From Cryobacterium breve (GTDB lineage: Bacteria; Actinomycetota; Actinomycetes; Actinomycetales; Microbacteriaceae): DNA of 64,000 nt. Both the position numbers and the translations under genes were made by a program. The notes under the pieces are model-generated. The model saw only the letters and a program-made list of their open reading frames with translations. It did not search any database and was not told the DNA's origin. Shown here piece by piece: positions 1-64,000 of this stretch. The stretch covers positions 2,790,001 to 2,854,000 of the forward strand of contig NZ_CP075584.1 of NCBI RefSeq assembly GCF_027594785.1. The letters are read 5' to 3'. Position 1 is the first letter of the stretch; each line of letters starts with the position of its first letter.

Positions 1-1
1 G

Positions 2-430
2 CGCCTCGGCGTGGCCTGGTCGGCGCTCGGCCACGCCACCGCGGTCTTCGAGGCGGCCCTCAGCTACTCGAACCAGCGCATCCAGTTCGGCAAACCCCTT
101 GCCGGCTTCCAGCTCGTGCAGGAACGACTCACACGGATGCTGTCCCAGCTGACCGCGATGCAGCTCTACTGCCTGCGCCTCGCCGAACTCGACGCGGCCG
201 GGACCATGCGTCCGATCCAGGCGTCCCTCGCCAAGTACCACAACACCCGGGCCGCCCGCGAGATCGCGGCGACCGCGCGCGACGTGCTCGGCGGCAACGG
301 CATCCTGCTCGAGAACCACGTGATCCGGCACCTCGCCGACATCGAATCCCTGCACACCTACGAGGGCACCGAGAGCGTGCAGTCCCTGCTGATCGGCCGC
401 GACCTGACCGGGGTGAGCGCCTTCCGCTGA
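2..430 (+). CDS. Acyl-CoA dehydrogenase, C-terminal part (truncated by window edge)
   Basis: The reading frame is already open at the first bases, so this is the last 142 residues of a gene starting upstream. Flavin-dependent acyl-CoA dehydrogenases oxidise acyl-CoA to enoyl-CoA in fatty-acid or amino-acid breakdown. The visible part is the C-terminal helical domain: YSNQRIQFGKPLAGFQLVQ is the family's substrate/FAD helix, ARDVLGGNGI is the conserved FAD-contacting loop, and HTYEGTESVQSLLIGR carries the Glu in the position used as catalytic base in the glutaryl-CoA dehydrogenase branch. The closest family look is glutaryl-CoA dehydrogenase, but substrate cannot be fixed from this fragment. 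It ends about 70 bp before a palindromic repeat. Confidence 0.9.
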   Translation, partial: RLGVAWSALGHATAVFEAALSYSNQRIQFGKPLAGFQLVQERLTRMLSQLTAMQLYCLRLAELDAAGTMRPIQASLAKYHNTRAAREIAATARDVLGGNGILLENHVIRHLADIESLHTYEGTESVQSLLIGRDLTGVSAFR

Positions 431-502
431 CCCGGCTCCCGGCCTCGCTCACCCCGCCCGCACCCGCTGCACCCCGCGACCCGAGGCATCCGCTCACCCC
501 GC

Positions 503-566
503 CGCGAGAGCGGACTAATGGCCCTTTAACGCGGTGCGTTAAGGGCCATATTCGTACTCTCGCGAG
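503..566. repeat. Palindromic repeat, family A copy 1
   Basis: A nested inverted repeat: outer arms CGCGAGAG and CTCTCGCG, inner arms TGGCCCTTTAACGC and GCGTTAAGGGCCA. It lies in the gap between the acyl-CoA dehydrogenase and the ArsB-like gene, where it could fold as a long hairpin at the end of the first transcript. A second copy, in reverse-complement orientation, lies at 44231-44293; the outer 20 bases on each side match almost exactly when one copy is flipped. Confidence 0.85.
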
Positions 567-598
567 CCGGAGGGGTCTCGACCGATACACTCCGATCC

Positions 599-1789
599 AT
601 GGTCCTGTCCCTCATCGGCGCCGGTCTGCTCCTGCTCGGCACCGTCGCCGTGGCGACCGGCCTGCTCCCGCTCGCCGAACTGCTCGTGCTCGTGGACCGA
701 GTGGCGCCGATTCTCGTGTTCGTCGTGGCCATGACGGTCGTGACCGAGCTCTGCAGCGAGGCGGGGGTGTTCCGCTGGATCGCCCGCCGGCTGCGGCACT
801 GGGGCGGCGGCCGGGCCTGGCTGCTCTGGCTGTGGGTCGCTGGCATCGCGATCGTCACGACCGTGTTCCTCTCCCTCGACACGACCGCCGTGCTCCTGAC
901 GCCGGTTGTCGTCGTGGTCGCGCGACAGGCGGGCCTGCCGCCGCTGCCGTTCGCCCTCACGACGGTGTGGCTCGCCAACACCGGCAGCCTGCTGCTGCCG
1001 ATCAGCAACCTGACCAACCTGCTCGCCCAGAATCGCCTCGGCGGCATCTCCCCGATCGCCTTCGCCGGGCTCACCGCGGCCCCCGCGCTCGTCGCCGTGC
1101 TCGTGCCGATGGCCATGGTCGCGCTCATCTTCCGCAAGGACCTCGGCAAACGGTATGCGAGCGTACCCGTGCAGCGGACCCGCGTGGCGGGCACGTCGGG
1201 AGCGGCGGCATCCGTCGACCGGGTCCTGCTCGGGACGAGCGCGCTCGTCCTCGCGGCCCTGCTGCCCGCCCTGGTCGTCGGCCTGCCGGTGTGGCTGCCG
1301 TCGAGCATCGCCGCGCTCTCGCTTGCCGTCGTGTTCCTCGTGAGGCGCCGGAGCGTGCTCCGCATCACCCTGATCCCGTGGTCGCTTCTTCTCTTCAGCG
1401 CCGGCCTGTTCCTCGCGATGGAGGCCCTGCAGAACCTGGGGCTGCCGGTGCTGCTCACCGCGCTCGCCGGGGCGGGGAACGCGCCGGGGGACCTGTTCCG
1501 CCTGGCCGGCACGAGCATGGTCGGCTCGAACCTGGTCAACAATCTGCCCGCCTACCTCGCGCTCGAGCCGGTCGCCGACTCGACCCCGCGGCTGCTCGCC
1601 GTGCTGATCGGCGCGAACGTAGGCCCGCTGATCACCCCGTGGGCCTCTCTTGCGACCCTGCTCTGGCACAGCAGGCTCGAGAAGATGAACGTGCTGATCA
1701 CGTGGCGCGGGTATGCGCTCTTCGGTCTCGTGCTCGCCCCGGTCACGGTCGGGTTGAGCGTGCTCACGATGATCCTGGTCACCGCATGA
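599..1789 (+). CDS. ArsB/SLC13-type membrane permease
   Basis: A 396-residue polytopic membrane protein made almost entirely of hydrophobic segments, about ten to eleven of them. The arrangement resembles the ArsB/NhaD/SLC13 ion-transporter superfamily: two inverted halves, each with a Ser/Asn/Thr-rich re-entrant stretch (TGSLLLPISNLTNLLAQNRL near residue 130, GSNLVNNLPAYLALEPV near residue 310). ArsB proteins export arsenite; other members move dicarboxylates or exchange sodium for protons. No arsR, arsC or arsA is nearby, so arsenite as substrate is only a possibility. Slightly shorter than typical ArsB (about 430 residues). It is flanked upstream by a palindromic repeat and downstream by an unrelated PRC-barrel gene, so it is probably transcribed alone. 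Confidence 0.8.
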   Translation: MVLSLIGAGLLLLGTVAVATGLLPLAELLVLVDRVAPILVFVVAMTVVTELCSEAGVFRWIARRLRHWGGGRAWLLWLWVAGIAIVTTVFLSLDTTAVLLTPVVVVVARQAGLPPLPFALTTVWLANTGSLLLPISNLTNLLAQNRLGGISPIAFAGLTAAPALVAVLVPMAMVALIFRKDLGKRYASVPVQRTRVAGTSGAAASVDRVLLGTSALVLAALLPALVVGLPVWLPSSIAALSLAVVFLVRRRSVLRITLIPWSLLLFSAGLFLAMEALQNLGLPVLLTALAGAGNAPGDLFRLAGTSMVGSNLVNNLPAYLALEPVADSTPRLLAVLIGANVGPLITPWASLATLLWHSRLEKMNVLITWRGYALFGLVLAPVTVGLSVLTMILVTA

Positions 1790-1874
1790 CTTCCGCGCGG
1801 CCGCATCGAGCGATGCGAGAATATGGGAATCCGCCCCTGCGTCCAACGCGTGCCTCGAGCGAAGGAATGACCGA

Positions 1875-2561
1875 ATGATCACCCTCGAAGGGATCGACGA
1901 CATCGTCGTCAACGGCGGCGTCGTCGTGACGCGCGACGGCGCGAAACTCGGCTCGGTCGAACAGGTCTTCCTGAGTGAGGATTCCGGCGAACCGGCGTTC
2001 GTCACCGTGCGCACCGGCCTGTTCGGCATGCTCGAATCGTTCGTTCCGCTCGACGGCGCGACCATCGACGGCCCGCGCGTGGTCGTGGCCTTCGACCGGG
2101 ACCGCATCCGCAACGGCCCCCGCATCGAGAGCGACCGTGGATCGATCACCGCCGACGAGGAGAAGGAACTCTACGACTACTACGGCACCTCGGCGCCCGA
2201 CTCTGCCAACTCTGCCGGGTCGGCAGAGTCTGCCGGGTCGGCCGAGCCCGCTGAGCAGGCCGTTCCGGTCGAGTCCGCTGAGCAGGCCGTTCCGGTCGAG
2301 TCCGCTGCCCTCCCAGCGGATGCCGCCGGCCGCCCGGAGCCGCAGGTGCAGTCCCCGGGCGCGCCGCCCACCCCGGAAGATCCGCACCCGAATGACGCCC
2401 CGCATCCGCGCCCCTCCACACGGCCCGCACGAGGGCCCGCCCCCGGTCCCGCCACACCTGCGCAAGCACGAGGTCGACGGTCGCCCGCACCCGCCGCACG
2501 ACGGTCCGCATCCGCATCCGCATCCGCACCCGCACGTGCCGGCCGGGTGACACGCCCGTAA
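1875..2561 (+). CDS. PRC-barrel-like protein with low-complexity tail
   Basis: The first ~85 residues (from GIDDIVVNGGVVVTRDGAKL to VVAFDRDRIRNGPRI) look like a PRC-barrel domain, a small beta-barrel found in RNA-processing and photosynthetic proteins and in many actinobacterial stress proteins of unknown role. A DYYG motif follows. The rest is Ala/Glu/Pro-rich, with an exact 27-base direct duplication (encoding AEQAVPVES) near 2253-2307. The tail is suspicious: the neighbouring frame from about 2410 to 2550 reads as a His/Pro-rich tail (HLRKHEVDGR, then HPHPHPHPH) that looks more natural than the Ser/Ala/Arg tail of this frame, so one base may be extra near 2410. Start ATG 1875 overlaps no other gene. 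Confidence 0.7.
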   Translation: MITLEGIDDIVVNGGVVVTRDGAKLGSVEQVFLSEDSGEPAFVTVRTGLFGMLESFVPLDGATIDGPRVVVAFDRDRIRNGPRIESDRGSITADEEKELYDYYGTSAPDSANSAGSAESAGSAEPAEQAVPVESAEQAVPVESAALPADAAGRPEPQVQSPGAPPTPEDPHPNDAPHPRPSTRPARGPAPGPATPAQARGRRSPAPAARRSASASASAPARAGRVTRP

Positions 2562-2829
2562 CACAGTGACGTTTATGTGACGATTCATCAGGTTTACTGG
2601 GTATTCGTCTAACCCAGCCCTAGTCTGATCAGCAGCAGAACAACCTCGCAGGGAGTGTCGATCCGTCGACGTCTCCCCCGCGGGAGTGACGACCGGCTCG
2701 ACGCCCGCAGTGGGCGTCGCTCACCACCGTCCGAACCAGTAGAACCACCAGGCACCGTTGCCGGCGCACGACGCAGGCCGGCGGTGTCGTGAACCAGGAA
2801 CCAGTGCTGTGAACCAGAAACACGCGAAC

Positions 2830-3027
2830 ATGACCGATGACGAACTCCTGCTCGAGACGGACTACACGAGTTACGCCAACTCCTGCCGCGACCCGCACAT
2901 CACAGCGACCCAGGACCTCGTCGAGTGCCGTCGCCAGAACGGCCACGACGACACCCACGCAACGCGCGCCGGCATCCGGGCCATCCGCTGGCACCCAGGG
3001 ACCGAAGACCTGCCGCTCGCGGGCTGA
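2830..3027 (+). CDS. Small hypothetical protein (65 aa)
   Basis: A 65-codon frame beginning MTDDELLLETDYTSYANSC and ending HPGTEDLPLAG. Codon third positions are mostly G or C, as in its neighbours, and the composition is soluble, charged and balanced, which argues for real coding. I recognise no domain. Two Cys residues are 15 or so positions apart but no metal motif is formed. No clear ribosome-binding site precedes the ATG; a GTG 21 bases upstream in the same frame is an alternative start. The 270 bp before it hold an imperfect hairpin around 2648-2680 and nothing else that I can support. Confidence 0.5.
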   Translation: MTDDELLLETDYTSYANSCRDPHITATQDLVECRRQNGHDDTHATRAGIRAIRWHPGTEDLPLAG

Positions 3028-3285
3028 GCCACGCCCGGCGGTAGCCGGACGGGCCGTCGCGCGTCAGGCCGTCGCAGGTTAGGTCTGTGCGAAGGCCGTG
3101 GGTGTCGACCGCCCTGGTCCGCCGTGACGTGACAGGTCCTCACTCAATTCTCCCCGTTGCGGCGCGCCGAAACGGATGACCGCCTTGTCGTGGCCATGCT
3201 GGGGGAGTCCCATGAAAATCGGTCGAGCCGCGGTTGCTGAGGCACGAACCACCGGACCCAGCAACTCTGTGATCCGATCGGACTC

Positions 3286-4560
3286 ATGCGCGCCGTCGCT
3301 CCTCTCCTGATCCACCCTGCCCTGCTCCTCGTCACCCTCGCCCTCTCGACGGCGCTCGCGGTGTCTGTCGTGCCCGTCGCCGCGACCGCGCCGGTGGTGG
3401 AAGCCGGCCACGCCGCCTCCGGTCCGGGAGCCGTGGCGTCACCCCCTTTCGCCGGGCCCGACGGAAAAACGGGCGAGGTGACCTCGTCTGCCGGACCGAC
3501 GCCGGTCGCGGGGACTGCCGGCCCGGTCGGCGGAGCAGGGAGCCAGGCCCCGGCATCCGCCCCGAAGCCGATCGTCGCCGCGGACGGAGCGCCCGCCGGG
3601 CCCGGCGCCGGCCGACCGAGCGCCGCCTCGGCGGCGGGCCTCGGTGTGCAGTCGGGCGCCCTCGCTTCGACGGGAACACTCGGCGCGGCGACCGTGGCAA
3701 CCGGGGGTGCGTCGAGCGGATCGGCCGACACGTTCGCGGGAGCGGCCCTCGCCGACCGCAACGAGCAGCTCGTCGTCGTCGTGCCGTCCGGCGCCGGCCA
3801 GACGGCCAGTCGCTACCCCCTGCACGCCAACATCGTCTCGACGACATTCTGGGTCGGTGAGATCTTCAACGCCAACCTCAGCGACGGCAGCCAGGTCTGC
3901 AGCACCTACGACGGCCAGTGGGCGTTTCACCACACCGGGATCACGACCGGGATCACTCCGGCCGCGGCGAGTGGTTGCGCGGGCAGCGCCTATGGCGGGT
4001 GCGACGGCGTGAGCTCCGGGACGGGCGCCGCCTTCCTCTGCGCGACCGAGGCCCGCACGTCGGCCAACGGGTTCCTGCCCACCCGTCAGCCGGCACCCCT
4101 GCAGAACGCCTTCTACCTCGACCTGCCCTTCGACGACGTCAACGACCCGACCGCATTCGCGGGGCGCTGCACCGTCGTGCCGTGGGCGGCGACCCTCGGC
4201 CTCAGCCACTGCGCCGACCCGGGGTTCTCCTACCTGAAGAACCGCTGGGTGCGCATCGTCGGCCCGAACGGGCACGTCTGCTATGGCCAGGTCGAAGACG
4301 CCGGGCCCTCGAGCGGGGCGCTGTACCACGACGCCGGTTACGTCTTCGGCACCACGAACGCGCGCCCGATCAACCTCAAGTTCAGCGGTGACAGCAGCCA
4401 GGGCGCCGGAATGGACGTCTCGCCCGCGCTCAACGGATGCCTGGGCTTCACCGACCTGGACGGCGACGCCGACCACGTCGACTGGTCATTCACCGAGCGC
4501 GCCGATGTCCCGCCCGGGCCCTGGCTCCGCATGGTGACGACGAGCCAGGTCTCCGGCTGA
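3286..4560 (+). CDS. Secreted protein of unknown function
   Basis: A 424-residue exported protein. Residues 1-35 form a signal peptide (short Arg-containing start, hydrophobic core, Ala-rich cleavage region). Residues about 36-165 are a Gly/Ala/Pro/Ser linker. The folded part, about 170-424, contains several Cys (in CSTYDG, ASGCAG, GGCDG, FLCATEA, GRCTVV, SHCADPG, VCYGQVEDAGP, NGCLGF), suggesting disulfides outside the cell. The stretch RIVGPNGHVCYGQVEDAGP followed by an Asp-rich segment resembles a double-psi beta-barrel of expansin/lytic-transglycosylase type, but I would not assign a function. Just upstream, an ATG at 3212 with a strong GGGGGAG site opens a 32-codon frame that overlaps this start in another frame; it may be a coupled leader peptide or the true start if a frameshift is hidden between them. 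Confidence 0.75.
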   Translation: MRAVAPLLIHPALLLVTLALSTALAVSVVPVAATAPVVEAGHAASGPGAVASPPFAGPDGKTGEVTSSAGPTPVAGTAGPVGGAGSQAPASAPKPIVAADGAPAGPGAGRPSAASAAGLGVQSGALASTGTLGAATVATGGASSGSADTFAGAALADRNEQLVVVVPSGAGQTASRYPLHANIVSTTFWVGEIFNANLSDGSQVCSTYDGQWAFHHTGITTGITPAAASGCAGSAYGGCDGVSSGTGAAFLCATEARTSANGFLPTRQPAPLQNAFYLDLPFDDVNDPTAFAGRCTVVPWAATLGLSHCADPGFSYLKNRWVRIVGPNGHVCYGQVEDAGPSSGALYHDAGYVFGTTNARPINLKFSGDSSQGAGMDVSPALNGCLGFTDLDGDADHVDWSFTERADVPPGPWLRMVTTSQVSG

Positions 4561-4806
4561 GGTTCCGCGCCGCGAGTCATCGATTCCGCCAGGCGGTGCC
4601 GGCGCGCCGGCGACGGTGGGCGCGGCCGGCGATTCCCGGTGATTCCGGGGCGTCGCTGCACGGCTGAAGAGGGCCCACCTGAGGAAGAATCACGCCTAAA
4701 CGAGGGGTAATCACTCGCGCCCGTTAGGCTGGTCTGTGGCGCGGTCCAGTTGTTCCGGAGCGCACCAAAGCACGAAGAGCTGAGCTCGACGGAAAAAAGG
4801 CTGACC

Positions 4807-6583
4807 ATGAAACACGAAGTATCCGTACCTCCTCGCATCCAGGCAACGATTCGTAGCAACGGAACCGGCGAACTGATCATCGACGGGGCGGGCCAGCAGG
4901 TGACGGCCGGCGACGAGGCCGGTGTTCGTGAAGAGATCATCAACCGCGTGACGGATGTCGCCCGCGAACTCGGTCGCCCGGTGCGGCTGACCGCCGACGA
5001 CGAGCAGGGCCAATGGCCCCTCGTCGTGCACCCGGACGGCGAAGTGGAAGCCGCGGGCGACTTCATCCCCGCCGCCGCACTGCCGAGCCACGCGCTCGAA
5101 ACCGAGGAACCCGCAGCGTCGCAGGGCAAGTCAGCCAAGCGGGCCATGGCCCACACCGGCGACCACAACGCCCCGGCGGCCCTGGCCGAACCGATGGAAC
5201 CGATCGATGCCCTCGAGGAACTGGCCGAGCTCGCAGCCCTGGGTGACCCCCTCGACGCCGGGGCGCAGACGTCCGTCGACGAGGCCGATGCCGAGTCGGC
5301 AGCGGAACGCGGGGCCGAAGCCGATGCAGCCGATGCATCCAACGCTGCACGCGCCGCCACTGTCGACGTCGATGACGACGTCGATGACGATGCCGAAGCG
5401 GATGCCGGTGCCGACGCTGATGCGCCATCTCAGGCCGCCGAATCCGTGCCCGCAGGGCCCCGCCGGACGCCAGGACCGCCACCCGGACTCTTCGAGGACA
5501 TCATCTTCGAACACGGCGATCTCGACGCCGACGAGGACGAGGACGAAATCGCGGCCGGCTCGGTAGCTGAGTTCCGGTCCACGCCGGTCTCCGCCTCCTC
5601 CGCACTGCTCGTCCCGGCACCGCACACGACCCTGGTCGCCGCGGAAGACGGTCCCAACCTCGCCGACTTCATGAGCCTCCCGCCCCGCGATCGTCGCAGG
5701 ACCCGCCCTCCTCGGCTGGCAGGGCACCGTGCGCCGGGTCACCGGCGGACTCGTGAATCCGTCGCCGGGCCGCAGCGAACTCGCCCGCCGCGCCGCAATC
5801 GCGGCAGTGCAGCGCAGCCTCAGCGGTCCCCGCACCATCGTGGTGCTCAACCCCAAGGGCGGCGCGCACAAGACCACCGCGACGCTGCTGATCGCCGCGA
5901 CGTTCGGCATCCACCGTGGCGGGTACACCCTCGCCTGGGACAACAACGAGACGATGGGCACCCTCGGCGTGCGGGCGCAGGGCGCCCAGCACACGAACAC
6001 GGCCGTCGACCTGCTCCGCGACCTCGAGGACTTCGCGTACTCCACGTCGGCGAGGGTCGGCGACCTCGACAAGTACGTGCGCAACCAGGGCGACGCCCGC
6101 TTCGACGCACTCGCCTCCGACCTCGACCCGGCCGGCGCCGCGAGCATCGACGACGTCGCCTTCGGCAAGCTGCACGCCGCACTGAGCCGCTTCTACCGGA
6201 TCCTGATCATCGACACCGGCAACAACATGCGCGCCTCGAACTGGGAGGCGGCCGTCGAGACCGCCGACCAGCTCGTCGTCGTCTCGACGATCCGTGAAGA
6301 CACCGCGTACGGCGCGGCCTCGCTCCTCGACGGTCTGCGGCTCAAGGGGCACGGGGACAAGGTCGCCCAGGCCGTGACCGTGCTCGCATCCCCGGCGAAG
6401 ACGGCCGACCGAGCCCTGTCCGCCCGGTTGCACGACCACTTCAGCCAGCTCACCCGCACCGTCGTCGACGTGCCATACGACCCGGCGCTCGTCGCCGGCG
6501 GCCCGCTCAACATCGACGCCCTCGCCCCGCGCACCCGTGAGGCCTGGCTCTACGCGACCGCTGCGATCGCCGAAGGCCTGTAG
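4807..6583 (+). CDS. ParA/MinD-like ATPase with long acidic N-terminal region (frameshift in sequence)
   Basis: About 591 residues once the extra base in AGCCT at 5674-5678 is removed (ATGAGCTCC expected). Residues 1-90 form a small alpha/beta domain; 90-260 are Asp/Glu/Ala-rich and disordered; the C-terminal ~290 residues are a P-loop ATPase of the ParA/MinD/SIMIBI class. The deviant Walker A reads NPKGGAHKTTAT, with His in the variable position; switch II is seen in ILIIDTGNN, where the usual DxPP/DxxG is replaced. Actinobacterial relatives occur with type VII secretion or septum-site genes, but none is near here. It may position a membrane or cell-wall complex; partner unknown. The ATG has AAAGG seven bases upstream. 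An imperfect CCTAA...TTAGG inverted repeat at 4695-4728 is in the promoter region. Confidence 0.8.
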
Positions 6584-6689
6584 TCGGCGCCGGGCGCCCG
6601 GGGACGTGTACCTTCCCGTTCGCCTGCGTACGTCATAATGCACGGCGGGCGTGCCAATCGGGGCCGCCCGCCGACAAGAAGGTCCACCC

Positions 6690-7322
6690 GTGCGCAGCTA
6701 CCCCGCCCTTATCTCCCTCGGAGCCTCCGCCGGTCTCGTCGCGGTCTGCGTTGTGCTGGCGCTCACCGGATGCAGCCCGGCAGCGACCCGGTCGCCCGCC
6801 GCCCCGGCCGGCTGCGCCCAGCCCGGGGCAGCCTCAGACGCCGTGGTCGCGCCGGGGGCCGTCGGCAGCGCGCCGGAGGTCACCTTCACCACGCCGCTGA
6901 CCGCCGCGAACACCGAACGCACCGTCATGACGGTCGGCACCGGCGCCCCGGTGCAGACCGGCGACTACGTGGAACTCGGCGTCGCGTTCTACAACGGCAG
7001 GACCGGGGCGAAGATCGACGCCCGCGGATTCGGGCCCGGCACCTCGGGACTCGACACCGGAGCACCCGTCCGGGTGAACCTTGCCGCGCCGGACGGGACC
7101 CTGCTCGCCATCCTCAAAGGCGTCACCTGCTCGACGGTCGGCTCCCGGGTCGCCGTCGTCGCGAGCCCGGTGGATGCCTGGGGAGCGCAGGAGAACATCG
7201 AGCTGGACCTCCACGCGAACGACAACGTCGTCATCGTCGTGGACGTGCTGACGGCGGCGGCGACCGCCCCCGTCGCGACCGATGTTCCGGCGACTGGGGC
7301 TCCCGACACCAACGTCGGGTAG
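6690..7322 (+). CDS. Lipoprotein with degenerate FKBP-type fold
   Basis: Starts at GTG 6690 with AGAAGG upstream; gives MRSYPALISLG and a lipoprotein signal with lipobox LTGC, so Cys about 31 would be lipidated and the protein held on the outer face of the membrane. About 210 residues. The body aligns by eye along its length with the N-terminal FKBP-like half of the next gene (shared blocks [71 protein letters not shown]). The second, better preserved FKBP domain is missing here. Peptidyl-prolyl isomerase activity is doubtful; a chaperone role in exported-protein folding is possible. It probably arose by tandem duplication. Confidence 0.8.
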   Translation: MRSYPALISLGASAGLVAVCVVLALTGCSPAATRSPAAPAGCAQPGAASDAVVAPGAVGSAPEVTFTTPLTAANTERTVMTVGTGAPVQTGDYVELGVAFYNGRTGAKIDARGFGPGTSGLDTGAPVRVNLAAPDGTLLAILKGVTCSTVGSRVAVVASPVDAWGAQENIELDLHANDNVVIVVDVLTAAATAPVATDVPATGAPDTNVG

Positions 7323-7477
7323 CGTCTTCCGTCGGGCTCCCTCGTGCGGGCATCCGCTACCGGAAGCCCGCGGTCTGTCCTCCGCCGACCGGTCGGTTCA
7401 GGTTACTCATAGATGCATGGTTCATACTGACCGAGGCCCATCATCGAAGAGACCACTCTCGAAACAGAAAGATCAGC

Positions 7478-8449
7478 GTGCGCAAACTTCCTGCCCTTCT
7501 CACCGTCGCAACCGTCGCGGTGCTCGCCCTCACCGGCTGCAGCGGATCCCCGTCGTCGACACCGACGGCATCCGCCGCCGCCGCGCTGACCTGCACGGAC
7601 CCCGGCACGAGCTCGGACGCCGTCAAGGTCGCCGGTGACGCCGGCGTCGAGCCCACCGTCACCTTCACGGCGCCGCTCGCGGCAACCGCGACCGAGCGCA
7701 CCGTGATCACCAAGGGCGACGGCGACGCCGTCAACACCGGTGACGCCGTCGAGATCGCGTACACCGCGTACAACGCCACCTCGGGTGCCAAGCTCAACGC
7801 CGGCGGTTACGGCACCGCAGCCGGCCTCACCGTCACCGTCGCCGAGACCGGCTCCGTCATCCCCGGCATCCTCAAGGGCATCGCGTGCTCCAACATCGGC
7901 TCGCGCGTCGCCGTCGTCGTGCCGCCGGTCGACGCGTTCGGCACCACGGGTAACACGGACCTCAAGGTCGCCGCGACCGACAACATCATCTTCGTGATCG
8001 ACGTGAAGGGCAAGGTGCCCACCCGCGCGAGCGGCGCCGACCAGGCCCCGCAGGACGGTTTCCCGACCGTCGCGCTCGCCGACGACGGCGCCCCGACGAT
8101 CACCGTCCCGAAGAGCGACGCCCCGACCGAGCTCAAGACCGAGGTCCTCAAGAAGGGCGACGGCGCGACCGTCGCCGACGGCGCGACCGTGACCGTGCAG
8201 TACGCGGGTGTCGTGTGGGCCACCGGGAAGGTCTTCGACCAGAGCTGGGGCAAGGGCGGCCCGGCCACCTTCGCGACGGCCAACGTCGTCCCCGGCTTCG
8301 CCCAGGGCCTGGTCGGCCAGACCGTCGGCTCGCAGGTCGTCATCGTGATCCCGCCGGCGCTCGGCTACGGCGCAACCGGCAACACGACCGCGGGCATCTC
8401 GGCAACGGACACCCTTGTGTTCGTCGTCGACATCCTCGCGACCGCGTAG
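7478..8449 (+). CDS. FKBP-type peptidyl-prolyl isomerase lipoprotein, two domains
   Basis: GTG 7478 gives [20 protein letters not shown] followed by lipobox Cys; 323 residues, exported and lipid-anchored. Two FKBP-like domains: a diverged one at about 50-185 and a canonical one at about 215-323. The second shows the family pattern: [19 protein letters not shown] (the F-D of the active site), [17 protein letters not shown], and [17 protein letters not shown], ending [10 protein letters not shown]. Such enzymes isomerise X-Pro bonds in exported proteins. The gene follows its shorter paralogue after a 155-bp gap. Naming it with an fkp symbol would overstate what is visible. Confidence 0.88.
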
Positions 8450-8523
8450 TCGCGACACCGCTTAACCAGACACCCGCACCAGGCGGCGGCCCCCGGGCCG
8501 CCGCCGGAAGGCCCAGTTCCACC

Positions 8524-8935
8524 ATGCAGCGCACGATGTTCAAGTCCAAGATCCACCGCGCCACCGTGACGCAGTCCGACCTGCACTACGTCGGTTCGCT
8601 GACGGTTGACGAGGAGCCTGATGGAAGCCGGCGACCTGCTCGCCGGTGAGCGCGTCAGTATCGTCGACGTGAACAACGGCAGCCGCTTCGAGACCTACCT
8701 CATCGCAGGCAAGCGCGGCAGCGGAGTCATCGGCCTGAACGGCGCCGCCGCCCGCCTCGGCATGCAGGGCGACCTCATCATCATCATCTCTTACGCGCAG
8801 ATGAGCGACGAAGAAGCCCGCAGCTACGTCCCCGTCGTCGTGCACGTCGACGCGGACAACCACATCGTCGCGGTCGACGCAGACCCCTCAGGTGTACATG
8901 TCGCTGGCCTGAGCCGCCCGCCGCTCACGGCCTGA
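8524..8935 (+). CDS. panD: Aspartate 1-decarboxylase (frameshift in sequence)
   Basis: Converts L-aspartate to beta-alanine for pantothenate and coenzyme A. The start reads [20 protein letters not shown], almost the family signature, including the catalytic Lys of [14 protein letters not shown] is followed by an extra base in AGCCT (8615-8619); correcting to GAGCTG gives [12 protein letters not shown] and continues in the next frame with [18 protein letters not shown] and [12 protein letters not shown]. In PanD the self-cleavage Gly-Ser that makes the pyruvoyl group lies at residues 24-25, here YVGSLT, intact. Corrected length 136 residues, normal for the family. It is essential for CoA synthesis unless beta-alanine is supplied, so the break is almost certainly a sequencing error. 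The 3' end overlaps the convergent gene by 48 bp. Confidence 0.92.
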
Positions 8936-9437
8936 CGTCGAGCGCTCCTCGAACCGGCCGGTCTTCTCGGTCAGCTTGATCCGGTAGAGAACCGGTGCCT
9001 GACCGGATGCGGCCACCCGGACCGCCGACGGCGGCACCGGCTCAGACGCCGTCGTCCGGATCCCGTGGAACGTGCCGTCGGGACCCGAGACCGGCTGCGC
9101 CGTCGTCGACGTCACGTACGGTGCGAGCCGGGCGAGCAGCTTACGGAGGCCGTCGTCGGCATCCGCACCGTGCAGGCTCCTCGAACTCACCCCAGGCGAC
9201 GACGGTGCGCCAGCTGGCGAGGTCGTCGAGCTGCTCCACCTCGAAGCAGACAGCGGGGTTCGCCCGCATCATCTCGACTTTGGTGCCCGCTGCGCTGTGC
9301 GCGTACACGGTGTCGCCGTCGTAGGCGTAGGTGATCGGCACGATGTAGGTGCGGCCGTCGCTGTGGCAGCCGATCCGGCCGACCACACTGGTGTGCAGGA
9401 CTGCGTCGATTTCACGAGCGTTCAATTCCCCGAGCAT
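8888..9437 (-). CDS. Pyridoxamine 5'-phosphate oxidase-like flavin-binding protein (frameshift in sequence)
   Basis: 182 residues after removing one base from AGGCT at 9174-9178 on the plus strand (GAGCTG on the coding strand, giving [13 protein letters not shown]). The split-barrel fold is recognisable: [23 protein letters not shown] near the start, then [20 protein letters not shown] and [12 protein letters not shown], the pattern of FMN- or F420-binding oxidases and nitroimidazole-resistance-type proteins. The cofactor and substrate are not evident. It starts at 9437 opposite the transglutaminase-like gene, with a 156-bp divergent spacer between them, and runs convergently into panD. The corrected frame ends [12 protein letters not shown]. 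Confidence 0.82.
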
Positions 9438-9593
9438 GACCCCAGCATGGACCCGCCCGGTGAGGCGCACCAGTGCCAGGCGGGACTTCCCGCCGCCTGC
9501 GTGCTGCCGGCGTGCCGCCCGCCCGCGTGCCGACGACGTGGCGGTCGGCGGGGTCGGTACCGCGAGGCACCGGGCGCATGCCATCATCGTGGG

Positions 9594-10391
9594 ATGGAAC
9601 GTAACGCATCCGCTCGCCTCGCCCTCGATGTGCGGGCGCCCGCCCGGTTGATCCTCTCGATCGGCGTCGCCGACGACCCGGCCGTGTCGATCAAGGAGAC
9701 CTTCGCGGCCGTGCAGGACGGCACCCCGTTGGAGGCCCGGATCGTGTTCGACCAGCACGGCACCCGCCTGCATGTCGTCGAGGCACAGGCCGGCTCGGTC
9801 GACATCGACTACGCCGTCACCGCGACCGGGCAGGCGAGCGACGCCGGTTTTTCGGAGATCGACCTCGTGCGCTACCTGCGCCCGAGCCGGTACTGCGAAT
9901 CCGACCGGCTCTGGGGCACGGCCGCCGCCGAATTCGCCGGGCTCTCCGGCACAGTCCTCATGAACGCCGTCGCCGCTTGGGTCGGCGCGAAGCTGCGCTA
10001 CGAGCCCGGGTCGAGCCTGCCGACCGACGGCGCCGTGCGGACCCTGATCGACCGGCAGGGCGTGTGCCGGGACTTCGCGCACCTCGTCGTCGCGCTGCTT
10101 CGCGCGCGGGACGTGCCGGCGCGGGTCGTCTCCGTGTACGCGCCCGGGCTCTCGCCGATGGACTTCCACGCGGTGGCCGAGGTCTTCGTCGACGACGCCT
10201 GGCATGTCGTGGACGCCACCGGACTCGCCCCGCGGCAGACGCTCCTGCGTATCGCGACCGGCCGTGACGCCGCGGACACCGCCTTTCTCACCACGATCGG
10301 CGGCGCGGTGTTCCTCCGCGATCTCACCGTGACCGCGACTGTCGACACCCTGCCGCGCGACGACCGGTACTCCCTGGTGCGCCTGCACTGA
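9594..10391 (+). CDS. Transglutaminase-like cysteine protease family protein
   Basis: 265 residues, cytoplasmic by sequence (no signal). An N-terminal beta-rich domain (residues 1-105, family of bacterial transglutaminase-like N-terminal domains) precedes a core with the papain-like triad: Cys in RQGVCRDFAHL (about 161), His in PMDFHAVAEVFV (about 196) and Asp in HVVDATGLAP (about 211). Members act as proteases or amidases and are often encoded near circularly permuted ATP-grasp and alpha-E genes; neither is present here. Start ATG 9594 is preceded by GTGGG. The next 170 bp hold GC-rich repeats and a probable terminator region. Confidence 0.85.
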   Translation: MERNASARLALDVRAPARLILSIGVADDPAVSIKETFAAVQDGTPLEARIVFDQHGTRLHVVEAQAGSVDIDYAVTATGQASDAGFSEIDLVRYLRPSRYCESDRLWGTAAAEFAGLSGTVLMNAVAAWVGAKLRYEPGSSLPTDGAVRTLIDRQGVCRDFAHLVVALLRARDVPARVVSVYAPGLSPMDFHAVAEVFVDDAWHVVDATGLAPRQTLLRIATGRDAADTAFLTTIGGAVFLRDLTVTATVDTLPRDDRYSLVRLH

Positions 10392-10420
10392 GCGGATGCG
10401 CCCCCCCGCATCCGCCGCCG

Positions 10421-10530
10421 CGCCGGTTTTGGCGGCCCCCGCCCAGAAGCATCTGCCACCGCGCGGGTTTCGGCAGGCCGCGCCCGCCGTTTCGGGAGCG
10501 GGCTGCGGTTTTGGTAGCGGCGGCGGGGCG
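10421..10530. repeat. GC-rich palindromic repeat, family F copy 1
   Basis: Gap between the convergent transglutaminase-like and K+-channel genes. It contains GCGCCGGTTTTGGCGG, GCGGGTTTCGGCAGGCCGCG and CCGCCGTTTCGGGAGCGG, which recur with small changes at 15481-15600 and 58078-58150. Arms such as GCCGGTTTCGGC can pair with CCGAAACCGGC-type arms elsewhere in the element. The position between convergent genes fits a bidirectional transcription-end role. No coding potential is seen. Confidence 0.65.
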
Positions 10531-10563
10531 CCGGGACTCCGGGACCTCAGCCGCCGCGCCGCA

Positions 10564-11205
10564 TCACTTGTCGGCGCCCTGGTCGCGGGTGAGTTCGGCG
10601 ACGCGGTCGACGATCCACGAGGCGAGGGTCGCGGTGACGACGCCGACGAGGGCGATCCCGCCGAGCATGAGCGCGACGGCGATCAGCCGGCCTTCGATCG
10701 TCACGGGGGTGAAGTCGCCGTAACCGACCGTCGCGATCGTGACAAAGGTCCACCAGAGCGCGTTGCCGAACGAGGTGATATTCGCGCCGGGAGCGCGCCG
10801 CTCGGCGTCGAGCACGGCAAGGGACGCGAGGAACACGAGCAGGACCGTCGCGGACGTGACGTAGATGCCGACCCGGGACCGCACCGCTGTCCCCGGCGAG
10901 CGGGGGAAGGCTGACAGGGCGGTCACGAGGCGGAGCAGGCGCAACGAACGCAGCACGGGCAGCACGACGACGAGCAGGTCGAAGAGGTGGGTGCGAAACC
11001 ACAACCAGCGCTGGGGAGCGAGCACGAGATTCATCAGGTAGTCGAGGAGGAAGACCGACCAGGCTGCTTCGAGCACGAGGGTCAGGATGAGCCCGGGTTC
11101 GCCCTGCACGTCGGCGAGGACCCTCCAGGCGTAGTCGACCAGGAAGATCATCGCCGCCCCGAGGAGCGGCCACTGCACGAGCTGCTGCCAGCGTTCTTGA
11201 GTCAT
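10564..11205 (-). CDS. Voltage-gated-type potassium channel
   Basis: About 213 residues with the six-helix layout of a Kv-type channel. S1-S4 occupy roughly 1-110; the S4-like helix carries spaced arginines (LPVLRSLRLLRLVTALSAF), fewer than in KvAP. The pore loop WWTFVTIATVGYGDFTPVT contains the K+ selectivity filter TVGYGD, followed by S6 (LIAVALMLGGIALVGVVTAT) and a short charged tail. The protein would sit in the membrane and set potassium conductance. The start is ambiguous: ATG 11205 is used here, with a GTG two codons upstream; neither has a strong ribosome site. The gene lies downstream of, and in line with, the two-component system but is separated by a strong hairpin. Confidence 0.88.
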   Translation of the reverse strand: MTQERWQQLVQWPLLGAAMIFLVDYAWRVLADVQGEPGLILTLVLEAAWSVFLLDYLMNLVLAPQRWLWFRTHLFDLLVVVLPVLRSLRLLRLVTALSAFPRSPGTAVRSRVGIYVTSATVLLVFLASLAVLDAERRAPGANITSFGNALWWTFVTIATVGYGDFTPVTIEGRLIAVALMLGGIALVGVVTATLASWIVDRVAELTRDQGADK

Positions 11206-11246
11206 GCCCACACTCTAGGAGGACCATCGCCCGCACGGCAGGGCCG

Positions 11247-11293
11247 GCCGCCGGCATCCGCTTGCGTGCTGTCGGGCGGCGGATGCCGGCGGC
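11247..11293 (-). terminator. Hairpin terminator after the NarL-type two-component operon
   Basis: Perfect 15-bp inverted repeat with arms GCCGCCGGCATCCGC and GCGGATGCCGGCGGC around a 17-base loop, immediately 3' of the response regulator gene on the minus strand. No T-run follows, as is usual in high-GC actinobacteria. The stem contains the GGCATCC/GGATGCC motif that recurs in other terminators of this window. Confidence 0.7.
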
Positions 11294-11305
11294 GCGCGAC
11301 CAGGG

Positions 11306-11980
11306 TCAGCCGGCGGTTCCGGGCACGAGCAGTCCGCTCTCGTAGGCGATGACGACGAGTTGCGCCCGGTCGTGGGCGTAGAGCTTGGCCATGGTCCGGT
11401 TGATGTGGGTCTTCGCGGTCAGTGGCGAGATGAACAGGCCGGCGGCGATCTCCTCGTTCGACTGGCCGCGCGCGACGAGCGTGAGGACCTCCCGCTCCCG
11501 ATCGGTCAGGTGCGCGAGGCTCGGCGGCACCGAGGCCGCGCGACCCGGGCCGGTCGGCAGCACGTAGCGGCGGATCAGGCTCTGCGTAGCGGTGGGGGAG
11601 AGCAGGGCATCGCCCTGGTGGATCGTGCGGATCGCCCGCATCAGGTCGGCCGCCTCCGTGCCCTTGCCGACGAAGCCGCCGGCCCCGGCCCGGAGGGCCT
11701 GCACGACGTATTCGTCCTCCTCGAAGGTCGTCAGGATCAGGATGCGCACGGCCGAGAGCCCGGGATCCGCGCAGATCGCGCGGGTCGCCTCGATGCCGTC
11801 GAGCACGGGCATGCGGATGTCCATCAGCACGACATCGGGTAGCAGCAGCCGGGACTGGGCGAGCGCCTCGGCCCCGTCAGCGGCTTCGCCGACGACCTCG
11901 AGGTCGGGCTCGTGCCTGACCAGTTCGCGCACGGCCGTGCGGATCAGGGTCTGGTCGTCCGCGATCAGGACCCGGATCAC
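11306..11980 (-). CDS. NarL/FixJ-family response regulator
   Basis: 224 residues. Receiver domain (1-120) with acidic pocket DD at 8-9, phospho-acceptor Asp in VVLMDIRMP (about 53), Thr in ILTTFEE and Lys in GFVGKG. C-terminal LuxR-type HTH (about 155-220): LTDREREVLTLVARGQSNEEI then LTAKTHINRTMAKL, the DNA-recognition helix. It is the partner of the overlapping histidine kinase (4-bp ATGA overlap). The divergent MacB-like ABC genes are the likely target, by context. Confidence 0.93.
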   Translation of the reverse strand: MIRVLIADDQTLIRTAVRELVRHEPDLEVVGEAADGAEALAQSRLLLPDVVLMDIRMPVLDGIEATRAICADPGLSAVRILILTTFEEDEYVVQALRAGAGGFVGKGTEAADLMRAIRTIHQGDALLSPTATQSLIRRYVLPTGPGRAASVPPSLAHLTDREREVLTLVARGQSNEEIAAGLFISPLTAKTHINRTMAKLYAHDRAQLVVIAYESGLLVPGTAG

Positions 11981-13236
11981 GAGGCCGCTCCTGCTGCAGG
12001 GTCTGGAGCAGAGGTCGGGGCGGAGATGCGAGCAGGGGCCGGCGACTCGGCGGCCGGGACATCGGCCGGGGCGTCCGCCCCGGCGCTCGCAATGGGCAGG
12101 ATCACGGCGAGCCGGAACGTGTCCGGGGGACGCACGCCGAACTCCACTGTGCCGCCGATGGTGCCCGCGCGCTCGGCGACGCCGACGAGGCCATGGCCGG
12201 TCGGGGCATCCGCTGCCGGGTCGATCGCGTGGAAGGCGACCGGGTTCTCGACCTCGATGTCGACGCTGTCGCTGCCGTAGCTGATGCGGAGCTCGGCGGT
12301 GTGGCCGGCACCGTGCTTGTGCGCGTTGGTGAGGGCCTCCTGCACGATCCGGTAGGCGATGGTGTCGACGGGGGCGGGCAGCCGGGTGCCCGCGCCGCGC
12401 ACGCGCACGGTCACGGCGAGGCCGTCGCGGGCGAAGTCGGCCAGGAGCGCGTCGACCCGGCCGAGGCCGATCTCGGCGGCCGGGGGCCGGGGGCGACCGG
12501 CCGAGTCGTCCCTGAGCACCGCGAGCATTGTGCCGATCTCGCGCAACACCGCCTGGGCGGCCTGGCGGATCGTCGTGAGCGATTCCTGTGCGTCGGCGGG
12601 CCGGTCGGGGAGTGCCTGGGTGGCGACCCCGGCGTGCAGGTTGATCACGGCCATCTGGTGGGCGACGGCGTCGTGCAGTTCGCGGGCGATGCGCAGCCGG
12701 TCTTCGGCGACCCGGCGCAGAGCCTCCGACTCGCGGGTCTCCTCCGCGGTGCGGGCGCGTTCGGTGATCGCGGTGATGTACGCGCGGCGCGACCGCACGG
12801 CGTCACCGGTTGCGCCGGCGAACCCGATGATCGCCGCGTATTGCACGACGCGGGGGTCGAGCACGTCGGCCGGGGTGACGACCAGGCTCGTGATGACGAG
12901 GGCGAATGCGTTGAGCGACGTGGCCACGATGGTCGTGCGCCGGTCCGTGCGGACGGCGACGTTCCAGGCGGCGATCGCCGTGGGCATGATGAAGGCAGTC
13001 AGTGGCACACCGAGGCCTCCGGCGATCATGAACAGGGCGACGCACACCGCGAGAACCTGAAGGGGCCAGCGCCGCCGCACCAGTAGTACGGCCGCTGCGG
13101 CGACCGCGACGAGGGTGCCGGCGACGCTCGGCACGACCCGGAAGTTGCCGCCGAATGGCAGGAACGCGCCCGCGAGCACCAGCAGGGTGATCAGCGTGTC
13201 GGCGGCCCAACGCGGCAGGTGCGCATGGCTGTACAT
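11977..13236 (-). CDS. Membrane histidine kinase (HisKA_3 type)
   Basis: About 419 residues. ATG 13236 is preferred because GGGAG lies nine bases upstream; another ATG three codons earlier abuts that same site. Residues 8-160 contain about five membrane helices in pairs. The dimerisation/phospho-acceptor segment LRIARELHDAVAHQMAVINL has His about 193 in the HDxxxH pattern of NarX/DesK-type kinases. The ATP-binding domain shows ALTNAHKHG (N box) and GHGLVGVAERAGTIGG (G box). The C-terminal ~50 residues are Ala/Pro-rich. It most likely senses a cell-envelope or antibiotic stress and phosphorylates the regulator encoded next to it, which would control the divergent exporter. Confidence 0.9.
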   Translation of the reverse strand: MYSHAHLPRWAADTLITLLVLAGAFLPFGGNFRVVPSVAGTLVAVAAAAVLLVRRRWPLQVLAVCVALFMIAGGLGVPLTAFIMPTAIAAWNVAVRTDRRTTIVATSLNAFALVITSLVVTPADVLDPRVVQYAAIIGFAGATGDAVRSRRAYITAITERARTAEETRESEALRRVAEDRLRIARELHDAVAHQMAVINLHAGVATQALPDRPADAQESLTTIRQAAQAVLREIGTMLAVLRDDSAGRPRPPAAEIGLGRVDALLADFARDGLAVTVRVRGAGTRLPAPVDTIAYRIVQEALTNAHKHGAGHTAELRISYGSDSVDIEVENPVAFHAIDPAADAPTGHGLVGVAERAGTIGGTVEFGVRPPDTFRLAVILPIASAGADAPADVPAAESPAPARISAPTSAPDPAAGAAS

Positions 13237-13469
13237 CGAGGTCATCTCCCAAGGATGCCCCCTGCGCCGGGCTGCGGCATCCTCCCGGGGGACGAGAGGC
13301 CGTACCGCGCCTGCGGTACGGCAGGTTGCTGCCGCAGGAGGATGCCCGGCGAGACGGATGCCGCGACGCTGGAACAGTGCCGGCTCGCGGCATCCGCCAC
13401 GCCCGACCCGGCGCACCCACGCAGCCACCCACGCAGCCGACAGCGCTACATCACCCGGAGGAGAACACG

Positions 13470-14168
13470 ATGTCCCACCCCATACTCGCCGCCTACGACC
13501 TGAAGAAGTCGTACGGTCGCGGCCCGAATCGATTCGACGCGCTCAAGGGGGTCACCCTGGAGATCTTCGCCGGCGAGTCCGTCGCCATCGTCGGCAAGAG
13601 CGGCTCGGGCAAGTCCACCCTGATGCACCTGCTCGCCCTGCTCGACAAGCCGAGCACCGGCAGCGTGGAGCTCGGCGGGAGCGACACCGCGACCCTGAAG
13701 GGCAAGCGGCTCAACGAGACACGCAACAAGACCTTCGGATTCGTTTTCCAGCAGTTCTTCCTCACGCCGGGGGCATCCGTGCTCGAGAACGTCGTGTTGC
13801 CGCTCAAGATCGCCGGTATCGCCTCTCGGAGCCGCAAGCTGCGCGGCCACGCGGCGCTCGAACGCCTGGAGCTCGACGACAAGGCGAGGAGCAAGGCCAA
13901 CGCGCTCTCCGGCGGCCAGAAGCAGCGGGCGGTGATCGCCCGCGCCCTCGTCAACGATCCGCGGATCATCTTCGCCGACGAACCCACCGGCAACCTCGAC
14001 AGTGCCACCGGCGCGATCGTCGAGGACATCCTGTTCGGGCTCAACCGCGAGCAGGGCATCACCCTGATCATCGTGACCCACGACGAGGACCTCGCCGAAC
14101 GCTGCGACCGCCGGGTGTACATTCGCGACGGCCTCGTCGTCTCCGAGGAAGCCCGGGTCGCAGCATGA
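13470..14168 (+). CDS. MacB/LolD-type ABC transporter ATP-binding protein
   Basis: 232 residues, starting 10 bases after GGAGGAG. Walker [10 protein letters not shown] (about 40-48), Q-loop FVFQQFF, signature ALSGGQKQR, Walker [15 protein letters not shown] and H-loop IVTHDED are all intact. The TGNLDS form of Walker B is typical of the MacB/LolD/FtsE group, whose permeases move envelope-bound substrates or antibiotics by mechanotransmission. It overlaps the permease gene by 4 bp. The divergent kinase/regulator pair upstream is the classic arrangement for a bacitracin- or lantibiotic-type detoxification module, although the regulator is NarL-type rather than OmpR-type here. Confidence 0.93.
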
Positions 14169-15466
14169 GGGCCATCGACGTCGTCGGCTCGGCCATCGGC
14201 AACAGCTTCCGCAGCCGCCTCCGCACCACCCTCACCGTGCTCGCCATCTTCATCGGCGCGTTCACGCTCACCATCACCAACGGTCTCGGCACCGGGATCA
14301 ACGCCTACATCACCGACACTGTCGCATCCATCGGCGCGAACGACGTGCTCACCGTGACGAAGGTGTCGCCGGATGCGACGACGACCGGCCCGCAGGAATA
14401 CTCGGCCGACCAGATCACCAGCGGTGGGGGCGCGGCCGGGGGTGCCGCGGGGAGGACGACCGTCGCCGCGATCACCCCCGCGGACCTCACCACGATCGCC
14501 GCCATCGACGGGGTCACGTCCGTGGAACCGAGCCTCTCGGTCACCCCGGACTACGTGACGACGGGCAGCAGCAAGAAGTACCGGCTCGGGCTCGGCAGCT
14601 TCGTCACCGGGACGACGCTGCAGCTGTCCGCGGGCGCCCAGCTCGATCCGGCATCATCGGAGCGGCAGATCGCGCTGCCGGTGTCGTTCGTCGCACCGCT
14701 CGGGTTCGCGAGCGACGCGGATGCGATCGGTGCCACCGTGCACATCGGCATCACGGACGCTGCGGGAACGTCGAGTGTCATCGACGCGACCGTGGTCGGG
14801 GTCTCAGAGGCCGGTCTCGGTGCGACGGGGAATGCGACCGCGAACACGGCACTCACGACGGCGCTCTACGACGCGCAGAGCGTCGGGCGCAGCGCGACCG
14901 CGAAGGACAGCTACGCCCAGGCCGTCGTGCACTTCGACGCGAACGCCTCGGCGAGCGAGGTCACCGCACTGCAGGCCCGCTTCACCGACGCCGGCTTCAC
15001 TGCCAAGACGGTCGCCGACCAGATCGGCACCTTCAAGTCGGTGATCGACGCGATCGTGCTTGTGCTCAACGCCTTCGCCGTGATCGCCCTGCTCGCCGCG
15101 AGCTTCGGCATCGTCAACACGCTGCTGATGAGTGTGCAGGAGCGCACCAGGGAGATCGGCCTGATGAAGGCGATGGGCATGGGCGCCGGCCGGATCTTCG
15201 GCCTGTTCAGCATCGAGGCGGCGTTCATCGGCTTCCTCGGCAGCGCGATCGGCGCCGGCATCGCGATGATCGTCGGCACCGTCGTGAGCCGCGCGCTCTC
15301 GACCAGGCTGTTCGCCAACCTGCCCGGCCTGCACCTGATCTCCTTCACACCGGCATCGATCATCACGATCATCCTGATCGTGATGGGCATCGCGTTCCTC
15401 GCCGGCACCCTGCCGGCCTGGCGTGCCGCGCGGCAGGACCCGATCGAGTCGCTCCGCTACGAGTAG
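14165..15466 (+). CDS. MacB-like ABC transporter permease
   Basis: 433 residues. One membrane helix at about 22-42 ([18 protein letters not shown]), then a large extracytoplasmic domain (about 45-285) of the MacB periplasmic-core type, then three C-terminal membrane helices from about 298. Between them are the family's cytosolic coupling features: [23 protein letters not shown] and the final DPIESLRYE. No outer-membrane partner is expected in an actinobacterium. It works with the ATPase whose gene overlaps it by 4 bp. Substrate unknown; by context something sensed by the divergent two-component system. Confidence 0.9.
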
Positions 15467-15480
15467 CGGTTGCACGCTCG

Positions 15481-15600
15481 CCGCGCCGGTTTCGGCAGGC
15501 CGCGCCCGAAAGGGCGGTAGCGGCTTGCCGAAACCGGCGCGGGCGTGCCATGAAAGGGGCGCGGCTTGCCGAAACCGGCGCGGGCGTGGCGCCGGGCGAG
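15481..15600. repeat. GC-rich palindromic repeat, family F copy 2
   Basis: Between the MacB-like permease and the convergent TetR gene. Contains CGCGCCGGTTTCGGCAGGCC and, 48 and 100 bases later, two copies of GCTTGCCGAAACCGGCGCGG, which are its reverse complement with one change; so the element can form alternative hairpins. The same arms appear at 10421-10530, 42130-42512 and 58078-58150. It probably ends both converging transcripts. Confidence 0.75.
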
Positions 15601-15636
15601 CGGATGCGCGCGGCGCGGGCGCGCGGGGCTCGCCGC

Positions 15637-16320
15637 CTACAGGCCCTGCTCGACCATGGTCACGACGCGGCCGATCAGGGCCTGGGTCGACTCTGGCGGC
15701 AACGCCCGGAGCGGGCCGTCGAGGAGCAGCGAGGCGAGGCCGTGCACGGCCGACCAGGCCAGGAACTCGGCACCCGGCCGGCGCTCGGCGGGGAGGACGC
15801 CCGTGGTCACGAGGTCGTCGAGCGCCTCGCTGAGTAGCTGGAACGGGGTCAGCCCGCGCTCGCCGGCCCGTGCAGCGCTCGTTGCGCTCTCGAGGTCGGA
15901 CGAGGCCGTGAACGCGGTGCGGAACAGCCCCGGTTCGGCCAGGGCGAAACGCAGGTAGCCGGAGCCGACGGCGCGGAATCGGAGCCGGGCCGTGGCTGCG
16001 TCCATCGTCGTTCCCGCGGCGGATGCGGCGGCATCCGCCACCGGGATCGCCGCCTGCTCGTCCTCGATCGCCCGGGCGACGCCGGACTGGCACTCTGAGC
16101 AGACCGCCTCGAGGAGCGCGCTCCGGTCGGCGAAGTGCCGGTATGCGGCGTTCGGGGCGACGCCGGCGCGGCGAGTCGCCGCGCGGACCACGACGGCGGC
16201 CGGGCCTCCCACGCGGGCGAGTTCGAGGCCGGCGTCGATCAGGGCACGCCTCAGGTCGCCGTGTCGGTAGGTCGTGCGACCCTGGGACTCGGTGGCTGGA
16301 TCGGTGTTCGTGGTTGTCAA
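15637..16320 (-). CDS. TetR-family transcriptional regulator
   Basis: About 227 residues. N-terminal HTH (about 20-65): HGDLRRALIDAGLELARVGG, then AATRRAGVAPNAAYRHFADR, the TetR recognition helix. The C-terminal ligand domain has the WHG-type pattern (FLAWSAVHGLASLLLDG). The first codon would be TTG at 16320; the ribosome site is weak, so a start a few codons either way is possible. It is divergent from the DrrAB-like exporter with a 69-bp spacer holding a palindrome, so it most likely represses the exporter and itself until a drug-like ligand binds. Confidence 0.9.
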   Translation of the reverse strand: MTTTNTDPATESQGRTTYRHGDLRRALIDAGLELARVGGPAAVVVRAATRRAGVAPNAAYRHFADRSALLEAVCSECQSGVARAIEDEQAAIPVADAAASAAGTTMDAATARLRFRAVGSGYLRFALAEPGLFRTAFTASSDLESATSAARAGERGLTPFQLLSEALDDLVTTGVLPAERRPGAEFLAWSAVHGLASLLLDGPLRALPPESTQALIGRVVTMVEQGL

Positions 16321-16352
16321 AGTGAGGCCGCCTCGTTACGCTGGAGACCGAA

Positions 16353-16369
16353 TGTGTACAACGTCCACA
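16353..16369. promoter_or_regulatory. Probable TetR operator
   Basis: A 17-bp near-palindrome, TGTGTACAACGTCCACA, with seven symmetric base pairs of eight (one arm mismatch each side of centre counted once). It lies between the divergent TetR gene and the ABC ATPase gene, 20-35 bp before the latter's start, where a bound repressor would block transcription. Its size and symmetry fit TetR operators; binding is inferred from position only. Confidence 0.6.
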
Positions 16370-16389
16370 ATACCGCAGGGATGAACACG

Positions 16390-17408
16390 ATGACGATCAT
16401 CGAAGCCAGGGGCCTGACCAAGACGTACCGCTCCAAGAGCGGGCCGGTGCATGCGCTCGCCGGGCTCGACCTCTCGGTTCCACGGGGCAGTGTGAAGGCC
16501 CTGCTCGGTCCGAACGGCGCGGGCAAGACCACCGTCGTGAAGGTGCTCACGACGCTGATCCGGCCGGACTCCGGCACGGCGTTCGTCGACGGAATCGACG
16601 TCGTCGCGGACCCGAAGGCCGTGCGCCGGATCATTGGGGTGTCGGGCCAGTACGCGGCCGTCGACGAGAACCTGACCGGTTTCGAGAACCTCGAGATGGT
16701 CGGTCGGCTCTACCACCTCGGCGCGACCGAATCCCGGCGTCGCGCCCAGGAGCTCATCGACCTCTTCTGAGCTCACCGCCGCAGGCAACCGCCCGGTCAA
16801 GGGGTTCTCCGGAGGCATGCGCCGGCGGATCGACCTCGCGGGAGCGCTCGTGATCAACCCCAAGGTGCTCTTCCTTGACGAGCCGACCACGGGGCTCGAC
16901 CCGCGCAGCCGTATCGCGCTCTGGAACGTGATCAAACGGCTCGTCGCCGACGGCACGACCGTGCTGCTCACGACCCAGTACCTCGAAGAGGCCGACCAGC
17001 TCTCCGACGACATCGTCGTGATCGACGACGGCCGGGTCATCGCCGAGGGCACCTCCGACCAGGCTCAAGGCGCAGATCGGCGGGCACCGCCTCGAAGTCG
17101 CGCTCGTCGACGCCGGTGCCGGCGCGAGCGAGGCGGCCCGCGGCATCCTCGCCCGCTTCGGCGACGGCGAACCGATCGTCACGAGCGACGGCCGCGGCCT
17201 CGAGGTCGCGGTGACCGACGGGCCGCTCGCCCTTCAGCACGTGCTCGCGGCGCTCGGCGACGCCGGTATCGAGCTGCACGACGCCGGCATGCGCCGGCCG
17301 ACGCTCGATGACGTGTTCCTCAAGCTCACGGGGCACAAGGCCGACAAGGCCACGGGCGCAGCGGATGACGACACCCTCGACCAGAAGGAAGCGGTGAAGG
17401 CCCGATGA
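16390..17408 (+). CDS. DrrA-like ABC transporter ATP-binding protein (two frameshifts in sequence)
   Basis: About 338 residues once two extra bases are removed: a T before GAGCTC near 16767 ([13 protein letters not shown] restored) and one in AGGCT at 17061-17065 ([10 protein letters not shown] restored). Walker [10 protein letters not shown], signature [13 protein letters not shown], Walker [14 protein letters not shown] and the DrrA-type C-terminal domain ([20 protein letters not shown]) are present. ATG 16390 is chosen for its nine-base spacing from GCAGGG; ATG 16381 directly abuts it. DrrA-type ATPases power export of anthracyclines or other hydrophobic drugs, or of membrane lipids. It overlaps the permease by 4 bp and is divergent from its likely TetR repressor. 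Confidence 0.9.
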
Positions 17409-18235
17409 GCGCGATTTCCACGACCCTGCCCAGCTGGAACCCGTTCTCGCTGTGGTACTCAGACGGCTGGACCGTCACCAAGCGCAACCTGATCAAGATC
17501 AAGCGTTCCCCGGACATGCTCGTCTTCGCGGTGATCCAGCCGGTGATGTTCGTGCTGCTCTTCAGCCAGGTGTACGGCGGCGCGATCCAGGTGCAGGGCA
17601 CCGACTACACGCAGTTCCTGATGGCGGGCATCTTCGCCCAGACCGTCGTGTTCGGGTCGACGTTCTCCGGGTCGGCGATGGCGCTCGACCTCAAGGAGGG
17701 CATCATCGACCGGTTCCGCAGCCTCCCGATGAGCTCGTCCGCGGTGCTAATCGGCCGCACCAACAGCGACCTCGTGCTCAACACCATCTCGATGGTCATC
17801 ATGATGGCGACCGGGCTCGCGGTCGGCTGGCGGGTCAACTCCTCGCCGGCCGAATTCCTCGCCGGCGTCGGCCTGCTCCTCCTGTTCAGCTACTCGCTCA
17901 GCTGGGTGATGGCCCTGCTCGGTATGAGCGTGAAGAGCCCGGAAGTGATCAACAACGCCTCGTTCCTCATCCTGTTCCCGCTGACGTTCGTCTCGAACGC
18001 CTTCGTGCCGAGCGACACCCTGCCGACCCCGCTGCGGATCTTCGCGGAGTGGAACCCGGTCTCCTCGCTCGTGCAGGCGGCCAGGCAGCTGTTCGGCAAC
18101 GAGGGCACCGCGCCCGTTCCCGAGATCTGGACCATGCAGCACCCGATCCAGACGGTGCTGATCGGCATCACCGTGATGCTCGTGGTGTTCGTACCGCTGT
18201 GCATCCGCAAGTTCGCGTCGATCAGTTCGCGGTAG
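17405..18235 (+). CDS. DrrB-like ABC-2 permease
   Basis: 276 residues with six membrane helices, ABC-2 type. Typical landmarks: RNLIKIKRSPDMLVFAVIQP before TM1, LKEGIIDRFRSLPMSSSAVL in the cytosolic loop, then FLILFPLTFVSNAFVPSDTL, and NPVSSLVQAARQLFGNEG near the end. It pairs with the preceding ATPase (4-bp overlap, translational coupling) to export a drug-like or lipid substrate, under the divergent TetR regulator. Confidence 0.93.
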   Translation: MSAISTTLPSWNPFSLWYSDGWTVTKRNLIKIKRSPDMLVFAVIQPVMFVLLFSQVYGGAIQVQGTDYTQFLMAGIFAQTVVFGSTFSGSAMALDLKEGIIDRFRSLPMSSSAVLIGRTNSDLVLNTISMVIMMATGLAVGWRVNSSPAEFLAGVGLLLLFSYSLSWVMALLGMSVKSPEVINNASFLILFPLTFVSNAFVPSDTLPTPLRIFAEWNPVSSLVQAARQLFGNEGTAPVPEIWTMQHPIQTVLIGITVMLVVFVPLCIRKFASISSR

Positions 18236-18276
18236 CGTGACAACTGACCGAGCTTTCCGCTGACTGAGGTGCTGCA

Positions 18277-18326
18277 GCGACCGACCTGTTCCACAGACTG
18301 ACCTGTTCCGCAGACTGACCTGTTCC
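18277..18326. repeat. Short tandem repeat (about 17 bp, three units)
   Basis: Three adjoining units built on GACTGACCTGTTCC (first unit GACCGACCTGTTCC) in the 116-bp gap between the permease and the VOC gene. The last unit ends 25 bases before the VOC start, so repeated regulator binding or simple slippage are both possible. No hairpin is formed. Confidence 0.7.
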
Positions 18327-18351
18327 ATCCGCTCGAGCAAGGGAGTTCGAC

Positions 18352-18795
18352 ATGACTGACTCAGAGACCGGAACGACGACAACCGGCCGGGGCATCGGCA
18401 TCCTCGAGGGATTCAGCGGTTTCGCCGTCCCCGACATCGAGGCCGCCCGTGCCTTCTACGCCGGCACGCTGGGCCTCACGGTGACCGACGGCGGCATGGG
18501 GATCCTGCGCATCGAGTTGCCTGGCGGGGCGCACGTGATCGCATACCCCAAGTCCGACCACGTGCCGGCGGTCTACACGATGCTGAACTTCGCGGTCGGC
18601 GACATCGACGTCGCAGTGGACACGCTCATCGCGCGCGGGGTCGTGTTCGAGCGGTACGAAGGCTCGCCTCACGATGCGAAAGGCATTGTGCGCGGGTGGG
18701 GACCGCCGATCGCCTGGTTCACGGACCCGGCGGGCAACATCCTTTCGGTTCTCGAGGATTCGGTGGTCGAGGAGTCGGCACAGCACGATGAGTAA
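18352..18795 (+). CDS. VOC-family (glyoxalase-like) protein
   Basis: 147 residues with the paired beta-alpha-beta-beta-beta modules of the vicinal-oxygen-chelate fold: [24 protein letters not shown] opens the first module, [23 protein letters not shown] the second, and [16 protein letters not shown] closes with the Asp-Pro-xGN motif. The metal ligands of true glyoxalase I (His/Glu set) are not all evident, so it may be an antibiotic-binding or uncharacterised VOC protein. ATG 18352 follows AAGGGAG by nine bases. The stop overlaps the next gene by 8 bp, so the two are co-translated. Confidence 0.88.
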
Positions 18796-19492
18796 CGAGG
18801 TGCCGTTCACGACCGACCGGCGCACCGGTCAGTTGCGTGCTCCGCGGAACACCGCGCCGCGGTCGACGGGACCGTACGACGTGAAGCGGGAGGACAAGGC
18901 CCTGTACGCGCCGACGAACCGTGACTGGGAGTTGATCGAGGTTCCCGCGCAGCGGTTCATCGCGGTCGACGGGCGCGGCGACCCGAACGTCGCGCCCGCG
19001 TACACCGAGGCGGTCGAGGCCCTCTATGCGGTCGCCTATGCGATCAAGTTCGCGGCCAAGCGCGGCCTCGGGCGCGACCTCGTCGTCGCCCCGCTCGAAG
19101 GCCTCTGGTACGCAGACGACCCGGCCGGCTACGCCGCGTTCGCAGCCGGCGACAAGGCGTCCTGGAGCTGGACGATGCTGATCGGCCAGCCCGACTGGGT
19201 GACGGATGCCTTCATCACTGACGCCGTGACGGCGACCCTGGCGAAGAAGAAGCTTCCCACCCTCGCGAGCGTCCGCATCGAGTCCCTCGCCGAGGGCCTC
19301 AGCGCGCAACTGCTGCATGTGGGACCCTACGACGACGAGGCGCCGGCACTCGCGCGGCTGCACGGGGAGTTCCTGGCCGAGCACGGTCTGCGCCTGAACG
19401 GCCTGCACCACGAGGTGTACCTCGGGGACCCGCGCAGAAGCGCCCCGGAGAAACTCAAGACGGTCCTCAGGCAGCCGGTCGCCCCCGCCTGA
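18788..19492 (+). CDS. GyrI-like small-molecule-binding protein
   Basis: 234 residues. From about residue 45 the GyrI/SHS2-like fold is seen: [20 protein letters not shown], then [26 protein letters not shown], and near the end [27 protein letters not shown], the pattern of GyrI-like proteins that bind hydrophobic compounds. No DNA-binding domain is attached, so it may sequester or hydrolyse a ligand rather than regulate. It overlaps the VOC gene by 8 bp, and both follow the drug exporter, so a joint drug-tolerance role is a reasonable inference. Confidence 0.85.
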
Positions 19493-19496
19493 GCCC

Positions 19497-19797
19497 GGCA
19501 TCCGCTGCGGCGCGGTCGACATCGCGCGCCAGTTGCGCCGTTTCGCGCCAGCCGTGCCCGCGACATCCGTCCGCGCGCCCGTTGCGCCGCTTCGCGCCAC
19601 GCGTGCCTGGCGCGGAGCGGCGCTTGTGGCGCGCGAGCGCCGCTGCCCCGTCGCCTATGGACGCCGGCACCCGTCTGCGCGCCAGTTGCGCCGCTTCGCG
19701 CCAACTGTGCCGGCAGCATCGGCCCGCGCGCCGGTTGCGCCGCTTCGCGCCACGCGTGCCTGGCGCGAAGCGGCGCTGTTGGCGCGCGAAGACCTGA
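19497..19797. repeat. Cluster of palindromic repeats, family G
   Basis: About 300 bp without a gene between two convergent genes. The arm GCGCGC(C)(A/C)GTTGCGCCGCTTCGCGCCA is present four times, and its near-complement TGGCGCGAAGCGGCGC(T) twice, giving two complete hairpin units (roughly 19565-19640 and 19725-19790) with a diverged half unit before each. A central CACGCGTGCC joins the arms. The array probably blocks read-through in both directions; I see no coding. Confidence 0.75.
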
Positions 19798-19802
19798 GCG
19801 CG

Positions 19803-19832
19803 GCGGATGCGGCGGCCGGGCCCGGCATCCGC
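19803..19832. terminator. Hairpin with GGATGC stem, 3' of the LysR-like gene
   Basis: Inverted repeat GCGGATGC ... GCATCCGC with a GC-rich interior that itself pairs (GGCCGGGCCCGG). It lies 27 bp past the stop of the minus-strand LysR-like gene and is a likely end of that transcript. Its stem uses the same GGATGC motif as the rpoBC terminator. Confidence 0.5.
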
Positions 19833-19858
19833 TGCCGGCGGCCGCGCGGCTCAGCGGC

Positions 19859-20650
19859 TCAGCGACCGGTGCGCTTGCCGAGCTTGAGGTTCGCGGTGCT
19901 GCGGGTGCGGCCCGGCGCGGACTGCGTCTTCTTAGCCACGGCGGGCTTCGCCTTGGCGGCGGCGACGCGCAACGCCTTCGCGGCGGCCTTGGCTTTGTCG
20001 GTCTTCTTTTCCTTCTTGACCTTCTCGCCACCGGCGGGCACCGAGTCGACCCGGGAACTGGCCTTCGTGCGGCCGCGCACGATGCCGATGAACTCCTCGA
20101 TGTCCTCGGTCGTCTCGGCGGCGAGCCAGGCGAGCGACACCTGGCTCTCGGCGACGTCCTCGACGGGCCGGGAGACGAGGTCCTTGCGGCTGTGCAGCCG
20201 GGCGATCGAATGCGGCACGATCACGATGCCGACGCCCGCGGCGACGAGCTCCATGGTCTCGTCCATGTCGCGCACGGCGGCGAGCGGGCGGCGGCTGCCG
20301 TCGCGCACCTCGGTCGCGACGTCGCGCCACTCGGGAACGGCGTCGGGGTCCTGCAGCAGGTGCTCGTCCGCGAGGTCGGCGACGAGCAGACTGTCCGCGT
20401 CGGCGATGAAGTGGTCCTTCGCGGCGACGACGACCGGGATTTCCCGGTAGAGCGCGATCAGGCTCAGGTCGTGTTCGTCGATCGGCAAGCGCACGATGCT
20501 GACCTGGGCGCGGCCGTCGTGGAGCACTGCCGACTGCTCGTCCGGGGTGGTCCGGAAGACCTCGAGGGGCTGGTCGGGGCGGCGTTCGGCCCAGGCGCGG
20601 GTCCACTTGGTCGGCGTGACGCCGGCGGCGAAGGCGATGGAAAAAGTCAC
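19859..20650 (-). CDS. LysR substrate-binding-domain protein lacking the HTH, with Lys-rich tail
   Basis: About 263 residues. The start is taken at GTG 20650 (GAGAGG six bases upstream), giving MTFSIAFAAGVTPTKW; an ATG two codons earlier abuts that ribosome site. Residues 1-190 match the periplasmic-binding-protein-like effector domain of LysR regulators (ERRPDQPLEVFRTT, DEHDLSLIALYREIPVVVAA, ELVAAGVGIVIVPHSIARLH), but the N-terminal winged HTH is absent. The last ~65 residues are Lys/Ala-rich (KVKKEKKTDKAKAAAKALRV), resembling histone-like tails, which could bind nucleic acid non-specifically. It is divergent from a DUF5997 gene; that pairing recurs in actinobacteria from my memory of the family, function unknown. 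Confidence 0.8.
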   Translation of the reverse strand: MTFSIAFAAGVTPTKWTRAWAERRPDQPLEVFRTTPDEQSAVLHDGRAQVSIVRLPIDEHDLSLIALYREIPVVVAAKDHFIADADSLLVADLADEHLLQDPDAVPEWRDVATEVRDGSRRPLAAVRDMDETMELVAAGVGIVIVPHSIARLHSRKDLVSRPVEDVAESQVSLAWLAAETTEDIEEFIGIVRGRTKASSRVDSVPAGGEKVKKEKKTDKAKAAAKALRVAAAKAKPAVAKKTQSAPGRTRSTANLKLGKRTGR

Positions 20651-20737
20651 CGGCATCCTCTCTGTTTGTGGCGCGCGGGGCGGCTCACCGATATGATCCG
20701 CCGAAGCGGTGGTGCTCTCAGGCTATACGCTGGACTG

Positions 20738-21178
20738 ATGAGCGAGAAGAAGACCCAGACCATGAAGCCCGCAACGGCGGCCCAGAAGCTCGGGATTCTG
20801 CTCGAGGCAGCCCCCGAGGAGTTCCAGAACACCCTGATCTCGCGCACCGAGCTCACCGAACTCGACACGAACCCGCCGGAGTGGCTCGTCGAGTTGCGCA
20901 CCAACGGCCCGCACCCCAAGCAGGTTGTCGCCGCGAAGCTCGGCGTCTCGATCTCTGGGCTCGCACGCGGCAAGGTCACCGAGCCGCTCACGAGCGCCGA
21001 GATCCTCGCGTTGCTGCAGCAGCCGCCGGCGTGGCTCGTCACCGAGCGCGCCACCCAGTTCGAGGTGCGCGAGGAGCAGATCCGCGTCAAGGACCGCGAC
21101 GCCGAGCGCGCCCGCAAGGCCGCGCACGCCGCCCGTTTCGCCGCCCAGAACGAGAAGGCCGCCGCGAAGAAGCGCTAG
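20738..21178 (+). CDS. DUF5997-family protein
   Basis: 146 residues; MKPATAAQKLGILLEAAPEEF and LVELRTNGPHPKQVVAAKLGVS are the recognisable family blocks. The middle (KQVVAAKLGVSISGLARGKV) looks helix-turn-helix-like, and the C-terminal 45 residues are a charged Arg/Lys/Ala helix. Cytoplasmic. It is divergent from the HTH-less LysR effector protein; an attractive but untested idea is that the two proteins together supply DNA binding and ligand sensing. The upstream 80 bp contain TATACG, a possible -10. Confidence 0.8.
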   Translation: MSEKKTQTMKPATAAQKLGILLEAAPEEFQNTLISRTELTELDTNPPEWLVELRTNGPHPKQVVAAKLGVSISGLARGKVTEPLTSAEILALLQQPPAWLVTERATQFEVREEQIRVKDRDAERARKAAHAARFAAQNEKAAAKKR

Positions 21179-21210
21179 CCCTGGCTCTCGCGTTCCCGCG
21201 CCCGGCCCTC

Positions 21211-21293
21211 ACCAATTCGACGGACTTTTTGGGTTTCTGGCACGTAAGAGTGTGTTTTAAGCGCTTTCCGGGCAAAAGCTCCGTCGAATTGGT
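21211..21293. repeat. Terminal-inverted-repeat element, family B copy 1
   Basis: Ends ACCAATTCGACGGA and TCCGTCGAATTGGT are perfect 14-bp inverted repeats, about 83 bp apart. The inside (CTTTTTGGGTTTCTGGCACG ... TTTTAAGCGCTTTCCGGGCA) is shared with the copy at 35291-35376. It lies between the DUF5997 gene and the convergent esterase, whose stop codon TAA is the last base triplet touching the element. No coding capacity; it looks like a non-autonomous mobile element or REP-like unit. Confidence 0.85.
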
Positions 21294-22040
21294 TATGCCT
21301 CGGTAGCGTCGGTGCCCGCGGGAGCGTCGGCGTACTGCGCGCGGAGGAAGCCGACGATGTCGGAGAGTTCACCCTGCGAGATCGAGTGGCCCATGCCCTC
21401 GTAGATGCGCTCGGTGAGCACAGAGTGGCCGGGCAGCCAGGCCTGGGTGCGGCCGACGGCATCCGCCTGGATCACCGGGTCGGCCGTGCCGCGGCCCCAG
21501 AACACCGGAACGGGCCGTTCGGCGAGCTCGGCATCCCCGGGCTGGGGCGCCCCGGCGACGAAGCCCGAGAGCCTGCACCGCAAACGCGAACCGGTCGGGT
21601 GCCTGGCGCAGCAGTTGCAGCGCCATCGCGCCGCCCTGCGAGAAGCCGAGCAGCCCCACGGATGCCGGCGGCACGACGAGCGCGTCGAGCCAGGCGAGCA
21701 CGCTGTCCGTTGCCGCTTCGACAGCGGTCGCGCTCGGGGCGCTCGGGTTGACGTCCGCGCCGGGGACACCGATCGGGAACCACGCCCAGCCGCCGCCGAC
21801 CGGCAACGGTGCCCGCAGTGCGGCGAGGACGGGCTTGAGCGGCAGGTGCGGCGCGAGCGAGAAGAGGTCACCCTCGTGGGAGCCGTAGCCGTGCAGGATC
21901 AGGAGCAGCGGCCGCCCGACCCGGTCGGCTTCGGACGCCGACCAGAGCACCGCGCCGGGATCGATCGCCAGTGCGGCAGAGGCGGGTGCTCCGCCGGTGC
22001 TCCCGGTGCCGCCGGTGTTCTCCACGTCGTTGTCGTCCAT
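21293..22040 (-). CDS. Carboxylesterase/phospholipase-type alpha/beta hydrolase (frameshift in sequence)
   Basis: 248 residues after removing the extra base in AGCCT (plus strand 21570-21574), restoring FAVQLSGFVAGAP. The fold is the short carboxylesterase type: oxyanion loop LLLILHGYGSHEGDL, nucleophile elbow LLGFSQGGAMALQLL (Ser in GFSQG), Asp in GRGTADPVIQAD and His in GMGHSISQGE complete a catalytic triad. Such enzymes cleave short-chain or lysophospholipid esters. ATG 22040 has AGGA eight bases upstream. The C-terminus (ending ATEA) runs to the edge of repeat B1, whose insertion may have set the stop codon. Confidence 0.88.
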
Positions 22041-22273
22041 GTCGGTCCTCCTGCCGTACGCCGAGGCCGGAACGCGTCGACCAGTCAATACTTCCACTGC
22101 TCCGGCCCCGGATGCTGCGCCGCCTCCGGCCCCGGATGCTGCGCCGCCCGACCGAGGAGCGCGACCACTGCCGGCCTGCGGGCCGCTCCCGCGGGAGGCG
22201 CCCGCGGGCGAGCGCGACTCGCCCCGGAACGCGACAGGGCGCATCCGCTCGCCGGTTAGGAGAGAATGAAGGC

Positions 22274-22861
22274 ATGAGCGTGCGCACCCCTGACCCCGAC
22301 CCGGACTGGACGCCTGGCCCCGAGAACATCCAGCCACCCAATCAGAACCAGGGCTGGCTTACCGATGTCGAGCTCGCGGACATCCGCCGTCGCCTGCCGA
22401 TCCTGTACATCGAGGCCGTCCCCGTGCGGGTCGACGGGCTCGGCCAGGTCGTCGAGCTCGGCGTGCTGCTGCGCGCGCGGCCGACCGGCGAGATGACGCG
22501 CACCCTGGTCTCCGGGCGCGTGCTCTACGGCGAAACCCTGCGCGATGCGCTGTTCCGGCACCTCGAGAAGGACCTCGGGCCGATGGCGTTCCCGCAGCTG
22601 CCCGCGAGCCCGGTGCCGTTCTCGGTCGCCGAGTACTTCCCGCTGCCCGGCATCACCGCATTCACGGATGAGCGCCAGCACGCCGTCTCGCTGGCCTACG
22701 TCGTGCCCGTCACCGGCACCTGCGACCCCCGCCAGGACGCCCTCGAACTCACCTGGATGACACCGCTCGAAGCGGCATCCGAGGCCGTGTCCGCCGAGAT
22801 GGAGGGCGGCCGCGGCTCCCTGCTGCGGATGGCGCTCGCCTCGGTCGGCCAGCTGCGCTGA
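22274..22861 (+). CDS. DUF4916/NUDIX-like protein
   Basis: 195 residues. The sequence from WLTDVELADIRRRLPILYIEAVPV through LGVLLRARPTGEMTRTLVSGRVLYGETLRDALFRHLEKDLG to VPVTGTCDPRQDALELTWM follows the NUDIX-like DUF4916 family. The Nudix box GX5EX7REUXEEXGU is only partly kept (GRVLYGETLRDALFRHLEKD lacks the Glu pair), so hydrolase activity is uncertain. ATG 22274 follows AGGAGAGAATGAAGG. It is divergent from the esterase. Confidence 0.8.
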   Translation: MSVRTPDPDPDWTPGPENIQPPNQNQGWLTDVELADIRRRLPILYIEAVPVRVDGLGQVVELGVLLRARPTGEMTRTLVSGRVLYGETLRDALFRHLEKDLGPMAFPQLPASPVPFSVAEYFPLPGITAFTDERQHAVSLAYVVPVTGTCDPRQDALELTWMTPLEAASEAVSAEMEGGRGSLLRMALASVGQLR

Positions 22862-22915
22862 CGCGCCCGGTGGGCGAGCCGCCCGCCGCGGCCACGCCCT
22901 CCGCCACGCCCTCCG

Positions 22916-23428
22916 CTATGAACCGGCCGTCGGAGTGGGGGTCGGCGTGGACGCGCCCGGAGCGGTGTGCTGCTGTGCCTTCACGTCGGCGCGCACAAGG
23001 TGGCGCAGGGCGTGGCGCCACCGCTTCGGCACATCGGCCTTGGACTTGTCGGCCTTGGCCGCCTCGATCTTCGTGAGGTATTGGCTGGCCTGCGCGCCGT
23101 ATGCTCCGGCGAGGACGTCCGTGCGAATGGCGGCCAGGGCCGCGGGGCGTGCGGCCGCGTCGAGCTTGATCGCCGCGCGCAGGTCCGCGCGCAACTGGGC
23201 AACGGTCCTCACGGTCTCGTCCGCGGCGACAGCGGTGTTGGCGGATGCCGACACGGCAGTCGCGAGTGACCCGGCGACGGTGGTCCCCGAGACGGAGGAC
23301 GTTGCAACGGTCGTGGGCATCTCGGCCGCGCTCGCCGCGCCGACCGCGAACGTGCCGCCCGCAATCAGGCCGAGGCTGAGCGTCCCCGCAGCGACAACGG
23401 TCGTGGCTCGCTTCGTGAATGCATTCAT
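22916..23428 (-). CDS. Secreted helical protein with Pro/Thr tail
   Basis: 170 residues with a clear signal peptide (KRATTVVAAGTLSLGLIAGG, cleavage after ASAA). The mature part is Ala-rich and helical (VRTVAQLRADLRAAIKLDAA, VLAGAYGAQASQYLTKIEAA), with a basic stretch KRWRHALRHLVRADVKAQQ and a short Pro/Thr/Ser end. I recognise no family. It is divergent from an OmpR-type two-component system with a 153-bp spacer, so it may be a target or accessory sensor of that system, as small secreted partners often are. Confidence 0.75.
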   Translation of the reverse strand: MNAFTKRATTVVAAGTLSLGLIAGGTFAVGAASAAEMPTTVATSSVSGTTVAGSLATAVSASANTAVAADETVRTVAQLRADLRAAIKLDAAARPAALAAIRTDVLAGAYGAQASQYLTKIEAAKADKSKADVPKRWRHALRHLVRADVKAQQHTAPGASTPTPTPTAGS

Positions 23429-23581
23429 ATTTTCCTGCCTTTCGCTGGACCGGGAGGGTCCCGGCGGTGAAGCCACAGTGGCAGGCGCACGCAAACGACG
23501 TGTTCGGGAAATGTACGGAGAACGTAAGGCGAGTCGGGCACCCGCCCGCCCGGTTCGCAGCAACCGGCGCCTACTGGTTTA

Positions 23582-24277
23582 ATGGATGCTGTGGGCGACG
23601 ACAAAGGGCTGGTGCTGGTCGTCGAAGACGACCCCGCAATCGCGGACATCGAACGCCTGTACCTCGTGCGCGCCGGCTTCACCGTGCATCTGGAGTCCGA
23701 CGGGCGCGCGGGCCTCGAACAGGTGCGCCGGTTGCGGCCGGCCGCGGTGATCCTGGACGTCGGCCTGCCCGGGCTCGACGGGATCGAGGTGTGCCGGGCC
23801 ATGCGCGAGGCGGGGGACTGGACGCCCGTCCTCTTCGTCACCGCACGCGACGACGAGGTCGACCGCGTGCTCGGCATCGAACTGGGTGCGGACGACTACG
23901 TGACCAAGCCGTTTTCGCCGAGGGAACTCGTCGCGCGGGTGAAGGGAATCGTGCGCCGTTCCTCGGGCCTCATCGGCGACACGGTACTGCGGGTGGAGGA
24001 TGTGACGCTCGACCCGGCGACCCGCCTGGTCGCGCGCGGCGGCATCCGCGTGGACCTGACCGCGACCGAATTCGACCTGCTCGCCCAGCTGATGGCCCGG
24101 CCAGGACGGGTGTATTCGCGGGAGGAACTGCTCTCCCTGGTCTGGGGAATCGCCGACTACAGTGCGAGCAGGACGGTCGACGTGCACGTCGCCCAACTGC
24201 GTGCCAAGCTCGGTGAGGGAAATCCGATCCGCACGGTGCGCGGCGTCGGGTATTCCGTCGCCGGCCGGGAGGGCTGA
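23582..24277 (+). CDS. OmpR/PhoB-family response regulator
   Basis: 231 residues. Receiver (1-120): acidic pair EDD at 14-16, phospho-acceptor Asp in VILDVGLPG (about 58), VTARDDE and Lys in YVTKPFSP. Winged-helix output (about 135-228): LTATEFDLLAQLMARPGRVY, SREELLSLVWG and the recognition region RTVDVHVAQLRAKLG, closing RTVRGVGYSV. The kinase gene starts three bases after its stop, so the two are coupled. It is divergent from a secreted helical protein. Confidence 0.93.
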   Translation: MDAVGDDKGLVLVVEDDPAIADIERLYLVRAGFTVHLESDGRAGLEQVRRLRPAAVILDVGLPGLDGIEVCRAMREAGDWTPVLFVTARDDEVDRVLGIELGADDYVTKPFSPRELVARVKGIVRRSSGLIGDTVLRVEDVTLDPATRLVARGGIRVDLTATEFDLLAQLMARPGRVYSREELLSLVWGIADYSASRTVDVHVAQLRAKLGEGNPIRTVRGVGYSVAGREG

Positions 24278-24280
24278 GCG

Positions 24281-25700
24281 GTGCGGCGCTGGTTCGGGTC
24301 ACTCGGCGGCAGGATCCTGCTCGTCACGGTAGGCGTTGCGTTCGTCGCGGTTCTCGTCACTGCCGTCGTGTCCCTGCAACTCGTGCAGACCCTCGTCACG
24401 ACGCAGGCCCAGGCGGACCTCGGCGGCCGGACGACCGCGCTGAGCGAACGGCCGCTCGCGACCCTGCGCATCCTGCTCGAAGACGACACCCTCCTTGGCG
24501 GACGCGGCGAGCGCTTTGTGTTGGTCGGCGCCGACGGGACGGTACCGGAAACAGGTTCGGGTGCGCGCACGGTCACGCAGGACGTCAAGAGACGCATCAC
24601 CCAGGTACTGGATGCCGGCCGCTCGGTGTCGACGTCGCTGCAGATTCGGGGTGAGTCCTACGTGGTGGAAGCGCGGCCGCTCGCGGGAGGCGGCGGACTC
24701 GTCGGCTTCGTGCGCGTCGCGGACATCACCGACTCGGGCAGACTCGTCGCCGGGCGGATCCTGCTGGCCGTGCTCGTCGGGCTCGTCGTGGCCGTGCTCG
24801 CCGGACTGTTCCTGTCCCGGCGGTTGGCACGACCACTGGAGCGGACCGCACGAGCCGCTCGGCGGCTCGCCGACGGTGAACGCGGCGTGCTCATCGCGGC
24901 CCAAGGCATCCCGGAGATCGACGACGTGTCCCGCTCGCTCCGTGCCCTCGACCACGCGCTGGGTACGAGCGAGACCCGCCAACGGGAGTTCCTGCTCTCG
25001 GTGTCGCACGAGATCCGCACGCCGTTGACCGCGCTCCGTGGGTACGCGGAGGCCCTCGCCGAGGGCGTGATTCCGGCAAGCGACAGCGCGGCGGTCGGTG
25101 AAGTCCTGGTCGCGGAGACGAAACGCGTTGACCGTTTCGTGAGCGACCTGCTCGAACTCGCCCGCCTCGAAGCGGATGACTTCACGGTGCACCTGCAGCC
25201 GATCGACGTCGGCGGAGTGCTCGCGCAGGCTGCCCTCGCCTGGCAGGGTCAATGCACGCAGGCTCGGCGTCGCGCTGCGCGTTGACGGGCCGGGGGACGA
25301 TGCGGGTGCGGGCGCGGTGCCGGGTGTCCTCACGATCGTGACTGACGGCATGCGCCTGCGCCAGATCGTCGACGGCCTGCTCGAGAACGCGTTGCGCGCA
25401 ACGCCGACCGGCGGCGAGGTCGTACTCGCGGCCCGCCGGGTCGATGGCCGGCACGTACGTGTCGAGGTGCGCGACAGCGGCCCTGGTTTGAGCACATCGG
25501 ATGCCGCCGTCGCGTTCGAGCGCGGAGTCCTGCGAGCCAAGTACCGCGACATCCGCCCGGTCAACACGGGCCTGGGCCTGTCCATCGCCGCCCGGCTGGT
25601 GACCAGGATGGGCGGCACGATCACGGTGCAGTCCGCGGCCGAGGGCGGCGCGTGTTTCGCCGTGGTGCTGCCGGTCGGCGACGGGCCCGTCGCACGCTGA
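24281..25700 (+). CDS. Membrane sensor histidine kinase (frameshift in sequence)
   Basis: 472 residues after removing the extra base in AGGCT at 25260-25264 (CTQLGVALRVDGPG restored). GTG start at 24281. TM1 about 10-33, extracytoplasmic sensor about 34-150, TM2 about 160-183, HAMP (SRRLARPLERTARAARRLAD), HisKA with phospho-acceptor His in SVSHEIRTPLTALRGYAEAL (about 247), N box LLENALRATP, G1 VRDSGPGLS and G2 TGLGLSIAARLV. It signals to the regulator encoded just upstream. Trigger unknown. Confidence 0.9.
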
Positions 25701-25740
25701 CGTGAGCGACGGGCGCCCGGGCATCCGCCTGCGGCGAGAC

Positions 25741-26236
25741 CTACCGGACCAGGCGGACCTCGTGCAGCTGCTCGCCGAGCACTTCCTGAACCTGCTCGTG
25801 ACCGTCGGCGGCGTAGCCGTTGCGTGCGTAGAAGGCGTGGGCGCGCGGGTTGACCGCGGCGACCCAGAGGTACGAGGGCCCGGCGTCGACGACCGCGTCG
25901 AAGAGCTTCTGGCCGATGCCGCTTCCGTGCTTGTCCTCGAGCAGGTACATGAAATAGAGCTCGTGGGCGGCGGGGGGCGTTCTCGTCGCGGGCGGGTCCG
26001 CTGCCGGCGAAGCCGACGACCTCACCGTCGACGAGCGCGACGACCTGGCGGTATTCGGCGCCCTGGGTGGTGAACCGGCGCCACATGGCGGCGAGGCGCT
26101 GGGGCCGCAGCTGGGAGAGGGCAGCCTCGCTCAGCAGGTGGTCGTAGGTTTCGTGCCAGCAGAGGGCGTGTACGCGGCCCAGACTCTCGGCATCCGCTTC
26201 TTCGACGGGCCGAACAACGACGGTGGTGGTGTCCAT
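25741..26236 (-). CDS. GNAT-family N-acetyltransferase (homopolymer frameshift in sequence)
   Basis: 164 residues if the six-base G run at 25972-25977 is shortened by one, which joins FAGSGPARDENAP to AAHELYFMYLLEDKHGSGIG. The acetyl-CoA loop is the R/Q-x-x-G-x-G/A equivalent EDKHGSGIGQKLFDAVV, and the core strands ALVDGEVVGFAGSG and YLWVAAVNPRAHAFYARNGY with FYARNGY are typical. Substrate cannot be told. Unlike most breaks in this window, this one is in a homopolymer and not at AGCT. Confidence 0.85.
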
Positions 26237-26282
26237 ATTCTGACCCTAACCCAGCCGGGCGACACCGGTTGACCGCCTGTGC

Positions 26283-26380
26283 GGGGGCTAACTCAGGAGA
26301 TTCGAAGCAGTGGGACAACGAGCCCCCGAATATCAGCGGACGGCACGCGACGGAGGGACGATTTTCCTGAGTTAGCCCCC
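26283..26380. repeat. MITE-like element with perfect 16-bp terminal inverted repeats
   Basis: Arms GGGGGCTAACTCAGGA and TCCTGAGTTAGCCCCC are perfectly complementary and separated by 66 bases. No other copy is in the window. The inside has no open frame. It sits in the 340-bp gap between the acetyltransferase start and the helicase stop; the remaining ~200 bp of that gap show nothing I can support. A short non-autonomous transposon or a structured 3' region are both possible. Confidence 0.75.
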
Positions 26381-26576
26381 GGTGGTCGCGGAGAACGCCC
26401 GGAAATGGTGGCCGCAGGCCGCGAAATCGCGCGCAGGTGGCGCCGATGGCGCAGGATTCACGCAGAAACGGGCCGGACTCCTGGTGGAGGCCGGCCCGTT
26501 GGGTCGTGCGGGGCGAAACGAGCGGATGCCGGGGGTTCAGCCCCGGCAGCCGGTCGCGCCCTCGTGCTGGTGCTGC

Positions 26577-28294
26577 TTAGCCCTGGGCGCGGCGCGGGGC
26601 CGAGCGACGAGCGCCGCCGGCGCCGGCGCCGGCTCCCGAACCGGATCCGCGGACGAGTCCGCCGACCTGCAGGCCGCCGGAGCGACCGGAACCCTGCGGG
26701 GCGTGGCTGCGACCGGAGGTCGCGGGGCGTCCCGAGTGCTCCTGACGCGCTCCGCCGGTCGAGGCGGTGTCGTTGCTGCGGCTGCCGCGGTTGCCGCGAA
26801 CGGGAGCGGTGCTCGCGCCGTCGCGGTCGTCACGGCCGCGCGCGCGCTGCCCGTCCGAGGAGCGCGAGGTGTCGGAGGACGACGAGGAGGCGTAGGAACG
26901 GCTGCCGCCCTGCGAGCGTCCGCCGTCGGAGGACGAGGAGCGTCCGCCGGAGCGACCCCCTCGGAGCGTCCGCCCTGCGAGCGTCCGCCTTCGGAACGGC
27001 CACCCTGCGAGCGTCCGCCTTCGGAACGGCCGCCCTGTGAGCGACCGCCCTGCGAGCGTCCGCCCTGGGACTGGCGCTGCTGCTGCGGCTGTTCGCTGCG
27101 CGGCGCCGGCTTGACGTACGCGGCGACGTCGCCGACGAGGGCGGCGACGGCGGGGGAGTCCGCGGTCACGCGCTGCGGGGTCACCTTGATGGCGGCCTTG
27201 CGCAGCAGGTCCGCGGTGTCGCGACGCTGCTCCGGGAGCACGAGGGTGACGACGTCACCGGCGTGTCCGGCGCGGGCGGTGCGGCCCGAGCGGTGCGTGT
27301 ACGCCTTGTGCTCTGCCGGCGGGTCGACGTGGATGACGAGCTCGATATCGTCGACGTGCACGCCGCGAGCGGCGACATCCGTTGCGACGAGAACGCTCAC
27401 GTCGCCGTTGCTGAACGCGGCGAGGTTGCGGTCACGGGCGACCTGCGAGAGGTTGCCGTGCAGGTCGACCGAGGGGATGCCCGCCTCGGTGAGTGCCTTG
27501 GCGAGCTTCTTCGCGTGGTGCTTGGTGCGCATGAAGAGGATGCGGCGTCCGGTTCCGGAGGCGAGCTTCTCGATGAGCGCCTTCTTCTGTTCGGCGTTGT
27601 CGACTTCGAAGACGTGGTGGGTCATGGCGGAGACGATGCTGTTCGAGTCGTCGACCGAGTGCAGCACCTCGTTGTGGAGGAACTTGCGGACGATCTTGTC
27701 GACGCCGTTGTCCAGCGTGGCCGAGAAGAGCATCCGCTGGCCGCTGTTCGGCGTCTTGTCGAGGATGCGCGTGACGACGGGCAGGAAGCCGAGGTCGGCC
27801 ATGTGGTCGGCCTCGTCGAGCACGGTGATCTCGACGGAGTCGAGGTTGACGTAGCCCTGCTTCATCAGGTCTTCGAGGCGTCCGGGGCAGGCGACGACGA
27901 TGTCGACGCCGGCCTTGAGCGCGGAGACCTGGCGGCCCTGGGAGACGCCGCCGAAGATGGTCGTGACCGTGAGGCCGTATGCCTCGGCGAAGGGGGTGAG
28001 CGCGTTGGTGATCTGGGTGGCGAGCTCACGGGTCGGCGAGAGGATCAGTCCGAGCGGGCGGCCCGGGCGGCGCTTGCCGCCGGCGAGCGTGCCGCCGAGG
28101 CGCGCGGCCATCGGGATCGCGAAGGCGAGGGTCTTGCCGGAGCCGGTCTTGCCGCGACCGAGCACGTCCCGGCCCTTGAGGGTGTCGGGGAGGGTGTCGA
28201 CCTGGATCGGGAAGGGGCTGTCGATTCCCTGCGCCGTGAGCACGGCAACGAGGGGAGCCGGCACGCCAAGCGCGCCGAAGGAAATTTCAGACAA
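26577..28294 (-). CDS. DEAD-box ATP-dependent RNA helicase with RGG-like tail (homopolymer frameshift in sequence)
   Basis: About 572 residues if one base is added to the five-base C run at 26956-26960, joining GGRSEG to GRSGGRSSSS. Two RecA-like domains: Q motif FPIQVDTLPD, Walker A GRGKTGSGKTLAF, PTRELA, DEAD-box VLDEADHM, SAT in LFSATLDNG, and in domain 2 TDVAARGVHV and HRSGRTARAG. After residue 395 comes a Gly/Arg/Ser repeat tail (GGRSQ and GGRSE alternating in 15-base units), an RNA-binding tail like that of cold-shock DEAD-box proteins. It starts at TTG 28294 with AAAGG upstream and has a long upstream gene-free region, which would suit cold-shock control. Confidence 0.93.
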
Positions 28295-28619
28295 AGTGGT
28301 GCCTTTCGGGCATCAGAGCCCTCCGTCGAACCGTGTGCGCACCCCGAGTGAGGGAATGCAGGCTTCGGAGCCAGGAGGATTCACATGGCGAAGGTGCCAA
28401 TGGGCACATCCGTTCGCCGTAAGAATGTTCATTCGCAATATGCGCTCGGCCCACCAAAATGGTGTGCCGCCGCAACAAGAAGAGGGCGTTCTACGACGCA
28501 GCGAGCGCAGCGATGCATTCGCAAGTTGTTTCAGTCTAGCGGATGCTGTCAAGCACCCTCCCAGAAAAGCCCCGGTCGGCCCCCGCTCGCCCCGGGCACG
28601 CCTATCGACGGAAGGTGCG
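28295..28619. other. Gene-free region upstream of the helicase gene
   Basis: 325 bp between the helicase start and the DUF1684 stop. The base composition is less GC-rich than the flanks (for example 28420-28470), and no frame with native codon use is present. On the minus strand a TTGACA is found near 28551-28556; a good -10 at the right distance is not obvious. A transcript from there would have an untranslated leader of more than 200 bases, as seen for cold-induced DEAD-box genes. Inference only. Confidence 0.4.
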
Positions 28620-29258
28620 TTAGTCGAGGTCGCCCGTGTAGAGCTCGCCGACCGGAACATCGACCGTGACGGTGTTGCCGGCCTGCGCGAGCGGGCAGGC
28701 CCACATCGGGTCGTAGGCGCACGACGGGTTGTATGCGAAGTTGAAGTCGAGGATCACGGTGTCGTCACCGACGCCGGGGCCCAGGTCCGCCCCCTTGATC
28801 GTGTCGAGCAGGTAGCGCCCGCCGCCGTACGTCCCGCCGGGCCGGCCGGCGAGACCGTCCTTGATCGGCAGGAACAGGCCGCCGCCGTAGCTGCCGAGCC
28901 GCCACAGGTCGATCGGGCCGAGGTAGGGCAGCCGCACGATGCCGACCAGGTCGAACGGCACGGTGCCGTCCGTCCCGGTCTCGACCGCGATTCGGTGCGG
29001 CTCCGGAGCCCGGTGCACTTCGACCTCGAAGCGCCAGTCCGGGTCGTATGGCGCGATCGTGAGCCCCGTGAACGCGGCCCGGTCGTCGGGCAGCAGGGGC
29101 GACGACGGATGCCCCGCGAACAGGTCGTCGCGCCCGCTCCGCCAGAGTTCGTGGCCTGCCGCCGGGTTCTGCACGCTCAGCTGCCGCACTCCGGCATACA
29201 GGCCGGTCACGCGACGGCGCCAGTCGGCGAGCTGAAGGGCCCCGAGCGTCGAGCTCAT
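28620..29258 (-). CDS. DUF1684-family protein
   Basis: 212 residues. Recognisable DUF1684 blocks: LADWRRRVTGLYAGVR, HELWRSGRDDLFAGHPSSPL, LPDDRAAFTGLTIAPYDP, LDTIKGADLG and the C-terminal DFNFAYNPSCAYDPMWACPLA, with two conserved Cys that may bind metal. Function of the family is not known to me; it is cytosolic. The start codon overlaps the stop of the SRPBCC gene by 4 bp, so they form an operon. Confidence 0.88.
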   Translation of the reverse strand: MSSTLGALQLADWRRRVTGLYAGVRQLSVQNPAAGHELWRSGRDDLFAGHPSSPLLPDDRAAFTGLTIAPYDPDWRFEVEVHRAPEPHRIAVETGTDGTVPFDLVGIVRLPYLGPIDLWRLGSYGGGLFLPIKDGLAGRPGGTYGGGRYLLDTIKGADLGPGVGDDTVILDFNFAYNPSCAYDPMWACPLAQAGNTVTVDVPVGELYTGDLD

Positions 29259-29929
29259 GCCGGTGCCTCCGTCGGGGTCGGTGTCGTATTTCCGTCGTCG
29301 GCCGAACCAATTCGACGGAGTTTTTCGGTTTCCGGGGTGTTTTCGGGCCTCTCACGTGCAATTCGGACAGAATCTCCGTCGAATTCGTCAGGGCGCGTGG
29401 ATGCATCGCCGTCTGTCGGACCCGCAGACCCGGCCGCGTCGATGCCCACGTCGAAACGCCAGGTCGGTGCGAGCCGCTTGAGTTGCAGCATCCGCCACTG
29501 CCACATCGCCCAGAACACCGGCCAGCTCGCCAGGGTGAGCGCGCCGGTGCCGAAGATGAGCTGGTCGCGGTAGAGCGTCTTGCCGGTGCCGGCCGGGTCT
29601 GCCGCCACGGCCATCCGGTGGTCCCAGAGTGTGACGGCCTCGAGGGCGCCAGACACGCCCCGGCCGGTGTCGCGCACGATGCGCACGCCGTCGCGCCGCT
29701 CGGTAGACATCTGCAGCCGGATCACCTGCTTCCCCATCGGCACGAGGCCGAGCGCGGTGAGTTCGACCGGGTGCTCGCCGGGTTCCCAGATCGAGGGGAA
29801 GCCGTCGGCCTCGAGCGACTCCACGCTGATGAGAGGGGAACTCACCTCGCGGAAGACGGCGGGGCTCTGCAGGGCGCGCCACGCGGCATCCGGCGGGCAA
29901 TCGAGGATTTCTTTCAGGAGAACACGCAT
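29255..29929 (-). CDS. SRPBCC (START-like) protein with repeat-derived C-terminus
   Basis: 224 residues. Residues 1-170 look like a SRPBCC/polyketide-cyclase-like ligand-binding fold: LLKEILDCPPDAAWRALQSP at the start, VSGALEAVTLWDHRMAVAAD and YRDQLIFGTGALTLASWPVFW later. The last ~45 residues (from RPDEFDGDSVRI to GSADDGNTT) are encoded by repeat element B2, which lies inside the gene at 29305-29388, so the tail was probably acquired by insertion. The gene overlaps DUF1684 by 4 bp. Ligand unknown. Confidence 0.8.
   Translation of the reverse strand: MRVLLKEILDCPPDAAWRALQSPAVFREVSSPLISVESLEADGFPSIWEPGEHPVELTALGLVPMGKQVIRLQMSTERRDGVRIVRDTGRGVSGALEAVTLWDHRMAVAADPAGTGKTLYRDQLIFGTGALTLASWPVFWAMWQWRMLQLKRLAPTWRFDVGIDAAGSAGPTDGDASTRPDEFDGDSVRIARERPENTPETEKLRRIGSADDGNTTPTPTEAPA
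29305..29388. repeat. Terminal-inverted-repeat element, family B copy 2, inside a coding region
   Basis: Left end AACCAATTCGACGGAG, right end CTCCGTCGAATTCGT; 13-14 of the terminal bases pair. The interior starts TTTTTCGGTTTCCGGGG, related to but diverged from copies 1 and 3. It is translated as part of the C-terminus of the SRPBCC gene without interrupting the frame. Confidence 0.85.
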
Positions 29930-29971
29930 GCCCCCAGTCTGTGGTGCCGGGGCATGCAGTACAACTGAGGA

Positions 29972-30407
29972 GTGGCAATTCGGTACTGGCTCGGGGTCGC
30001 GCAGCGCGATAACGTGCAGCGGGGCGTCGCTATGGGGTTCGCGCAGGCCGGCTACCGGCTGCGCACCACGCTCGAGGGCATGCGGGAGAGCGACGGGGTC
30101 GTCTACTACTCGCCGAAGACCGCCGTCGAGGGCGAGCTGCTGCGGGAGTTCACCGCGATCGGGTTCGTCGCCGAGGGGAACGCGTACGAATTCCGGAGCC
30201 CCGAGACGCCCTCCGGCACCTATGTGCCGTGGCGGCGGCGCATCGACTACGACACGGATGCCGTCAGCACCTCGATCCGCCCGCTCCTGAACGTGCTCGA
30301 GTTCACCCGGTCCGACCCGGACTGGGGCTACCAGGCTCCGCCGCGGCCTGCTCGAGATCTCGCGGCACGACTACGACCTGATCCGGAGGCAGATGCGCCG
30401 CATGTAG
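29972..30407 (+). CDS. EVE-domain protein (frameshift in sequence)
   Basis: 144 residues after removing the extra base in AGGCT at 30333-30337, which restores GYQLRRGLLEISRHDYDLIR and a stop at 30405-30407. The whole protein is one EVE domain: AIRYWLGVAQRDNVQRGVAM, SDGVVYYSPKT, LREFTAIGFVAEGNAYEF and PWRRRIDY. EVE is a PUA-like fold that binds modified bases (5-methyl- or hydroxymethyl-cytosine) in some restriction enzymes and RNA modifications in YTH relatives. Standing alone here, its ligand is unknown. GTG start preceded by GAGG. Confidence 0.85.
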
Positions 30408-30454
30408 GCGCCGGAGCGGCTTGGGCGCCTGTCTCCCGCCCGCCCGCCAGCCCC

Positions 30455-30698
30455 GGAGCCGGTCGGCGTGCGTTGTGTCGGAGTTTTTCGCGACACGCCG
30501 TGAGTCCGGGCGGTGGATGCCGCGAGTCGCGAAATTCTCCGACGTTGCGTCGTCCACGGCCTGCGCCGCATCCGCCGCGTGCGCGGTTTCGGGCGGGTGT
30601 CGGAGCCGGTCGGCGTGCGTTATGTCGGAGTTTTTCGCGACACGCCGTGAACCCGGGCGGCGGATGCCGCGAGTCGCGAAAATCTCCGACGTTGCGTC
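30455..30698. repeat. Two direct copies of a hairpin element, family D
   Basis: Copies at 30455-30551 and 30602-30698, 97 bp each, about 93% identical by eye. In each, GTCGGAGTTTTTCGCGAC pairs with GTCGCGAAATTCTCCGAC (GTCGCGAAAATCTCCGAC in the second copy), so every unit is a long imperfect hairpin. They occupy most of the 374-bp gap between the EVE gene and the coiled-coil gene; the remainder is GC-rich with no coding seen. Confidence 0.85.
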
Positions 30699-30781
30699 CG
30701 CCGCGGTGTCTGCCGCATCCGACGCGTGCAGCGCGGCCGCACCCGCCATTCGCCCCAGCCGCGTTGATTAGACTCGCGGCT

Positions 30782-32053
30782 ATGACTGGCGATCTCTGGT
30801 GGGTACCCTCGGCCATACTTCTCGCGTTCGTGGTCCTCGGGGTGACTCTCGTCGTCGCATCCGCCCGCCGCCGGCGCCGCGACCGGGAACAGGCGGAGGC
30901 CGCGGTCGTCGCCGAACGCGCACGCGCCGCTGCGATCGCCCTGGTGCGCGCCGATGACCAGGTCGGCGCCGCGACCGACGAACTCGGGTTCGCGGTCGCC
31001 CAGTTCGGCGAGGCGGCGACCCGGGACTTCGCCACGGCCCTCGAGCTCTCCCGCCGCCAGCTGCGGGACGCCTTCGCCCTGCAACAGAAGCTCGACGACA
31101 GCGTGCCGGACACCGAGTCCGAGCGCCGCCGCTGGACGGAACAGATCATCGCGCTCGCCGCCGAGTCGACGACCCGCCTCGCCGAGCAGGACCGTGTCTT
31201 CACCGCCCGCCGCGGGCGCGAGCGCGACGCCCCGCTCCTCCTCGAGCAGCTCACCCGCCGCGTCGACCGGGTGACCGATCGAGTCGCCTCGGGCGCGGCG
31301 AGCATCGACAGGCTCCGGCTCAGTTACGCCCCCACCGCACTCGCTGCGTTCAGCGGCAACGTCGCCGAGGCGCGCACCGCCCTCGGGCAGGCGAAACAGG
31401 CCACGGATGCCGCGGCCGCCCACCTCAAGGCCGTCCCCGGCTACCCCATCGGTGACGAACTCGCGGCCGCGGAACTCGGGCTCTTCCACGCCGGAAAGCT
31501 CCTCGACGCGATCGAGACCGGAGAGGACCAGCTGCACGTCGGCCAGGCGACCCTCAATGCCGCCCTCGACTCCGCCGACGCCGAGATCGCCGAGGCCCGC
31601 ACCCTCCGTGACGGGCACGAGGAGTCCGTCGCGGCCGCCGAACTGAACCGGGTGATCACCGCGGCCGATGCGATCGTGGCCGAGTTGCGGCATCCGTCGC
31701 GGGTGAGCGACCCCGCCGCCGACCTCGCCCGGCTGCGCGAGGTGCTCGACGGGCTCGACGTCACCCGGTCGGAGGCGCGCAACCAGCAGTTGCGTCTCGA
31801 CAACGCCCGGGCGGCGCTCGCCGGCGCCCTGCTGGCCGCGCGCAGCCAGGGAACCGTGACCCGCAGCTTCATCGCGGCCCACCCCGGCCGGGTCGGCGCG
31901 GAGGCCCGTACCCGGCTCGCCGAATCCGAGCGGCTCGTCGCACTCGCCGAGGCCGAAGCGGACCCCGTGACCGCGCTCGACACGGCGCGCCGGGCGACGA
32001 CCCTCGCAACGGATGCCGACGCCCTCGCCCGCTACGACGCTCGCTTCGACTGA
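30782..32053 (+). CDS. Membrane-anchored coiled-coil protein
   Basis: 423 residues. One N-terminal membrane helix (WWVPSAILLAFVVLGVTLVV), a basic stop (ARRRRRDREQAEA), then nearly continuous Ala/Glu/Arg-rich helices with heptad character to the end, predicted to face the cytoplasm. It contains no catalytic motif. The layout resembles EzrA-like or septum-associated coiled coils and the helical regions of actinobacterial TPM-domain proteins, but no family call is secure. The next gene (ComB-like) follows after 77 bp. Confidence 0.75.
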   Translation: MTGDLWWVPSAILLAFVVLGVTLVVASARRRRRDREQAEAAVVAERARAAAIALVRADDQVGAATDELGFAVAQFGEAATRDFATALELSRRQLRDAFALQQKLDDSVPDTESERRRWTEQIIALAAESTTRLAEQDRVFTARRGRERDAPLLLEQLTRRVDRVTDRVASGAASIDRLRLSYAPTALAAFSGNVAEARTALGQAKQATDAAAAHLKAVPGYPIGDELAAAELGLFHAGKLLDAIETGEDQLHVGQATLNAALDSADAEIAEARTLRDGHEESVAAAELNRVITAADAIVAELRHPSRVSDPAADLARLREVLDGLDVTRSEARNQQLRLDNARAALAGALLAARSQGTVTRSFIAAHPGRVGAEARTRLAESERLVALAEAEADPVTALDTARRATTLATDADALARYDARFD

Positions 32054-32130
32054 CCCGCCCCAGCCCTCGCCGGCCACGCGTCCGCATGCTCGGGGACGGT
32101 GGTCGGCCGTCCGACGGGTAGCCTTTTCCA

Positions 32131-32712
32131 GTGAGTGAATCCCTGCCCCAGCAGAAGTACCAGGTCCGCTTCGACGTCGGCCTCGCCGGGTTCCAGGCGC
32201 TCGCCGAGGATGCGGACGTGATCATCCTTGCGGACGCCCTGCCCACCGTCGGCGACACGGCACCCGCGACGCCCTTCGGCGAGCACCTCGTGATCGTGGC
32301 CGACCTCGGCAACCCGGCGCGGGTCGCCCAGTGGGTGCTCGCGCAGCAGACCGAGAAGGCCGACCGGTTCTCCGTGGCCGTGGTCGCCGTGGGGGAGCGG
32401 CGCCGCGACGGATCCCCGCGCCCGGCAGTCGAAGACTTCCTCCTGGCCGGGGAAGTGATCGACGAGCTCTCCCGCCTCGGAATCGACCACTGTTCGCCGG
32501 AGGCCGCGGCCCCCTCCGCCGGATTCCTCGGGCTCCATCGCGCCCTGCGTCACCTCGTGAGCGCGTCCGAGACCGCCGTTGCGCTCCGTGCGGCCGGCCG
32601 CGCCGAGGAGATCCGGGCTGCGATCGATCTGGCCCGGCCCCACGCGCCAGCGGATGCCGCCCAACAATCAGCCGAGATTCGCCGTGTCCGGGAATTCCGG
32701 TTTCCGGCCTGA
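32131..32712 (+). CDS. 2-phosphosulfolactate phosphatase (ComB)-like protein
   Basis: 193 residues from GTG 32131. The ComB fold is seen in KYQVRFDVGLAGFQALAED, VIILADALPTVGD, VAVVAVGERRRDGSPRPAVEDFLLAGEVI and HCSPEAAAPSAGFLGLH. ComB makes sulfolactate in coenzyme M synthesis in archaea; actinobacteria do not make coenzyme M, and relatives there have no proven role. The acidic phosphatase residues are partly present (DGSxRPAVED). Substrate unknown. Confidence 0.8.
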   Translation: MSESLPQQKYQVRFDVGLAGFQALAEDADVIILADALPTVGDTAPATPFGEHLVIVADLGNPARVAQWVLAQQTEKADRFSVAVVAVGERRRDGSPRPAVEDFLLAGEVIDELSRLGIDHCSPEAAAPSAGFLGLHRALRHLVSASETAVALRAAGRAEEIRAAIDLARPHAPADAAQQSAEIRRVREFRFPA

Positions 32713-32796
32713 CGTTTCATTACTCGCAACAGCCTCGCACCAGCCTCGCAACAGCCTCGCAACACCCCGAGTCACCGACCGAACCAGGAGCACACC

Positions 32797-33099
32797 ATGA
32801 AGGCAGTATTCAACGGCACCACGATCGCCGAAGCCCCCCAGTCCGAGCTCGTCAAGATCGAAGGCAACTGGTACTTCCCGCCGGCAAGCGTCAAGCCCGG
32901 ATTCCTCGTGGAGAGCGCGACCCCGTACACCTGCCCGTGGAAGGGTGAATGCCAGTACTTCAGCCTGCAGGACGGCGACACCCTGCTGCAGGACCGCGCC
33001 TGGAGCTACCCCACTCCGTACCCCGCGTCGTTCGACCGGGTCGGCCAGGACTACAGCGGCTACGTCGCCTTCTGGAAGGAAATCTCCGTCACCGAGTAG
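32797..33099 (+). CDS. DUF427-family protein
   Basis: 100 residues covering a complete DUF427 domain: MKAVFNGTTIAEAPQSELVK, GNWYFPPASVK, TPYTCPWKGECQYFSL with the characteristic Cys pair, and SYPTPYPASFDRVGQDYSGYVAFW. DUF427 proteins are small cytosolic beta proteins with no settled function. AGGAG lies seven bases before the ATG. The gene is convergent with the TehA-like transporter, one base between the stops. Confidence 0.92.
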   Translation: MKAVFNGTTIAEAPQSELVKIEGNWYFPPASVKPGFLVESATPYTCPWKGECQYFSLQDGDTLLQDRAWSYPTPYPASFDRVGQDYSGYVAFWKEISVTE

Positions 33100-33100
33100 G

Positions 33101-34203
33101 TCAGGCGCGCGCTTGCGTCGAGCGCGCGTGTGCCCGCACGAGGTACCCGACCGAGCGCACGGCGATACTGCCGATCAGGAGGGTCACGGTGGCGAGGATG
33201 CCGGTTCCGGCGAACCCGGACACCCAGGCCCCCGACACCCACAGGCTCATGGCCGACCCGGTCCCGGCGCCGGGCGCGGCGGCACCTCCGATCCAGTGCA
33301 GGGCGTAGGTCCCGCTCGCCGCGGCCGTGAAGGTGAACGCCCAGAAGCCGAGGTCGAACCCGAGCCGCCAATAAGTGGCGAGCATCATCACCTGCACGAG
33401 GATCAGCAGCACGAACGTCCCGAGCAGGACGGTCTCGAGCGTGTCGAGCCGGCCGCCGTTGGAGGCGAACCAGGCGTTCCCCGCGACTGCGGGCGGGGCC
33501 GAGAAGATCGCGAACGTCGGCAGCAGGCGGGCAGGAAGGGCGGGTCGGAATGCCATCCTGCCGAGGATGAGCGCACCCAGCAGCATCCAGAACAGCAGCC
33601 CGACCCCGATAGACGCGACGCTCAGCGTCGTCCAGCCGAACGTTCCCGCCGACTGCCCGGCGATGAAGGCTGCGGCGACCGTCGGAAGAAAGTACCCGGC
33701 ATGGAGTGTGTCGATGTCGCGCATCCGGAGAGCCAGCTGCGCGACCGACCACGACCCGAATACGAGCGCCGCGACCATGAACACGACGACGACCCCCTGC
33801 ACCAGTCCGACCAGGAGCCCGGGGGCGATCCCGGCAGCGCCCCCGCAAGCGGATGCCCGGCACCGGAACCCGCGGATAGGGACACGGCGGCATGGGTGCC
33901 CAGCAGCATCCCGGTCGTGGGCGCGAGGGCGGCGAACGGTCCCTGGACCGGGTCGGCAAGGTCACCCCTGATCGTCCCCCCGTTGTTCCGGCTACGCACG
34001 AGGTAATTGGCGAGGACCGCAACCCAGGCGACGAGCCCGAACACCCACAGGGCCTCACCGATGCCAGCGGGCGTGCCGAGCACTCCCGCGGCCATCGTCC
34101 AGGTGCCGGCAAGGCCAGACAGTCCGAAAGGGATGCCGAAGCTGGTCAGCGGGGCCCGCCCGGTCCGCAGGACTCTCCGGAACGCACGAGGGGATGCCGG
34201 CAT
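33101..34203 (-). CDS. TehA/SLAC1-type anion channel or exporter (homopolymer frameshift in sequence)
   Basis: About 367 residues if one base is added to the five-base C run at 33840-33844, giving HPLAGGAAGIAPGLLVG. Ten membrane helices of the TDT/SLAC1 family: FGIPFGLSGLAGTWTMAAG near the N-terminus, LAPTTGMLLG, YFLPTVAAAFIAGQSAG, LALRMRDIDTLHAGYF, TYWRLGFDLGFWAFTFTAAA and a C-terminal Arg-rich end. Members include the tellurite-resistance channel TehA and plant SLAC1 anion channels. Substrate not evident. ATG 34203 has AGGGG eight bases upstream. The 268-bp gap before the divergent NERD gene shows no coding. Confidence 0.88.
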
Positions 34204-34471
34204 GATCGTTCCCCTCGGGCCGCTGTTGAACGGACAGATGTCCTCTCAATAGAATACTGGAGTCGGAGCGACCCGCGAAGAGGGCAGCGGGGGCCGTCAG
34301 CCGCGTGCGTTTCGTCCGATCGGTCCTCGGGCCGGCGTGCTCGGGAGACGCCCCAAGAGCCTGCTGACCCAACCGCATCTTCCCGCGGAGTAAGGACGCG
34401 CCCATCTTTGGGGTGACAATGGGCTGACAGGACTTGCGATCGCGCGTAGTAAAAGTAACGGACCGGCAGAC

Positions 34472-35282
34472 ATGGTGAGGCTCAGCGGCGGCGGCATGTA
34501 CAGGCGGCGCATGGCGGAATCCGTGATCGACAAGCTGCTGCGCGAGCAGGGCGGAACGCCGGACCGTTCCCCGTGGCTTCGGTTCAGCGGGCGCTCACCG
34601 CTCAGCAAGCGCTGCGAGGGCTGGTATCTCGCCGCGCTCGGTGAGATCGCCGTCGGGAAGAGCCTCGAGGCGCTCAGGCTCCGACTGGACCGTCTTCCAC
34701 GCGCTCCCGATCGGCCTCGAGGGCTGGGACATCGACCACCTGATCGTCGGCCCAGGCGGAGTGATCACCATCAACGCGAAGCAGCACCGCGGGGCACGCA
34801 TCCTCGTCGACAAGTCCGTGCTGACCGTCAACGGACGCACCGTGCCCTACCTCCGTCACGCCGAGTTCGAGGCGAACCACGTCACCGACCTGATGAGCGA
34901 CCGCCGTGCCCAGACCGCACCGGTGCGGCCGACGGTGGTCTTCGTCGGCGCGCGCGAGGTCAAGGTCAGGGCTCGCCCGCCGTTCGTCACGGTGCTCGAC
35001 GTCGACGACCTCGTCGGCTGGCTCGAGGCTCTCCCGGTCGTGCTCGACCAGAATGAGTGCGGCCGGTTCACCGACCTGTTCGACAACCCGGCCATGTGGG
35101 CGAACGTGCCCGTCGAAACCGGTGACGACCTGATCGAACGCTTTGAGGTCCTCGACACGGAAGTCCGTGCGGCCGGCCGCCAGCGCCGCATCTACCTCCC
35201 GCTCGGGATCTTCCTCGGCAGCGCCGCCGGCTTCTTCGGGATCTTCGGGCTCGTGTCCGAGGCCCTGGGTCTCAGCGGCTGA
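34472..35282 (+). CDS. NERD-domain (nuclease-related) membrane protein (frameshift in sequence)
   Basis: 269 residues after removing the extra base in AGGCT at 34676-34680 (EALSSDWTVFHAL restored). The NERD domain spans about 45-160: LAALGEIAVGKSLEAL, DIDHLIVGPGGVITINAKQH, with the Asp and the Lys (INAKQH) in the restriction-endonuclease-like pattern E...D...xxK. A single membrane helix lies near the C-terminus (LPLGIFLGSAAGFFGIFGLV). NERD proteins are assumed to process DNA, but activity has rarely been shown. ATG 34511, 13 codons later, is an alternative start. Repeat B3 begins 8 bp past the stop. Confidence 0.87.
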
Positions 35283-35290
35283 CGTCCCCT

Positions 35291-35376
35291 AACCGATTCG
35301 ACGGAGTTTTTGGGTTTTACACGCGTGGAAACGCGTTTTAAGCGCTTTCCGGGCAAAGACTCCGTCGAATTCGTTA
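35291..35376. repeat. Terminal-inverted-repeat element, family B copy 3
   Basis: Left end AACCGATTCGACGGAG, right end CTCCGTCGAATTCGTTA. The interior shares TTTTAAGCGCTTTCCGGGCA with copy 1. It lies between the NERD gene and the convergent GH18 gene, again a convergent-gene site. Confidence 0.87.
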
Positions 35377-35454
35377 GGGCATTCTGGCCGGCGAGCGGGC
35401 GCGCAGGGGAGCAGGCAAGCGGATGCCGCCGACCGGGCGAACCGCTCGCCGCCG

Positions 35455-37050
35455 CTACCCGATGCTGTCGGCGTCCGCTGGAATCAACGGCAGGCCGAGC
35501 AGCACGCGCAGCTGGGCGTCGGTGAGTGCCACCCACGGTGAGGCGTCCGGATTCTCGGCCGCGGCATCCGGGCTGTCGCCCTGGGTCCACCACTTCGCCT
35601 CGAAGGCGCCGGTTTCGAAGAGCACCCGCTGGCCCTTGGTGTAGATCGTCGTACCGGACCATTCCGGGAAGCTGCCGGCCGGGAGCGTCAGCGTCGGCAC
35701 CGGCGTCTCGCCGGCGAGCACCGGCCCGATCAGCCGCCACGGGGTCTCGGACGCCTGCAGCACGGGGTTGTCCGGCAGGTCGCCCTGGGTCCAGTACTTC
35801 GCCGAGTACACGTTGTGGTGCCACACGACCCGGGTGCCCTTCGGGTATGCGATCGTCACCGACCAGATCCGGTACGGGCTTGCCGCGGGCTCGTCCGTGG
35901 CGGCGGGGTTCTCCGTCGCGACACCGATCGGCTGCGCGGTCGAACTGTCGCCGGCGCTCGCGGCCGGGCTTCCGGTGAACGACGCACCGAGCACATCCGC
36001 GAACAGCACGGAACCCTGCTCGACGCCGCTGCACGAGTCGGAGACCTGCTTCACGTCCGGGTAGTTCGCCCCGCAGCTCGCATCGCGGTTGAGCGACCAC
36101 ATCGACATGCGGCCGACGCCGTTCGCGAGCGCGAAATCGTTGAGCGCCACGGCATCGGCGAGGGTGAAGATCTCGCCGGGCACGTCGTTCTGCCCGATCA
36201 TCGCGGTCGCACCGAGCTTGTTCCAGAGCGCCTTCGACCCGAGCGGCTGGCCCGCCCGGCGGTAGAGCGTGGACAGCTGGCCGTGGGCGGACTGCAGGGC
36301 GCTCGTCGCGGCATCCGCCATCGACTGCCCGGCGGCACGTGAGGAGCCGAAGTCCATCGTCATCAGGTTCACGCCGCTGAGGTTGACGCCGGCCGTCAGC
36401 AACTGCGTCACCGCGTTCGTGCCGTCCTCGGTGAGGCCGTCCGGGGCCGTCGGCACGGTGAGCCAGATCGCGAGCGGGGCAGCGGATGCCGCGGCGGCCT
36501 TCTGCAGGGCGGCGAGCGCCACACCGCGGCGCGCCCCGGCATCCGTGTCAGTGAGGTTCGCGCCCTCGAGGTCCAGGTCGATGGTGCTCGGCTTGTAACG
36601 CTCGATCACCGAGGCATACGCGGCCTGGAGTGCTGCGGGATCGGTGCAGCCGACGGCGAGCTCCTGGTTGATCGCGCCGCCGAACGACACGATCACCTCT
36701 CCGCCCTGCTGGGTGCGGCGCGCCACGCGTCGGTCGAGGTCGAGGTCGTGCTCCGCTGCCGCCATCGTGTAGAAGGTGCCCCAGGTCGGCGTGCAGGCGG
36801 CGGTCGGGTCGGCGACGATGAAGGAGAGCACGACGTTGTCGCCCGCGGCGGAGACGGGATTCTCGAAGGCGAGGCTCGGCGTGGCCGTCACATCGACGTA
36901 CCCGGCCATCCACGGCTTCGCGCTCACGGATGCGGCGTCGGCGATCTGGTTCCAGCCCTGGAAACCGGCGAAGATCAGCCCGGCGGCAACCACGATGACA
37001 CCGATCAGTCGCACGACCGACAGGCGCCGACCTGGGAAACGTGTGGACAT
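35455..37050 (-). CDS. Exported GH18 (chitinase-like) protein with two carbohydrate-binding modules
   Basis: 531 residues from ATG 37050 with GAGGAG upstream. N-terminal signal anchor (SVVRLIGVIVVAAGLIFAGF). A GH18 TIM barrel spans about 45-350; the catalytic DxDxE is seen in STIDLDLEGAN, preceded by EVIVSFGGAINQE, the usual SxGG motif. Two CBM5/12-like modules follow, each with an aromatic core: YPKGTRVVWHHNVYSAKYWT and YTKGQRVLFETGAFEAKWWT, then the sequence QGD. Likely acts on chitin or a related N-acetylglucosamine polymer outside the cell. It is divergent from a cellulose-synthase-like glycosyltransferase, so the pair may make and trim one surface polymer. Confidence 0.9.
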   Translation of the reverse strand: MSTRFPGRRLSVVRLIGVIVVAAGLIFAGFQGWNQIADAASVSAKPWMAGYVDVTATPSLAFENPVSAAGDNVVLSFIVADPTAACTPTWGTFYTMAAAEHDLDLDRRVARRTQQGGEVIVSFGGAINQELAVGCTDPAALQAAYASVIERYKPSTIDLDLEGANLTDTDAGARRGVALAALQKAAAASAAPLAIWLTVPTAPDGLTEDGTNAVTQLLTAGVNLSGVNLMTMDFGSSRAAGQSMADAATSALQSAHGQLSTLYRRAGQPLGSKALWNKLGATAMIGQNDVPGEIFTLADAVALNDFALANGVGRMSMWSLNRDASCGANYPDVKQVSDSCSGVEQGSVLFADVLGASFTGSPAASAGDSSTAQPIGVATENPAATDEPAASPYRIWSVTIAYPKGTRVVWHHNVYSAKYWTQGDLPDNPVLQASETPWRLIGPVLAGETPVPTLTLPAGSFPEWSGTTIYTKGQRVLFETGAFEAKWWTQGDSPDAAAENPDASPWVALTDAQLRVLLGLPLIPADADSIG

Positions 37051-37208
37051 GGGACTCCTCGACCTCACTGTGGATTATGGCAGTTTTCGGTGCTACATCC
37101 GCCCCTAAACTGGGGGCACCGTACCGCCGCGGTTGTTTTTTCTCGCTTCGGTGCGGGCGCGAACCCGGTCCAGGAGGGTTCCTGCTCGTCTCAGATAGGA
37201 AACCCCAC

Positions 37209-39583
37209 GTGGCTACACCGGAATCGACAACGAAGCGGGATGCCTCCGCGACGCCAGCGCCCGCGGGGTTCCCGCCGGCATCCGCGGAGATGGCCGACAT
37301 CGGGAACGGACCGATCCGGGCTCGCCGCCGCCAATGGGGCGCGGAGCGGCGTAGCGAACCCCTCTCGATCGTGCACCCACGGCCGAGCTCCCGGGCGATC
37401 GCGGGGGCCCGAGTCGCCATCGTGGCGACGGTGGGCTTCTGGGCGTACTACCTCCTGACGACCATCGTGCGGTTGTTCGTCGACACCCCGCGCCCCGACT
37501 TCACCTTCACGATGGAGGCGATCGGCTACGCCATCGTGGTCACCTTCCTGACCTTCTCCGCGTCGATGTACCTTCTCGCGCGCCTCGGCGCGATGTACCG
37601 GCACCAGAGCCACGTGCGCGTGCCGCGCGGTGAGCTCGACCGGCACTTCGGCACCTACCAGCACGGGATCACCGTGCTCGTACCGTCGTATGCCGAGGAG
37701 ACGCACGTCGTACGCGCGACCCTGTGGTCGGCGGCGCTGCAGGAATTCCCCGACCTCGGGATCGTGCTGCTCCTCGACGATGCGCCGTTCCCGACCGACC
37801 CCGAGACGCTGCGCGTGCTCAACGCGACCAGGGCGCTCGCCGGTGAGATCGGCGAGCGGCTTGCCGCGCCTGCCGCGCGGTTCCGGCTCGGCGCGGAGCG
37901 CAGGCTCGACCGGTTCGTCGATGACCCGCGGGTCACGGCGGCGGATGTCCGCGATCTCGCCGACGACTACGCCGCGGCCGCCGCGTGGCTGGAGGAGATG
38001 GCCGCGGCCGAGGAGGTGCTCGACCACGTCGACGAGTTCTTCGTCGACCAGGTCATCATGGGCGTGGCCCGCGAGCCTGCGGCTGAGCCTGCTCGCGCTC
38101 GAGTCGTCGGCCGCGGGCGCCGACTTCCCCGACGCCGACCAGATCGTGACCCTCTCGCTGCGCCTGGCCCGGATCTTCACCGCCCGGCTCGACTACTTCG
38201 AGCGCAAGAAGTATGCCTCCCTTTCACACGAGGCGAACAAGGCGATGAACCTCAACTCCTACATCGGCCTGATGGGCACGTCGTGGGTGACCGACCACAC
38301 GGCCGAGGGCACGGTCCTGCGACGCGCTGTCGGGGATGCCGTGGGCGACTTCCCGGTGCCCGACACGGAATACCTGCTCACCCTCGACGCGGACTCCCTG
38401 CTGCTCAGGGACTACTGCGTGCGTCTCGTCCACCTGCTCGAGGAGCCCGAGAACGCCCGGGTGGCCGTCACGCAGACGCCGTATTCCTCGTTCCACGGGG
38501 CCCCGACGCGCATCGAGCGGATCGCCGGTGCGTCGACCGACCTGCAACATATGCTGCACCAGGGCATGACCTACTTCGACGCGACTTTCTGGGTCGGCGC
38601 GAACGCCGTCATCCGCAAGAAGGCCCTCGAGGACATCGTCGAGGTCGAGGAGGTCGGCGGCTTCGAGATCCGCACCTACATTCAGGACCGCACCGTGATC
38701 GAGGACACCGAGTCGAGCATCGACCTCGGCACTCACGGCTGGACCCTCGTCAACTACCCCGAACGCCTGAGCTACAGTGCCACCCCGCCCGACTTCGGCT
38801 CGCTCATCGTGCAGCGCCGGCGCTGGGCCAACGGCGGACTGCTCATCCTGCCGAAATTCTGGGACCAGGCTCCGGGAGCGCCGCTTCCGCCGCGAGCGGG
38901 TGCGCTGGAGCGAGGTGTTCCTCCGCACCAACTACATGGCCTCGATCGCCTGGTCGAGTTTCGGGCTCATCTTCCTGCTCGCCTTTCCATACGACAGCCG
39001 GCTGCTCAGCCCCTTCGTCTTCCTCGCCGCGCTGCCCTACTTCCTCGCGATGGGCACCGACCTGCGCGACGCCGGCCATCGGTTCAGCGACGTGTTCCGC
39101 ATCTACGGCTTCAACCTCGTGCTGCTCCCCGTCAACCTCGCCGGGGTGCTCAAGTCGTTCCAGCAGATGTTCTCGGCCGAGAAAATCCCATTCGTGCGCA
39201 CCCCGAAGGTGCTCAACCGCACGGCGGCGCCGGCGCTCTACGTGATCGTTCCCTACCTGATCGTGGCGTTCTCGCTGCTCACGCTCTACCGGGACATCAG
39301 CCATCAGAACGTCGGCAACGCCATCTTCGCCGCCTTCAATGCCGTCGCGACCGGCGCGGCGATCCTGATGTACATCGGCCTGTGGAACTCCGTCGTCGAC
39401 GTGTGGCTCGGTCTGCTCAACTTCCTCTACGTTGACGTGAAGAAGCCGAAGCAGCCGGCAGGGTTCCGGATCGACCCCGGCGCGCCGGTCGACTGGCAGG
39501 GCATCCTCTACCACGGCGACCGACGGCTCAACCGGGACAGCCGCACCTCCCGGGACCGGCGCCGCCGGATCGGCGTGCGCTAG
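37209..39583 (+). CDS. Cellulose-synthase-like glycosyltransferase family 2 (two frameshifts in sequence)
   Basis: About 790 residues after removing extra bases in AGCCT (38074-38078) and AGGCT (38867-38871), restoring VARELRLSLLALE and DQLRERRFRRERV. Two N-terminal membrane helices (about 65-115), a cytosolic GT-A domain, then five or so C-terminal helices. GT2 motifs: TVLVPSYAEE, LTLDADSLLL (DxD), and QRRRW (QxxRW), all needed for processive synthesis through a membrane channel. An insert of about 130 helical residues lies between the first and second motifs. GTG start. Product could be a beta-glucan, chitin-like or hyaluronan-like polymer. Divergent GH18 neighbour supports an amino-sugar polymer. 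Confidence 0.9.
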
Positions 39584-39608
39584 GCATCCGTCGCCCGTCG
39601 CGGTTCCC

Positions 39609-39665
39609 TGAGGTGTCGCAGATCGACGTTCGCGGGGCCCGCGAACCTCGATCTGCGACACTTCA
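39609..39665. repeat. Palindromic repeat, family C copy 1
   Basis: 57 bp: TGAGGTGTCGCAGATCGACG on the left pairs with the reverse complement on the right (CTCGATCTGCGACACTTCA) around CGGGGCCCG. It lies between the glycosyltransferase stop and the convergent SprT-like gene. Other copies: 55228-55284 and 58153-58209. Confidence 0.9.
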
Positions 39666-39763
39666 CGTGGGGCTCGACGTCGCGGCTCACCCCAACCCCT
39701 ACGTGAGCGGCGACGTCGCAGGCCGGCGAGCGTCAGAGCGCGCGAGGTCCGCCCGCGGCGGAC

Positions 39764-40258
39764 TCAGAGGCCGGCGGATGCCGAGGCCCGGCGTCGCACG
39801 GCGGCCGTGATCTCCCGGCTCCTCCAGTCGATGAGGTGATCGCGGCTGAAGCCGCGACCGCACAGCCCGCAGGCGAGGGCACGCGTCGGCCTCCGGTACC
39901 GATAGTGGATGTGGCCGGCCGGGCACGTGCCCACCCACGGGGCGAGTTCGTTGGCGATCTCGCCGTCGTGCGTGCGCTTGCCGTCGTAGCCGAGGTCGCG
40001 GGCGATGGCCTTCCACTTCGGGCCGTGGCCGGCGCGCGGACCGGCGAGCGCATGCCCGACCTCGTGGAGCAGGATCTGGTGCACCTCGTCGTCCTCGTAG
40101 CGGGAGGCGAGGTAGCGCGAGACGGTGATGCGTTTCGCCGTGAAGTTGCAGAGCCCGGCACGTTTTTTAGCGTTGTCGAACGCGAAGGTCCAGCCGGAGT
40201 CGAGGTGCAGGTCGATGAGCGCCTCGGCCCAGCGTCGCACGCGGGTGAGATCGGCCAT
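39764..40258 (-). CDS. SprT-like zinc metalloprotease-type protein
   Basis: 164 residues. The HExxH zinc site is in QILLHEVGHALAGPRAGHG, with a third His in the last motif; the N-terminal half (MADLTRVRRWAEALIDLHLD, FDNAKKRAGLCNFTAKRITV) is standard for SprT-like proteins. A C-terminal zinc ribbon (CPAGHIHYRYRRP, CGLCGRGF) follows. Eukaryotic relatives cleave DNA-protein crosslinks; bacterial roles are unproven. The start codon overlaps the stop of the sugar dehydrogenase gene. Confidence 0.9.
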   Translation of the reverse strand: MADLTRVRRWAEALIDLHLDSGWTFAFDNAKKRAGLCNFTAKRITVSRYLASRYEDDEVHQILLHEVGHALAGPRAGHGPKWKAIARDLGYDGKRTHDGEIANELAPWVGTCPAGHIHYRYRRPTRALACGLCGRGFSRDHLIDWRSREITAAVRRRASASAGL

Positions 40259-41832
40259 CAGCGTGCCACCGCCGTTGCGGGCGGCGGATTCGCACCCGGC
40301 GCCACCCGGGTGCCGCGCGCCGGCGGGCTGGTCTGCACCACTCGAACGGAGTAGAGCCTGTCGTCGCCTGGGGCTGGGGTGCCGCGGCCATCCGTGTTGT
40401 TCGTCACAAACCACAGTGTCCCATCCGGGCCCGCTACCACGTCGCGCAGCCGGCCGAAGGTGTTGACAAACCACGCGGTCGCCACGCCTGTTGAGGAGTC
40501 GACCCGCCACAGTCGCTCGCCGCGCAGGGCCGCGACGAACAGAGTGTCCCCGACGATCGCGAGCCCGCTCGGGCTGGCCTCCGACGTGCGCCACTGCACG
40601 ACCGGGTCGGTGTACCGGGAATCGTGCGCGATGCCCTCGGCCTCCGGCCAGCCGTAGTCTGCGCCGGGCGTGATCAGGTTGAGTTCGTCCCAGGTCGACT
40701 GCCCGAACTCGCTCGCCCACAGCCGGCCCCGGGAATCCCAGGCGATGCCCTGCGGATTCCGGTGCCCATACGAGTAGACGAGCGTCCCGAACGGATTGTC
40801 CGGCGGCACCGTGCCGGTCGGCGTCATCCGCAGGATCTTCCCGCCAAGCGACCCGAGGTCCTGCGCTCTCGCGGTGTCCCCGGCGTCGCCCGTCGTCGCG
40901 TAGAGCATGCCGTCCGGGCCGAAGCGGATGCGCCCGCCGTCGTGATTGCCCGCCCGAGGGATCCCCGAGAGCACCGGTTCGGGGCTCCCGAGCGCGAGGC
41001 TGCCGACGGTACCGGTGAGCGGCATCCGCACGATCTGGTTCGATTCGGCCCCGGTGAAATACGCGTACACCCAGCCCCCGGGGCCAGCGCTGGCGCCCGC
41101 CTCGACGCTCGCAGCGCTTCCGCTCGCGCCGCTGCCCGTCTCGCGAGCCGTGCTGCTGCTCGCGCCCGTGCCGGTCCCGCTCGCAGCAGTGGGACCGGCG
41201 AGGTAGGCGAGGCCGAGCAGCCCGCCCTCGCCCCGGGGGACCACCCCGGGAACCGTTCCGGCATCGCGGAGTCCGCCGGACACCAGCTCGCGCACGCGTG
41301 CGGTGCCCCGTTCACTGATCAGGGTGCCGCCGCCGGGCAACCGGAGGATCGACCACGGCGCCTCGAGGCCGGAGGCAAGGACGACGGGTTCCCCGGTCGG
41401 CTCGACGGGCCCTGCAGCCATGCCGGGGCCCGGTCCGGTGTTCGGTTCGCCCGGTTGGGCTCCGGGGTCAGGACTCGGCACACCGGTCGCGCCCGAGGAC
41501 GAGGGCGTCCCGGGCGCCGGTTCCGTCGAGGTGGGCGCCGTCGGCACTCCCGTCCCGCCGGGAGTACCCGGCACCCCGGACGTGCACGCCGCGAGCAACA
41601 CGGTGACTGCCGAGAGCAGCGAGAGCAGCGTGAGCCGCCCGAGCACCCGACAGGCGTGCTGCGCCGCGCCGCGCCGCTGCCCCTGCCGCTGTGCCGTCAC
41701 CTGCCGCTGTGCCGTCACCTGCCCCTGTGCCGTCACCTGCCCCCGCGCCGTTGCCGACGTAGCGCCGTGCCGCAGCGCAGTCGACTGCGCCGTCATCTGC
41801 GCCGACCGTTGCGCCGGCCTGCACTCGTCCAC
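40258..41832 (-). CDS. PQQ-type glucose/sorbosone dehydrogenase lipoprotein
   Basis: About 524 residues. GTG 41832 is chosen for GGGAGG five bases upstream. The first 50 residues carry a repeated VTAQRQ segment from an 18-bp tandem repeat, then an inner-membrane signal with lipobox (SAVTVLLAAC); the mature part begins with a Pro/Ser/Gly linker. The beta-propeller (from GEPVVLASGLEAPWSILRLP) has the sorbosone/glucose dehydrogenase marks: GEGGLLGLAY, NHDGGRIRFGPDGMLY (catalytic His region), YGHRNPQGIAWDSRG, SEFGQSTWDELNLI and DYGWPEAEG. It probably oxidises a sugar outside the cell, passing electrons to the chain. An insertion of Ser/Gly/Ala repeats is near residue 250. Confidence 0.88.
   Translation of the reverse strand: MDECRPAQRSAQMTAQSTALRHGATSATARGQVTAQGQVTAQRQVTAQRQGQRRGAAQHACRVLGRLTLLSLLSAVTVLLAACTSGVPGTPGGTGVPTAPTSTEPAPGTPSSSGATGVPSPDPGAQPGEPNTGPGPGMAAGPVEPTGEPVVLASGLEAPWSILRLPGGGTLISERGTARVRELVSGGLRDAGTVPGVVPRGEGGLLGLAYLAGPTAASGTGTGASSSTARETGSGASGSAASVEAGASAGPGGWVYAYFTGAESNQIVRMPLTGTVGSLALGSPEPVLSGIPRAGNHDGGRIRFGPDGMLYATTGDAGDTARAQDLGSLGGKILRMTPTGTVPPDNPFGTLVYSYGHRNPQGIAWDSRGRLWASEFGQSTWDELNLITPGADYGWPEAEGIAHDSRYTDPVVQWRTSEASPSGLAIVGDTLFVAALRGERLWRVDSSTGVATAWFVNTFGRLRDVVAGPDGTLWFVTNNTDGRGTPAPGDDRLYSVRVVQTSPPARGTRVAPGANPPPATAVAR
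41683..41736. repeat. 18-bp tandem repeat inside a coding region
   Basis: Three units of CTGCCGCTGTGCCGTCAC (third with one change) followed by a degraded fourth. It lies within the N-terminal region of the sugar-dehydrogenase lipoprotein, ahead of the signal helix, coding for VTAQRQ repeats. The unit length keeps the reading frame, so copy number could vary without breaking the gene. Confidence 0.85.
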
Positions 41833-42034
41833 TTCGACCTCCCTACTTCTCCTGCGCCGGCCCACCGTCGAGGGGCCTGCCGTGCCGTGTGCTGGGCATC
41901 CGGTGAAGTGTGCGGGACCGGCCGCGCCCGTTCCTCCAGAATGCCCCCGTCCACCGACATCGACCACTGGGTTGCCGCAGCGCCCTCCGTGTGTTCCATT
42001 CCCGCGGACCTCTCGCGAGACGGGTTGCGCGAAT

Positions 42035-42512
42035 GAGGGTGAGGCGTCGAGAGCGGATGCCGTCCGCACTTCGCGCGCGCAGCGTCCGCCGTCGCGCCCG
42101 TTTGCGCACACCGCTCCCGCATCGGCGGGCGCGGCTTGCGGATACCGGCGCGGGCGTGGGCGGGGAGGGTGAGGCGTCGAGAGCGGATGCCGTCCGCACT
42201 TCGCGCGCGCAGCGTCCGCCGTCGCGCCCGTTTGCGCGGCCCGCTCTCGCATCGGCGGGCGCGGCCTGCGGATACCGGCGCGGGCGTGGGCGCAGAGGGG
42301 CGCGGTGTGCGGAAACCGGCGCGGGCGTGGGCGGGGAGGGTGAGGCGTCGAGAGCGGATGCCGTCCGCACTTCGCGCGGGCAGCGTCCGCCGTCGCGCCC
42401 GTTTGCGCGGCCCGCTCCCGCATCGGCGGGCGCGGCCTGCGGATACCGGCGCGGGCGTGGGCGCAGAGGGGCGCGGTGTGCGGAAACCGGCGCGGGCGCC
42501 GGCGCAGGCGCA
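42035..42512. repeat. Tandem array of a 130-171 bp GC-rich unit, family E
   Basis: Three units starting GAGGGTGAGGCGTCGAGAGC at 42035, 42165 and 42336. Each reads through CGGATGCCGTCCGCACTTCG and CGTCCGCCGTCGCGCCCGTT to CGGATACCGGCGCGGGCGTG; units 2 and 3 have an extra ~41-bp piece with GTGCGGAAACCGGCGCGGG. This fills the ~490-bp gap between the start of the sugar dehydrogenase (and its upstream 200 bp) and the TPR-like gene. Long open frames on both strands here follow from base composition and repeat structure, not coding. Confidence 0.85.
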
Positions 42513-42528
42513 GGCGGGCGCTGGACCG

Positions 42529-43074
42529 CTAGCGGCCCTGGCCTCGCTCGGCGATGATGGACTCGACGACCGCGACGGCCAGAAGAGACCCTTCGAGCTG
42601 ATCGACGGATGCCCCGGCCTTCTCCCGCAGGAACACGGCGGCGGTGAGGTCCGTGAGAGCCCCCTCGAGGTCGCCTTGCTCGAACAGGACCTTGCCGCGG
42701 TTCTCCCGCGCGAACGCGGCGACCGCGCTCCACTCGTGCGTCTCCGCCTCGAGAACGCAGTGGGTGAGCTCGCTCGCGGCTTCATCGAGCTTGCCCTGGA
42801 ACTGCATCACCTGGGCCCGGCGGATGCGGCTGGCCGCGAGTTCCTCCCGGGACCCGGTGAACCGGGCCTGCCGCAGGGCGGCGTTGGCCATGTCGAAGGC
42901 CTCGTCGAGGCGTCCGATGAGGCGCAGCAGCGCGATCTTCTCGTTGAGCGCGGACAGGCTGCGCAACTCGCCGAGTTCGTCGAGGCGCTGCCCGGCGGCA
43001 AGCAGGTCGACTTTCTCACGGAGAGTGACGGCGTCGTAACCAATGATGATGGGCAGGGTGTAGTCCTGAGGCAA
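42529..43074 (-). CDS. TPR-like helical-repeat protein
   Basis: 181 residues from a TTG start without an obvious ribosome site (leaderless transcript possible; TATCCT lies about 45 bp upstream). Pairs of amphipathic helices with TPR-like spacing: RSLSALNEKIALLRLIGRLD, EAFDMANAALRQARFTG, ELAASRIRRAQVMQFQGKLD, and GKVLFEQGDLEGALTDLTAA. Cytosolic. No enzymatic motif. Probably a scaffold or partner-binding protein of unknown partner. Confidence 0.75.
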   Translation of the reverse strand: MPQDYTLPIIIGYDAVTLREKVDLLAAGQRLDELGELRSLSALNEKIALLRLIGRLDEAFDMANAALRQARFTGSREELAASRIRRAQVMQFQGKLDEAASELTHCVLEAETHEWSAVAAFARENRGKVLFEQGDLEGALTDLTAAVFLREKAGASVDQLEGSLLAVAVVESIIAERGQGR

Positions 43075-43217
43075 GGGCGGCCGGGTGTGCCGCGGACGAT
43101 CGGGTTCCCTAACAGGATAACCCGGGCGCCGCCCTCAGACGGGGGTGCCGCGCGCCGAGTCTCAGTCTGAGAGCGGATGCCCGCTCCGCCGAGAACGCGA
43201 CAGGTCCCGTTCCTGCT

Positions 43218-43245
43218 GAGGGTCGCCGGTGCACCGGCGACCCTC
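43218..43245. terminator. Perfect 28-bp palindrome, probable terminator
   Basis: GAGGGTCGCCGGTG followed at once by its exact complement CACCGGCGACCCTC. It lies about 80 bp past the stop of the methyltransferase gene (minus strand) and before the TPR-like gene. As a cruciform-length palindrome with no loop it could also be a protein-binding site. The surrounding 43075-43323 region has no coding I can support. Confidence 0.65.
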
Positions 43246-43323
43246 GACACAACCGGGACACCTCTGGACAGCTCGGGATCCCGGCCTCAGCCGGGCCGCA
43301 GGCAGGTCCCGTCGTGCTCCGGC

Positions 43324-44194
43324 TCAGTTGCCGATCTGGAACACCGTGCGGCCGGGCAGCGGGGACGGCGTCGCCGTCGCATCCGTCGTCACGAGCGCGC
43401 TCGCCATGAACTGCCGCAGGCTCCGCGCCCTCGACGACCTTGGCCGGGTGCGGGCCGCCGGCGAGCAGCCGGGGCACCCAGGTCAGGTCGACCGCGGTGA
43501 GCGTCGCGACGAGCACGATGTTGCCGAAGCGGCGGCCCTTGAGCACCTGGGTCTCGGCGAGGCCGATCACGTGCGGGAACACCGCGGAGAGCGTCGCCGC
43601 CTGGGCGCGCGCGAAGGCCAACCCGGGGCCGTCGGCCACGTTCACGACGAGCACCCCGCGGGGGCTCAGCAGCGGCCGGGCGAGCTCGTAGAACTCGCGG
43701 CTGGTCACGTGGGCGGGGGTGCGCGCCCCCGAGAAGATGTCGACGACGACGAGGTCGGTGGTGCCGTGCAGCCCGGCCGGCAGCTTGGCGAGCACCTCGC
43801 GGGCGTCGCCGTGCCGCACCCGCAGGTTCGCGCGCTTGTCCCAGGGCAGCTCGGCGCGCACGAAGTCGATCAGGTCGCTCTCGATCTCCACGACCTGCTG
43901 CCGCGAGCCGGGCCGGGTCGCCTCGACGTACCGGGGGAGCGTGAGCGCACCTGCGCCGAGGTGAACGGCTGTGATCGGTTCGCCGACGTCGCCGAGCAGG
44001 TCGATGACGTGCCCGATCCGCTGCACGTACTCGAAGAACAACTCGTCGGGGTTGTCGATGTTCACGTGCGACTGCGGCGTGCCGTCGACGACGAGCTCGA
44101 AACTTCCCGGCACGAACCGGTCCGGCTGGACCTCCGCGACCATCCCACTCAGCTTCAACGTGACCGACGGATGCTGCACTTCAGACCTGCTCAT
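43324..44194 (-). CDS. Spermidine-synthase-like methyltransferase-fold protein (frameshift in sequence)
   Basis: 289 residues after removing the extra base in AGGCT (plus strand 43418-43422), which gives VVEGAELRQFMASALVTTD and a stop at 43324. Rossmann fold of the spermidine synthase/SAM-methyltransferase type: TAVHLGAGALTLPRYVEATR (motif I), VVEIESDLIDFVRAEL (acidic residue binding the ribose), RHGDAREVLAKLP, and TTDLVVVDIFSGARTPAHVT. The last matches the 'fused MFS/spermidine synthase' soluble branch common in actinobacteria. Polyamine-forming activity is doubtful. ATG 44194 sits after GGGGGG. Confidence 0.85.
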
Positions 44195-44230
44195 CCCCCC
44201 AGTCTCCCCCAATCACCCCCCACCACCACT

Positions 44231-44293
44231 CCGCGAGAGTACGAATTAGGCCCTCTCAGCGGCGTCGAAAGGGCCATTTCTCCGCTCTCGCGG
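44231..44293. repeat. Palindromic repeat, family A copy 2
   Basis: Outer arms CCGCGAGAG and CTCTCGCGG; inner AGGCCCT and AGGGCC. Reverse-complement orientation of the copy at 503-566 (CGCGAGAGTACGAAT and TCCGCTCTCGCGG are shared with the flipped copy). It lies just upstream of the methyltransferase start and about 85 bp before the rpoB promoter. Confidence 0.85.
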
Positions 44294-44378
44294 AAGGTGG
44301 GCGGCGGGTCGCAGGGGTGAGCGAGGGGGCGGATGCGGCGGGTTATACCTGAGAAAATGGTGAAGGTCAAGATTGGGG

Positions 44379-44407
44379 TGGACATAGGGGAAAAGACAGC
44401 CTATAGT
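44379..44407 (+). promoter_or_regulatory. Sigma-70-type promoter of rpoBC, with leader hairpin
   Basis: -35 TGGACA at 44379-44384, 17-bp spacer, -10 TATAGT at 44402-44407: a strong housekeeping promoter match. The start point would be near 44415, leaving a ~160-base leader before rpoB. The leader contains a perfect 6-bp hairpin CTCAAG-CCAC-CTTGAG (44464-44479), which could be a control element, and an excellent GGAGG ribosome site. No rplJL genes precede rpoB in this window. Confidence 0.8.
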
Positions 44408-44573
44408 TGATCTTTGCGCTCCCAGACAAATTCATGCCTTCATATTGCGGTCGGCTTTGCGTGCTCAAGCCACCTTGAGGCATACCTCGTATCAAACTGA
44501 GGGTCTGGGGAGCGTACTCGGAATTCATTACTAACAGTGACTAGACCTGACGGGGTCTACGGAGGTTATTTCC

Positions 44574-52012
<7,439 letters not shown>

Positions 52013-52029
52013 CGTGTAGTTCTCACACA

Positions 52030-52068
52030 ACGGATGCCCCCTCACTTCGGTGAGGGGGCATCCGTCGT
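52030..52068 (+). terminator. Strong terminator of rpoBC
   Basis: ACGGATGCCCCCTCAC, loop TTCG, GTGAGGGGGCATCCGT: a perfect 16-bp stem with a stable tetraloop, 18 bp after the rpoC stop. It is followed by CGTT rather than a long T-run. The outer stem is the GGATGCC motif frequent in this genome. Confidence 0.92.
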
Positions 52069-52191
52069 TAAGTCCGCTCCCCCGGTGCACGCGGCGGCTC
52101 TCGACGGAAGGGGTGGTGTGGCGTGCGGGGCCGCGCGGGTACCCTTTAACGGGGGCGTTGGCTTTCCGCGTCTCGTGAGCACGGGGGCAGC

Positions 52192-55087
52192 ATGCAACAA
52201 CTGGCACGCATCAGCGCGGCCGTCACCGGGGCGATGGGACTCATCGTGCTCGCAGGCTGGTACCTCGGCGCGAGCACCCTACCGGCCCCGTTCGCAGGCC
52301 CCTGGTCGATGAAGCCGACGGCGGCCCTCGCTCTCCTCGTGCTGTCGCTTGCCCTGTTCCTGCTCGAGCGGCGTCGGGTGGCGCTGGTCCTGGGGCTTAC
52401 CGTCGCCCTGATCGGCGCCCTCACCCTCTCCGAAGACATCCTGGGCGTGACCCTCGGCATCGACCGACTGCTGCCCGGCATCGCCCTCGGCGGCCAGGAA
52501 CCGCGCATGGCGCCTGCAACGGCCGTTTCACTCATCCTGCTGGGTATCGCCGTCTGCGCGAGCCTGCTGCCTCGGGCTTCCTGGATGCTCGGCCTCGCCT
52601 TCGGCTCTCTGACCGTGAGCCTGCTCGCATTGCTCGGCTACGCCTACGGGGCGTCCTCGCTCTACACCCTGAGCGGGTACACGAGCATGGCTCTCATCAC
52701 CGCCCTCGCGGTGGGGTTCGCGTCGGTCGCGATTCTTCTGGCCCGTCCAGATACCGGCCTCGTCGGATTGCTGCGCGACCCGGGCAGCGCAGGGAGGCTG
52801 CTCCGCCAGGTCGTTCCACTCTTCCTGCTCGGTCCCTTCATGCTGGGTTGGCTGCGACTCTGGGGCCAGCGACAGGGCTTGTTCGACACGGTGCTCGGTG
52901 TCGCGTTCCTGATCGCCACGATGACGGTGGTCGGCATCGGCCTGAGTTGGGTGGCCGCGCGGAGGCTGCGCGACCTCGACCGGCAGCGCGACGCCGCCAT
53001 GGTCGCGATGGACGAGGCAAACCACACCCTCGAGACTGCGGTGGACAGGCGCACCCGCGACCTCGCGAAGGTCGCGGACACGCTGCACACCCTCGTCGCG
53101 ATCGCCCCGGTGGGCATCGTGCAGATGGATGCGGCCGGCGGACTTGTCAGCGCCAACGACCAGTGGCATGCCCTGAGCGGCCTCACCAGGGAAGAGTCAC
53201 GGCGGGGCGGAATCGCCACCGCCATCCACCCCGACGACACCGAGCGCGTGCACCGCGACTGGGCCGGCGCGATCAGAGCCGGGGTTGCGTACGAGACGAT
53301 GATGCGCTTCCGCACTCCCGGTGGTCAGGTCAACTGGGTACAGGTGAGCACCGCGCCGATCCGGGACGCCGGTCAGGTCATCGGGCACATGGCCACGGTC
53401 ACCGACGTGACCGCCCTACGCGCTGCGGAACAGGCTGTTTCGGCCGCGCGGGCGCAGTTCGAGGCGGCGTTCACGTCGTCGCCGCTCGGCACGGCGATCG
53501 TGGATCTCGACGGCAGGGTGGTGGCGGCGAACCCGCGGCTGTTCGAGCTCGCCGGGCCGGCATCCGTCGTGGTCAACCGGCAGATCGAGGCCATCTTCAT
53601 GCCGTCGGATGCCGGGGCGTCCGGTGACCGCACCTCGGAGGCGCTCGACGGGCCCTCCACCCGGCAACGAATGGACCGGCGGATGCGCCGGGTCGACGAC
53701 GAGGAAACCTGGGTCAAGGTGAGCATCGCCGAGATCTCCGCGGGGGAGCAGGCCGGCGCGCTGCTGTATCAGGTTGAGGACATCACCGCCCGTCGCCTCG
53801 CCGAGGCCCGGGTGGAGCACCTCGCGTTCCACGACCCGCTGACCAGCCTGCCCAATCGCCTGCTGCTTCTCGACCGGCTCAACCAGGCCCTGTTGCAGTC
53901 ATCCCGGCACGGGCACGGCGTGGCCGTGCTGTTCATCGACCTCGACAGGTTCAAGTTCGTCAACGACAGTCTTGGCCACCACATCGGAGATGCCGTGCTG
54001 ACCGAGGTCGGGGTGCGGCTCCGGCAGCAGGCGCGGGCCGCCGATACGGTATCCCGTATCGGCGGGGACGAATTCGTCATCATCTGTCCGGGCGTCGACA
54101 GCAGCCAGGACGTGCACACACTGGCCCACAACCTGCAGCTCGCAATTGCCGAACCGATCCGGATCGGCGACCTGGTCGCATCCGTCGACGCGAGTATCGG
54201 CATCGCCTTCGGCCTCGGCCACGACGACGCGGAGGCGCTGCTCCGCAACGCGGACCAGGCCATGTACTCCGCCAAAGGCCGGGGTCGGGCCCGCTACGAG
54301 GTCTTCGACGATGACCTGCGTGGCCGCATCCACCGGCGGCTGGACACCGAGCTCGCCCTCCGCGACGCCGTCGAGTCTCGACGAGATCGAGACCTGGTAC
54401 CAGCCGATCGTCGATCTCCAGGAGAACACGGTCGTCGCCACCGAGGCCCTCGCCCGGTGGCGCCGCCCCGAGCGCGGCATCGTCTACCCGGGCGAGTTCA
54501 TCGCGATCGCCGAGGAGGTCGGGTTGATCAAGGGCATCGGCGTGACCGTTCTCGGTCAGGCCTGCCGGGCGGCCGCGACCCTCGACGGCGGTCTCGCGGT
54601 GAGCGTCAACGTCTCCCCGCGACAGTTCGCTCAAGACGACTTCGGCGCCGTTGTCAAACGCGCGCTGGCGGAGAGTGGGCTGCCCCCGAGCGACTCTGGA
54701 TCGAATTGACGGAGAGCGCCGTGCTCGAGGCCATCGACTCCGCGGCCCGGACCTTCCAGGAGCCTGAGGGAACTGGGCGTCAAGCTGGCGATCGACGACT
54801 TCGGCACCGGATACTCCTCCTTCACGCACCTCCGGGCCTTCACCGTCGACCTGCTCAAGATCGACGTCACCTTCGTGCGGGACCTCGAACGCTCCGAACA
54901 CGACCGGGCGATCGTCGAGGGCATCCTGCGCCTTGCCGACTCGCTCGGACTCGCCGTCGTCGCCGAAGGCATCGAGTCGGCAGGCCAACGCGACCTGCTC
55001 CGGTCCATGGGCTGCCGCTACGGGCAGGGCTACCTCTTCTCCAGGCCGGGCCCGTCACCGCTGCCCGTCGTGAGCTTCGACAGCTGA
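52192..55087 (+). CDS. Membrane PAS-GGDEF-EAL cyclic-di-GMP signalling protein (three frameshifts in sequence)
   Basis: 964 residues after correction: extra base in AGTCT 54374-54378 (DAVELDEIETWY), one C missing in the run 54683-54687 (LPPERLWIELTES), extra base in AGCCT 54761-54765 (FQELRELGVKL). Residues 1-270 hold about eight membrane helices, then two PAS domains (from ~305 and ~425), GGDEF (DPLTSLPNRL, FIDLDRFKFVND, RIGGDEFVII) and EAL (ATEALARW, ELTESAVLE, AIDDFGTGYSS, VVAEGIES). Both catalytic signatures are intact, so it may make and break cyclic-di-GMP. It follows the rpoBC terminator and has its own start region. Confidence 0.92.
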
Positions 55088-55159
55088 CCGACGCGCGCGC
55101 CAGCGGTCGAGCCTCCAGACCGCTCTTCGGGTTCCGACCGGCGTCACCCCGACCTGCTG

Positions 55160-55205
55160 AACCAATTCGACGGAGTTTTGGGGATTTCAGCACGTGGGAA
55201 CGCCC
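55160..55205. repeat. Family B element, left half only (copy 4)
   Basis: Starts AACCAATTCGACGGAG and keeps the inner TTTTGGGGATTTCAGCACGT similar to copy 1, then loses similarity. The right end CTCCGTCGAATT is missing; about 20 bp further on lies a family C palindrome. The site seems to be a truncated B element next to, or disrupted by, a C element. The other ~290 bp of this 490-bp gap (55285-55578) show no coding; GGAGG at 55564-55569 belongs to the next gene. Confidence 0.75.
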
Positions 55206-55227
55206 TTTAGGTGCCTTCACCTGGCGC

Positions 55228-55284
55228 TGAGGTGTCGCAGATCGACGTTCGCAGGGCCAACGAACGTCGATCTGCGACACCTCA
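55228..55284. repeat. Palindromic repeat, family C copy 2
   Basis: TGAGGTGTCGCAGATCGACG and its exact complement CGTCGATCTGCGACACCTCA, with AGGGCCAACGAA in the centre. The most symmetric of the three copies. It directly follows the truncated family B element. Confidence 0.9.
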
Positions 55285-55578
55285 GCGAGGGTGTGGAGGG
55301 CACGACCTGCTGCGGGACAGGGGTCGGACGTGAACCTGTGAACCGCGAATCTTGTTCCCTGGCTCATCCGCTGGCCGTCGCGGCCGGCCCGAGCCGGGGG
55401 ATTTGCCCCCTTGCCAGCCCATCCCAATTGCAGCGTTATGCAACATTCCCCGGTGAGACGGGGCAGGGTCTCGAGGCTCGACCCGGTGAAGCTGGCAGTA
55501 TCGACCAGTTTCGTGGACACGAGCTCCCCGTGCACCTACGGTCGGCCTTGTACGCAACTGACGACGGAGGTGAACGAG

Positions 55579-56407
55579 ATGGATGATGCCCAGGCATTTC
55601 GCGCCCCCCGCGCCCTCTGGCTCGCTCTCGTCGCAGTTGCGCTCGGCATCGCCTGGTTCCTGTGCGGCGGGACGAATCCCGCATCTGCCGCCGAGCTGCT
55701 CCCCGATGCGTCTCCTGCAACGGATGCCGCCGCACCCGGCCTCCTGAACGCTTCCGTCCCTGAGCTGGTCGCCAGCGTCCCTGCCGCTGCGGTCTCCCTC
55801 GTGGCTGACGTACCTGGCGTCGACACCGCAACGATCGACGCGGAGTCAACAGACGTGCCCGAAGCCGTCGGGACGACCATTGCGCCGATTCTGGCCGCCG
55901 TCGCTGCCGAAGTACCCGACGTCGGCATCCCGGACCTCGGCATCCCGGATGTGGTGGGTCTTCCCGTAGCCGTGCCCGTCGTCGTGCCCGTCGCCGTGCC
56001 CACGATCGCCCTCGCGGCTTCAGACGTTTCCACCCTCGTGACTCGCGCAGTGATCACGTCGGTCGTCCCGGCCGGGACCGTCTTCGTCGCGCCGAGCGTG
56101 CATTCGTTCGCGCCCTCTGCGCGCGGCACCGCCGGCACCCCCGGCAGGCTCCGACGCGGTCGCGAGCCTGACGCAAGCGGATGCCGCGGCATCCGCTACC
56201 GGAGCCCCGCTCGGCACGCCGGGACACCCCGTCAACCTGCCGCAGCCCGCTCCCGATGCCGCAGCACCGGGCGGCGGCAGTTCGGCAGCTCTGCTCGCAA
56301 CCTGCGGATCAACACGCGCCGCGTCGGTCGCGGCTCTCCGTCTCACTTTCGAGGACGACTCCCTGCCGTCCTCCCTCTCCATCGACCCTGGTTCTTCTCC
56401 CGCCTGA
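55579..56407 (+). CDS. Secreted Ala/Val-rich protein upstream of the chaplin-like gene (frameshift in sequence)
   Basis: 275 residues after removing the extra base in AGGCT at 56146-56150, which restores TPGSSDAVASLTQADAAAS and a stop at 56405-56407. GGAGG lies eight bases before ATG 55579. A signal peptide ends at TNPASAAE. The mature chain is rich in Ala, Val and Pro, with a striking hydrophobic valine block (VGLPVAVPVVVPVAVPTIAL) and few charges; one Cys near the end. No family is recognised. The composition, export signal and position 90 bp before a chaplin-like gene suggest a surface or amyloid-type partner. Confidence 0.75.
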
Positions 56408-56496
56408 GTAAGTCCCGGCCGTGCTTTCCCGACGGCATGCGGACCACCGCCACGCGTTCCTCGCGCGGCTCACTCGCACTTTCAAGGAGAATCACC

Positions 56497-58014
56497 ATGA
56501 ACATCACTCTGTCCCGGGCGCTCTACGGCACCCTCTTCGTCGGGGCGCTTTCGCTCCTCGGCACGACCGCGGCCCACGCCGCGGACACCACCGGCGACAA
56601 CGGGACCCTGTCCGGTTCCCAGGTCATCGCCGGCGTCACCGCCCCGATCCAGGCGACCGGCAATGCGATCAGCGTGGTCGGCGACTCAGCGAGCACGTCG
56701 CCGGCTCCCGCGGCTGCATCGGCACCGGCGTCGGCGCCGGCTCCTGCAGCTGCACCGGCGCCAGCGGCTGCAACTACCTCGGGCTCCGACGGAACCGCCT
56801 CCGGCACCCAGGTCGTCGCCCCGGTGGCGGCACCCGTGAGCGTCTCCGGCAACGCCATCTCGGTGCTCGGCGACTCGACCTCGACCGGGTCGACCGCCCC
56901 GGCCCCTGCCTCCGCCCCGGCGGCCACCGTGGCCCCGGCAACGACAACGGGAGGCGACTCCCTTCTCGGCGGCACGCAAGGCCTCATCAGCGTCGACGTG
57001 CCGATCACGGCATCGGGCGACGCGGTGAGCGTCCTCGGTGACTCGGCGTCAATGGGCACACCGTCCGCGAGCACTGCGGATGCCTCCGCTCCCGCGGCCG
57101 GGTCCGGCCCGGTGACCTCGGGTGCGGATGGCATCGCATCAGGAACTCAGGTCGTCCCTGACGTCGCTGCACCGGTGACCGTCGGCGGTAACTCCGTCTC
57201 GATTCTCGGTGACAGCAGCTCGACGTCTGCTTCGCCGGCTCCGTCAGGGTCTGGCGCGGGAACGGCCTCCGCTCCCGCCGCAGGGTCCGCCCCGGTGACC
57301 TCAGGTTCGGATGCCACGGCGTCAGGCACGCAGGTCGTCCCGTTGGTTTCTGCTCCGGTGACGATTGGCGGCAACGCGGTCTCCGTCGTCGGTGACAGTG
57401 AAACGGGGAATGGTTCGGCTAATCAGGCCGGTTCCGGCTTGGGTTCGTCCTCGGGTTCTGGTCCGGTCACGTCGGGCACGGATGTTGTCGGTTCCGGCAC
57501 GCAGGTCGTCCCGGTGGTTTCCGCTCCGGTGACGGTTGGCGGCAACGCGGTCTCCGTCGTCGGTGACAGCGAGTCGGTGACCCCGACCTCCGTGACTCCG
57601 GTGACTCCGGTGACACCGGTGACTCTCGTGACCCTGGCGGCCCTGGCGGCCCTGGCGGCCCCGGTGACTCCGGTGACTCCGGTGACTCCGGTGACCCTGG
57701 TGACCCCGGTGACTCTCGTGACCCTGGCGGCCCCGGTGATCCTGGTGACCCCGGTTACTCCGACCGAGGGGACAGACCCGGCCGACCCGACCGCACCGGT
57801 CGACACGACCGCGACGTTCGAAGCCTCGGGACAGTCGTCCACGCCGGCTGTCTCCGGCTCGGTTTCGTCCCCGGCCGCCGTGTCGGTCACGGAGCTCGCG
57901 TCGACCGGCACCGGCACAATCGAGTTCGGCGGCTTTGCCGGCCTTCTGTTGCTCCTCGCCGGAACCGCCCTGATGTTCGCGCGACGGATCAACTCCGGTC
58001 GTGTGAACCTCTAG
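56497..58014 (+). CDS. Sortase-anchored surface protein with six chaplin-like units
   Basis: 505 residues; AAGGAG seven bases before ATG. Signal peptide cleaved after AHA (residue 28). Six units of about 26 residues follow the pattern SGTQVVxxVxAPVxVxGNAxSVxGDS (for example GSQVIAGVTAPIQATGNAIS, ASGTQVVPDVAAPVTVGGNS), separated by Ala/Pro/Ser linkers. This matches the chaplin repeat of Streptomyces except that the Cys pair is absent. A Thr/Pro/Val stretch from 9-bp tandem repeats (57595-57760) comes next, then LASTG, a membrane helix (FAGLLLLLAGTALMF) and a basic tail: a sortase anchor. Likely a self-assembling hydrophobic coat protein fixed to the cell wall. Confidence 0.85.
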   Translation: MNITLSRALYGTLFVGALSLLGTTAAHAADTTGDNGTLSGSQVIAGVTAPIQATGNAISVVGDSASTSPAPAAASAPASAPAPAAAPAPAAATTSGSDGTASGTQVVAPVAAPVSVSGNAISVLGDSTSTGSTAPAPASAPAATVAPATTTGGDSLLGGTQGLISVDVPITASGDAVSVLGDSASMGTPSASTADASAPAAGSGPVTSGADGIASGTQVVPDVAAPVTVGGNSVSILGDSSSTSASPAPSGSGAGTASAPAAGSAPVTSGSDATASGTQVVPLVSAPVTIGGNAVSVVGDSETGNGSANQAGSGLGSSSGSGPVTSGTDVVGSGTQVVPVVSAPVTVGGNAVSVVGDSESVTPTSVTPVTPVTPVTLVTLAALAALAAPVTPVTPVTPVTLVTPVTLVTLAAPVILVTPVTPTEGTDPADPTAPVDTTATFEASGQSSTPAVSGSVSSPAAVSVTELASTGTGTIEFGGFAGLLLLLAGTALMFARRINSGRVNL

Positions 58015-58030
58015 TCCCGACACCTCAGGC

Positions 58031-58068
58031 ACGGATGCCGTCGGCCCGACCGGGCCGGCGGCATCCGT
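58031..58068 (+). terminator. Terminator of the chaplin-like gene
   Basis: ACGGATGCCG-T-CGGCCCG pairs with CGGGCCG-GCGGCATCCGT: a long stem with one bulge, 17 bp after the stop. Outer stem ACGGATGCC/GGCATCCGT is the same as in the rpoBC terminator. Confidence 0.8.
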
Positions 58069-58077
58069 CGCGCCCGT

Positions 58078-58150
58078 GTCCGCGCCCGCGCCGGTTTGCG
58101 CGGGCCGCGCCCGCCGTTTCGGGAGCGGCCAGCGGAAAAGGTAGCGGCCT
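58078..58150. repeat. GC-rich palindromic repeat, family F copy 3
   Basis: Contains CGCGCCGGTTTGCGCGGGCC and CCGCGCCCGCCGTTTCGGGA, the latter identical to a stretch at 10481-10500, then GCGGAAAAGGTAGCGGCC similar to the end of copy 1. It directly adjoins the family C palindrome that follows. Confidence 0.7.
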
Positions 58151-58152
58151 TG

Positions 58153-58209
58153 TGAGGTGTCGCATATCGACCTTCGTTGGCCGAAGGAACGTCGATATGC
58201 GACACCTCA
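58153..58209. repeat. Palindromic repeat, family C copy 3
   Basis: TGAGGTGTCGCATATCGACC ... GGAACGTCGATATGCGACACCTCA. Compared with copies 1 and 2, CAGATCG became CATATCG on the left and the matching base changed on the right, so the pairing has been kept by a compensatory change. It lies between the chaplin-like gene and the convergent kinase gene. Confidence 0.9.
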
Positions 58210-58246
58210 CGGCCCCGCACTGTGCACCTGGCGGCGCCGGGGGCAG

Positions 58247-59713
58247 CTAGCCCCTGGCCTCGAAGGTGACGGATGCCTCGAGCCCGCCCTCCGGACGCCG
58301 CTCGAGCAGCACGGTCGCCCGGCTCGCCCGCGCCAGCTGGGCGACGATCGCGAGGCCGAGCCCGTTGCCGAGAGCGTCGGAGTCCGCCCGCCAGAACCGG
58401 TCGAACGCCCGGGCGCAGTCCTCGTCCGAGAGGCCCGGCCCGTCATCGAGCACCGAGACCCGCCAGCCAGGGGATCCCGCCGCGACCCGCACGACGATCT
58501 CGTGGGGGAGCCCCGCAGCACTGCTCGTGCTCGAGTTCACGCCAGTGCCGGTGCCAGTGCTCGTGCTCGCCGAGAGCGCATTGTCCACGAAATTGTCGAT
58601 GATCTGCTCGGGGGCGGTCACGATGGCGCTCGCGCTCGCGTGATCCGGTCCCTCGTAGCGGATGCCGACGCCCAGTTCCTGGGCGAGTGGCTGCCAGTGC
58701 TCCACGCGTTCACGGGCCACGCGAGCGACATCGCACTCGACGACGGGCGCGGTGGAGGACTCCGTGCGACTGAGCACGAGCAGTCCGTCGATGATGGAGC
58801 CGAGCCGGTCCGCCTCCGCCTCGGCGGCGGCGAGGCGTTCGACGGCGGCAACGCCGGACCCGTCCGTCCCGTCCTCGAGCAGCTCCCGGGCACGCTCGAG
58901 CCGCAGGCGCAGCGCGGTGAGGGGCGTGCGCAACTGGTGCGAGGCATCCGCCGCGAAGGTGCGCTGCTGGCCGATCAGGGTTTCCAGGCGCGTCGCCATC
59001 CGGTTGAACGAGACCGACAGCGACCGGATCTCCGGCGCCCCGGCCCGCTCGTCGGCGCGGGCGTCGAGGTCCCCGTCCGCGAGACGTTCGGTCGTGTGCT
59101 GCAGGAGTTTCAACCGGCGGGTGACCGTCGCCGAGAAGATGAACCCGACGATGCCGGCCAGCACCACCGTGGTGAGTGCGACGAGGCCGAGCACGCTGAT
59201 CTGGCGGGTGACGGCATCCGTGACGACCTGCTCGGGAAAGGTCAGGCGCACGGCGCCGACGACGTCCTGACCGTTGACGATCGGCACCGTGACGTAGAGC
59301 AGGTCGATCTGCAGGGTGTCGGAGTACCGATGGCCCGAGGTGATCTGTCCGCCGAGGGCGCCCATGATCTCGGGCCGGGACGCGTACGAGTCGCCGACGG
59401 CCGACTGGTCATCGTCGCTCGTGACGACGGCGACCCCGTCCGCGTTCACGATCACGACGCGCGCCCCGCCGGAATCCCGGTACCCGCGCGCCGCCGCGGT
59501 GAGGGCCGCGGCCGAGCTGGCCGCATCCGCGCTCGCCGGGGGTGTCTCGAGGGTCTCCTCGCTGCGTCCCGCGAGCACGAAGGCATCCCGTTCGAGCGAG
59601 GTCACGAGCCGGTCCGTCTCGACCTGTCGCAGGTAGCCGCTGAGCGGAATGTCCTGCACGAGCAGCACGAGCAGGGCGATCCCCATCAGCGCGGCCATGA
59701 ACTGCCACCTCAT
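58247..59713 (-). CDS. Membrane sensor histidine kinase
   Basis: 488 residues. ATG 59713 overlaps the regulator's stop (ATGA). TM1 about 3-22, extracytoplasmic PDC/CACHE-like sensor about 25-165, TM2 about 170-192, HAMP, HisKA with His in FAADASHQLRTPLTALRLRL, N box QIIDNFVDNALSA, and DDGPGLSDED, GNGLGLAIVAQLARASRA. A Ser/Thr/Gly stretch (TSTGTGTGVNSS) interrupts the ATPase domain after the N box. It is encoded with the OmpR-type regulator, divergent from the ApbE/flavocytochrome genes, which are its likely targets. Confidence 0.92.
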   Translation of the reverse strand: MRWQFMAALMGIALLVLLVQDIPLSGYLRQVETDRLVTSLERDAFVLAGRSEETLETPPASADAASSAAALTAAARGYRDSGGARVVIVNADGVAVVTSDDDQSAVGDSYASRPEIMGALGGQITSGHRYSDTLQIDLLYVTVPIVNGQDVVGAVRLTFPEQVVTDAVTRQISVLGLVALTTVVLAGIVGFIFSATVTRRLKLLQHTTERLADGDLDARADERAGAPEIRSLSVSFNRMATRLETLIGQQRTFAADASHQLRTPLTALRLRLERARELLEDGTDGSGVAAVERLAAAEAEADRLGSIIDGLLVLSRTESSTAPVVECDVARVARERVEHWQPLAQELGVGIRYEGPDHASASAIVTAPEQIIDNFVDNALSASTSTGTGTGVNSSTSSAAGLPHEIVVRVAAGSPGWRVSVLDDGPGLSDEDCARAFDRFWRADSDALGNGLGLAIVAQLARASRATVLLERRPEGGLEASVTFEARG

Positions 59714-60429
59714 TCCGGAACGCCGAACCGGAAGCCCACCCCCCGCACCGATTCGATCCAACCGGGATTGCCGAGCTTCTTGCGGATGGCCGCCACGTGG
59801 GCGTCCAGCGTCTTCGTGGTGCCGTGCCAGGTCGTCTCCCACACGTCGTGCAGGATATCCGCGCGCCGGTGCACCGCGCCCGCGTCGCGCGACAGGTAGA
59901 CGAGCAGGTCGAATTCGGTGGGGGTGAAGTAGACCTCGGTGCCGGCGAGCGACACCCGCTGGGTGCGGGTGTCGATGACCAGGGACCCGAGCACCCGCTC
60001 GGTGCGGCCGCCCGACCCGTCCGCGCCGGTCGCCGGGCCGGCATCCGTGCCCGCACCCGCAGCAGCGCTCGCGGCCGTGCGCCGCGACACCGCACGGATG
60101 CGCGCGATCAGTTCGCGCATCCCGAACGGCTTCACCACGTAGTCGTCCGCGCCCATCTCGAGAGCGACCACGCGGTCGATCTCATCGTCGCGCGCGCTCA
60201 CCACGATGATCGCGATCTGCGACGACGAGCGGATGCTGCGGCACACCTCGCTGCCGTCCATGTCCGGCAGGCCGAGGTCGAGGAGCACGAGGTCGGGCGC
60301 GAAGCTCGTCATCGCCGAGAGCGCCGCCTGGCCGGTCTCGACGTGGAGGGACTCGAACGCCGCCATCGCCAGGCCGTCGATGATCCCCGACGCCACAGGA
60401 CCGTCGTCTTCGACCACCAGAACTCGCAT
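59710..60429 (-). CDS. OmpR-family response regulator
   Basis: 239 residues. Receiver: EDD at 7-9, phospho-acceptor in LVLLDLGLPD (about 51), VVSARDDE, Lys in YVVKPFGM. A Gly/Ala/Thr linker of about 25 residues separates it from the winged helix: FTPTEFDLLVYLSRDAGAVH, HRRADILHDVWE and TLDAHVAAIRKKLGN, ending SVRGVGFRFG. The spacer to the divergent genes (60430-60553) has a TTTGACAAG...CTTGGAC repeat-like pair near 60490-60512 that could be its target. Confidence 0.93.
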   Translation of the reverse strand: MRVLVVEDDGPVASGIIDGLAMAAFESLHVETGQAALSAMTSFAPDLVLLDLGLPDMDGSEVCRSIRSSSQIAIIVVSARDDEIDRVVALEMGADDYVVKPFGMRELIARIRAVSRRTAASAAAGAGTDAGPATGADGSGGRTERVLGSLVIDTRTQRVSLAGTEVYFTPTEFDLLVYLSRDAGAVHRRADILHDVWETTWHGTTKTLDAHVAAIRKKLGNPGWIESVRGVGFRFGVPE

Positions 60430-60553
60430 GACACCATTGTGCCGGTGCGAGTGCGCGGCCGCCCCCTCATCCCGGGCGACACCGCGCAATCTTTGACAAG
60501 TCTTGGACGTTCGGGGGCCCCATCTTTTCTCGCGCCTCCCTAGCGTGGGAGAC

Positions 60554-61081
60554 ATGAAATCACAGGCAATCACGATCCTGTCCATCGTCGGGGTGCTCGG
60601 TACGGGCGTTGCGGCGATGGCCGTCAACTCCGATGTCCTGTCCTCGTCCGTCCAGGCCCCGATCGGGCAGTCCTCCGAGGCCCTGCTCGTCACGCCGTCG
60701 GCCGACCCGGCCACTCCCTTGCAGCCAGACCCCGCCGCGACCGGGATCGCCGTTCCGACCGACCTCCCCGCCGCCGGTGGCTCCGATGACACCGGCGCCG
60801 TGTCCGGCTCCGACGACGGCAGCACCCAGCCGTCTCCCGGGTCGACCGGTGCGGGAACCCGTTCCGAGCCGGGCGCCGCCTCCGGTGCCGGGAAATCAAC
60901 CGGCGGCGACGACGCACCGCGCCCGGTCCCCGTCCCGGTCGCTCCCGCACCGGCTCCCGCCCCCGCGCCGGCCGCACCCGTTGTGACGCCCGCCCCGACG
61001 AAAGCCCCGCACGTCGAGGACAGCGGCTCCGACGACTCGAAGACCCCCAGCACCGGAGAGAAAATTGAAAAGGACGACTAA
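60554..61081 (+). CDS. Exported Pro/Ala/Ser-rich protein
   Basis: 175 residues. N-terminal hydrophobic helix (AITILSIVGVLGTGVAAMAV) acts as signal or membrane anchor; the rest is Asp/Ser/Pro/Ala/Gly-rich and unstructured, with an Ala-Pro repeat (APAPAPAPAAPVV) and a charged end. No domain recognised. First gene of the run leading to ApbE and the flavocytochrome; its end overlaps the next start by 17 bp. It may be a stalk or linker protein in the cell wall. Confidence 0.75.
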   Translation: MKSQAITILSIVGVLGTGVAAMAVNSDVLSSSVQAPIGQSSEALLVTPSADPATPLQPDPAATGIAVPTDLPAAGGSDDTGAVSGSDDGSTQPSPGSTGAGTRSEPGAASGAGKSTGGDDAPRPVPVPVAPAPAPAPAPAAPVVTPAPTKAPHVEDSGSDDSKTPSTGEKIEKDD

Positions 61082-61586
61082 GCGCCGCCAGCCCGCCCGC
61101 GGCGCGAAGGCCGTCACCGGCGCCGTCTCCGCCCTCGCCCTCGTCGGCATGGTGACCGGCTTCCAGATCTCCGCCCACGCCGACGAGGCCGCCGCACGCA
61201 AGGCGGCGCCCGCGCCGGCCCCCACGAGCACGGCCGGAGCGACCGACCCCACGGCGGCCCCCGAGCCGTCGGCGAACCCGCCGACGGCAACGGCGGCACC
61301 GGGTGCAGCGGATGCCGCCGGCACGGTCCCCGCCCCGGCTCCGGTCGCTGCGGCGCCCGCCGGAGCTCCGGCACCGGCCCCGGCACCGGCCAAGAAAGCC
61401 GCTCCGGCTCCGGTCGCCCCTGCCCCGGCGCCCGCGGCGGCTCCGGCCCCTGCTCCCGCGCCAGCGCCGGCTCCCGTCGCCGCACCGGCACCAGCCCCAG
61501 CCCCCGCCCCCGCGCCCGCTCCGGCACCCGCTCCCGCGCCCGCACCGGCCCCGGTGGCCGCGACCTCCGCCGGATCCGGAGGCTGA
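61065..61586 (+). CDS. Exported Ala-Pro-repeat protein preceding ApbE
   Basis: 173 residues from TTG 61065 (GGAGAG upstream, inside the preceding gene). Basic N-terminus MKRTTKRRQPARGAK plus a hydrophobic helix and AHA cleavage: a signal peptide. The remainder is almost pure Ala/Pro/Val (many APAPAP), ending AATSAGSGG. In other actinobacterial clusters with the same neighbours, a protein with this kind of start carries an FMN-binding domain; none is present here. The stop is three bases from the ApbE start. Confidence 0.75.
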   Translation: MKRTTKRRQPARGAKAVTGAVSALALVGMVTGFQISAHADEAAARKAAPAPAPTSTAGATDPTAAPEPSANPPTATAAPGAADAAGTVPAPAPVAAAPAGAPAPAPAPAKKAAPAPVAPAPAPAAAPAPAPAPAPAPVAAPAPAPAPAPAPAPAPAPAPAPAPVAATSAGSGG

Positions 61587-61589
61587 GAG

Positions 61590-62645
61590 TTGGCGGTCGA
61601 CTCCATCGCCCGCACCGCCATCCGGGCCGTGTTCACCGAGACCGGAACGCAGCCCGAGGTCATCACGCGTGCCGTGACGCTCATGGGCGGGCGGGCCTCG
61701 TTCGCGCTCGTCGGCGCATCCGCCGGCCTGATGGACGACGTCGTCGACCTGGCGAACCGCCTCGAACGACTCTGGAGCCGGTTCCTCCCCGACAGCGACG
61801 TCTCCCGGCTCAACGCCGCAGAGGGCGAACCCGTCGCCGTCGACCCCTGCACCGTGCGCCTGATCGCGGCCATGCTCGACGGCGCCCGGCTGACCAGGGG
61901 CGACTACGACGCGACCCTGTTGCCGGACGTGCTCGCGGCCGGGTACCGGGCATCCGCCCTCGACCCCGGCCGGGTCACCGTATTGCCGGCGTCGGCGGTC
62001 TCGCCCGGCAACCTCTCCGGGCTGACCATCGAGGACGGAGCCCCGCACCTGGACCGGATCGTGACGCTGCCGCTCGGCACCACGATCGATCCCGGCGGCG
62101 TCGGCAAGGGCCTCGCCGCCGACCTCCTCTGCGCGTTCGCTCTCGACGCCGGCGCCTGGGGCGCCCTCGCGGAACTCGGCGGGGACATCGTCGTCGCCGG
62201 CCAGGCTCCCGACGCCGTCGCCTGGCGGCTCGGCGTCGAGAACCCCTTCGACCCCGGCCAGCATTCCGCCGTCGTGCGGCTCGCCGCGGGTGCGCTCGTC
62301 ACCTCGAGCCAGCGGAAGCGGCGCTTCCCGGCCGCCGGCTCCGACCCGGTGACCCCGACCGCGGCGTCCGTCCCGGCTGCCGCGTCCGTCCCGAAGGCCG
62401 CGTCCGCCCCGGCCAGCCGTCACCACCTCGTCGACCCGCGCACCCACGAGAGTGCGGCCACCCGGGTGCAGACCGTCTCCGTCATCGCCTCCACCGGCGC
62501 CCGCGCCGAGGTGCTCACCAAGCCGGGCTTCCTCCGCCCCACCGCCGACTTCCTCGCCTGGCTGCCCACCGTCGGCGCCGCGGGCCTCATCATCGACGAC
62601 ACCGGACTCGTCACGACCTCCACGAACTGGGAGCACTACGCATGA
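61590..62645 (+). CDS. apbE: FAD:protein FMN transferase (ApbE)
   Basis: 351 residues from TTG 61590. ApbE attaches FMN from FAD to a Ser/Thr of exported flavoproteins. Family blocks: MGGRASFALVGASAGLMDDV, ERLWSRFLPDSDVSRLNAAE, IDPGGVGKGLAADLLC (FAD-binding), WGALAELGGDIVVAG and DPRTHESAATRVQTVSVIAS with the metal-binding Asp/Thr region. An Ala/Pro/Val/Ser insertion of about 25 residues sits before HHLVDPRTH. No N-terminal lipobox is seen, so it may act in the cytoplasm. It overlaps the flavocytochrome gene by 4 bp. Confidence 0.9.
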   Translation: MAVDSIARTAIRAVFTETGTQPEVITRAVTLMGGRASFALVGASAGLMDDVVDLANRLERLWSRFLPDSDVSRLNAAEGEPVAVDPCTVRLIAAMLDGARLTRGDYDATLLPDVLAAGYRASALDPGRVTVLPASAVSPGNLSGLTIEDGAPHLDRIVTLPLGTTIDPGGVGKGLAADLLCAFALDAGAWGALAELGGDIVVAGQAPDAVAWRLGVENPFDPGQHSAVVRLAAGALVTSSQRKRRFPAAGSDPVTPTAASVPAAASVPKAASAPASRHHLVDPRTHESAATRVQTVSVIASTGARAEVLTKPGFLRPTADFLAWLPTVGAAGLIIDDTGLVTTSTNWEHYA

Positions 62646-64000
62646 ACGATCCGCACCTCTGGTGGTACATCTCGAGGGCGAGCGCCGTCATCGGCTGGGC
62701 GCTCATGACGCTGTCGGTGGTCTGGGGCATCCTGCTCTCCACCCGCGTGATGCGCCAGATCGACAACCCCGCCTGGCTCCAGGACCTGCACCGCTACTTC
62801 GGCGGCGCCGCGATCGTGATGGTCGCCGTGCACATGCTCACCCTGATGCTCGACGGCTGGCTGCACCTCAGCATCGCCGAGGTTCTCGTGCCGTTCACGA
62901 GCCACTTCAAAGCGCTCCCGGTGGCCCTCGGCGTCACCGCGTTCTACCTGCTCGTCGCCGTGCAGGGCACCTCGCTGCTGATGCGGTACCTGCCGCGACG
63001 GTTCTGGAAGGTCGTGCACTACTCGAGCTACGCGACCCTCATCCTCGTCTCCTTCCACGCCGCCTTCACCGGAACCGACGTCGGCACAAGCTGGTACCGC
63101 GTCGTCTCGATCGGGCTGATCCTCATGGCGATGCTCGCCGTCGTGCTGCGCCTCGTCGCGGCCAAGCGCGGGTCGGGTGCGGCCGCCGGTCGTGCAGCGG
63201 ATGCCGCCCGCGGCATCCGCCCCGCCCCGGCGCTTCTTGAGACACGCACCATGCGTGTCGCGGCCGTGACCCGCGTCGCCGAAGGCGTCCTCGGCATCCG
63301 CCTGGTGCCTGCGGCCCCCGCCGAAACCGCGCCCGCTGTGCCCGCTGGGTCGCCGGCCGACACGCGCACGGATGCCCTCGCCACGACGGGCTCCGTCGCC
63401 GTGCGCGCCGCCGGGACCGCGACCGCACTGCTGCCGGCCTGGCACCCGGGCGCGCACATCACCCTGCACCTGCCGAACGGCCTCGAGCGGCAGTACTCGC
63501 TCTGCGGCGACCCCGCAGAGCGGTCGCACCTCGACATCGCCGTCCTGCAGACCGAAGCGTCGCGGGGTGGCAGCGCCTGGATCCACGCGAACCTCGCGCC
63601 GGGTCTCGTGCTCGAGGTGTCCGGCCCGCTCAACCACTTCGAACTCGAGCCCGCCGCCGCGTACCTCTTCATCGCGGGCGGCATCGGAATCACGCCGATC
63701 ATGGGGATGATCGAGTCCCTGCCCGCTCGCCGCGACTGGAAGCTCGTCTACCTCGGCAGGAGCCGCAGCACGATGGCCTTCCTCGACGAGCCTGCTCGAG
63801 CGCTACCCCGACCGGGTCGAGGTCCTCGCCCGCGACGAGCAGGCTCGTGCAACCCGAGGCGAGCGAACTGCTGATCGCCGCCTTCGGGGGCCTCGGCGGC
63901 CTCGACGCCGCCACTGCACCGGACTCCTTCGCGAGCCGCGCCGACGTGTACTGCTGCGGCCCGGAATCCCTCATGCAGGCCGTGGCCGCGCTCGTGCCCC
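62642..64000 (+). CDS. Ferric-reductase-like flavocytochrome, truncated by window edge (two frameshifts in sequence)
   Basis: At least 452 residues; runs past the window. Extra bases in AGCCT 63789-63793 (LDELLERYPDRV) and AGGCT 63841-63845 (RDEQLVQPEASE) must be removed. Membrane part (1-185) has about six helices with paired His that can hold haems (DLHRYFGGAAIVMVAVHMLT, KVVHYSSYATLILVSFHAAF). The cytosolic part is a ferredoxin-NADP reductase module: GAHITLHLPNGLERQYSLCG (FAD), LFIAGGIGITPIMGMIES (NAD(P) motif), YLGRSRSTMAF, and VYCCGPESLM. It would move electrons from NAD(P)H across the membrane; the ApbE next door implies a flavinylated partner outside. Confidence 0.9.

Follow-up and report, generated by a model that had tools for sequence, protein, structure and literature searches.

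An extra base inside GAGCTG and GAGCTC breaks genes in a Cryobacterium assembly and may reflect a chemical mark on the DNA

The broken genes in a 64-kb window of a Cryobacterium genome (the window being the whole stretch of DNA analysed, drawn from a single-contig assembly) are almost certainly sequencing mistakes, in which an extra letter has been placed inside one short word. This word is GAGCTG or GAGCTC (together GAGCTS), and the error pattern may reflect a chemical mark on the DNA at that position. We consider it likely that a modified cytosine was misread in native nanopore data; the best candidate for the source of the mark is a C5 methyltransferase encoded in a genomic island.

An initial annotation of the window had listed 20 places where an extra base turns AGCT into AGNCT, nearly all reading GAGCCT or AGGCTC. 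A string check finds AGNCT at all 20 coordinates, in the form GAGCCTC or GAGCCTG (or the reverse complement CAGGCTC) at 19 and GAGTCTC at one (54374), and comparison with Cryobacterium relatives confirms the extra base at 19 of the 20. Fifteen sites are one base longer than the relative G005. These comprise GAGCCTC at 5673-5679 (+), GAGCCTG at 8614-8620 (+), where G005 has ACCT instead of AGCT, and CAGGCTC at 43417-43423 (-), as well as sites in genes whose families were assigned by Pfam: CAGGCTC (GAGCCTG on the minus strand) at 9173-9179 (-) in a transglutaminase-domain gene, CAGGCTC at 17060-17066 (-) in an ABC transporter gene, GAGCCTG at 21569-21575 (+) in an esterase-like gene, CAGGCTC at 25259-25265 (-) in a histidine kinase gene, and CAGGCTC at 34675-34681 (-) in a NERD-domain gene. 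Another CAGGCTC, at 30332-30338 (-), lies in a gene that matches no Pfam family at E 1e-5. A PAS-GGDEF-EAL gene is hit twice, by GAGTCTC at 54373-54379 (+) and GAGCCTG at 54760-54766 (+), and the EAL domain found in the G005 gene is missing from the window's frame.

The remaining four of the 15 sites interrupt the genes for RNA polymerase subunits. The rpoB gene, identified by Pfam, carries GAGCCTC at 45309-45315 (+), CAGGCTC at 45513-45519 (-) and GAGCCTC at 47792-47798 (+), and the gene taken to be rpoC, from its place after rpoB and from a 1345-residue frame in G005, carries GAGCCTG at 50776-50782 (+), where G005 has AGTT. Elsewhere in the window, GAGCCTG at 38073-38079 (+; 38074) and CAGGCTC at 38866-38872 (-; 38867) are one base longer than G031 and two other Cryobacterium loci, and GAGCCTG at 63788-63794 (+; 63789) and CAGGCTC at 63840-63846 (-; 63841) are one base longer than both G031 and G064. 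The last listed site, CAGGCTC at 56145-56151 (-; 56146), has no aligned relative and is recorded as a string. Two further changes said to touch an AGCT were also recovered by alignment to G005: a T is gained at 16768, directly before GAGCTC (16767-16774, +), in the same ABC transporter gene as 17060-17066, and at 49422 one base is lost and one letter changed between two adjoining AGCT (49419-49427, +) in rpoC.

The gain of a base is strongly bound to this word. Over 154 kb aligned to G005, an extra base is present at 27 of 306 anchored AGCT places but at only 15 of 7330 places for the 15 other palindromic tetramers (p ~3e-28), where anchored places are the inserted plus the unchanged ones. Alignment segments (HSPs) were dropped if they had less than 82% identity, fewer than 300 bases, an unexpected orientation, or more than a tenth overlap with a better HSP, and 40,057 of the 153,044 places in the tetramer census lacked identical flanking anchors and went unscored. 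Four AGCT places with other length changes, and insertions that read neither AGNCT nor AGCAT, lie outside the affected count. When tetramers of the source genome were instead looked up in G005, AGCT was absent from the eight highest insertion rates listed.

The initial annotation had placed the error at AGCT, which holds insofar as the errors are motif-bound but is too broad. By the source genome's own letters, the word at every one of the 47 affected places is either GAGCTG or GAGCTC, and none of the 237 other AGCT sites is affected, including 81 GAGCTT and every AAGCTG and CAGCTG; three affected hexamers read CAGCTG, AAGCTC and TAGCTC in G005 but are GAGCTS in the source genome. Modification of plain AGCT would account for these 237 clean sites only via the context dependence of the base caller. 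The extra letter on the GAG strand is C or T at 46 of the 47 sites (the remaining one reads AGCAT), as expected of a disturbed cytosine. Letters farther out also matter: GGAGCTG is affected at 12 of 15 places where the next letter is A, C or T, and GGAGCTGG and TGAGCTGG at 3 of 9 and 2 of 6, respectively, with none of 35 affected for CGAGCTGG and AGAGCTGG together. Among affected sites alone, 33 of the 37 with a readable codon phase share one phase, an uninformative observation.

Could the insertions be real? AluI-type blunt cutters cleave AGCT at its centre, exactly where the extra base lies, and the genome has a restriction-like island, so one might imagine a blunt nuclease cut in mid-word followed by sloppy end joining. 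However, the chromosome would then carry an rpoB gene broken three times, a broken rpoC gene and, by our estimate, about a thousand frameshifts genome-wide, and this proposal must also contend with the absence of insertions at AAGCTG and CAGCTG and with a contig-strand bias (below). Real mutation is rejected on account of the essential genes affected, in agreement with the initial annotation, and we regard this origin as highly improbable. Even less credible is programmed frameshifting, wherein a real extra base would be skipped in translation. Although all 47 sites fall within open frames of G005, as such a mechanism would have it, the extra base is missing in aligned relatives and the word lies on the same strand as the gene at 24 sites and on the opposite strand at 23. 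With this even split, on which the mechanism is rejected, the mRNAs have no signal in common. The breakage of rpoB and rpoC, the lack of any link to gene strand and the dependence on flanking letters together lead us to conclude, as had been proposed from the motif-bound pattern, that this is a systematic consensus error.

Genome-wide counts give a matching balance. GAGCCTG occurs 1763 times in the source genome, compared to about 895 expected from size-scaled G005, and this surplus of about 870 is offset by a deficit of about 920 in GAGCTG (2967 versus about 3888 expected). The ratio of GAGCCTG to GAGCTG is 0.59, whereas it ranges from 0.21 to 0.27 in all seven other Cryobacterium genomes counted. 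From these numbers we infer that GAGCTG and GAGCTC have falsely gained a single base at about a thousand places in the consensus. The GAGCCTG copies are unevenly divided between the contig strands (794 and 969, p 3.4e-5), whereas those of G005 show no bias (493 and 463). Within a 384-kb sample, 12 affected GAGCTG sites lie on the plus and 25 on the minus strand, a bias that is not significant relative to intact sites (p 0.18). The 10 palindromic GAGCTC sites in the sample all share one contig orientation, but we place little weight on this because the bias of GAGYCTC over the whole genome is modest (696 and 605, p 0.013). GAGTCTC shows no overall surplus (284 versus 288 in G005).

A C-to-T change was considered as a second footprint, and no clear excess was found. 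At the C of GAGCTS the change is nominally slightly commoner in the source genome (29/330 versus 19/306, with palindromes counted twice), and a small polarised set at AGCT yields 1/65 versus 2/65. Polarisation against a third genome, G007, was largely unsuccessful for want of synteny, with 21 kb alignable out of 384 kb.

A systematic fault of the base caller or polisher at this word need not involve modified DNA. The rate of insertion varies with the flanking letters, and only GAGCTS among AGCT contexts is affected, much as a faulty k-mer model would produce. Against this, GAGCTG is a very common word, and a general base-calling fault there would have been widely noticed; moreover, the counts in seven further Cryobacterium assemblies, of which five have one to three contigs, show no such excess, although these may have been read on other platforms. 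An error without modification seems unlikely to us. Two signs of a modification-induced error were found in the source genome, in that the errors are motif-bound and absent from relatives, and a strain-specific methyltransferase is present.

The preferred explanation, a modified cytosine, would operate as follows. The strain would modify the cytosine of a site containing AGCT, and its native DNA would be read by nanopore with a base-calling model ignorant of the modification. Next to some flanking letters, most reads would render the displaced signal as a pair, CC or TC, so that polishing would retain the extra base, yielding GAGCCT and sometimes GAGTCT. The mark itself would come from the PF00145 enzyme of the island. 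We infer each of these elements, namely the nanopore platform, modification as the cause, its 5-methylcytosine (5mC) type and the PF00145 enzyme as its source.

A search for methyltransferases of families PF00145, PF01555, PF02384 and PF02086, following the suggestion of the initial annotation, yielded a strain-specific candidate, for which AGCT is a presumed target. This PF00145 (C5) enzyme, the only one in the source genome (G000:C1 1356675-1357931, minus strand; E 2.5e-62), has no match in G005 and carries PCQ, ENV and QxR, the catalytic motifs of its family. Its nearest relative among the 20 plasmid matches listed is encoded by a Rathayibacter plasmid (57% identity, no stated target), and neither these matches nor the solved relatives include a close relative with a stated target. 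The surrounding island is called Mza-like rather than Mza because the five frames scanned beside the methyltransferase gene match no other Mza model, and a GmrSD-like gene and an HNH gene take the place of other Mza genes. A 275-residue frame upstream of the methyltransferase drew no match from Pfam, NCBIfam or PADLOC at the thresholds applied, and it was not adopted as a restriction enzyme. Tentatively, and with more doubt than confidence, we propose that the C5 enzyme of this island marks AGCT or GAGCTS genome-wide and that nanopore callers insert a base in response to this mark.

The genome also encodes three type I-like N6_Mtase proteins and one PF01555 enzyme, and a real modification could come from an enzyme other than the island methyltransferase, for example one acting on N4 of cytosine. 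N4-methylcytosine occurs at AGCT in a Thaumarchaeota bin (PMC6329791), all 13 Cryobacterium genomes searched, this one among them, have a PF01555 enzyme, and the search was confined to the four families named. However, among solved structures the PF01555 protein is closest to M.RsrI and CcrM, and its best NCBIfam matches are adenine-specific models (at scores below their cut-offs); we judge another enzyme to be an unlikely source. We continue to favor the island C5 enzyme.

Known systems offer partial parallels. With default models, approximately 70% of nanopore consensus errors fell at Dcm sites (CCWGG, 5mC) (PMC6591954), which resemble the present errors in being bound to a motif whose methylated cytosine is foreign to the training of the caller, and differ in the motif, in the dominance of one-base insertions here and in that the modification here is deduced. 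Nanopore genomes of Listeria strains whose mza system includes a methyltransferase were of low quality and had errors at GCAGC/GCTGC (Modpolish; PMC10687267), again a strain-specific, motif-bound error alongside a strain-specific Mza-type island with a methyltransferase, but those errors are mismatches. Methylation-induced errors have elsewhere been described as purine or pyrimidine mix-ups, with insertions and indels unmentioned in the portion of that account available to us (PMC11610573). That precedent errors take forms other than insertion counts against our explanation. AGCT is a natural methylation target in the Thaumarchaeota bin and in M. hungatei JF-1 (PMC6329791, PMC10689673), but these are other organisms, the Thaumarchaeota mark is N4, and the available portions describe no insertion errors. 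The 5mC at GRGCYC in Propionibacterium freudenreichii (PMC11649196) is not used as precedent because it covers GAGCTC but not GAGCTG. None of the listed titles and abstract openings on nanopore detection of AGCT or GAGCTG methylation and on nanopore-read Cryobacterium genomes describes such an insertion.

Should methylation prove to be the cause, motif-bound insertions would be a cheap way to spot unrecognised modification systems and tie them to candidate enzymes, and if the island C5 enzyme is responsible, insertion signatures in public assemblies could reveal methyltransferase targets without raw signal. Gene losses read from this assembly, such as those of rpoB, rpoC or the EAL half of the GGDEF-EAL protein, would be wrong, and with some thousand estimated false frameshifts it is the sole genome of its species in the set compared. 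As for the gene count, the G005-aligned window sites and the two extra sites fall in 12 distinct genes, and the other five window sites would add about three, which comes close to the earlier figure of at least 16 but does not establish it. The false frameshifts probably also explain why the assembly scores 83.4% for completeness, compared to 96 to 100% in 18 relatives of the same genus.

The Cryobacterium breve genome (G000) is a single contig (C1) of 3.96 Mb with an estimated completeness of 83.4%, on which the window occupies positions 2790001-2854000, and an FKBP-domain protein encoded in the window has its top matches in Cryobacterium, including one in C. algoricola with 94% identity that covers the full protein. 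For comparison we employed a near relative, the Cryobacterium genome G005, which is estimated to be complete and shares 98% identity over the rpoB stretch. A sample of 384 kb from C. breve (the window plus 320 kb surrounding it) was compared with 400 kb of G005, yielding an alignment of 53 pieces that totals 154 kb, of which 44 kb lie in the window. Under the filters used, the final part of the window (~55100-64000) exhibits no alignment to G005; the end of this stretch is matched at 88 to 92% by another Cryobacterium genome, G031, and the stretch is probably variable content within the genus.

The initial annotation had listed 20 positions at which one extra base resides inside AGCT to give AGNCT, and we found this arrangement at all 20, with 19 reading GAGCCTC or GAGCCTG and one reading GAGTCTC. 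The extra base is confirmed by comparison with G005 at 15 of these sites, and four more are one base longer than the corresponding sequences in G031 and others, so that the comparison covers 19 of the 20 (no relative aligns at site 56146). Two more indels said to touch an AGCT were likewise located, at 16768 and 49422. The first is an indel near AGCT (16767-16774) and the second is a one-base loss between two adjoining AGCT sequences with one letter changed (49419-49427), and both fall outside the pattern of insertion at GAGCTS (GAGCTG or GAGCTC) that characterizes the affected sites.

The aligned part contains 170 single-base indels, of which 39 have an AGCT of G005 no more than seven columns away, and 37 of these 39 are of the AGNCT type. 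When places are scored only if identical two-base anchors are present on either side, 27 of the 306 AGCT places of G005 that are either unchanged or lengthened in C. breve have one extra base there, compared to 15 of 7330 for the 15 other palindromic tetramers (p ~3e-28). In the reverse direction, where C. breve tetramers were looked up in G005, AGCT is not among the eight listed with the top insertion rates.

The proposal that the insertions are bound to AGCT itself proved too broad, as all 47 affected sites in the aligned sample are GAGCTG or GAGCTC and none occurs in any other AGCT context. Judged by the letters of C. breve itself, GAGCTG is affected at 37 sites and intact at 100, and GAGCTC is affected at 10 and intact at 103, versus no affected sites for GAGCTT (0/81), AAGCTG (0/60), CAGCTG (0/52) and the remaining contexts (0/44; Fisher p 2.5e-15). 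G005 carries AGCT at 37 of the 47 affected sites, and at the other 10 it reads AACT (five), AGTT (two), ACCT, AGCC or GCCG (one each); at these 10 we infer GAGCT for C. breve, with the AGCC and GCCG sites being doubtful. Read on the GAG strand, the extra letter is C at 43 sites and T at three, and one site is AGCAT. Flanking letters have a strong effect: GGAGCTG is affected in 12 of 15 cases where the next letter is A, C or T, CGAGCTGC in 12 of 39, and CGAGCTGG and AGAGCTGG together in none of 35, with GGAGCTGG (3/9) and TGAGCTGG (2/6) as exceptions.

Word counts over whole genomes exhibit the same signature. GAGCCTG occurs 1763 times in C. breve and 956 times in G005, and GAGCTG 2967 and 4151 times, respectively, which corresponds to a surplus of about 870 GAGCCTG and a deficit of about 920 GAGCTG relative to size-scaled G005, although this scaling is rough because it uses the length of the G005 main contig while the counts take in both G005 contigs. 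C. breve has a GAGCCTG to GAGCTG ratio of 0.59, and across seven further Cryobacterium genomes in which the two words were counted the ratio ranges from 0.21 to 0.27. The surplus of GAGCCTC is smaller (1017 versus 954 in G005, unscaled), and there is none for GAGTCTC (284 versus 288). GAGCCTG is unequally divided between the contig strands of C. breve (794 and 969, p 3.4e-5), an inequality that might be the product of a consensus step and that is absent from G005 (493 and 463, p 0.35); within the 384 kb sample alone, the strand bias is not significant (p 0.18).

The initial annotation had also held that real mutations cannot explain these changes, and the genes involved bear this out. Three sites lie within rpoB, as had been claimed, the next gene, rpoC as judged by its position, carries one insertion and one loss, and a PAS-GGDEF-EAL gene has its EAL domain dropped from the reading frame. 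A living cell could hardly bear the frameshifted rpoB and rpoC, and therefore we attribute the insertions to an error of reading. All 47 affected sites reside inside open frames of G005, and the GAG strand is the coding strand at 24 and the opposite strand at 23, so no translation signal is involved.

The limit to GAGCTS may be due to an enzyme or to the base caller, and it is possible that the caller errs at this word in DNA that bears no modification. None of these results requires a new kind of biology. Should the proposed reading hold, its novelty would lie in the motif, in errors that take the form of insertions and in the connection to the Mza-like island, the locus that holds the candidate enzyme, the one PF00145 (C5-cytosine) methyltransferase of the genome.

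Adjoining this island is a gene for a large helicase-nuclease protein (AAA_11/AAA_12, MTES_1575, DUF3320; G000:C1 ~1360850-1365710, corresponding to 13852-18708 of locus L120, plus strand), which suggests a defence cluster. A PF01555 methyltransferase is found in all 13 Cryobacterium genomes searched (C. breve and 12 others) with near-equal best scores, and is possibly a genus-wide orphan enzyme.
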